The translations under genes and the position numbers were made by a program. From a virus, in the IMG/VR virus record IMGVR_UViG_3300029309_000304, positions 1-26,115 of that record: a DNA stretch of 26,115 nucleotides. One strand, written 5' to 3'. Position 1 is the stretch's first letter; each line of letters opens with the position of its first letter. The notes under the pieces were generated by a model. The model did no database searches. It saw only the letters and a list, made by a program, of their open reading frames with translations, and had not been told where the DNA came from. This document shows, piece by piece, positions 1 to 26,115 of this stretch.

Positions 1-1269
1 AACATACAATTCTTGATTGAGACTACAGAAACAAGTTTGAATCTTACTTACTCTTTACAATTTGTCAGAGTATCAGAATCAGAAGATTCAAGTGAAGATT
101 TTTCTGCAACCATCACGGCAGGTATCGTAGAGCCAGATAGTTTGGTAGAGACAATTAACGTTCAGGATAATATACCAGACATAGGCATATTAGAGTTCTT
201 GACAGGTATATTTAAAATGTTTAATTTAACTGCATTTATTGAAGATGATCCAAGCAGTGATGATTTTGGTAAAGTTGTTGTAAAAACATTAGACAGTTTT
301 TATGCAGGTGGCACAAGTAGAGACATCACAGAGTTTGTAGATACAAGTGAGGGAGAAAGTAATTTTAGTGTCCCATTTAACGATATACAATTTAAGTTTG
401 CTGATCCAAAAACGTTTGGTGCATTCTTTTTTGAGAAACTAAACAATAGACAGTTAGGAAGCGTAAAAGCAAGTTCAACATCAGGTAGTGGTCGTGATCC
501 AAGATTGAATAGAGGACAAGATTACAGGGTAGAATTACCATTTGAAAAAATGTTTTTTGAAAAACTTACAGATGGTAACGACAATAGTGAAACAACAATA
601 GGATTTGGATATTTTGTAGATGATAACCAAGCACCTGTGATAAATAAACCTCTGATGTTTTTTAGAGCAAACACAACAGGTACGGCAATACAGATGCAAG
701 ATGGAGGGGGTACAGGATCGCCGCTAAGTATTACTCAGTATAACAGAGCAAGTAATTTTAGAGTAGGTACACAAAGTGTGCTTATTGCAGTAAGCTCTGG
801 AGAATCAAGTGCAGTAAGTTTTGAATATGTCAATCCATCTACTTTTGACACAGAAACAGTATCGGTAAGCCCAAACAGTTCTTCGACAGTCAATCCATTA
901 GTTACTGGAAGTCTTTTAAGAACATCTACAGTATCAAATGAATCAAATGTTACAACTACATTTACGACACTTACGACAGGCAACACTTTAAATTTCAGTA
1001 CAGAGATCAATCCTTTTGTAGCAACAGTTGAGGACAACAATACGCTGTTCTTAAATTTCTATAGCAAGTATATTAGGGATGTATTTAGCTACAACAGGAG
1101 ATTGGTAAAAGTCAATGCTATTTTACCACAAAAGTTCTTGTTGCGTTATAAATTGTCTGATACTATTGTTATTAATAATACAGAGTTTTATATTAACAAG
1201 ATTACAACAAACTTGCAAACAGGTAAAAGTAGTTTAGAATTATTAACCAAAGTAAATACAATATCATAA
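1..1269 (+). CDS. Tail/baseplate-like structural protein, 5' end outside window
   Basis: The reading frame is open from the first base to a TAA at 1267-1269, so the gene starts upstream; 422 residues are visible. The protein is acidic and rich in Ser, Thr, Asn and Asp, with many alternating beta-strand-like segments, no signal peptide and no membrane segment. Its last 70 residues (YSKYIRDVFSYNRRLVKVNA, then a stretch with VINNTEFYINKITTN) resemble the C-terminal part of tail proteins that sit next to the tape measure gene in Bacteroidota phages; this is recalled similarity, not a search result. It lies directly before the tape measure gene, which supports a distal-tail or baseplate role. A TTG at 13 could be mistaken for a start, but nothing around it supports initiation there. 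The exact function is not established. Confidence 0.7.
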   Translation, partial: NIQFLIETTETSLNLTYSLQFVRVSESEDSSEDFSATITAGIVEPDSLVETINVQDNIPDIGILEFLTGIFKMFNLTAFIEDDPSSDDFGKVVVKTLDSFYAGGTSRDITEFVDTSEGESNFSVPFNDIQFKFADPKTFGAFFFEKLNNRQLGSVKASSTSGSGRDPRLNRGQDYRVELPFEKMFFEKLTDGNDNSETTIGFGYFVDDNQAPVINKPLMFFRANTTGTAIQMQDGGGTGSPLSITQYNRASNFRVGTQSVLIAVSSGESSAVSFEYVNPSTFDTETVSVSPNSSSTVNPLVTGSLLRTSTVSNESNVTTTFTTLTTGNTLNFSTEINPFVATVEDNNTLFLNFYSKYIRDVFSYNRRLVKVNAILPQKFLLRYKLSDTIVINNTEFYINKITTNLQTGKSSLELLTKVNTIS

Positions 1270-1421
1270 TGATTATCCAAATATTAGATTTATTAAAATA
1301 TGTAAGTGGGGAAACAGAAAACATTAAAATTGCACAGGGTAAATATAAACTACCTGATAACATAAAAGAAGGTTATAACTTATTAAAGAAACAAATAAAA
1401 TGGGAATCAAGAAAACAATAA
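1269..1421 (+). CDS. Small 50-aa protein between tail protein and tape measure
   Basis: The ATG shares one base with the TAA of the preceding tail gene (TAATG), and the 50-codon frame ends at TAA 1419-1421, inside the first codons of the tape measure gene. The product starts MIIQILDLLKYVSGE and has a charged, Lys-rich second half with no recognisable domain. The stop-start overlaps on both sides match the packing used elsewhere in this genome and suggest translational coupling. Its position between a tail protein and the tape measure is where tail assembly chaperones often sit, but the sequence is too short to support that role. I do not recognise a family. Confidence 0.55.
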   Translation: MIIQILDLLKYVSGETENIKIAQGKYKLPDNIKEGYNLLKKQIKWESRKQ

Positions 1422-3322
1422 ATGTTCAAGTCAGAGCAGATGAAGCAAAAGTAAATATTCAAAGATTAAATAGAGATTTTGCTGAAACAAGTGTTGAAGT
1501 AGAAAATTTAGAGAAAAAACTACAAGATTTAGAAAAACAACTTGAGAACACAAATGGTAAAACAGATGAGCAAATCAATGCAGGAGTAAAATTATTTGAA
1601 CAAATCAGAAGAACAAAAGAACAAATAGATTTAGAAAAAAAATCCTTAATTGATATTAACAAACAAAAAGTTATTGAAAGGGGGCATATTGAAAAAGCGA
1701 CAAAAGCTAGACAGGTAGGTACAATCAAAGCAGTCCAATTTAACGAGACATTACTTAAAAATAGAGAGATTTCAGCAGGTCTAAGTAGGGTTACTGGTGG
1801 ACTGTCAACTCAAGTACAACAACTAGGTAGATTGTTTATATCTGTCGGTAAAGGTTTAAAAGGTTTTGTTTTAGGTTTGAATACTATGAAAAAAGCTCTT
1901 TTAGCAACAGGTATAGGTGCAGTTGCAGTTGGAGTTGGTCTATTGGTAGCAAACTTTGATAAAATAAAAGCAGTTATAACAGGAACAAATCCAGAATTAG
2001 AGAAACTAGAATCATCAACAGAAAAAATAGTAGAAAACACAAATTCTGAAATCGGTTTATTACAAAAAAGAAAAGAACTTTTAAAATTAAATGGAGAGGA
2101 AACAGAGGATATAAATAGATTACTAGAAGAAAAATTTGAATTACAAAAAGCAAATCTATTGATACTTTTAGATGAATTAGAAGCACAATTACAAATTGAA
2201 ACAGAAAGAGCAAAAGAAGTAACTCTTTTAGAAAAAATTAAAACAGGGTTAAAATTTGCATTAAATACCGAAAAAGGTATAGCAGAAGCTTTGAAGTCTG
2301 TATCATCAGAAAATGAAAAAACATCAGAGTTACAAGAAAAAATAAATAAGACAAGAGGACAAATATTAGATACTGACATAAAACTTGCAAAACTTAATAA
2401 AGAAGCGACAGATGAAGAAGAAAAGCAACTAAAACTTTTAAATCAACAATTTGAAGCAGAACAAAAACTGTTATTACAAAAGGTACAAGATCAAATAGGT
2501 GCTGAAGAAGAAATAGGTAAAATAAGAAGAAGTTTTTTTAAGAAAAATTTAGAAGATCAAGCAGCACTTATAGAAATAGAGAGAGAGGAACAATTACAAA
2601 GAATAAAGGATAGTACGGCGAACGAGTTTTCAAAAAATCTTGCTATTGCAGAAGTAAATAAATTTTTTGATGATCAAAAACTTGCAAACGAAGAAAGATT
2701 GACTCAAGAAAGGTTATCACGAAAACAAAAAGAAAATCAAGAGGAAGAAAGACTAGAACAAGAAAAAAGAAGAATACAGAACGAAACTTTTGACAATGCA
2801 GTTAGATTAGCAGGTGAAGATAGTAAGTTAGGAAAAGCAATCCTTGTAGCAAAAACAATATTATCTGCAAAAGAAAATATTCTAAGGATAAAAGATTCAA
2901 TAGCAAACGCAACAAAAGCAAGTACAGATGCAGTGTTAGATGGTGCAAAGTCTGGTAGTGCAGTTGCAAGAGGTGCTGCGGAAACTGCGAAGGTTGGTTT
3001 TCCACAAAATATACCTTTGTTATTAGCTTATGCGGCACAGGCAGTTGGTGTTATATCAGCAGTAAAACAAGCAGTAGGCAAAACAAAACAAGTAGCGAGC
3101 AGTGTTGGTGGTGGGGCAGGTATATCTGCAAACATTCAAGCACCTAGTGTAAGTACATCAGCACCATCGTTTAATATTGTAGGTTCTGATCCACAAACAC
3201 AACTTGCAGAAGCAATAGGTCAACAAGAACAAAAACCAGTCAAAGCATTTGTAGTTGCAGGGGATGTATCAACTGCTCAAAGTTTGGACAGAAACATTAT
3301 ACAAGAAAGTTCATTGGGATAG
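1400..3322 (+). CDS. Tail tape measure protein
   Basis: This 640-aa protein sets tail length and helps form the DNA channel in long-tailed phages. Residues about 15-130 form a long heptad-rich coiled coil full of Glu, Lys and Gln. A hydrophobic Gly/Ala/Val segment at about 164-186 (KALLATGIGAVAVGVGLLVA) is the usual tape-measure membrane-like stretch. More charged coiled coil follows to about 480, and a second apolar segment lies near 530-560 (FPQNIPLLLAYAAQAVGVIS). A low-complexity Ser/Gly/Ala tail closes the protein. The length is modest for a tape measure and would fit a tail of very roughly 100 nm at the usual 1.5 angstrom per residue (inference). It overlaps the 50-aa ORF and is followed by a late-promoter motif, so it probably ends its transcription unit. 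Confidence 0.85.
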   Translation: MGIKKTINVQVRADEAKVNIQRLNRDFAETSVEVENLEKKLQDLEKQLENTNGKTDEQINAGVKLFEQIRRTKEQIDLEKKSLIDINKQKVIERGHIEKATKARQVGTIKAVQFNETLLKNREISAGLSRVTGGLSTQVQQLGRLFISVGKGLKGFVLGLNTMKKALLATGIGAVAVGVGLLVANFDKIKAVITGTNPELEKLESSTEKIVENTNSEIGLLQKRKELLKLNGEETEDINRLLEEKFELQKANLLILLDELEAQLQIETERAKEVTLLEKIKTGLKFALNTEKGIAEALKSVSSENEKTSELQEKINKTRGQILDTDIKLAKLNKEATDEEEKQLKLLNQQFEAEQKLLLQKVQDQIGAEEEIGKIRRSFFKKNLEDQAALIEIEREEQLQRIKDSTANEFSKNLAIAEVNKFFDDQKLANEERLTQERLSRKQKENQEEERLEQEKRRIQNETFDNAVRLAGEDSKLGKAILVAKTILSAKENILRIKDSIANATKASTDAVLDGAKSGSAVARGAAETAKVGFPQNIPLLLAYAAQAVGVISAVKQAVGKTKQVASSVGGGAGISANIQAPSVSTSAPSFNIVGSDPQTQLAEAIGQQEQKPVKAFVVAGDVSTAQSLDRNIIQESSLG

Positions 3323-3323
3323 A

Positions 3324-3351
3324 CAAAAACGATTAATTATAACGATATATA
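3324..3351 (+). promoter_or_regulatory. Putative phage late promoter, copy 1 (CAAAAA-N13-CGATATATA)
   Basis: CAAAAA at 3324-3329 and CGATATATA at 3343-3351 lie 19 bp apart start to start, in the 32-bp gap between the tape measure and protease genes. The ATG of the protease gene begins exactly 3 nt after the motif. The same two blocks with the same spacing occur at 5324 and 8572. If CGATATATA is a -10-like box, transcription would begin at or beside the ATG and give a leaderless mRNA (inference). Confidence 0.6.
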
Positions 3352-3354
3352 TTT

Positions 3355-5151
3355 ATGAAGATAGTTGAATTGATCCTAGATGACAACGAAGATTTAACAG
3401 GTATCGAAGCAATAAGTATAGTAGAAAATCCTGCAATAGAAGAAGATTTTATTGCACTCAAAGGAGAGATACTCACACTCAAAGAAGTAGATAAAGAAAA
3501 GAAAATATTATTAGGTGCTTTACTTGTACCTAACAAACCTATCTATAGAAAAAATGGTGATGAGGAATACTATATTTATTTTTCAAGAGAAACTGTAAGA
3601 AAAGCATCACAAATATATTTACAAAAAGGCAACCAGAATAATTCTACATTGGAACACCAACATACAATTAAAGGTCTTTCACTAGTAGAAAGTTGGATCG
3701 TAGAAGATTCAAAAAAAGACAAGACTGCGTTATATGGTCTTGAATATCCTGTAGGTACTTGGGTTGGTGCAGTAAAAGTAAATAACGATCAGATCTGGGA
3801 GGAGTTTGTAAAAACAGGCAAAGTAAAAGGATTCTCAATAGAGGGTTATTTTGCAGACAAAGCAGAGAGACCAAAGGATCAAACAATAAAAGACCTCGCA
3901 AAGATAGAAGAAGAAGAAGCACAAGAACTACTATCACAAGTAAAAGGGATTATTAGAAACGACAAAAGATACAAAGCAGGTAAAAGATTAATATTTGAAA
4001 GTTTTAGTGATTATCCAGATGCAGTAAAAAACAATGCAAAGAGAGGTATTGACTTAAACAAAAAAGTAAACAATAAATGTGCAACTGATGTTGGCAAAAT
4101 AAGAGCGCAACAACTGGCACAGGGCAAAGCAATTAGCGAACAAACAGTATCTCGTATGTATTCTTTCTTGTCAAGAGCAGAAGAGTATTACAAACCGGAG
4201 GACAAAGAAGCCTGCGGTACAATATCATATTTACTGTGGGGTGGTCTTGCAGGTAAAAGATATGCAGAGAAAAAACTAAAAGAGTTAGGCAAGTTAGAAC
4301 TATATAGTGAAAAGGTCAATGATGACTTTGCAATAATTAATGATAGGCTCGGTTATGCTACAAAAGAAATGGCAGAAAAAATTGCTAAAGATATTGGATG
4401 TGATGGCATACATACCCACGAGTATATGGATCAAACTTGGTATATGCCCTGCGAGAAACACGCACTAAACACAAGTCTTTACAGCGAAAAGATAAACGAT
4501 GATTTTGCTATTATAAACGACAGATTAGGATATTCGACTAGGGGAATGGCTGAAAAGATAGCAAAGGATATAGGTTGTGATGGAATACATACTCACGAGT
4601 TTGAAGATATGACTTGGTATATGCCTTGTAAACAACACGCACTTACAGAAGAACAATTCAAAAAATACAAATGTCCTAAAGGATATAGAAAAGATTATCA
4701 AAAGCATAAGTGTGTAAAGAAAGATAGTTACGCAAAAGTTGGTAAAAGAGGTGCAATAGTTAAAAGCCCTAAAGCCCCAAAATCAGACACCCCAAATCCA
4801 AACCCTAAAGGTAAAGGAAGTGCAGGTGGTAGTGCAAAGGGCAAGACAGGCGCAAAAGTAAGTGCAAGAGACAGAAAAACTTTACAAAAAAAATCAGATG
4901 ACTTCAATAAAAGATATAAAAAAAAGTTAGGATATGGCGTTACTGTTGGGCAACTTTCTAGCGTGTATCAAAGAGGACTTGGAGCATTTAATGTGAGCAG
5001 TAGTCCACGAGTGTCCAATCCTTCTCAATGGGCATTTGCAAGAGTGAACGCATTTTTATATTTAGTAAAGAACGGCAGACCACAAAATCCTAAATACACA
5101 GGTGATTTTGATTTATTACCAAAAGGACATCCAAAAAGTAAGAAAAAATGA
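3355..5151 (+). CDS. Prohead protease (XkdF-like) fused to extra C-terminal domains
   Basis: Residues about 45-170 match the XkdF-type phage serine protease family: LEHQHTIKGLSLVESWIVED near 99-118, then GTWVGAVKV near 134-142 and KGFSIEGYF near 158-166. Such proteases cleave scaffold and capsid precursors during head maturation. Three further blocks follow. Residues about 205-310 form a basic helical region with a Cys (NNKCATDVGK) and a second at KEACGTISY. Residues 316-371 and 375-431 are two copies of one domain (DDFAIINDRLGY, GCDGIHTHE, TWYMPC). Residues about 500-598 resemble a domain seen at the ends of other phage structural proteins (DUF5824-like by recall; moderate certainty). At 598 aa it is far longer than a simple prohead protease. 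The start is the ATG 3 nt downstream of the late-promoter motif. Confidence 0.8.
   Translation: MKIVELILDDNEDLTGIEAISIVENPAIEEDFIALKGEILTLKEVDKEKKILLGALLVPNKPIYRKNGDEEYYIYFSRETVRKASQIYLQKGNQNNSTLEHQHTIKGLSLVESWIVEDSKKDKTALYGLEYPVGTWVGAVKVNNDQIWEEFVKTGKVKGFSIEGYFADKAERPKDQTIKDLAKIEEEEAQELLSQVKGIIRNDKRYKAGKRLIFESFSDYPDAVKNNAKRGIDLNKKVNNKCATDVGKIRAQQLAQGKAISEQTVSRMYSFLSRAEEYYKPEDKEACGTISYLLWGGLAGKRYAEKKLKELGKLELYSEKVNDDFAIINDRLGYATKEMAEKIAKDIGCDGIHTHEYMDQTWYMPCEKHALNTSLYSEKINDDFAIINDRLGYSTRGMAEKIAKDIGCDGIHTHEFEDMTWYMPCKQHALTEEQFKKYKCPKGYRKDYQKHKCVKKDSYAKVGKRGAIVKSPKAPKSDTPNPNPKGKGSAGGSAKGKTGAKVSARDRKTLQKKSDDFNKRYKKKLGYGVTVGQLSSVYQRGLGAFNVSSSPRVSNPSQWAFARVNAFLYLVKNGRPQNPKYTGDFDLLPKGHPKSKKK
4300..4647 (+). 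repeat. Tandem duplicated 56-residue domain inside the protease gene
   Basis: Copy 1 begins at 4300 and copy 2 at 4477, with a 3-residue linker. The protein copies are identical at most positions, including DDFAIINDRLGY, MAEKIAKDIGCDGIHTHE and TWYMPC, while the DNA copies differ at many third codon positions. This is an old duplication kept by selection on the protein. Conserved Cys and His residues (GCDGIHTHE and MPC..HAL) could bind a metal, which is inference. Confidence 0.85.
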
Positions 5152-5318
5152 AACTACCAAGTTACACAAGTCCAAAAGGTGGTAGGAGAGCCTGTCTTTG
5201 CGAAGATGGTCTTACTTACAAAATAGAGTGTTGTACTGGAGAATTACACGCACAGGGCATTGGTGCGTTAAAAGGTGGTAGTAATGCCAGTATAAATGGC
5301 GTATCACGTACAGGATAA
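5148..5318 (+). CDS. Small Cys-rich 56-aa phage protein
   Basis: The ATG overlaps the TGA of the protease gene (ATGA), and the frame ends at TAA 5316-5318. The product starts MKLPSYTSPKGGRRACLCED and has four cysteines as CxC at 16 and 18 and CC at 28-29, then a Gly-rich end (HAQGIGALKGG). I recall similar tiny proteins with an RRxCLCxD...YxxECC pattern beside capsid genes of other Bacteroidota phages, where the function is unknown. The four cysteines suggest a metal knuckle or disulfide-held fold, possibly a minor head protein. The gene is absent from a standard long-ORF scan, but its coupling and composition support it. Confidence 0.65.
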   Translation: MKLPSYTSPKGGRRACLCEDGLTYKIECCTGELHAQGIGALKGGSNASINGVSRTG

Positions 5319-5323
5319 AAATG

Positions 5324-5351
5324 CAAAATAAATTTTAAAAAGCGATATATA
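5324..5351 (+). promoter_or_regulatory. Putative phage late promoter, copy 2 (CAAAAT-N13-CGATATATA)
   Basis: CAAAAT at 5324-5329 and CGATATATA at 5343-5351 fill the 36-bp gap before the scaffold-like gene, whose ATG starts 3 nt after the motif. Block spacing (19 bp) and distance to the ATG equal those of copies 1 and 3. It would drive the scaffold, decoration and major capsid genes, ending at the terminator at 7336-7371. Confidence 0.6.
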
Positions 5352-5354
5352 GTT

Positions 5355-5963
5355 ATGAAAGCGACAGAAGTATTAAAACAAGTGAAAAACATTCTTGGAG
5401 TTGAGTTATCTGATATTCAATTAGCAGAACTTAAATTAGAGAATGGAACTGTTTTGGAAGCGGAAGTTTTCGAATCAGGCAAAGAAGTTTTTATTAAAAC
5501 GGAAGATGAAAAAGTTGCTCTACCTGTAGGAGAGTACGAACTTGAAGACGCTAGAGTTCTTGTTGTTGAGGAAGAGGGAATGATTAAAGAAATCAAAGCC
5601 CAAGATGAAGAAGAAAAGGAAGATGAAAAAGAAGATGACAAAGAGGAAATGAGATACGTAACAAGAGAGGAATTTCGTAAGGAAATGGATGAATTAAAAG
5701 ATATGGTTGAAAAAATGATGAAGCCAGAAGATAAAGAAAAAATGTCATCCCAGATCCAAGAAGAAGTATCTTTAGCAGTTACAGAGGTTTTAAATAGCGA
5801 AGCACAAGAAAAAGAGGCTCTTAAAGAAGAGTTATCTCAACCTGCTGCCGAGCCACTTAAACATAGTCCTGAACAAGAAAAGACTAGTAGAGGATTCAAG
5901 TTTGCACAAAACAGAAGGATGTCTACATTAGATAGAGTAATGGAACAAATAACAAATAAATAA
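5355..5963 (+). CDS. Scaffold-like / head assembly protein
   Basis: This 202-aa, very acidic protein has an N-terminal part (about 1-80) that looks like a small beta domain (LKLENGTVLEAEVFESGKEV, then GEYELEDARVLVVEEEG). A run of Glu, Asp and Lys follows at about 82-97, and a coiled coil with many Met and Glu continues to about 170. The C-terminus is basic (GFKFAQNRR). An acidic coiled-coil middle with a basic end that could contact the capsid is typical of phage scaffolding proteins, and the gene sits between the protease and the major capsid gene, the usual scaffold position. The protease product may cleave it. The family is assigned by position and composition, not by a diagnostic motif. 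Confidence 0.6.
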   Translation: MKATEVLKQVKNILGVELSDIQLAELKLENGTVLEAEVFESGKEVFIKTEDEKVALPVGEYELEDARVLVVEEEGMIKEIKAQDEEEKEDEKEDDKEEMRYVTREEFRKEMDELKDMVEKMMKPEDKEKMSSQIQEEVSLAVTEVLNSEAQEKEALKEELSQPAAEPLKHSPEQEKTSRGFKFAQNRRMSTLDRVMEQITNK

Positions 5964-5975
5964 ATATAAATAATT

Positions 5976-6395
5976 ATGGCAGTTTTAACACACGTTAATA
6001 ATGATGTTGTAAGAATAAAAAATGATGTTGATGCAGTATCAGCACAAGTTACTCTTACATCAGCAGACAGCGGTAAATGGTACGAACTTGCTGCATCAGC
6101 AGGAGTTACAGTAACATTACCAGCAGTAGAATCTGGACTTAATTTTAGATTTGTTGTAGCAAACGCATTTGATACATCAAATTATATAATTGACAGTGCA
6201 GAAGGAGATAATATAGATGGGATTTTAGTAGTAAATGGTGCATCTGTAGCGGCTTCAGGAGAAGACCAAATTAACTTTGTAGCATCAGCAGAATCAGTTG
6301 GCGATTTTATCGACATCTGGTCAGATGGTAACAAATGGTATGTTTGGGGAATCGGAAACGCAGCAGGTTCAATTACAGCTACTGATCCAAGTTAA
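5976..6395 (+). CDS. Probable head decoration or small structural protein
   Basis: The 139-aa product is almost free of charged helices and rich in Ala, Val, Ser, Thr and Asp, with alternating hydrophobic strands (SGKWYELAASAGVTVTLPAV and FIDIWSDGNKWYVWGIGNAA). This looks like a compact beta sandwich. It has no signal peptide, Cys or membrane segment. It lies 12 bp after the scaffold-like gene and 26 bp before the major capsid gene, a place where many phages encode a head decoration or stabilising protein. A short fibre-like attachment protein is the main alternative. The spacers around it are A/T-rich with tandem AAAT repeats and no Shine-Dalgarno. Confidence 0.5.
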   Translation: MAVLTHVNNDVVRIKNDVDAVSAQVTLTSADSGKWYELAASAGVTVTLPAVESGLNFRFVVANAFDTSNYIIDSAEGDNIDGILVVNGASVAASGEDQINFVASAESVGDFIDIWSDGNKWYVWGIGNAAGSITATDPS

Positions 6396-6421
6396 TAAAT
6401 AAATAAATAAATAAAAGAGAT

Positions 6422-7318
6422 ATGGCTACTACAACAAGTATAACAACCACATACGCAGGAGAGTTCGCAGGTGAATATATCGCAGCAGCTCTATTGAGTG
6501 GGGTTACATTATCACAGGGTGGTGTTAGTATTAAACCTAACATCAAATTCAAAGAGGTTATCAAAAAATTAGCATTAGATAGTATTCTAAAAGATGCTAG
6601 TTGTGATTTTGATCCAACCTCAAACGTAACATTAACAGAAAGAATCTTACAACCAGAGGAGTTTCAAGTAAACTTACAACTTTGTAAAAAAGATTTCAGA
6701 CAAGATTGGGAGAGTGCATCAATGGGCTTTAGTCAATATGACAATCTACCAAGAAAGTTTTCTGATTTCTTGATTGCTCAAGTTGCAGCAAAAGTTGCAG
6801 AAAAAGTAGAGCAAAACATTTGGTCAGGTGCTACTGCTAACGCAGGAGAATTTGATGGGTTTACTGCTCTATTGACAGCAGATAGTGATGTTGTTGATGT
6901 TTCTGGAACTACACTTACAGCAGCAAACATAGTTGCAGAATTAGGAAAAGTAGTAAATGCAATTCCAAGTGGAGTTTACAACAAAGAGGATTTAAAGATT
7001 TATATTCCTACAAGTGCAGCAAAGTTTTATATTCAAGCACAAGCAGCACTAGGTTATAGAGAACTTTATAACGTTGGTAAAACAGAAATGAACTTTCAAG
7101 GCATTCCATTATTTACAGCTCCAGGATTAGGTGCTGACAAAATGGTTGCAGCTGAATCTTCAAACCTATTCTTCGGAACTGGTCTATTAAACGACTGGCA
7201 AGAAGTTAAGTTGATTGATATGGCAGACATTGATGGATCACAAAACGTAAGAGTTGTTTTAAGAGGAAGTGCAGGGGTACAACACGGCATCGGATCAGAT
7301 ATTGTATTGTATTCTTAA
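6422..7318 (+). CDS. Major capsid protein
   Basis: The 298-aa protein fits a HK97-fold major capsid protein in length and layout. It has a flexible Thr/Ser/Ala N-terminus (MATTTSITTTYAGEFAGEYI), a long helical segment with Lys-rich turns around 115-140 (SDFLIAQVAAKVAEKVEQNI, as in the HK97 spine helix), and a C-terminal beta-rich domain ending DIVLYS. Two Cys lie near 61 and 83. The gene follows protease, scaffold-like and decoration-like genes and is closed by a strong hairpin terminator, as expected for the most highly expressed gene. It should form the icosahedral shell. The assignment rests on position, length and general architecture; no single catalytic motif exists for this family. Confidence 0.75.
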   Translation: MATTTSITTTYAGEFAGEYIAAALLSGVTLSQGGVSIKPNIKFKEVIKKLALDSILKDASCDFDPTSNVTLTERILQPEEFQVNLQLCKKDFRQDWESASMGFSQYDNLPRKFSDFLIAQVAAKVAEKVEQNIWSGATANAGEFDGFTALLTADSDVVDVSGTTLTAANIVAELGKVVNAIPSGVYNKEDLKIYIPTSAAKFYIQAQAALGYRELYNVGKTEMNFQGIPLFTAPGLGADKMVAAESSNLFFGTGLLNDWQEVKLIDMADIDGSQNVRVVLRGSAGVQHGIGSDIVLYS

Positions 7319-7335
7319 TATTGTTTAACATAAAG

Positions 7336-7371
7336 AAGGTAGGTGGGGTATATGCCTACTTACCTTTTTTT
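7336..7371 (+). terminator. Rho-independent terminator after the capsid gene
   Basis: A 12-bp stem (7336-7347 with 7355-7366, two G-U pairs) encloses a 7-base loop GTATATG and runs directly into a T tract ending at 7371. It starts 18 bp after the capsid stop codon. It should end or strongly reduce transcription between the capsid and tail tube genes. Confidence 0.85.
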
Positions 7372-7386
7372 ATAAAATTTTAAATT

Positions 7387-7911
7387 ATGGCTTGTACATT
7401 AACAAAAGGAAGAGAGTTACCCTGTAAATCAGGGGTAGGTGGATTAAAGTCTATTACATTTGCAGATTTCGGTACATTAGGTGCTTTGACTATCGCAAGT
7501 GATTTAATTACAGACTTTGGTGGATCACCAACATTTATGAAGTTCGATGTAAAAGGAAATTCTACAATGGACACTACAGTAACATCATCGAGAGAGAATG
7601 GAACGACATTCTACGAAACTACAGTAGTGATGAACTTAATATTCCAAGAAGAGAAAACTCAAGCAGAAATTAAATTACTAGCAGTATCAAGACCTCACAT
7701 TATTGTTGAGGATTACAATGGCAATTTCAGATTAGTGGGTAAAGATCACGGATGTGAGCTTACAACAGGTACATTCAGTAATGGTGCAGCAATGGGAGAC
7801 CTTTATGGTTACTCTTTGACATTTGTTTCACAAGAAACAGAAGCACCAGACTTTGTAGCAACGGCAGCATATAATGCTGAAACACAAGGATCACAGATTG
7901 ATGTAAATTAA
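7387..7911 (+). CDS. Major tail protein (tail tube)
   Basis: This 174-aa protein is probably the tube subunit that polymerises around the tape measure protein. It begins MACTLTKGRELPCKSGVGG with two cysteines, then shows alternating beta strands (KFDVKGNSTMDTTVTSS, TTFYETTVVMNLIFQEE) and a C-terminal region (YGYSLTFVSQETEAPDF) typical of tail tube subunits. The DNA-facing and assembly roles are inferred from size, beta content and position after the capsid gene. It sits alone between two terminators (7336-7371 and 7928-7959), so it either has its own weak promoter or is expressed by read-through. No promoter resembling the four late copies is seen in front of it. Confidence 0.65.
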   Translation: MACTLTKGRELPCKSGVGGLKSITFADFGTLGALTIASDLITDFGGSPTFMKFDVKGNSTMDTTVTSSRENGTTFYETTVVMNLIFQEEKTQAEIKLLAVSRPHIIVEDYNGNFRLVGKDHGCELTTGTFSNGAAMGDLYGYSLTFVSQETEAPDFVATAAYNAETQGSQIDVN

Positions 7912-7927
7912 TTTTAGTATTTTGAGT

Positions 7928-7959
7928 AAAGAAAGGGGGCTTATGTCCTCTTTTTTTTT
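7928..7959 (+). terminator. Rho-independent terminator after the tail tube gene
   Basis: A 13-bp stem with several G-U pairs (7928-7940 with 7945-7957) closes a TTAT loop and is followed by T-rich sequence that continues almost unbroken to about 7991. It begins 16 bp after the stop codon of the tail tube gene and marks the left border of the gene-free region. Confidence 0.8.
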
Positions 7960-7983
7960 GTCTTTTTTTTATTTTTTTTTTAA

Positions 7984-8002
7984 TTTTTTTTAAAATATTT
8001 TA
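7984..8002 (+). repeat. 19-bp direct repeat, left copy
   Basis: Eight T then AAAATATTTTA. An identical 19-bp copy lies at 8501-8519, so the two frame the structured RNA region. The sequence is low in complexity, which weakens the case for a functional pair. Confidence 0.7.
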
Positions 8003-8040
8003 CAGAGGTAGAGCAAAAAATATTACGATTTTTATTAAAA

Positions 8041-8074
8041 AATGTCAATTATATTAAAAAGTTTCGTATATTAG
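8041..8074 (+). promoter_or_regulatory. Possible promoter of the non-coding RNA
   Basis: TATATTAG at 8067-8074 is one base away from the Bacteroidota -7 box TAnnTTTG. AATGTCAAT at 8041-8049 lies in the -33 region and resembles the ATTGNCAAT elements at 18221 and 22374. Transcription would begin near 8080, just before the first stable hairpins. No better promoter is visible in the T-rich sequence to the left. Confidence 0.4.
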
Positions 8075-8079
8075 CTATG

Positions 8080-8504
8080 TAATAATAATTACAACGATCA
8101 TTAAAATACTAATAAAAGGGTAAAACTTGGTAAATACAAACCCTGATTTAAGTGAGATTTAAATTATAGGTTTTGCAAAAACGATTGAGTCGAAGGATAA
8201 CGAAATGGGGGTTAGAGTCCCCCCACCGCTTACACGGTTGTGGTCAAATTGTAACGACACGGAAAGTTTTAAAAAAGTAGAATTCATTATTTGATTTTTT
8301 ATAACTACGACATTGACAAAAAGGCGTTGCCAAGCGAGGTTGAGAAAGTGTTAGGACACAAAGCATATCTCAAAAACTCATTAATGCGTTGGAACGGGAA
8401 TAATGTAGAGAATATCTAAATTATTCGGAAGTCGGCAACAACGATGAGGTTATAAACTAATTGTTGAAGTTTTATATTAACCTAATAACGCGCCTCGCCT
8501 TTTT
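8080..8504 (+). ncRNA. Large structured non-coding RNA of unknown family
   Basis: No ORF of useful size lies here, yet base pairing is dense. In order: AGGG 8117-8120 with CCCT 8141-8144; ATTTAA 8146-8151 with TTAAAT 8159-8164; GGGGG 8207-8211 with CCCCC 8219-8223, closing a TTAGAGT loop; ACCG 8225-8228 with CGGT 8235-8238; TTGAGA 8340-8345 with TCTCAA 8368-8373, enclosing GTGT-TAGG-ACAC 8348-8359; GAATAAT 8398-8404 with ATTATTC 8420-8426, stacked on TAGA/TCTA 8406-8418. GTTGCC 8326-8331 pairs with GGCAAC 8434-8439 around the last two. AAAAGGC from 8319 can pair with GCCTTTT ending at 8503, so the whole 3' domain would be closed and followed by a T tract. I do not recognise the family. A giant phage RNA of the GOLLD or ROOL kind is the closest known concept, but I cannot show homology. 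Boundaries are estimates. Confidence 0.55.
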
Positions 8505-8519
8505 TTTTAAAATATTTTA
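8501..8519 (+). repeat. 19-bp direct repeat, right copy
   Basis: It is identical to 7984-8002 and begins in the T tract that ends the RNA. The offset between copies is 517 bp. Beyond the repeat the flanks share only a vague CAG..GTAG pattern. Confidence 0.7.
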
Positions 8520-8530
8520 AATATACAGTA

Positions 8531-8563
8531 GCCCTATTCTATTTCCGAGTGGGGTTTTTTTTT
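8531..8563 (+). terminator. Weak terminator-like hairpin
   Basis: GCCC at 8531-8534 can pair with GGGG from 8551, which is followed directly by nine T (8555-8563). The stem is short and the loop long, so this is a weak terminator. It may back up the T tract at 8500-8508 before the late promoter at 8572. Confidence 0.35.
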
Positions 8564-8571
8564 CACCTATA

Positions 8572-8599
8572 CAAAATCGTGTTAATATTTCGATATATA
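8572..8599 (+). promoter_or_regulatory. Putative phage late promoter, copy 3 (CAAAAT-N13-CGATATATA)
   Basis: CAAAAT at 8572-8577 and CGATATATA at 8591-8599 show the same 19-bp spacing as copies 1 and 2, and the ATG at 8603 again follows after 3 nt. It would drive the portal operon (8603 onward). Confidence 0.6.
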
Positions 8600-8602
8600 A
8601 GT

Positions 8603-8968
8603 ATGAAGGTTTTGACAACGAGTAGTTCTGCACAGAATATTGATGTAATACCAAGAACATACGCATCATCATATACTTTGAAGTTAAGAGATACAAGTAA
8701 GAACAAAGAAGTATTTTCATCAAGTGTAAGTGCTTCTGCCAATGGCAATTTTAAAAGATTGTCTGCAACTTTTAGCCCTGTATTAAAAGAGGGTAGATAT
8801 TATGATATGAGTTTGATAAGTGGTAGTGCAACTGTTTATAAAGACAAAGTATTCTGCACAGATCAGACCATCAATCAAGCAAACAACAATCATTATGATA
8901 TAAATAATGGACAGTTTACATTTGATGAAACATCAGGATCACACGATAACGATTACATAATAGTATGA
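8603..8968 (+). CDS. Hypothetical structural protein before the portal
   Basis: The frame is open from 8549, but the ATG at 8603 is chosen because it stands exactly 3 nt after the late-promoter motif, as at two other genes; this gives 121 aa beginning MKVLTTSSSAQNIDVIPRTY. The protein is rich in Ser, Thr and aromatic residues with beta-like alternation (YTLKLRDTSKN, RYYDMSLISGSATVYKDKVF) and ends with an acidic tail (SGSHDNDYIIV). It resembles small Ig-like or fibre-attachment proteins of Bacteroidota phages in general character only. Its TGA overlaps the ATG of the portal gene, so the two are translationally coupled. It is first in the portal operon, so a minor virion protein is likely. Confidence 0.6.
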   Translation: MKVLTTSSSAQNIDVIPRTYASSYTLKLRDTSKNKEVFSSSVSASANGNFKRLSATFSPVLKEGRYYDMSLISGSATVYKDKVFCTDQTINQANNNHYDINNGQFTFDETSGSHDNDYIIV

Positions 8969-10800
8969 ACGATTTAAGAGTTATAAATTTAAGTAGTTAC
9001 ACCACACCAAAAGTTGTTGAATACAAAAACAAAGAATGGATAGGGTATGGCGATGATAACAATTACTTTAAATATCTTATTGACAGATACAACGGAAGTC
9101 CAACAAACAATGCTATTGTAAATGCTATCTCTGCTATGATTTACGGAAAAGGTTTAGATGCTACAGATAGCAATAGAAAACCAGAGGAGTATGCAAAGAT
9201 GATTTCTTTATTTAATAATGATTGTATTAGAAAACTTTGCTATGATTTAAAGTTAATGGGACAATGCTCAATACAAATCATCTATTCAAAAGACAGAAAG
9301 ACAATCGCACAAATAGAGCATTTTCCAGTTGAGACATTACGAGCAGAAAAGTCTGGAGAGGATGGAGAAATAAATGCTTATTATTATTTTCACGATTGGG
9401 CAGAATACAAACCACAAAGCAAACTAAAAAGAATACCTGCCTTTGGTAAGAGTAACGAATCAATAGAAATATTGTATGTCAAACCTTATAGAGCAGGGTA
9501 TCATTATTATAGTCCTGTAGATTATCAGGGTGGTTTACAATACGCAGAATTAGAAGAAGAAGTAGGTAATTTCCATTTGAATAATATTATGAATGGTATG
9601 TCTCCAAGTATGTTGATCAACTTTAACAATGGTGTGCCAAACGAAGAAGAAAGAGAACTTATTGAACAAAGAATATCACAAAAGTTTTCTGGTAGTAGTA
9701 ATGCAGGTAAATTTATTTTAGCTTTCAATGACAATGCAGACACGGCAGCAAGTATTGATCCTGTTCAATTATCAGATGCACACCAACAATATCAGTTCTT
9801 GAGTGAAGAAAGCACAAGAAAAATTATGGTCGCTCATCGTATTGTATCTCCTATGCTTATTGGTATCAAAGACCAGTCAGGACTAGGTAACAACGCAGAT
9901 GAATTAAAGACTGCATCTATATTACTAGACAATACAGTTATCAGACCTTTTCAACATTTATTGATAGACTGTTTTGACAAAATATTGGCATATAACAAGA
10001 TTTCACTCAATCTTTATTTTAAGACGCTACAACCACTTGAATTTACAGACTTGAGCAATGTAGAAGATGAAGAAACGAAAGAGGAAGAAACAGGCGTTAA
10101 ATTAAGCGAGGAGCCTTGCTGCGTTAGTTTAGGAAGTGATTTAGACAAATACATAGACAATGATGTTGCAGATGCTTTGATAGATCTGGGAGAAGATGAG
10201 AACGAGTTGTTAGAAAAATACGATGTAATAGATGAGTTTGAGGTAGATTACGAAACAGAAAACGAACTAGACCAAAAGATTGCTGAACTGAACGAAAAGA
10301 CAGAACTCGCAAACACGGGAAGTGCAAAACCATACAGAGATAGTAAGCAAGATGGCAAGTCCAAAAAGAAAGGACAAGAAGATGTCATCTATTTAGTAAG
10401 ATATATGTACACACCATATAGTGGTGCTTACAAAACAAGAAAAGGCAGGTCAAGAGAATTTTGTATCAAAATGATGAACGCAAAGAAAGTTTATCGTAAA
10501 GAGGATATAAAGGCAATGGATAACAAAGTTGTTAATGCAGGATTCGGTAAGAGTGGTGCAAGCACATATTCTATATGGCTTTATAAAGGTGGTGCAAGAT
10601 GCAATCACAGATGGACTAGAAGAATATATGCAAGAAAAGAAGGCAACAAATCTTTAGGTGATGTGGTTAGTACAACAAGTGCGATAAAGAAAGGTTTTAG
10701 ACCAGAGAAAAATGCAAAGAAAGTATCAATAGCACCTCGTAATATGCCCAACAAAGGATTTACGGCAGCATATTGGAATAAAATGGGATTTAAAAATTAA
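8965..10800 (+). CDS. Portal protein with extra C-terminal domain
   Basis: Portal proteins form the dodecameric ring through which DNA enters and leaves the head. Residues about 1-355 have portal character: NNAIVNAISAMIYGKGLD, a MGQCSIQIIYSKD strand pair, a segment HLNNIMNGMSPSMLINFNNG, then STRKIMVAHRIVSPMLIGIK and a long helix ending in the clip and wing region. A very acidic linker spans about 370-450. Residues about 473-611 form a separate basic domain with TRKGRSREFCIKMMN, a YKGGARCNHRW motif near 541 and Arg/Lys-rich sequence. A similar Cys-His-Trp domain occurs, as far as I recall, at the ends of other phage head proteins (MuF-like or protease-linked); its function is unknown. A fusion is uncommon for a 400-500 aa portal. 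Confidence 0.8.
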   Translation: MNDLRVINLSSYTTPKVVEYKNKEWIGYGDDNNYFKYLIDRYNGSPTNNAIVNAISAMIYGKGLDATDSNRKPEEYAKMISLFNNDCIRKLCYDLKLMGQCSIQIIYSKDRKTIAQIEHFPVETLRAEKSGEDGEINAYYYFHDWAEYKPQSKLKRIPAFGKSNESIEILYVKPYRAGYHYYSPVDYQGGLQYAELEEEVGNFHLNNIMNGMSPSMLINFNNGVPNEEERELIEQRISQKFSGSSNAGKFILAFNDNADTAASIDPVQLSDAHQQYQFLSEESTRKIMVAHRIVSPMLIGIKDQSGLGNNADELKTASILLDNTVIRPFQHLLIDCFDKILAYNKISLNLYFKTLQPLEFTDLSNVEDEETKEEETGVKLSEEPCCVSLGSDLDKYIDNDVADALIDLGEDENELLEKYDVIDEFEVDYETENELDQKIAELNEKTELANTGSAKPYRDSKQDGKSKKKGQEDVIYLVRYMYTPYSGAYKTRKGRSREFCIKMMNAKKVYRKEDIKAMDNKVVNAGFGKSGASTYSIWLYKGGARCNHRWTRRIYARKEGNKSLGDVVSTTSAIKKGFRPEKNAKKVSIAPRNMPNKGFTAAYWNKMGFKN

Positions 10801-10803
10801 GGG

Positions 10804-11304
10804 ATGGCAGTAGCATTATTTATAAAACCAATAGACCTAAAAAGAAACTCAATCATTGATGGCAATGTTGATGTCGATAAGTTTATTGGATTTGTTAAGA
10901 TCGCACAGCAAATACACATTAGAAACTATTTAGGTACTGATCTATACAACAAAATAAGTTCCGATATTATTGCAGGTAGTTTGGCAGGTAATTATTTAAA
11001 TCTAGTCAATGATTTTATACAACCTATGCTGATCCATTTTGCAATGGTGGACTATTTGCCTTTTGCAGCATATCAAATAAAAAATGGTGGTATCAGTAAG
11101 CACGTTTCAGAAAATGCAGAAAGTGTAAGCAAAGAAGAAGTAGATTACCTAGTAGAAAAACATAGAGATATAGCAGAATACTATACAAGAAGATTTATTG
11201 ATTATATGAGTTTTAATCAGAGTTTGTTTCCAGAATATACAAGCAACACTAATGATGATATACATCCTGATAAAGATGCTCTTTTCAATGGTTGGGTATT
11301 ATGA
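10804..11304 (+). CDS. Head-tail connector-like protein (DUF6712-like)
   Basis: This 166-aa, mostly helical protein begins 3 bp after the portal stop. The N-terminal pattern (FIKPIDLKRNSIIDGNVDVD, then IAQQIHIRNYLGTDLYNKI) matches what I recall of DUF6712, a family encoded beside portals in Bacteroidota phages and thought to be a head completion or adaptor protein. Central residues QPMLIHFAMVDYLPFAAYQI form an amphipathic helix, and a YYTRRFIDYM helix follows. It would dock under the portal to build the neck (inference from position). No enzyme motif or membrane segment is visible. Confidence 0.65.
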   Translation: MAVALFIKPIDLKRNSIIDGNVDVDKFIGFVKIAQQIHIRNYLGTDLYNKISSDIIAGSLAGNYLNLVNDFIQPMLIHFAMVDYLPFAAYQIKNGGISKHVSENAESVSKEEVDYLVEKHRDIAEYYTRRFIDYMSFNQSLFPEYTSNTNDDIHPDKDALFNGWVL

Positions 11305-11423
11305 AGTATAAGGTAAAGAAAAAAAATATTGAAAAATTAATAACATATTTAAAAGTCAATGGCAACATTAACAAATACACAAATATCAGTAACGTATGTA
11401 GGGCTCTTAAAGACAAGTGCTAA
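11301..11423 (+). CDS. Possible 40-aa overlapping ORF
   Basis: An ATG overlaps the TGA of the connector gene (ATGA) and a 40-codon frame runs to TAA 11421-11423. It covers the 54-bp spacer and the first 65 bp of the fibre gene in another frame. The product is Lys-rich (MKYKVKKKNIEKLITYLKVN) with two Cys near the end. The coupled start is typical of this genome, but the long overlap with a clear gene makes a chance ORF quite possible. Confidence 0.3.
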   Translation: MKYKVKKKNIEKLITYLKVNGNINKYTNISNVCRALKDKC

Positions 11424-13902
11424 TACAGTCTTAACATCTACTGCCCAACAAATAACTGATGGCGATGGTAACAACAGTATTATGTTTTTATCTACGGCAG
11501 GTGTTGGTATTGGTGGCAGTCCTGCATCAGGCAAAGAACTAGATGTTACAGGAAACGTTTTAGTTACAGGAGATTTACAAGTTGATAATATAAACATTGA
11601 TGCAAATACAATTTCTGCAACAAGTGGTGTTGTAACTTTGTCAGATGGTGCAATTGCAACAACTCAAAGTCAAAACGATAATTCTACAAAAATTGCTACA
11701 ACTGCTTATGTAGATGCAGCAGTAGACTCGGTTGATACACTTGCTGAAGTCTTGGCAATTGGCAACACAACAGGTGCAACAAAAATATCAGTCAACAATA
11801 CAAGTAGTGGAATTGACTTTATAGATGATGCACTTCTTAGGTTAGGTACTGGTAATGATTTAGTCATTAGGCACGATGCATCAAATTCGCATATAGAAAA
11901 TGCGACAGGTATTCTAAATATAGAAGCCAATAATCTAAGATTAGGTAATTTTGGAACTGATGATTACATTATAGCAACAAATGCAGGATCAGTTGAATTG
12001 TACCATAACGATGTAAAAAAATTAGAAACAACTAGCACAGGTGCAACTATATTAAACAACTTAACTTTAGGCAGTACGAGTGCAACTGGACTATTATCTT
12101 TGCCAAACAATGGAGAAATAAATCTATTTAACGCAAATGATGATAAAAAATTTACAATCAGAAACGGTGGCTCTGCTTTAAATACATTGATAATAGAACT
12201 AAATGATGGTACTGATGCACTTACTATTGCAAACGATGCTAATGCAACCTTTGCAGGTAATGTAAGTTTAGCAGATAGTAAAAAGATACTGCTAGGAAAT
12301 TCTTCGGACCTAGAAATATATCACGATGGATCAAATTCTTTTATAGAAAATAGCACAGGAATATTTAATATATCACAAAAATTAGATGATGGTGTAATAA
12401 AATTTAATTGCGATGATGGAAGTGGTGGTACTACAAGATATATACAAATTGATGGTAGTGTTGAAAAAACATTTTTCTTTAAAGCTGCAAGACACGAGGA
12501 TAATGTAAAAGCAGAGTTTGGTAGTTCAGGAGACCTAGAAATATATCACGATGGATCAAATTCATACATAGATGAGGTTGGCACAGGCAGTCTATTTATT
12601 AGAGGATCGGATATATTTATTAAAGCAAATGCAACAGAAGATGCAATTATAGCAAGAGCAAATGCAGAGGTAGAACTATATCACAATGGTAGCGAAAAAT
12701 TTGCGACTACAAACACAGGTGCTAGAATAACATCAACACATACAGCAACATTAACTTTACTAGATGCTGATGACTCAAGTGAGGTATCAATTAATCATAA
12801 TGCAGGTGTTACAACAATAGTTTATAATGATTTAATATTTGATGCAGGTGGTGGTAACAATGTTTTACAACTTGATGGTACAACTGCTATTAAGGCACTA
12901 GAAAATATAACCTTACCAGATAGTAAAAGAATAAAACTAGGTACTGGCGAGGATTTACAAATATTTCACAATGGTACAAGCAATCATATAGAAGTTAGTG
13001 TAGGGGATTTATTTATTACAAATTTTGCAAATGATAAAGATATTGCATTCTTTTCAGACGATGGCAGCGGAGGAACTACTGAATATTTTAGATTAGATGG
13101 TAGTGGAACAAAAACAGTATTTTCTGAAAATATAAATTTAGCAGATAGTAAACAGTTAGACATAGGTAGTAGTGGAGCAGATTTAAGATTGACACATTCT
13201 GGTACAGACAGTTTTATACAAAATTTCACAGGTGACCTACAAATACAACAACAAGCAGATGATAAAGATATTCTATTTAGAGGCGATGATGGATCGGGCG
13301 GAATTACAACTTATTTTAGGTTAGATGGTGGAGAAGCAATTAATGTCTTTTCAAGAAAAGCAAGATTTTTAGACAATGTTCAAGCAACTTTTGGTGATGC
13401 TGATGATTTTAAAATTAGCCACGATGGCTCTGATACTTATGTGCAAAATGTAACAAGTCATCTTATAATAGAAAACCAAGCAGATGATAAGGATATTATA
13501 TTTAAGTCTGATAATGGTGGGGGCGGAACGACAGAATATTTAAGACTTGATGGCTCAGATGCAAGAACTATTGCAAGTAGAGAAATAAGAACAAATGATG
13601 GTGTTGCTTTTAAAGCAGGTAATAGTGGAGATTTTGCTATGTTTCACGATGGAACAGATACACATTTAGAAAACACAACAGGAGATTTAACGATTCAAAA
13701 TGGTGCAAATGACAAAGACATTATATTTAAGTCAGATGATGGTTCTGGTTCAACAACAGAATATTTTAGACTAGATGGTAGTGAAGTATCAACAAAAATA
13801 TTAACGCAAAAGGTAATAATGTCGAATTTACCGACATCTGATCCTGCAAATGCAGGTCAATTGTATAATGATAGTGGAACTTTAAAAATATCAGCAGGAT
13901 AA
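11359..13902 (+). CDS. Tail fibre-like / repeat-rich virion protein
   Basis: This 847-aa protein probably forms a fibre or spike used for host contact. The N-terminal 100 residues carry VGIGGSPASGKELDVTGNVL, a typical trimeric-fibre shaft pattern, and TTQSQNDNSTKIATTAYVDA at about 105-124, which is common in phage tail fibres. The remainder is built of repeats. A block around HDGS (LEIYHDGSNSFIENSTG and relatives) occurs about nine times. A block DDGSGGTTEYFRLDGS occurs five times, the last four spaced about 75 residues apart (near 13060, 13285, 13512 and 13736). The C-terminus is short (NAGQLYNDSGTLKISAG) with no chaperone domain. Such repeats are frequent in marine phages. The gene lies in the portal operon rather than next to the tape measure gene. 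Confidence 0.7.
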   Translation: MATLTNTQISVTYVGLLKTSANTVLTSTAQQITDGDGNNSIMFLSTAGVGIGGSPASGKELDVTGNVLVTGDLQVDNINIDANTISATSGVVTLSDGAIATTQSQNDNSTKIATTAYVDAAVDSVDTLAEVLAIGNTTGATKISVNNTSSGIDFIDDALLRLGTGNDLVIRHDASNSHIENATGILNIEANNLRLGNFGTDDYIIATNAGSVELYHNDVKKLETTSTGATILNNLTLGSTSATGLLSLPNNGEINLFNANDDKKFTIRNGGSALNTLIIELNDGTDALTIANDANATFAGNVSLADSKKILLGNSSDLEIYHDGSNSFIENSTGIFNISQKLDDGVIKFNCDDGSGGTTRYIQIDGSVEKTFFFKAARHEDNVKAEFGSSGDLEIYHDGSNSYIDEVGTGSLFIRGSDIFIKANATEDAIIARANAEVELYHNGSEKFATTNTGARITSTHTATLTLLDADDSSEVSINHNAGVTTIVYNDLIFDAGGGNNVLQLDGTTAIKALENITLPDSKRIKLGTGEDLQIFHNGTSNHIEVSVGDLFITNFANDKDIAFFSDDGSGGTTEYFRLDGSGTKTVFSENINLADSKQLDIGSSGADLRLTHSGTDSFIQNFTGDLQIQQQADDKDILFRGDDGSGGITTYFRLDGGEAINVFSRKARFLDNVQATFGDADDFKISHDGSDTYVQNVTSHLIIENQADDKDIIFKSDNGGGGTTEYLRLDGSDARTIASREIRTNDGVAFKAGNSGDFAMFHDGTDTHLENTTGDLTIQNGANDKDIIFKSDDGSGSTTEYFRLDGSEVSTKILTQKVIMSNLPTSDPANAGQLYNDSGTLKISAG

Positions 13903-13921
13903 TAAATTAAATTAAATAAAA

Positions 13922-14242
13922 ATGGGAAAAAGTAAAATAAGTTATAGTTGGGTTATAAATGGCTTCGATGCCAAGATTAACCACGATAGTAAAGACAATG
14001 TTATATACGCTATACATTGGTCTTACAATGCAAACAAGGGAGATCACAAGGCAAATGTGATTGGATCAGACCACGTAGAGTACAACGCAGATTCTTTTAT
14101 TGAATACAAAGATTTAAAAAAGAGTGATGTGATTGGTTGGTTGGAAGCAAAACTAGATGTTGCTAAAATGCAAAAAAGTCTATCAGATCAGATTGCATTA
14201 AAAGAAGCACCAGTAGATGTTATGTTAAAACCAGAGTGGTAA
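13922..14242 (+). CDS. Small phage protein, DUF7936-like
   Basis: The 106-aa product contains a pattern I recall from small proteins downstream of fibre genes in many marine phages (DUF7936-like): WVINGFDAKINHDSKDNVIY, then AIHWSYNA, a Y-rich strand pair, a helix DVIGWLEAKLDVAKMQKSLS and a C-terminal Pro-Trp-type ending (VMLKPEW). The fold should be a small beta sheet followed by a helix. It starts 19 bp after the fibre gene and is probably cotranscribed with it. The function of the family is unknown; a virion-associated or fibre accessory role is suggested only by position. Confidence 0.6.
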   Translation: MGKSKISYSWVINGFDAKINHDSKDNVIYAIHWSYNANKGDHKANVIGSDHVEYNADSFIEYKDLKKSDVIGWLEAKLDVAKMQKSLSDQIALKEAPVDVMLKPEW

Positions 14243-14248
14243 AATTTA

Positions 14249-14256
14249 TATATTTG
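14249..14256 (+). promoter_or_regulatory. TATATTTG, host-type -7 box candidate
   Basis: TATATTTG fits the Bacteroidota -7 consensus TAnnTTTG exactly and lies 14 bp before the ATG of the next gene, in the 28-bp gap before the lysis block. The -33 partner is poor (TTA at 14225-14227, 21 nt upstream). It could supply extra transcription of the lysis genes. Confidence 0.35.
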
Positions 14257-14270
14257 TAAAAAAATATATT

Positions 14271-14531
14271 ATGAAATTAGAAAAATCAGAATTAGAGTAC
14301 ATACAAGAATTGTTAAATGATGAAACAAGACACTATGTTGAGGTGGGCAAAGCACACTACAACAAACTTATTTCGGATGCTAAAATTGCAGATTCTATAC
14401 AAAAGATAGATCAATGCAAAAAAGACTTTAGTAAGAAAATGCAAAAGCTAGAGGATAAATATGGCAAAGTAAATATCAATCTTGCAGATGGCTCTATTCA
14501 AGAAGTAGAGAAAAATGAGCAAGACAATTAA
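14271..14531 (+). CDS. Small coiled-coil protein
   Basis: The 86-aa product is charged and helical: residues 1-65 show heptad-like spacing (LEYIQELLNDE, then IQKIDQCKKDFSKKMQKLED), followed by a short beta-like end KYGKVNINLADGSIQEVE. The pattern of a coiled coil ending in KYG.v.I.l.dG is shared with small proteins in other phages, by recall. It has no signal peptide or membrane segment, so it acts in the cytoplasm or in the virion. It overlaps the next gene by 17 bp and opens the block that leads to the lysis genes. The function is not known. Confidence 0.6.
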   Translation: MKLEKSELEYIQELLNDETRHYVEVGKAHYNKLISDAKIADSIQKIDQCKKDFSKKMQKLEDKYGKVNINLADGSIQEVEKNEQDN

Positions 14532-14814
14532 TGAAAATACACAGGTAAAATTAGATTTAAAAACAATAGGTATTATTGTAGGTGGTGCTATATCACTTGC
14601 ATCAATGTACTTTGTAATGCAGTCAGATATTGCAGAAGCAAAGGAACTACCAAAACCTGTAGTGTCAGAAAAGGAAGCAGAATTTAAAGACAAGCTCATA
14701 CGTTCTCAAATAGATTTAACTCAACAACAAGTCGAGAACATACAAGAAGATGTAAAGGAGATCAAAGAAACTGTTGAGAAAATAGAAGAAAGAGTATATG
14801 AACTTAAAAATTAA
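14515..14814 (+). CDS. Membrane-anchored coiled-coil protein, possible spanin-like
   Basis: The 99-aa protein has a short charged N-terminus, one transmembrane segment at about 18-35 (TIGIIVGGAISLASMYFVM) and a long helical periplasmic or cytoplasmic arm ending in a coiled coil (VENIQEDVKEIKETVEKIEE). One inner-membrane anchor plus a long coiled coil is the plan of an inner-membrane spanin, and the gene overlaps both neighbours within the lysis block. However, no lipoprotein partner with a lipobox is seen beside it, so a spanin role is only inference. Other options are a holin regulator or a membrane scaffold for the exported proteins that follow. Confidence 0.6.
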   Translation: MSKTINENTQVKLDLKTIGIIVGGAISLASMYFVMQSDIAEAKELPKPVVSEKEAEFKDKLIRSQIDLTQQQVENIQEDVKEIKETVEKIEERVYELKN

Positions 14815-15148
14815 AATATGTGTCCTGTTAACTGTCCTATTTGTTTCAACTGTCAGTAGTCAATATTATAAAGATAATATTAGTGTTGTTTTATTTAAAG
14901 CATCGTTCGTAGAAGATGTTAGCCTAAAAGAATATAAAGAACACAACACGCATACATTTGACTTTGAAAACAGTAAACACGAAGAATACTTTGCAGATGA
15001 AGGTATAGAGTTTTTGCCTACTATTATTTTATACAATAATGGCAAAGAGATATATAGAGTAGAAGCAGGAATTACATTAAGACTACCAGAAGATTACGAG
15101 GTAGAATTTCAAAAACAAATTGACAAACTTTTAGAAGATAGATTTTAG
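14798..15148 (+). CDS. Exported thioredoxin-fold protein lacking the active-site cysteines
   Basis: Residues 1-21 form a signal peptide (KIKICVLLTVLFVSTVSSQ, likely cut before Q22). The remaining 95 residues follow the thioredoxin plan: strand ISVVLF, the active-site loop, helix, strand, then the cis-proline segment FLPTIILYNNGKEIYRVEAG (P74) and a final helix. Where thioredoxin has WCxxC, this protein reads KASFVED at 34-40, with no cysteine. The mature part contains no Cys at all, so it cannot exchange disulfides. It probably acts as a periplasmic binding or structural module. The ATG lies inside the preceding gene, and the outer-membrane protein gene follows after 2 bp, so the two are likely partners. 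Confidence 0.65.
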   Translation: MNLKIKICVLLTVLFVSTVSSQYYKDNISVVLFKASFVEDVSLKEYKEHNTHTFDFENSKHEEYFADEGIEFLPTIILYNNGKEIYRVEAGITLRLPEDYEVEFQKQIDKLLEDRF

Positions 15149-15150
15149 TT

Positions 15151-16341
15151 ATGAAAAAATATTTATTATTAGCATTATTATTTACACTTAATATAAATGC
15201 ACAGTTTTTTAAAAAAGCATACGAAGGTATATTTAAGTATGCAACAGTTTATGTAGCAGCAGATATGCGTGAGGCATACGAAACACAGTATCCTGATTAT
15301 TTTATTAGAACAAATCCAGATGACCTTTATGCAATACCAGATGTTATAGATCAGACAATTTATCATCCTTTCGATTATCGTATAGGTATTGGTATCAGAA
15401 AGATTGCAAGGTTTAACTACGAGCTGAAACCCAACTATATTGATGGATCAGAAAACCTAATTGGTTTATCAGCACCTATTGCAGCAGTTAAAGGATTAGA
15501 GTATTTATTTCACTATGAAAGAGAGAGAGAAAGATCAGAGGAGTTTGACAATACAAGATACTTTATTAGACATACAGGTAAATACCACATAGTAAAACTA
15601 GAATCAAGAAAACAGGGAAACGTAAACTTTCAGTACCAAAGCGCAGAGGTAAGATTTAGATTACCTATCGGACAAAAGTTTGGTATAAGTGCAGGTGCGA
15701 TAGCAAGATCACATCAGAAAGCATACGGATACAATCCAATAGAAATATGGCTAAATCAAACTGTAACGGCTTTAAATCCGAATGGCGAGGAGGTTACTTT
15801 TCCTGTAAACCCCTGGTATAGTTTAGGATATTTTTACGGATATGAAGATGAATTTACACAATACACAAACGTACAAACAGGCGAGAGTTTTTACGATTGG
15901 ATATGGAGAAACGAAAAAGGAGAAATTGTTGCTTACGGAGATAGAGACTTTAGAGATAGAGTTTATGGTGGATTGATGAACAGGTATAATCGTGAACAAT
16001 GGGATTTACTTGATCCTTTTGCAGAGGTTGCACCAATAGTGGGTTTTGACTTTTATCACTACAGATCAAAGTTTTGGTTACACGCTTATGGAAACTATAT
16101 ACTGCCTTATCATCATTATATAAAAGGCGATGAGGAGTATTCTTACTTACACAGAAATAATTTTGGTAAAGCTGGTTTAATTAAAGATGCAGAAGAAGAA
16201 CAATGGGAAGACTATCAAGCAGGTATTATATTAGGTTGGAAGATTAGTAAAACACTTGGACTATTTATTGAAGGAGAATATATAAAGTTCTGGGATAGTG
16301 AAATACTAAACAGCTCGGTAGGTCTTAATTTTAGATTATGA
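15151..16341 (+). CDS. Phage-encoded outer-membrane beta-barrel-like protein
   Basis: This 396-aa protein starts with a clear Sec signal peptide (MKKYLLLALLFTLNINAQFF, cut after NA). The mature part is rich in Tyr, Phe, Trp and alternating polar residues over many short segments (YDWIWRNEKGEIVAYGD; FWLHAYGNYILPYHHYIKG; LGLFIEGEYIKFWD). It ends with an amphipathic strand SSVGLNFRL that looks like a C-terminal beta signal for insertion into the outer membrane. A barrel of perhaps a dozen or more strands is likely. It is not a common lysis enzyme. Possible roles are blocking superinfection by altering a receptor, helping outer-membrane disruption, or export of a signal. It lies between the exported thioredoxin-fold gene and the M15 peptidase, so it is probably expressed late. 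Confidence 0.65.
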   Translation: MKKYLLLALLFTLNINAQFFKKAYEGIFKYATVYVAADMREAYETQYPDYFIRTNPDDLYAIPDVIDQTIYHPFDYRIGIGIRKIARFNYELKPNYIDGSENLIGLSAPIAAVKGLEYLFHYERERERSEEFDNTRYFIRHTGKYHIVKLESRKQGNVNFQYQSAEVRFRLPIGQKFGISAGAIARSHQKAYGYNPIEIWLNQTVTALNPNGEEVTFPVNPWYSLGYFYGYEDEFTQYTNVQTGESFYDWIWRNEKGEIVAYGDRDFRDRVYGGLMNRYNREQWDLLDPFAEVAPIVGFDFYHYRSKFWLHAYGNYILPYHHYIKGDEEYSYLHRNNFGKAGLIKDAEEEQWEDYQAGIILGWKISKTLGLFIEGEYIKFWDSEILNSSVGLNFRL

Positions 16342-16796
16342 TTTCAAAACATATATCAGACAAAGAAGCAACAAAAAGCATAACTGCCTTAAGATTAGGC
16401 ATTGACAATACACCAAATGGTACTGCATATAATAATATGAAAACATTAGCAGCAAATGTCTTTGAGCCATTAAGGGAGTGGGTAGGTGGTGCAATAAAAA
16501 TTACATCTATGTATAGAAGCACAGAGCTGAACGAATCTATAGGTGGTAGTAAGACATCACAACATTGTAAAGGTCAAGCTATTGACATAGATGACATATA
16601 CGGACACAAAACAAATGCACAGATGTTTGAATACATAAAAAATAATTTAGATTTTGATACTTTAATTTGGGAGTTTGGTAGTGGAGATAATCCTGATTGG
16701 GTGCATATTAGTTATGTAGATAGAGAAAAAAATAGAAAACGCATACTGAAAGCAGTAAGAGATCAAGGCAAAGTAAAATACATAAATATTACATAA
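16338..16796 (+). CDS. Peptidase M15 family endolysin (zinc D,D/L,D-peptidase type)
   Basis: The 152-aa protein carries the M15 signature: SQHCKGQAIDID at 74-85 with ligands H76 and D83, and DWVHISY at 120-126 with ligand H123. This zinc triad cleaves peptide cross-links or stems of peptidoglycan, so the enzyme is the probable endolysin. The preceding segment ITSMYRSTELN also fits the family. There is no signal peptide, so it would rely on the holin encoded 1 bp later. Its ATG overlaps the end of the outer-membrane protein gene. The length matches single-domain phage M15 enzymes. A virion-bound peptidase is the alternative, but the holin neighbour favours lysis. Confidence 0.85.
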   Translation: MISKHISDKEATKSITALRLGIDNTPNGTAYNNMKTLAANVFEPLREWVGGAIKITSMYRSTELNESIGGSKTSQHCKGQAIDIDDIYGHKTNAQMFEYIKNNLDFDTLIWEFGSGDNPDWVHISYVDREKNRKRILKAVRDQGKVKYINIT

Positions 16797-17248
16797 TGTC
16801 TAAAAAACCTTTCAAAGAAACCACAGTAGGTAAATTATTATTTGGTGCAGCAACAGTTATTAATCCCACACTAGGTAGTGTGTTACAGGGTGTTACAAAT
16901 CCTAAAGAAGCAATAGCAGAAATCACCAAAGCAAAGATTTCTAACGATGACAAAATAAAACTACAAGAATTAATTTATGAACAACAAAATAAAGAGATAG
17001 AAGCAATCACAAGTAGGTGGGAAGCTGATGCAAAAGGCAGTTGGCTTACACAAAATGTAAGACCATTAGTACTAGTGTGGTGTATTGTTATATTTTCTTT
17101 TGCAGGTATATTAGATTCAGTAGATAGTATTCCTTTTCACATAAACGAGGTGTGGAATGACACATTTGAAAAAGTTATGATGGCAGTTGTACTCGCATAC
17201 TTTGGTGGTAGGACTACAGAAAAAGCAACCAGTATATTTAAAAAATAA
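16796..17248 (+). CDS. Holin (3TM-type)
   Basis: The 150-aa product has a cytoplasmic N-terminal half with a charged helix (KISNDDKIKLQELIYEQQNK), then SRWEADAKGSWLTQNVRPLV followed by membrane segments at about 90-105 (VLVWCIVIFSFAGIL) and about 125-140 (VMMAVVLAYFGGRT). The NVRP...W pattern before the first membrane segment and GGRTTEK after the last match 3TM holin families that accompany peptidase M15 or other lysins in many phages. It would open the inner membrane and release the M15 enzyme. The gene starts on the last base of the endolysin stop region, so the pair is expressed together. Confidence 0.75.
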   Translation: MSKKPFKETTVGKLLFGAATVINPTLGSVLQGVTNPKEAIAEITKAKISNDDKIKLQELIYEQQNKEIEAITSRWEADAKGSWLTQNVRPLVLVWCIVIFSFAGILDSVDSIPFHINEVWNDTFEKVMMAVVLAYFGGRTTEKATSIFKK

Positions 17249-17250
17249 TT

Positions 17251-17379
17251 ATGGATTTATTAAATCACTTACTAGGAACTTGTGGAGAATCCCACATAAA
17301 TATTTATCACGTTATTTTATTTTTTGTATCTGCTTATATAAGTGGGTACTTGTTATATTATCTATCAAATAATGGCTAG
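17251..17379 (+). CDS. Small 42-aa single-TM protein
   Basis: The frame begins with an ATG 2 bp after the holin gene and ends at TAG 17377-17379. Residues about 19-38 are hydrophobic (YHVILFFVSAYISGYLLYYL), so the product is a tiny membrane protein. Directly behind the holin it could be a holin regulator, antiholin or second pore protein; no motif decides this. Its stop codon overlaps the start of the next small gene. Confidence 0.55.
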   Translation: MDLLNHLLGTCGESHINIYHVILFFVSAYISGYLLYYLSNNG

Positions 17380-17506
17380 AAAAACAAGTGTACATATATA
17401 CAAAAGTAATACCAGAAAACGCAAAGGCATACATTCAAAAACAAAAAGCAGTAAAGTAAAATCAAGCAAGAATTACTTAAAAAGATATAAAGGTCAGGGT
17501 AGATAA
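17372..17506 (+). CDS. Small basic 44-aa phage protein
   Basis: The ATG lies inside the end of the preceding gene and the frame stops at TAA 17504-17506. The product is extremely basic, with RKRKGIHSKTKSSK at about 15-28 and an ending SKNYLKRYKGQGR. I recall near-identical small proteins (GxHxKTKxSxxKxSKNYxxxYxGQGR) in many Bacteroidota and marine phages, always without a known function. The charge and lack of hydrophobic core suggest a disordered nucleic-acid-binding protein, perhaps packaged with DNA. The conserved pattern makes a chance ORF unlikely. Confidence 0.7.
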   Translation: MARKTSVHIYKSNTRKRKGIHSKTKSSKVKSSKNYLKRYKGQGR

Positions 17507-17574
17507 CTATTCACGATAAGCGAAAGCGAATATATGCAAAACAAGTATAACCTATATCTACTCTACCTTTTTTT
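17496..17574 (+). terminator. Long-loop terminator candidate after the late block
   Basis: AGGGTAGATA at 17496-17505 can pair with TATCTACTCT at 17555-17564 (10 bp, one G-U), and ACCTTTTTTT follows. The loop is 49 nt and contains a possible small GNRA-like hairpin (GCGAAAGC). It stands between the last late gene and the early region, where a terminator is expected. The long loop lowers confidence. Confidence 0.45.
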
Positions 17575-17583
17575 AAATTTTTA

Positions 17584-17609
17584 TATATTTGCTTTTGCTT
17601 ATAGCAAAA
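17584..17609 (+). promoter_or_regulatory. -7 box candidate TATATTTG with palindrome TTTTGCT-TAT-AGCAAAA
   Basis: TATATTTG at 17584-17591 fits TAnnTTTG; no good -33 TTG lies 17-23 nt upstream. A perfect 7-bp inverted repeat with a 3-base centre (17593-17609) begins 2 bp later, at the likely transcription start. It could be a repressor operator or a leader hairpin ahead of the NinG-like gene. Confidence 0.4.
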
Positions 17610-17746
17610 CTTGTGCAACCTAATAAAGTTGGAAGGCACTTGGATCAGGTAAATATAGTTTTGTTTTTTGGAGAGGGATTTTTTCTTTTTCTTTTCTTTT
17701 GTCCTTTTCTTTTCTTTTTCTTTTGTATTTAGATATATTTGACAAC
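17610..17746 (+). promoter_or_regulatory. Leader region with 46-nt pyrimidine tract
   Basis: This 137-bp stretch holds no ORF on either strand that I trust. GTGC and GCAC within its first 30 bases can pair. From 17679 to 17724 the + strand is all T and C except one G at 17701, with repeated CTTTT units. A second TATATTTG (17734-17741) stands 5 nt before the GTG start of the NinG-like gene, again without a -33 TTG. Confidence 0.45.
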
Positions 17747-18151
17747 GTGAAAAAACCTAAACGCAAAACACTTATAAATAAACTAGACAGAATATTTTCA
17801 GAATATATAAGAAAGAGGGATGCAAACAAACAAGGTTTTGTTAAATGTATAACATCTGGTAAAAAATATCACTATTCAGAAGTAGATGCAGGTCATTTTA
17901 TATCACGAAAACAAATGTCAACTAGGTGGAACGAAGATAATGTATATGCACAATCAAGGTACGATAACAGATATAGGTATGGTAGGCAGTATGAATATTC
18001 TTTAGCTTTACAAAAGAAAAAAAAAGGTTTACCTAAACATCTATACAATCTATCTAAACAAACAGTCAAGTATAGCATAGCAGACCTACAAGAGCTGATA
18101 GATAAATACAAAAAAAAACTTGATATTGAGAATAAAAGATTATCTTTGTGA
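17747..18151 (+). CDS. ninG: NinG/Rap-like recombination protein with degenerate zinc site
   Basis: NinG (Rap) of phage lambda is a structure-specific recombination nuclease acting on Holliday-type junctions. This 134-aa protein has the family plan: basic helix KLDRIFSEYIRKRD, then VKCITSGKKYHYSEVDAGHF at 32-51, STRWNEDNVYAQSRYDNR at 58-75 and a helical end. Typical members have CxxC and CxxCN; here they read C34-I-T-S37 and S70-R-Y-D73-N74, so three of four metal-binding cysteines are missing, while the GHF and N residues remain. The GTG at 17747 is chosen because upstream codons translate the pyrimidine tract (Phe/Leu/Ser only). The codon frame upstream to 17699 is open but not credible as protein. 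Confidence 0.7.
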   Translation: MKKPKRKTLINKLDRIFSEYIRKRDANKQGFVKCITSGKKYHYSEVDAGHFISRKQMSTRWNEDNVYAQSRYDNRYRYGRQYEYSLALQKKKKGLPKHLYNLSKQTVKYSIADLQELIDKYKKKLDIENKRLSL

Positions 18152-18183
18152 TCCTTGCCAACTTCGGTAAGAGTTTTGTTTTT

Positions 18184-18215
18184 AAAGGGGAGGATTAATT
18201 TTCTCCTCTTTTTTT
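18184..18215 (+). terminator. Rho-independent terminator after the NinG-like gene
   Basis: AAAGGGGAG (18184-18192) pairs with CTCCTCTTT (18203-18211) over 9 bp with one G-U, a 10-base loop and a T run reaching 18216. A smaller hairpin (CTTGCC 18154-18159 with GGTAAG 18166-18171) precedes it. Transcription of the NinG-like gene probably ends here, and the early promoter starts right after. Confidence 0.75.
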
Positions 18216-18244
18216 TGGATATTGACAATATTTAATTATCTTTG
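18215..18244 (+). promoter_or_regulatory. Early promoter, Bacteroidota type TTG-N19-TATCTTTG
   Basis: TTG at 18215-18217 and TATCTTTG at 18237-18244 are 19 nt apart, an excellent match to the Bacteroidota housekeeping consensus TTG-N17-23-TAnnTTTG. Transcription would start near 18250, 10 bp before the ATG at 18261. ATTGACAAT, a 9-bp palindrome, lies between the two boxes at 18221-18229, a position where a bound repressor would block polymerase. It should drive the replication operon. Confidence 0.75.
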
Positions 18245-18260
18245 AGAAAAACAAAACAGA

Positions 18261-18497
18261 ATGGTTAGATACAATCAAGAATCCAACATATACGATACAA
18301 TCTACGAACATAGATATATTACTATAGAGTATGACTTTACAACATCTGAACTAGATCATTTTTCTGGAACAGGGACTTTTGATGGAGTAACTATAAATCG
18401 TATTTATGAGGATAACAAAGACATCACAAACAATTTTACACAAGAAGATTTAGAATTTTTAAGAGACCAAATCTTTAATTATCACATAAATAAATAA
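18261..18497 (+). CDS. Small hypothetical early protein
   Basis: This 78-aa acidic protein is the first gene of the early operon. It shows a beta-rich first half (YEHRYITIEYDFTTSELDHF; GTGTFDGVTINRIYED) and a helical end (QEDLEFLRDQIFNYHINK). No Cys, signal peptide or membrane segment is present. First genes after an early promoter often encode host-takeover or regulatory proteins, but nothing in the sequence proves this. I do not recognise the family. Confidence 0.6.
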   Translation: MVRYNQESNIYDTIYEHRYITIEYDFTTSELDHFSGTGTFDGVTINRIYEDNKDITNNFTQEDLEFLRDQIFNYHINK

Positions 18498-18498
18498 T

Positions 18499-18672
18499 AT
18501 GGATTATAAACAAAAAGCAAAACAATTACAAAAAGATAAAAGAGCTTTGTTAAGACAGTTACGAAGTCTGCAAAGAAACATAAGAGAATATGATAAGACT
18601 ATTTTAAATAGGATCATTGAAAATAAAAATATTAAATTAGAAGAATATAAAGACAAAAATTTAAAAAGATGA
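18499..18672 (+). CDS. Small basic helical protein (57 aa)
   Basis: The frame starts with ATG 1 bp after the previous stop and ends at TGA 18670-18672, overlapping the ATG of the next gene. The product is nearly all helix-forming and basic: KQKAKQLQKDKRALLRQLRS then a coiled coil REYDKTILNRIIENKN. It has no hydrophobic core besides Leu/Ile heptads, so it probably forms a coiled-coil dimer, possibly binding nucleic acid. Coupled starts on both sides support it as a real gene of the early operon. Confidence 0.6.
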   Translation: MDYKQKAKQLQKDKRALLRQLRSLQRNIREYDKTILNRIIENKNIKLEEYKDKNLKR

Positions 18673-19064
18673 GTAAATCAATAATAAAAACAATACATAA
18701 AGTAGATAAACCACCTTTTGGGGATGGTATATATACATACACAATAACAACAGGCGCACATTCAGAAGGTTTTGTTTATGCACCTGTATCTTCTGTTGAC
18801 AATCTAAAATTCAAAGTAGGGGATGAGGTAGAGTATGAATACATACAACAAAAAAATGGTTACAAATACAAAGACATAAAAAAAGTATCTATGTATAGCA
18901 ACTATACAAAACAAGAACAATCAGTTGCTAGACTAGATACAGGGAGAAGTATTTTACTACAGGTTGCTTTCAAAGAAGCATCACAAGCATATATTGCAGG
19001 TAAAATAACTCAAGATGAAGTGGAGACATTAACAAATAAATACTTTAATATAATAGACAAATAA
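18669..19064 (+). CDS. OB-fold-like nucleic-acid-binding protein
   Basis: The 131-aa protein has an N-terminal beta domain (YTYTITTGAHSEGFVYAPVS; KFKVGDEVEYEYIQQKNGYK; residues about 20-75), which reads like an OB-fold with a central FKVGDEVEY strand. A C-terminal helical part (SVARLDTGRSILLQVAFKEA) resembles the KQ.SI.RQ.aLKaA helix that ends several phage single-strand-binding-like proteins. It directly precedes a DUF3127 SSB-like gene in the replication operon. I infer binding of single-stranded DNA during replication or recombination. A regulatory RNA-binding role is the alternative. Confidence 0.5.
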   Translation: MSKSIIKTIHKVDKPPFGDGIYTYTITTGAHSEGFVYAPVSSVDNLKFKVGDEVEYEYIQQKNGYKYKDIKKVSMYSNYTKQEQSVARLDTGRSILLQVAFKEASQAYIAGKITQDEVETLTNKYFNIIDK

Positions 19065-19065
19065 A

Positions 19066-19404
19066 ATGGAATTAACAGGAACAATATTACAAATAGGCAC
19101 AACAAAAGAATATGGATCAAACAACTTTAAGAAAAGAGAATTGGTCTTATCAACAGATGAACAATATCCACAAAAGGTATTGATAGAATTTGTCCAAGAT
19201 AAATGTCAAGTGTTAGACAAATACAAAAAAGATGATGGTGTAACAATCGGCATCAATATAAAAGGTAGGGAGTGGATAAACCAACACAACCAAAAGAAAT
19301 TCTTTAACTCCATACAAGGTTGGAAAATAGAAAAAGCAGAGCTTAAAAAAGAGTTACAACTAGCAGATCAAAACCAAGATAGAGAAGATGCCTTACCATT
19401 CTGA
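19066..19404 (+). CDS. DUF3127-type single-strand DNA-binding-like protein
   Basis: The 112-aa sequence fits DUF3127, a small OB-fold family almost confined to Bacteroidota: MELTGTILQIG, then NNFKKRELVLSTDEQYPQKV, QDKCQVLDKY, and GREWINQHNQKKFFNSIQGW. The C-terminal end is acidic and closes with DALPF (108-112), like the tip of bacterial SSB (DDxPF) that recruits replication partners. It probably coats single-stranded DNA at the phage fork. It overlaps the next gene by 17 bp and sits just before the DUF3310 and helicase genes, which supports this role. Confidence 0.75.
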   Translation: MELTGTILQIGTTKEYGSNNFKKRELVLSTDEQYPQKVLIEFVQDKCQVLDKYKKDDGVTIGINIKGREWINQHNQKKFFNSIQGWKIEKAELKKELQLADQNQDREDALPF

Positions 19405-19645
19405 AGGTTATGATGAACAGTTTGGGACTTATAAGATAGTCTCCAAAATAGAAACTCCAGAGTATTATGATGGTGCAAATGGTTATACTGCAAGAGAAGT
19501 AGTAGAGAATTTTGATTTAAACTACAATCTTGGAACTGCTTGTACCTATATACTCAGAGCTTACAAAAAGCACAAAACTCCAGAAGGCGATATACAGAAA
19601 GCAATCAATCACTTAAAATTCGAGTTAGAAAAACTATCTAGATAA
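19388..19645 (+). CDS. DUF3310-family protein
   Basis: The 85-aa product shows the DUF3310 pattern: a YY near 25 (TPEYYDGANGYTAREVVENF), then LNYNLGTACTYILRAYKKH and GDIQKAINHLKFELEKL, i.e. a GxxxxYIxRxxxK core with a DxxKAxxxL helix. DUF3310 proteins are common in phages beside replication genes and are often labelled nucleotide-kinase-like, without experimental proof. There is no P-loop here, so a kinase role is not supported by this sequence. It overlaps the SSB-like gene and its stop TAA is 1 bp before the helicase ATG. Confidence 0.7.
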   Translation: MPYHSEGYDEQFGTYKIVSKIETPEYYDGANGYTAREVVENFDLNYNLGTACTYILRAYKKHKTPEGDIQKAINHLKFELEKLSR

Positions 19646-20556
19646 TGCTTATAAACTTTGAAGATCATTTAGACAAACTTGAACTAATAAGGACAGGCAA
19701 ACTAAATGAAGCACCAAAGATAGGCATTGAAGAAATAGATAGTGTAATACGATTCAAAAGAAATCTTACTTGTTTTGCAGGACACGCAAACGTAGGAAAG
19801 ACATCTGTCATTATTTATTTTATGTTACTTTTTGCGATGAAACATAAGATAAAGTTCTTAGTATTCAGCTCTGAAAACGAGCCACACTCTTTGATTAGAA
19901 GATTGATAGAGTTCAAATCCCAGAAACCTATAAACAAACTATCAAAAGAAGAACTTGATAAACATACAGAGTTTGTCTATGATCATTTTAAATTTATAGA
20001 CTGTGAACAAAATTATGATTATTTAGATTTACTATCTTTGTGTGAGGTGGTTATGCCACAGTATGACTTTGACTGTTTAATTATTGATCCGATAAACAGT
20101 CTGAGAAAGAATAAAGGAATGATGAAGTTTAGTAATGCTTTTGAATATTTGTATGAGTGTATGACAGACTTTAGAATATTTGTTAAAAAATACAACAAAG
20201 GTTTGTGGTTAGTGATGCATTCGGTTACTGAAAGTTTTAGAAAAAGATACAATAACAATCACGAATACGCAGGACACCCCATACCTTTGGCGATGTCTGA
20301 TGTAGAGGGTGGTAATGTTTTTGGTAACAGAACAGATGATTTTTATACAATCCATAGAATGACACAACACGAATCAAGATGGATATATACAGAACTGCAT
20401 TGTAAGAAAATTAAAGACCACGATTTAGGTTGTAAGCCAACACCTTTTGATAGTCCTCTAATTCTAGAAAGCATAAAGAACAATGTAGGATATAAGTTGG
20501 GAGATAAAGACATACACCGACCAAACATTATAGAACAATTAAGAATGCCATTTTGA
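19645..20556 (+). CDS. DnaB-like RecA-fold helicase/ATPase
   Basis: The 303-aa protein has the RecA-type core of replicative helicases: Walker A GHANVGKT at 46-53, Walker B as DCLIIDPINS at 143-152 (DP in place of DY/DE), and a HSVTE sensor-like strand near 191. A VFGNRTDDFYTIHR segment near 225-238 matches the family's arginine-finger and linker region. It lacks the primase-contact N-terminal domain of DnaB, so it is a core-only helicase or a KaiC/Twinkle-like ATPase. No primase is seen in the window. It is translated together with its neighbours (1-4 bp overlaps). Confidence 0.8.
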   Translation: MLINFEDHLDKLELIRTGKLNEAPKIGIEEIDSVIRFKRNLTCFAGHANVGKTSVIIYFMLLFAMKHKIKFLVFSSENEPHSLIRRLIEFKSQKPINKLSKEELDKHTEFVYDHFKFIDCEQNYDYLDLLSLCEVVMPQYDFDCLIIDPINSLRKNKGMMKFSNAFEYLYECMTDFRIFVKKYNKGLWLVMHSVTESFRKRYNNNHEYAGHPIPLAMSDVEGGNVFGNRTDDFYTIHRMTQHESRWIYTELHCKKIKDHDLGCKPTPFDSPLILESIKNNVGYKLGDKDIHRPNIIEQLRMPF

Positions 20557-21032
20557 AGACACAAGTAGAGATAGCATACGATAGGCACGAAAAGTGGATG
20601 GAGATTACAAGAAGTTTTGGAGGTCTGAGAGAAACAGAGGTTGAGGATATAGTGCAAGAACTATACCTTTTGCTAATAAAAAATACACAAAAAGGCATAG
20701 ATTTTAGTTATGGAGATTGCGATATTAATTACTATTACTGTTTTAGAATATTAAGAGGTTTGTATGTTGACCTGTTACGAAAAAAAATGAAAGTAACTTA
20801 CACAACTTTAGAAAACATACAAATAGAGGATGAAGGTACAGTAAACTATGATGAAGTGTATGGAAAGATACAACAAGCTCTAAAACAAATATATTGGTAC
20901 GATGCAAAGGTATATGATATTGTAAGTGGTGGAGAAAGCATAAGTGAACTATCTAGAAAAAGTCAAATAAGTTATTACTCACTATACAATACTTTTAGAA
21001 ACGTAAAGAAAAAACTGAAAGAACTAATATGA
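20553..21032 (+). CDS. Sigma-70-region-2/4-like protein, paralogue 1
   Basis: The 159-aa protein has two sigma-like parts. Residues about 25-78 hold ETEVEDIVQELYLLLIKN and INYYYCFRILRGLYVDLLRK, the EDIVQExFLxLW...FRIaRNLxxDxLRK pattern of sigma region 2. Residues about 125-159 (GESISELSRKSQISYYSLYN, then FRNVKKKLKEL) form a helix-turn-helix like region 4. The acidic spacer between them is short, as in ECF sigmas and T4 gp55-like phage sigmas. The start is a TTG overlapping the helicase stop (TTGA). It could be the late-promoter factor for CGATATATA (inference). The next gene is a clear paralogue. Confidence 0.6.
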   Translation: MKTQVEIAYDRHEKWMEITRSFGGLRETEVEDIVQELYLLLIKNTQKGIDFSYGDCDINYYYCFRILRGLYVDLLRKKMKVTYTTLENIQIEDEGTVNYDEVYGKIQQALKQIYWYDAKVYDIVSGGESISELSRKSQISYYSLYNTFRNVKKKLKELI

Positions 21033-21622
21033 AAAAACAAAACACAATTATAAAACAAATATTTAGAGACAAAAATAAATGGTTGAACATCATAAAATCA
21101 TTTGGGACAAAGAAAGACATTGCAGAAGAAATATTCTGTTGTATGATTGAACAAATATATAAGAGAATCTGTGTTGGACTTGACATATCTTACGGCACAG
21201 GATATAATTATTGGTATGTCTTTAGGAGTTTGCGTGGTCATTTTATTGATTTTTTGCGAAAAGAAAAGTTAAGGAATAAATTACATATTAGAATTGACAC
21301 TAACGGAGAATATTGTTTGCTGTATGATTACACTCAAAAACACAGGACAAATTTTCCTGTAAGATTACAAGCACCAAAACATATAGATTATCAAAATTTA
21401 TACAAAAAAAGTTTGTCTATAATTGAACAAGTACAAAAAACTAATAGTAATTTATACAAAATAAAAAGACATTTTGAAATATACAAACAAATCGATGATG
21501 GAGAAATGACAATAAGTGAATATGCAAGATTAAAGAAATTGCCATACTACAGATGTTACTCCTCTTATAAAATTTCAAAAAAATTATTAAAAGAAAAAAT
21601 ATGCGAATTGGAGATAAATTAG
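21029..21622 (+). CDS. Sigma-70-region-2/4-like protein, paralogue 2
   Basis: The 197-aa product aligns with the preceding protein over both halves: IAEEIFCCMIEQIY (region 2.1-2.2 like), YNYWYVFRSLRGHFIDFLRK (region 2.3-2.4 like) and GEMTISEYARLKKLPYYRCY followed by a Lys-rich helix (region 4 like). It is longer because of an insertion of about 35 residues between the two parts and a longer basic N-terminus. The tandem paralogues arose by duplication and then diverged strongly. One may serve as sigma and the other as a co-activator or antagonist. Its ATG overlaps the stop of paralogue 1 by 4 bp. Confidence 0.6.
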   Translation: MKKQNTIIKQIFRDKNKWLNIIKSFGTKKDIAEEIFCCMIEQIYKRICVGLDISYGTGYNYWYVFRSLRGHFIDFLRKEKLRNKLHIRIDTNGEYCLLYDYTQKHRTNFPVRLQAPKHIDYQNLYKKSLSIIEQVQKTNSNLYKIKRHFEIYKQIDDGEMTISEYARLKKLPYYRCYSSYKISKKLLKEKICELEIN

Positions 21623-21807
21623 AATATATAATAAACATCATTACATTTGGTACAGGCAAAGACATTGCACAATGGATCGCAACAAAATTAGGATATGAAG
21701 ATTGTGGATGTGATGATAGAAAAAATTGGTTAAATGGAATCACAAGAACTAGAACAAAAACTAAACAAAGAAGAATATCAAAAGTGGACAAAATTCAAAG
21801 GAATTAA
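21601..21807 (+). CDS. Small CGCD-motif phage protein
   Basis: The 68-aa product reads GDKLEYIINIITFGTGKDIA, then KLGYEDCGCDDRKNWLNGIT. The core GD.ie...k.tg......a...EDCGCD.RK..LN recurs, by recall, in small proteins of many Bacteroidota phages, with unknown function. The CxC pair beside acidic residues may hold a metal. The C-terminal 20 residues are basic and overlap the next gene, so the true functional part is probably residues 1-50. It starts inside the end of the second sigma-like gene. Confidence 0.6.
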   Translation: MRIGDKLEYIINIITFGTGKDIAQWIATKLGYEDCGCDDRKNWLNGITRTRTKTKQRRISKVDKIQRN

Positions 21808-21973
21808 AAGCAGTCAAATCAACAAACAAGAACAAGAGCTGATTGCATCTTTACATTCTAAATATTTTTACCATAATTTCTATTTGCCCTGTGGATGTTC
21901 TCCCAGAACTTGGAATCAATGGATAGCAGACATAAATAAATTATACGCAGGTGGGTTTAGAGACAATAAATAG
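21734..21973 (+). CDS. Small Cys-containing phage protein (PCGCSP motif)
   Basis: The 79-aa product contains IASLHSKYFYHNFYLPCGCS followed by a Trp/Ile-rich helix (WNQWIADINKLYAGG). The pattern LH.kYF.H.fY.PC.CSp...WI..iN.LY recurs in small genes of other Bacteroidota phages as I recall them; no function is known. The two Cys and two His could bind zinc. The N-terminal 30 residues overlap the previous gene out of frame and are Glu/Lys-rich, so an internal start cannot be excluded. The gene overlaps the nuclease-like gene by 23 bp. Confidence 0.6.
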   Translation: MESQELEQKLNKEEYQKWTKFKGIKSSQINKQEQELIASLHSKYFYHNFYLPCGCSPRTWNQWIADINKLYAGGFRDNK

Positions 21974-22364
21974 ATTTGAAAAGATAGTAGTAAAATTCTT
22001 GAATGAGTTTGAGGATTGGAATTTAAAATGGTCAGAAGGTAAGTTTGAACATTATGACGCATCAGGCACGACACCAAAAGGACACAGGTGCGTAATGGAA
22101 ATGAAGTTTAGAAACAAATACTATGAAGAAAAGCTATTAGAAAAATACAAGTATGACAAACTTATGCAGATGGATAGTGAGATTGTAAAACTTTATTTTG
22201 TATCTGATCCCAAAGGCACTTATTTATATTGGATCAACTATTTAGATATGCCAGAGGTTAAAGAGTTGTACTGTCCTGATACTACATTCTGGACTAAAAA
22301 GAAAAAACTAAAACAGGTTTATTTACTCACGGAAGATATGGCATCAATCGTACACAAAGAGTAG
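21951..22364 (+). CDS. PD-(D/E)XK-like nuclease fold protein
   Basis: The 137-aa protein begins with GTG at 21951 inside the previous gene. It contains the restriction-fold pattern D...ExK: HYDASG near 40 and CVMEMKFRNKYYEEKLLEKY at about 48-67, where E and K of EMKFR would be catalytic with the Asp of YDASG. Downstream strands (VKLYFVSDPKGTYLYWINYL) and WTKKKK fit a small nuclease core with a basic DNA-binding end. It may act in recombination, host DNA breakdown or defence. The family name is uncertain; a structure prediction should settle it. Confidence 0.5.
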   Translation: MGLETINRFEKIVVKFLNEFEDWNLKWSEGKFEHYDASGTTPKGHRCVMEMKFRNKYYEEKLLEKYKYDKLMQMDSEIVKLYFVSDPKGTYLYWINYLDMPEVKELYCPDTTFWTKKKKLKQVYLLTEDMASIVHKE

Positions 22365-22373
22365 TTATTAGAT

Positions 22374-22403
22374 ATTGTCAATTATTATTTGTATATTGTC
22401 AAT
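22374..22403 (+). promoter_or_regulatory. Promoter/operator region with two ATTGTCAAT sites
   Basis: ATTGTCAAT, a 9-bp palindrome, occurs at 22374-22382 and 22395-22403, 21 bp apart (two helical turns). TATATTG at 22392-22398 is a near match to TAnnTTTG and overlaps the second site. The same palindrome with A in the centre sits in the early promoter at 18221. This suggests a shared repressor; the next ATG is at 22416. Confidence 0.45.
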
Positions 22404-22415
22404 AAAATTATAATT

Positions 22416-22577
22416 ATGTACTACAAATGCGAAACAAAAGAAAAATTAAATTCATATTTAGATAATCCTGATTTTGTTATATACGATGTTTATGGAGATA
22501 AACCTAATTCAAAGACCTACAAACTTGGTTTGGGTAGTTGGGTTGTATCAGGATATTTTAAGTCTGAATATAATTAG
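22416..22577 (+). CDS. Small hypothetical protein (53 aa)
   Basis: The frame is open from 22389, but the ATG at 22416 lies just after the promoter/operator region and is the likely start. The product begins MYYKCETKEKLNSYLDNPDF and contains YDVYGDKPNSKTYKLGLGSW then VVSGYFKSEYN, a compact alpha-beta pattern with no known motif. Having its own regulatory region suggests a regulatory or host-directed role, which is inference only. A strong hairpin starts on the last base of its stop codon. Confidence 0.5.
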   Translation: MYYKCETKEKLNSYLDNPDFVIYDVYGDKPNSKTYKLGLGSWVVSGYFKSEYN

Positions 22578-22602
22578 GTTTGTTCGCATGGCGAACATAA
22601 CC
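22577..22602 (+). promoter_or_regulatory. Hairpin TGTTCGC-ATG-GCGAACA, extended
   Basis: A perfect 7-bp inverted repeat (22581-22587 with 22591-22597) around ATG is extended by GGTT/AACC with one bulged T, giving 11 pairs and a 3-base loop. No T tract follows, so it is not a classic terminator. It lies between two small genes and could be an operator, an mRNA processing or stability element, or a binding site for a phage protein. Confidence 0.55.
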
Positions 22603-22623
22603 GTTTAACTTAAAAATAAAATT

Positions 22624-22788
22624 ATGGCAAAGAATAATCATTTTCCAATAGAAAATCAAGTTACAAATGATTGTAGAAAAAAAATACAAGAAGAAAAGGT
22701 AATCGAATTTTTAACAAAGAACAGAGTAATATTAGCACAACTAGGATATGAGATCAAGAAGAAAGAAGTATCTAACATATCTGAATGA
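22624..22788 (+). CDS. Small hypothetical protein (54 aa)
   Basis: The frame begins ATGGCAAAG at 22624 and ends TGA 22786-22788. The product (MAKNNHFPIENQVTNDCRKK; then a helix EEKVIEFLTKNRVILAQLGY) has one Cys and a predicted helical C-terminal half. It follows the hairpin with a 21-bp A/T-rich leader. No family is recognised. The next frame overlaps its last 41 bp. Confidence 0.5.
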   Translation: MAKNNHFPIENQVTNDCRKKIQEEKVIEFLTKNRVILAQLGYEIKKKEVSNISE

Positions 22789-22975
22789 TAATTATTTCTA
22801 CGAGATTGGATATGTAAAAAAAGAAAGCAAACTTAAAAACATACAAATGAAAAAACAATACAATCAGGGCAGAAGTCCTAGACAAGAGGAACGGACATAC
22901 CAAACATTAAAACTTGCATTTATACTATTTGTTGTATCAATGAGTGCTTATTGCTTTATAAGTATATGGATATAA
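22748..22975 (+). CDS. Small protein with C-terminal membrane segment
   Basis: The 75-aa frame from ATG 22748 ends with a hydrophobic stretch (LKLAFILFVVSMSAYCFISI, about 54-73), so the product is a tail-anchored membrane protein with a basic cytoplasmic part (NQGRSPRQEERTYQ). An alternative ATG at 22847 would give 42 aa and remove the 41-bp overlap with the previous gene; both are plausible. The stop overlaps the ATG of the next gene. Function unknown. Confidence 0.5.
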   Translation: MRSRRKKYLTYLNDNYFYEIGYVKKESKLKNIQMKKQYNQGRSPRQEERTYQTLKLAFILFVVSMSAYCFISIWI

Positions 22976-23217
22976 AAGAAAAACAAGAGTTTGAATTGGC
23001 ATTTAATTATATAGGTCAAGCAATGGCTACTGCTTTTGAAAAAGCAAGTCCAGAACGAAAAAAACAGATTGGTTTGTTTATAAGTTGCATCAACAAGATG
23101 TATAAATACACCAACAGAATCGAAACAGAATTAATATTAAAACAAACAAATAATGATACAACTTTTGGACGGAAAAAATTACTCCAAGAAAGAATTGCTG
23201 AAAAAAATGGTAGATGA
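22966..23217 (+). CDS. Small helical hypothetical protein (83 aa)
   Basis: The ATG at 22966, inside the last codons of the previous gene, is preferred over an upstream TTG at 22951. The product is helical and charged (IKEKQEFELAFNYIGQAMAT; ERKKQIGLFISCINKMYKYT) and ends in a basic tail that overlaps the exonuclease gene by 65 bp. The last 20 residues therefore may be constrained by the other frame. No family is recognised; its place before the exonuclease hints at a recombination accessory role, but nothing more specific can be said. Confidence 0.5.
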   Translation: MDIKEKQEFELAFNYIGQAMATAFEKASPERKKQIGLFISCINKMYKYTNRIETELILKQTNNDTTFGRKKLLQERIAEKNGR

Positions 23218-23920
23218 CTCGTTTTACTATGGAGAACTAAACAAATTAGCATTAAGCAGTTCATCACTAAAACTATTACTATCAAGTCCTAAAACATATA
23301 AGTATGTTACAGAATACGGAAGTCCAGAAACCCAACCACTGCGGGATGGTAGATTGGTACATCAAGCGATCCTAGAGCCACAAAAATTTAGCGAACAAAT
23401 ATTTGTAAATGTATCTTCCAAGAACACAAAGACATACAAAGAAGCAAGAGAAAAATATGGTGAGGTATATACAAGAGTAGAAAAAGAAAACGCAGAAAAG
23501 ATAGCAGATGCTTTTTTTAAGAATGAACACGCATTAAAACACATTACAGACTGTGAGTTTGAGGCATCAGGCATAGGTACGATACAAGGTTATCCATTTA
23601 GAGGTAAAGCAGATGTGTTAAGAAAAGATGGAATCACAGACATCAAGACCACAACAGACATAAAAGGTTTTCCATATTCAGCAAAAAAATATTCTTACGA
23701 TGTTCAATGTTATATATACTGTCAGCTCTTTGATGTAACATATTTAGACTTCAAGTTTGTAGTTATAGACAAAGGATCATTAGACATAGGTGTATGGAAT
23801 TGTAGTGAAGAGTTTTATTTGGAAGGGGAACGAAAAACAAAAGAAGCAATACAAGTATTTGAAAAGTTCTTTATAGAAGGAAAAGACATAGATAACTATA
23901 TAATAGAGGGAATATTATGA
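23153..23920 (+). CDS. PD-(D/E)XK exonuclease, RecE/ExoVIII-like
   Basis: The 255-aa protein matches the phage exodeoxyribonuclease VIII-like PD-(D/E)XK group: LALSSSSLKLLLSSPKTYKY near 32-51 (the family start), LRDGRLVHQAILEP near 63-76 with a His, and YPFRGKADVLR at 147-157 followed by GITDIKTT at 160-167. D154, D163 and K165 form the nuclease triad, and a YDVQCYIYC helix near 182-190 completes it. It should digest one strand of duplex ends for recombination. The start at 23153 keeps the usual N-terminal IQLLDGKNYSKKELL region; an ATG at 23207 is the alternative. Confidence 0.8.
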   Translation: MIQLLDGKNYSKKELLKKMVDDSFYYGELNKLALSSSSLKLLLSSPKTYKYVTEYGSPETQPLRDGRLVHQAILEPQKFSEQIFVNVSSKNTKTYKEAREKYGEVYTRVEKENAEKIADAFFKNEHALKHITDCEFEASGIGTIQGYPFRGKADVLRKDGITDIKTTTDIKGFPYSAKKYSYDVQCYIYCQLFDVTYLDFKFVVIDKGSLDIGVWNCSEEFYLEGERKTKEAIQVFEKFFIEGKDIDNYIIEGIL

Positions 23921-24765
23921 AAACAACCAAACACATATTTGGTTTCCCAACTGAAGAAATAATGCAGATTTTAAGAAAAAACAACAATAACAAAATATAT
24001 TATAAACATTCTAAAAAAGCAGTAAAAAAACATATTTTAGATGCTGATATAAATTACAAAGAGAAAAAAAGTTTATTTAAAAAATTTAGAGAATCAGAAT
24101 GGTTTTATGACAAAATACATATTGACATCAGAGATAGTTCACCACAATATTTTGAAGAAAGAGTTAGTATACAGTTTTACAGAGAAGAATTAAGTTTTAG
24201 TGGAGAATTTTATCCTACACAATTATACACAGACAGAATATCATTTGAAGTTAACAGACAAAATGATTATAAATGGCTAATTGATTGTATTGAAACTGAA
24301 ATAAAAAATAAAAAATATTTTTTAGATTTACAAAATTTGTTTTTTTGGATTTTAGAAAAAAAGGACACTTATAATAAATACCAATTTATTAGGTCAATAA
24401 GTACACAAAATCGATTAGAAAAAGAATTAAATGAATGGAAACAGTATTTATATGAGGGTAGAATTAAAGTCATATCAAAAAAAGAAAAAAAAGATATAGA
24501 AAAACAAAATGAAGAGGTAATAAATAAAAAAACATATATACTAAAAGATAAAAATACAGGATATTATAAAATAGGTAGATCTTCAAACCCTCTTAATAGA
24601 GAAAAAACATTACAATCAGAGAAACCTACATACGAGTTGATTAAAATATTCAATAATGACATAGAAACAAAACTGCACAAAAAGTATAAGAAACAAAATG
24701 TAAGAGGAGAGTGGTTTGATTTATCCAAGATACAGCTCAAATATATATGCACAAATTATAAATAA
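23917..24765 (+). CDS. T5orf172/MUG113-domain protein with unknown N-terminal domain
   Basis: The 282-aa protein has a C-terminal domain at about 205-282 with KTYILKDKNTGYYKIGRSSN, LNREKTLQSEKP and IETKLHKKYKKQNVRGEWFD, the pattern of T5orf172/MUG113 domains, relatives of GIY-YIG nucleases. In this group the GIY-YIG motifs are YIL...YYKIG, and a HKKY...GEWF end is typical. Residues 1-200 form a charged, Lys- and Tyr-rich domain I do not recognise. It is noticeably richer in AT and Lys/Asn than its neighbours, which may mean recent arrival. It overlaps the exonuclease gene by 4 bp. A DNA-binding or homing-type role is possible. Confidence 0.65.
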   Translation: MKTTKHIFGFPTEEIMQILRKNNNNKIYYKHSKKAVKKHILDADINYKEKKSLFKKFRESEWFYDKIHIDIRDSSPQYFEERVSIQFYREELSFSGEFYPTQLYTDRISFEVNRQNDYKWLIDCIETEIKNKKYFLDLQNLFFWILEKKDTYNKYQFIRSISTQNRLEKELNEWKQYLYEGRIKVISKKEKKDIEKQNEEVINKKTYILKDKNTGYYKIGRSSNPLNREKTLQSEKPTYELIKIFNNDIETKLHKKYKKQNVRGEWFDLSKIQLKYICTNYK

Positions 24766-24766
24766 T

Positions 24767-25165
24767 ATGAGTAAAGCAGATAAGATAGCAAAAGAAATAA
24801 GTAAGAAAGCAAACGTAGATGTATTCCAGAATACAAGAAAAAAAGAAGTAGTAGAAGCAAGATCACTACTATCATTTATATTATACAAATACGAAAAGAT
24901 GACACTACAAGAAATAGGCAATCTATTCAAACAAAAAGGTAGATCAGGCAATCATACAACAGTATTACACTCAATAAAGAGCTTTGAAACGCATAAAAAA
25001 TACAACAGTAGAATACAAGATTGGTTGTTAGACATCACACTCAAACTCAAAGACCTAAACAACGATGCAAAGAGAGAGTTCATAAAACACAAGGTAAACT
25101 TTCTTAAAAATAAAGATGTTGATAAGATTGCAAAGCAAGTAGATAAAATGACACAAAATAAATAG
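24767..25165 (+). CDS. DnaA domain IV-like DNA-binding protein
   Basis: The 132-aa product (ATG 24767, chosen over an upstream extension) contains the origin-binding domain of DnaA without the AAA+ part: RKKEVVEARSLLSFILYKYE at 24-43, MTLQEIGNLFKQKGRSGNHT at 45-64 and HTTVLHSIKSFE at 63-74, matching REVVEAR...SL.EIG..FGGRDHTTVLHA. The TTVLH recognition helix is intact. An insertion (KQKGRSGN) replaces the usual short loop. A free domain IV could mark the phage origin, compete with host DnaA or regulate transcription. The next 72 bp are AT-rich and could be an origin. Confidence 0.75.
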   Translation: MSKADKIAKEISKKANVDVFQNTRKKEVVEARSLLSFILYKYEKMTLQEIGNLFKQKGRSGNHTTVLHSIKSFETHKKYNSRIQDWLLDITLKLKDLNNDAKREFIKHKVNFLKNKDVDKIAKQVDKMTQNK

Positions 25166-25237
25166 TCAGCAAAAATTAATTAAATTTTACGATATATAGA
25201 TATACAAAAGATTAATTAATTAATTTAAATTAATTCT
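25166..25237 (+). promoter_or_regulatory. AT-rich intergenic region, origin candidate
   Basis: The 72-bp gap holds tandem TTAA/TTAATTAA motifs on both sides of the late-promoter copy (TTAATTAA at 25176-25183; repeated ATTAATTAATTAATT from 25210). It directly follows the DnaA-domain gene. An unwinding element or binding array is possible, but no typical DnaA box was seen. Confidence 0.3.
25170..25198 (+). promoter_or_regulatory. Putative phage late promoter, copy 4 (CAAAAA-N14-CGATATATA)
   Basis: CAAAAA at 25170-25175 and CGATATATA at 25190-25198 are spaced 20 bp start to start, one more than in copies 1-3. Here the first ATG follows 39 nt later (25238). This copy shows that the motif is not simply a ribosome-binding feature. 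It would drive the terminase operon. Confidence 0.5.
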
Positions 25238-25486
25238 ATGGATGGTAGAAAAAACAATGGAGGACACTCAACAAAAGGCAGAGCAGGTAGAAAACCTAAA
25301 ACAGAAGAACTACAATTAATAGAAAAATTAAAGCCACTAGAGCCACTTGCATACGAAGCACTCAAAGAAGGTTTGAAGAAAAAAGATTACAAGTATGTTC
25401 AGCTCTACTATAATTATTATGTAGGCAGACCAAAAGAAACCAAAGACATACACATCAACGAAGATGTACCATTATTTATTGATTGA
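25238..25486 (+). CDS. Putative terminase small subunit-like protein
   Basis: The 82-aa protein starts with GRKNNGGHSTKGRAGRKPKT, a basic AT-hook-like segment (GRKP), then a helical middle (LIEKLKPLEPLAYEALKEGL) and YVQLYYNYYVGRPKETKDIH followed by LFID. The N.GGHS.KGRAGRKPK...L...YY.GRPKE pattern is common in short genes before terL in Bacteroidota phages, by recall. It is shorter than usual small terminases, so it may be only the DNA-recognition part. The position, two genes before the large terminase and after a late promoter, is the main support. Confidence 0.55.
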   Translation: MDGRKNNGGHSTKGRAGRKPKTEELQLIEKLKPLEPLAYEALKEGLKKKDYKYVQLYYNYYVGRPKETKDIHINEDVPLFID

Positions 25487-25956
25487 TGAAAAAAGTACTT
25501 GATGTTTGTTGTGGAACTAGGGGTATGTGGTTCGATAAAAAAGATAGTAGAGCTTTATTTTTAGATAAAAGAAAAGAAAAGCATTGTAATATATATCCAA
25601 CTGGTAAAAAGCAAATGATAATTAATCCTGATATTGTCGGAGATTTTACTGACATAAAACAACCTGATAATTCTTTTTGGCACGTAGTCTTTGATCCACC
25701 ACATATACCACAAGACAAGATTACAGCAGTTATAACTAAACAATATGGCAATTTAACAGGGGAATGGAGAGCTATGTTAAAAAAGGGTTTTAAAGAATGT
25801 TTTAGAGTTTTAAAACCAAATGGTACACTTATCTTTAAATGGAACGAGTGCCGAATACCCTTGAAAGAAATATTAAAACTAACAGACAAAAAACCCTTAT
25901 ACGGACACAAATCAGGTAAGGCTATGAAAACTCATTGGGTAGCTTTTATTAAATAA
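25486..25956 (+). CDS. Class I SAM-dependent methyltransferase
   Basis: The 156-aa protein has motif I as VLDVCCGTRGMWFDK at about 4-18 (SAM-binding loop) and motif IV as VVFDPPH with D70-P71-P72-H73, akin to the (D/N)PP(Y/H) of amino-methyltransferases, then RVLKPNGTLIFKW near 110 (motif V-VI). The DVCCG.RGMWFDK and FDPPH combination belongs to a phage methyltransferase group found near terminase genes by recall. No separate target-recognition domain is present. It may methylate phage DNA to escape host restriction. The ATG overlaps the previous TGA; its stop overlaps the terL ATG. Confidence 0.75.
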   Translation: MKKVLDVCCGTRGMWFDKKDSRALFLDKRKEKHCNIYPTGKKQMIINPDIVGDFTDIKQPDNSFWHVVFDPPHIPQDKITAVITKQYGNLTGEWRAMLKKGFKECFRVLKPNGTLIFKWNECRIPLKEILKLTDKKPLYGHKSGKAMKTHWVAFIK

Positions 25957-26115
25957 TGTTTACACAAACACAGGCAGTCAAAAGATTACGAAAATTAGAC
26001 AAAAGAATTAAAATTATTAGAGGTGGTAGTTCAGCAGGAAAGACTATTGCAATACTTATGATCCTGATTGACTATGCAATAAAAAATCCATATAAAGAAA
26101 TAAGCATAGTGGCAG
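25956..26115 (+). CDS. terL: Terminase large subunit, N-terminus only
   Basis: The frame starts at ATG 25956, overlapping the methyltransferase stop (TAATG), and runs off the window; 53 residues are visible. The Walker A motif GGSSAGKT at 23-30 follows RIKIIR, and the helix IAILMILIDYAIKNP and strand ISIVA follow it, as in the ATPase of terminase large subunits (RGGRGSGKS/T-type). This motor packages DNA into the prohead. The nuclease domain lies outside the window. Its place after a late promoter and the small-terminase candidate is consistent. Confidence 0.85.
   Translation, partial: MFTQTQAVKRLRKLDKRIKIIRGGSSAGKTIAILMILIDYAIKNPYKEISIVA

What the first reader, a model, noticed from the sequence alone, without database searches (positions are those of the whole stretch)
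3324..25198. A two-part late promoter (CAAAAW-N13-CGATATATA) before four assembly/packaging operons, three placed for leaderless mRNA
Seen directly: CAAAA(A/T) followed 19 bp later (start to start) by CGATATATA at 3324, 5324 and 8572, and 20 bp later at 25170. In the first three, CGATATATA ends exactly 3 nt before the ATG. They precede the protease, scaffold-capsid, portal and terminase operons; none was seen before replication genes. By comparison with T4-type late promoters, a -10 box there would start transcription at about the A of the ATG. Inference: this is a phage-specific late promoter, likely read with a phage factor, and late proteins are made from leaderless mRNA.
Basis: partly seen in the sequence, partly recalled or inferred. 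Interest (0 to 1): 0.9.

Follow-up and report, generated by a model that had tools for sequence, protein, structure and literature searches.

The report
Leaderless late promoters of marine phages
A large family of ocean viruses that infect Bacteroidota bacteria appears to switch on its particle-building genes from one two-part start signal placed so that the message begins exactly at the gene's first codon, and two amino acids in the virus's own sigma-like switch protein change in step with the letters of that signal.

Summary
CAAAAW-N13/14-CGATATATA occurs four times, all on the + strand (0 expected by chance), and three copies end 3 nt before an ATG.

Relatives confirm it as a late promoter. 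In 34 related virus records (about 800 kb), a lineage-specific matrix hits only late-gene starts on the coding strand, with 0 reverse-strand hits and 0 hits in shuffles. A fifth site, before a tail-operon gene, is missing here because the contig ends early.

In other lineages the -10 box changes at all sites together (CGA, CGT, TTA, NAT before TATA), while the -35 block and the 12-nt distance to the ATG stay (241 of 251 distinct upstream sequences). Terminase modules exchanged between lineages carry the resident lineage's -10 type, so a trans-acting factor reads it.

The best candidate is the phage's ECF-like sigma (20553-21032): PDB profile and fold matches are ECF sigmas. Its residue 73 tracks base -11 and residue 69 tracks base -10 in 62 of 62 distinct pairs. 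These positions align with N92 and N88 of M. tuberculosis SigH, which contact -11 and -10. The same register puts +1 on the A of the ATG.

Leaderless late mRNA is therefore well supported, but nothing was measured experimentally.

The parts
3324..3351 (+). Late promoter 1 (CAAAAA-N13-CGATATATA); predicted +1 at 3355, the A of the protease/tail-side operon ATG
5324..5351 (+). Late promoter 2 (CAAAAT-N13-CGATATATA); predicted +1 at 5355, ATG of the scaffold-like gene before capsid
8572..8599 (+). Late promoter 3 (CAAAAT-N13-CGATATATA); predicted +1 at 8603, ATG of the pre-portal gene
25170..25198 (+). Late promoter 4 (CAAAAA-N14-CGATATATA) before the small-terminase-like gene; predicted +1 at 25202
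25202..25237 (+). Predicted 36-nt leader of the terminase mRNA; holds the palindrome ATTAATTAATTAAT (25211-25224), with an inverted repeat kept at this place in lineages A, B and C
   Evidence: sequence; homologous leaders
3355..5151 (+). Head maturation protease ORF (Peptidase_S78_2/XkdF), first gene of operon 1
   Evidence: (E 1.4e-13)
5355..5963 (+). Scaffold-like gene, first gene of the capsid operon
   Evidence: phrog_24921, E 9e-7
6422..7318 (+). Major capsid-like protein; no such promoter before it
   Evidence: phrog_11320, phrog_1623; upstream checked
8603..8968 (+). Pre-portal gene, first gene of the portal operon
   Evidence: in-frame ATG inside the listed ORF; conserved
8965..10800 (+). 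Portal protein
   Evidence: phrog_33693, E 3e-117
20553..21032 (+). sigA: ECF-like sigma factor (sigma2, flexible linker, sigma4), proposed reader of the late promoter; G69 and D73 (numbered from the TTG start) are the proposed base readers
21029..21622 (+). sigB: diverged sigA-like paralogue, present in few relatives
25238..25486 (+). Small-terminase-like gene downstream of promoter 4
14249..14256 (+). Host-type -7 box TATATTTG before gene 14271 (contrast: not a late-promoter box)
   Evidence: kept in all 8 lineage-A records checked
18237..18244 (+). Host-type -7 box TATCTTTG before gene 18261, start of the replication/recombination block

Best explanation
The motif is the late promoter of a large family of Bacteroidota (mostly marine) siphophages. 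The phage makes its own ECF-like sigma factor (sigA), which binds host core RNA polymerase. Its region 4 helix reads the -35 block (CAAAAW) and its region 2 reads the -10 block C(-12)G(-11)A(-10)T(-9)ATA, with residue 73 reading -11 and residue 69 reading -10. The box sits exactly 12 bp before the ATG of the first gene of the protease, scaffold-capsid, pre-portal and (in relatives) tail operons, so transcription starts on the A of the ATG and these first cistrons are translated from leaderless mRNA. The terminase operon uses the same promoter with a ~36-nt leader. SHOWN by sequence: the motif, its late-only placement, fixed spacing, concerted lineage-specific change, the sigma fold match, and the residue-base covariation. 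INFERRED: binding to core, which protein reads it, the start site, late timing and leaderless translation.
For: Motif and chance. Conservation before homologous genes with diverged spacers. Restriction to late starts in about 800 kb. Concerted change at up to five promoters per genome. Resident -10 type before exchanged terminase modules and before a ParB-like gene. sigA homologue found in every record of about 20 kb or more. ECF sigmas as the best PDB matches by profile (E 0.001-0.002) and by fold (top ranks); two-domain model. -35-reading helix 74-77% identical between lineages versus 32-46% for the -10-reading stretch. Residue 73 and 69 covariation, 62 of 62. Tests on promoters not used to find the rule, including a MAG phage whose sigma is only 29% identical in its aligned part; cultured phage P12024L. 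Equivalent SigH residues N92 and N88 contact -11 and -10: (PMC6411747). Box starts 12 nt before the ATG in 241 of 251 distinct upstream sequences. T at -1 fully conserved.
Against: No transcript, start site or protein activity was measured. The covariation rests on few independent changes (5 changes of type; 2-4 independent pairs, so the sign test cannot reach significance). Position 40 of sigA partitions base -10 as well as residue 69 does. One lineage-D promoter (G038 protease, TGTTATA) breaks the residue-73 rule. The window's sigA alone is below the Pfam sigma cut-off (13.6 against 24 bits). The -35 block of P12024L is kept although its region 4 helix differs strongly.
Confidence: 0.87

Rival explanations
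1. The promoter is real and leaderless, but another phage protein (sigB at 21029, or the DnaA-domain-IV protein at 24767) or a modified host sigma reads it; sigA has another role.
For: sigB lies directly next to sigA and keeps G69 and D73-equivalents; the DnaA-C protein has an HTH and lies next to the terminase promoter.
Against: sigB was found in only a few of the records searched, while sigA is in every long record of every lineage. The two sigA positions that track the -10 bases are those whose SigH equivalents contact these bases. The rule held for a phage with a sigma only 29% identical in its aligned part.
Confidence: 0.08
2. The promoter is read by the phage sigma, but the start lies a few nt upstream, or transcripts are processed, so that late mRNAs carry very short leaders of about 1-6 nt.
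For: Start positions cannot be fixed to the base from sequence; a few relatives have ATATG after the box, giving a 2-nt leader.
Against: The -10 box begins exactly 12 nt before the ATG in 241 of 251 distinct upstream sequences. T at -1 is invariant. The SigH register G-11 T-10 T-9 places +1 on that A.
Confidence: 0.1
3. The blocks are a host RpoD promoter variant or a translation-initiation element of Bacteroidota, not a phage-specific promoter.
For: The phages are AT-rich and Bacteroidota lack Shine-Dalgarno sequences, using A-rich upstream contexts instead (PMC6847099).
Against: The host box is TAHHTTTG, which the phage uses before early genes. The late box is different, and its type changes by phage lineage. 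The -35 block at -31 cannot be a ribosome signal. Non-first genes of the operons lack it. T at -1 and C at -12 are unlike the Kozak-like context.
Confidence: 0.03
4. Chance resemblance or simple vertical conservation of non-functional DNA.
For: The genomes are AT-rich, and TATA-like words are common.
Against: 0 expected, 0 hits in shuffles or on the reverse strand. The blocks are kept while the spacers differ, and their lineage-specific change is repeated at separate places.
Confidence: 0.01

Closest known systems
Late promoters of Salmonella phage 7-11 read by its sigma SaPh711_gp47 (phiEco32 group; PMC8948821)
   Same: Small phage sigma redirects host RNAP to a two-block promoter (GTAAtg-16-aCTA) before late genes; the relative phiEco32 has a different promoter with its own sigma.
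   Different: Different motif, host phylum and phage family. Here the box is locked 12 bp from the ATG, and the type changes by lineage with two named sigma residues.
ECF sigma factors, e.g. M. tuberculosis SigH (PMC6411747)
   Same: sigma2-linker-sigma4 architecture. Lineage B box C-G-T-T has SigH's G-11 T-10 T-9, and residues 73/69 align with N92/N88, which contact -11/-10.
   Different: Phage-encoded; no anti-sigma sought or found; -35 is CAAAAW instead of GGAACA; -10 type evolves between CGA, CGT, TTA and NAT.
T4 late promoters and gp55 (PMC2988020)
   Same: AT-rich TATA box at -10 serving phage late genes through a small sigma-like protein.
   Different: T4 has a single box, and similarity of gp55 to sigma70 is confined to domain 2. 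Here there is a -35 block and a sigma4-like domain.
Leaderless genes with a -10 box next to the ORF in Deinococcus-Thermus and Actinobacteria (PMC12340547, PMC3160421)
   Same: -10 element 10-12 bp before the start codon, giving leaderless mRNA.
   Different: Those are cellular genes; here it is a virus regulon in Bacteroidota, where 87% of F. johnsoniae transcripts with a probable promoter have leaders above 10 nt.
Nonlabens phage P12024L (Inhavirus)
   Same: Cultured relative: ACAAA(A)-N13/14-CGTTAATATA before several genes, and a sigma-70 region 2 protein gp35.
   Different: 36% portal identity; box CGTTAATATA; sigma only 26% identical.

Membership tests
ECF (group IV) sigma factors, for sigA | sigma2 domain detectable by profile | tested here: met
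   Profile of 22 sigA proteins hits SigR sigma2 (1h3l, E 0.0011) and SigE (E 0.002) in the PDB.
ECF (group IV) sigma factors, for sigA | Passes the Pfam Sigma70_r2 cut-off | tested here: inconclusive
   Window protein 13.6 bits, below the 24 cut-off; homologue P12024L gp35 25.2 bits, above it.
ECF (group IV) sigma factors, for sigA | Only sigma2 and sigma4 joined by a variable linker | tested here: met
   Model: helical domains 4-86 and 99-158, low-confidence linker 82-97; top fold matches are ECF sigmas. TM-scores are about 0.4, which may reflect a different domain arrangement.
ECF (group IV) sigma factors, for sigA | Binds core RNAP and directs initiation | not testable with these tools
   Needs in vitro transcription.
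Phage sigma-directed late promoter (7-11 type) | Shared two-block promoter restricted to late genes | tested here: met
Phage sigma-directed late promoter (7-11 type) | Recognition depends on the phage sigma | tested here: inconclusive
   Covariation and module exchange support it; no biochemistry.
T4-type late promoter | Single TATA box, no -35 element | tested here: not met
   Conserved CAAAAW at -31/-30 in all of lineages A, B and C.
Bacteroidota RpoD promoter | -7 element TAHHTTTG | tested here: not met
   The late boxes do not match; the host box is seen before early genes instead.
Leaderless mRNA | -10 box about 10-12 bp before the start codon | tested here: met
   Box starts 12 nt before the ATG in 241 of 251 distinct upstream sequences.
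Leaderless mRNA | 5' end mapped at the AUG | not testable with these tools
   No RNA data.

The most novel reading that the evidence does not exclude
A whole virus family runs its virion genes on leaderless mRNAs through a dedicated phage ECF-like sigma whose promoter specificity has been rewired several times by changes at two residues (69 for base -10, 73 for base -11). Every late promoter of the genome was rewritten each time, including those of terminase modules acquired from other lineages: a natural record of how a sigma factor and its regulon change together.
Probability: 0.7. Interest if true: 0.86.

Novelty: new variant of a known kind. Interest (0 to 1): 0.8.

Why it matters
Regulation in Bacteroidota phages is little studied; no paper on their late promoters was found in nine searches of the held library. 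It shows leaderless translation used for virion proteins in a phylum whose own genes are mostly leadered. It also offers a natural series of sigma-promoter pairs in which specificity changed at two positions while the whole regulon followed, so how such a switch is made becomes directly testable. A cultured phage (P12024L) carries the system.

Tried and rejected
Searches failed on wrong coordinates and were repeated. One search failed on a script error and was repeated. tblastn of sigA and of P12024L gp35 against cultured phages found nothing beyond the P12024 pair. Polaribacter phage P12002L was fetched, but no sigma is annotated, so it was not pursued. T4-type and host-RpoD readings were rejected (see membership test). 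sigB as the universal reader was rejected because few records have it. A chance origin was rejected. The independent-pairs sign test was tried and is underpowered. The one genome-contig scan gave a single distant relative in a Bacteroidetes MAG, which served as an extra test. The non-coding stretch 8070-8520 was folded and compared with Rfam without a convincing result.

Full report
1. The two-block motif is present at 3324, 5324, 8572 and 25170 on the + strand; no shuffle of the window gave a single match, and CGATATATA occurs nowhere else exactly. At the first three sites the box ends 3 nt before the ATG. The window is a 26,115-base IMG/VR virus record that begins inside a tail gene and ends inside terL.

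2. It is a late promoter across a virus family. Upstream of the protease, scaffold and pre-portal genes, the (A/G)CAAAAW block and a -10 block are kept while the bases between them change. A lineage-specific weight matrix run over 35 records (the window and 34 relatives, 800,295 bases, both strands) hit the three known promoters 90 times. At training strength it hit elsewhere three times, all at late starts, with none on the reverse strand and none in Markov shuffles. Weaker hits were mostly the terminase and tail promoters; a few lay inside coding sequence (sigA of lineage B). A fifth promoter precedes a ~216-aa gene after terL in all lineages and lies beyond this contig's end. Host-type TAHHTTTG boxes, not the late motif, stand before the early-side genes 14271, ninG and 18261.

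3. The -10 type changes in concert. Lineage A has CGATATA, B CGTTATA, C TTATATA and D mostly NATTATA, at every late promoter examined in a genome. Three unrelated terminase modules have moved between lineages, and a ParB-like gene occurs in lineages B and C; in each case the promoter in front carries the resident lineage's type (with terS upstream sequences). This points to a resident trans-acting factor.

4. The factor. sigA (20553-21032) has a homologue in every record of about 20 kb or more. The profile matches ECF sigmas in the PDB, the model has two helical domains joined by a flexible linker, and the best fold matches are ECF sigmas. The putative region 4.2 helix is 74-77% identical between lineages A, B and C, like the constant -35 block, while the region 2.3-2.4-like stretch is 32-46% identical, like the variable -10 block. 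In P12024L the homologue gp35 passes the Pfam sigma-70 region 2 cut-off.

5. A two-residue rule. Over 62 distinct sigA proteins paired with their promoters, residue 73 is D with CG, N with TT and Q with TA. Residue 69 is G with A and S, T or N with T at the third base. There are no exceptions in that set. In the alignment to SigR these positions fall on the residues equivalent to SigH N92 and N88, which contact base pair -11 and base -10 in the open complex. I noticed the rule by eye, ranked the columns, and read the structure paper afterwards. Column 40 separates base -10 equally well, so the covariation alone does not single out residue 69.

6. Tests on promoters not used to find the rule. 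In 12 further records the protease, scaffold and pre-portal promoters followed the rule, with these qualifications. Lineage D keeps A-11 in 10 of 11 sites and T-10 in 11 of 11; base -12 is free there, which agrees with residue 73 reading -11. The exception is G038 protease (TG). The Bacteroidetes MAG phage (sigma 29% identical in its aligned part; S69, D73) has CGTTATA boxes as predicted before the protease and pre-portal genes; its scaffold gene has no box. P12024L (N69, D73) has CGTTAATA. The changes are few on the tree (5), so the statistics by independent pairs are weak; the agreement with the structure carries much of the weight.

7. Leaderless mRNA. The SigH register (G-11 T-10 T-9) puts +1 twelve bases after the C of CG(A/T)TATA, that is on the A of the ATG. 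The box starts exactly 12 nt before the ATG in 241 of 251 distinct upstream sequences of the four genes (protease 55/56, scaffold 56/58, pre-portal 71/74, tail 59/63), and T at -1 is invariant. TA-like signals at about 10-12 bp are taken as the mark of leaderless genes in bacteria (PMC3160421). The host phylum is mostly leadered (PMC6847099). The terminase operon is the exception: its leader is about 36 nt and holds a palindrome kept at that place in three lineages. Only the first cistron of each operon can be leaderless.

8. Novelty. Phage sigma factors that redirect host RNAP to two-block late promoters are known (phage 7-11, PMC8948821). New here, as far as the held library shows, are the system in Bacteroidota phages, the locking of the promoter to the start codon over most of the late regulon, and the repeated concerted change of promoters with two sigma residues. 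I rate it a new variant of a known kind.

9. What is not shown. No RNA or protein data exist here. Which polymerase is used, that transcription is late in time, and that the mRNAs are leaderless are all inferences.

Noticed in passing
window 7961-8565: About 600 nt without a clear gene between the capsid-operon terminator and late promoter 3, absent in most relatives (mtp to pre-portal is about 90 nt there). It ends in its own T-run. No Rfam match and only weak folding (z -1.4).
   Followed up: partly
window 25211-25224 and the leaders of terS in relatives: Palindrome (ATTAATTAATTAAT, or TTGATTAATCAA in relatives) between the terminase promoter and the start codon, kept in place in lineages A, B and C: a possible operator or terminase binding site.
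   Followed up: no
window 21029-21622: sigB, a diverged paralogue directly after sigA, found in few records (L315 at 49%). It keeps G69- and D73-like residues but has a different putative recognition helix, so it may read another -35.
   Followed up: partly
window 24767-25165: Protein with a DnaA domain IV DNA-binding domain (E 3.6e-10) but no AAA+ domain, next to the terminase operon.
   Followed up: no
window 3355-5151: The protease ORF carries extra C-terminal domains (two DUF3721 repeats and DUF5824), which lie in separate frames or are missing in some relatives.
   Followed up: no
window 17734-17741: Host-type TATATTTG box 13 nt before the ninG start, kept in several relatives, which would also give a nearly leaderless mRNA from a host promoter.
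   Followed up: partly
G001, G002, G010, G014, G015, G007, G009 (terL region): Three unrelated TerL modules are exchanged among closely related phages.
   Followed up: partly
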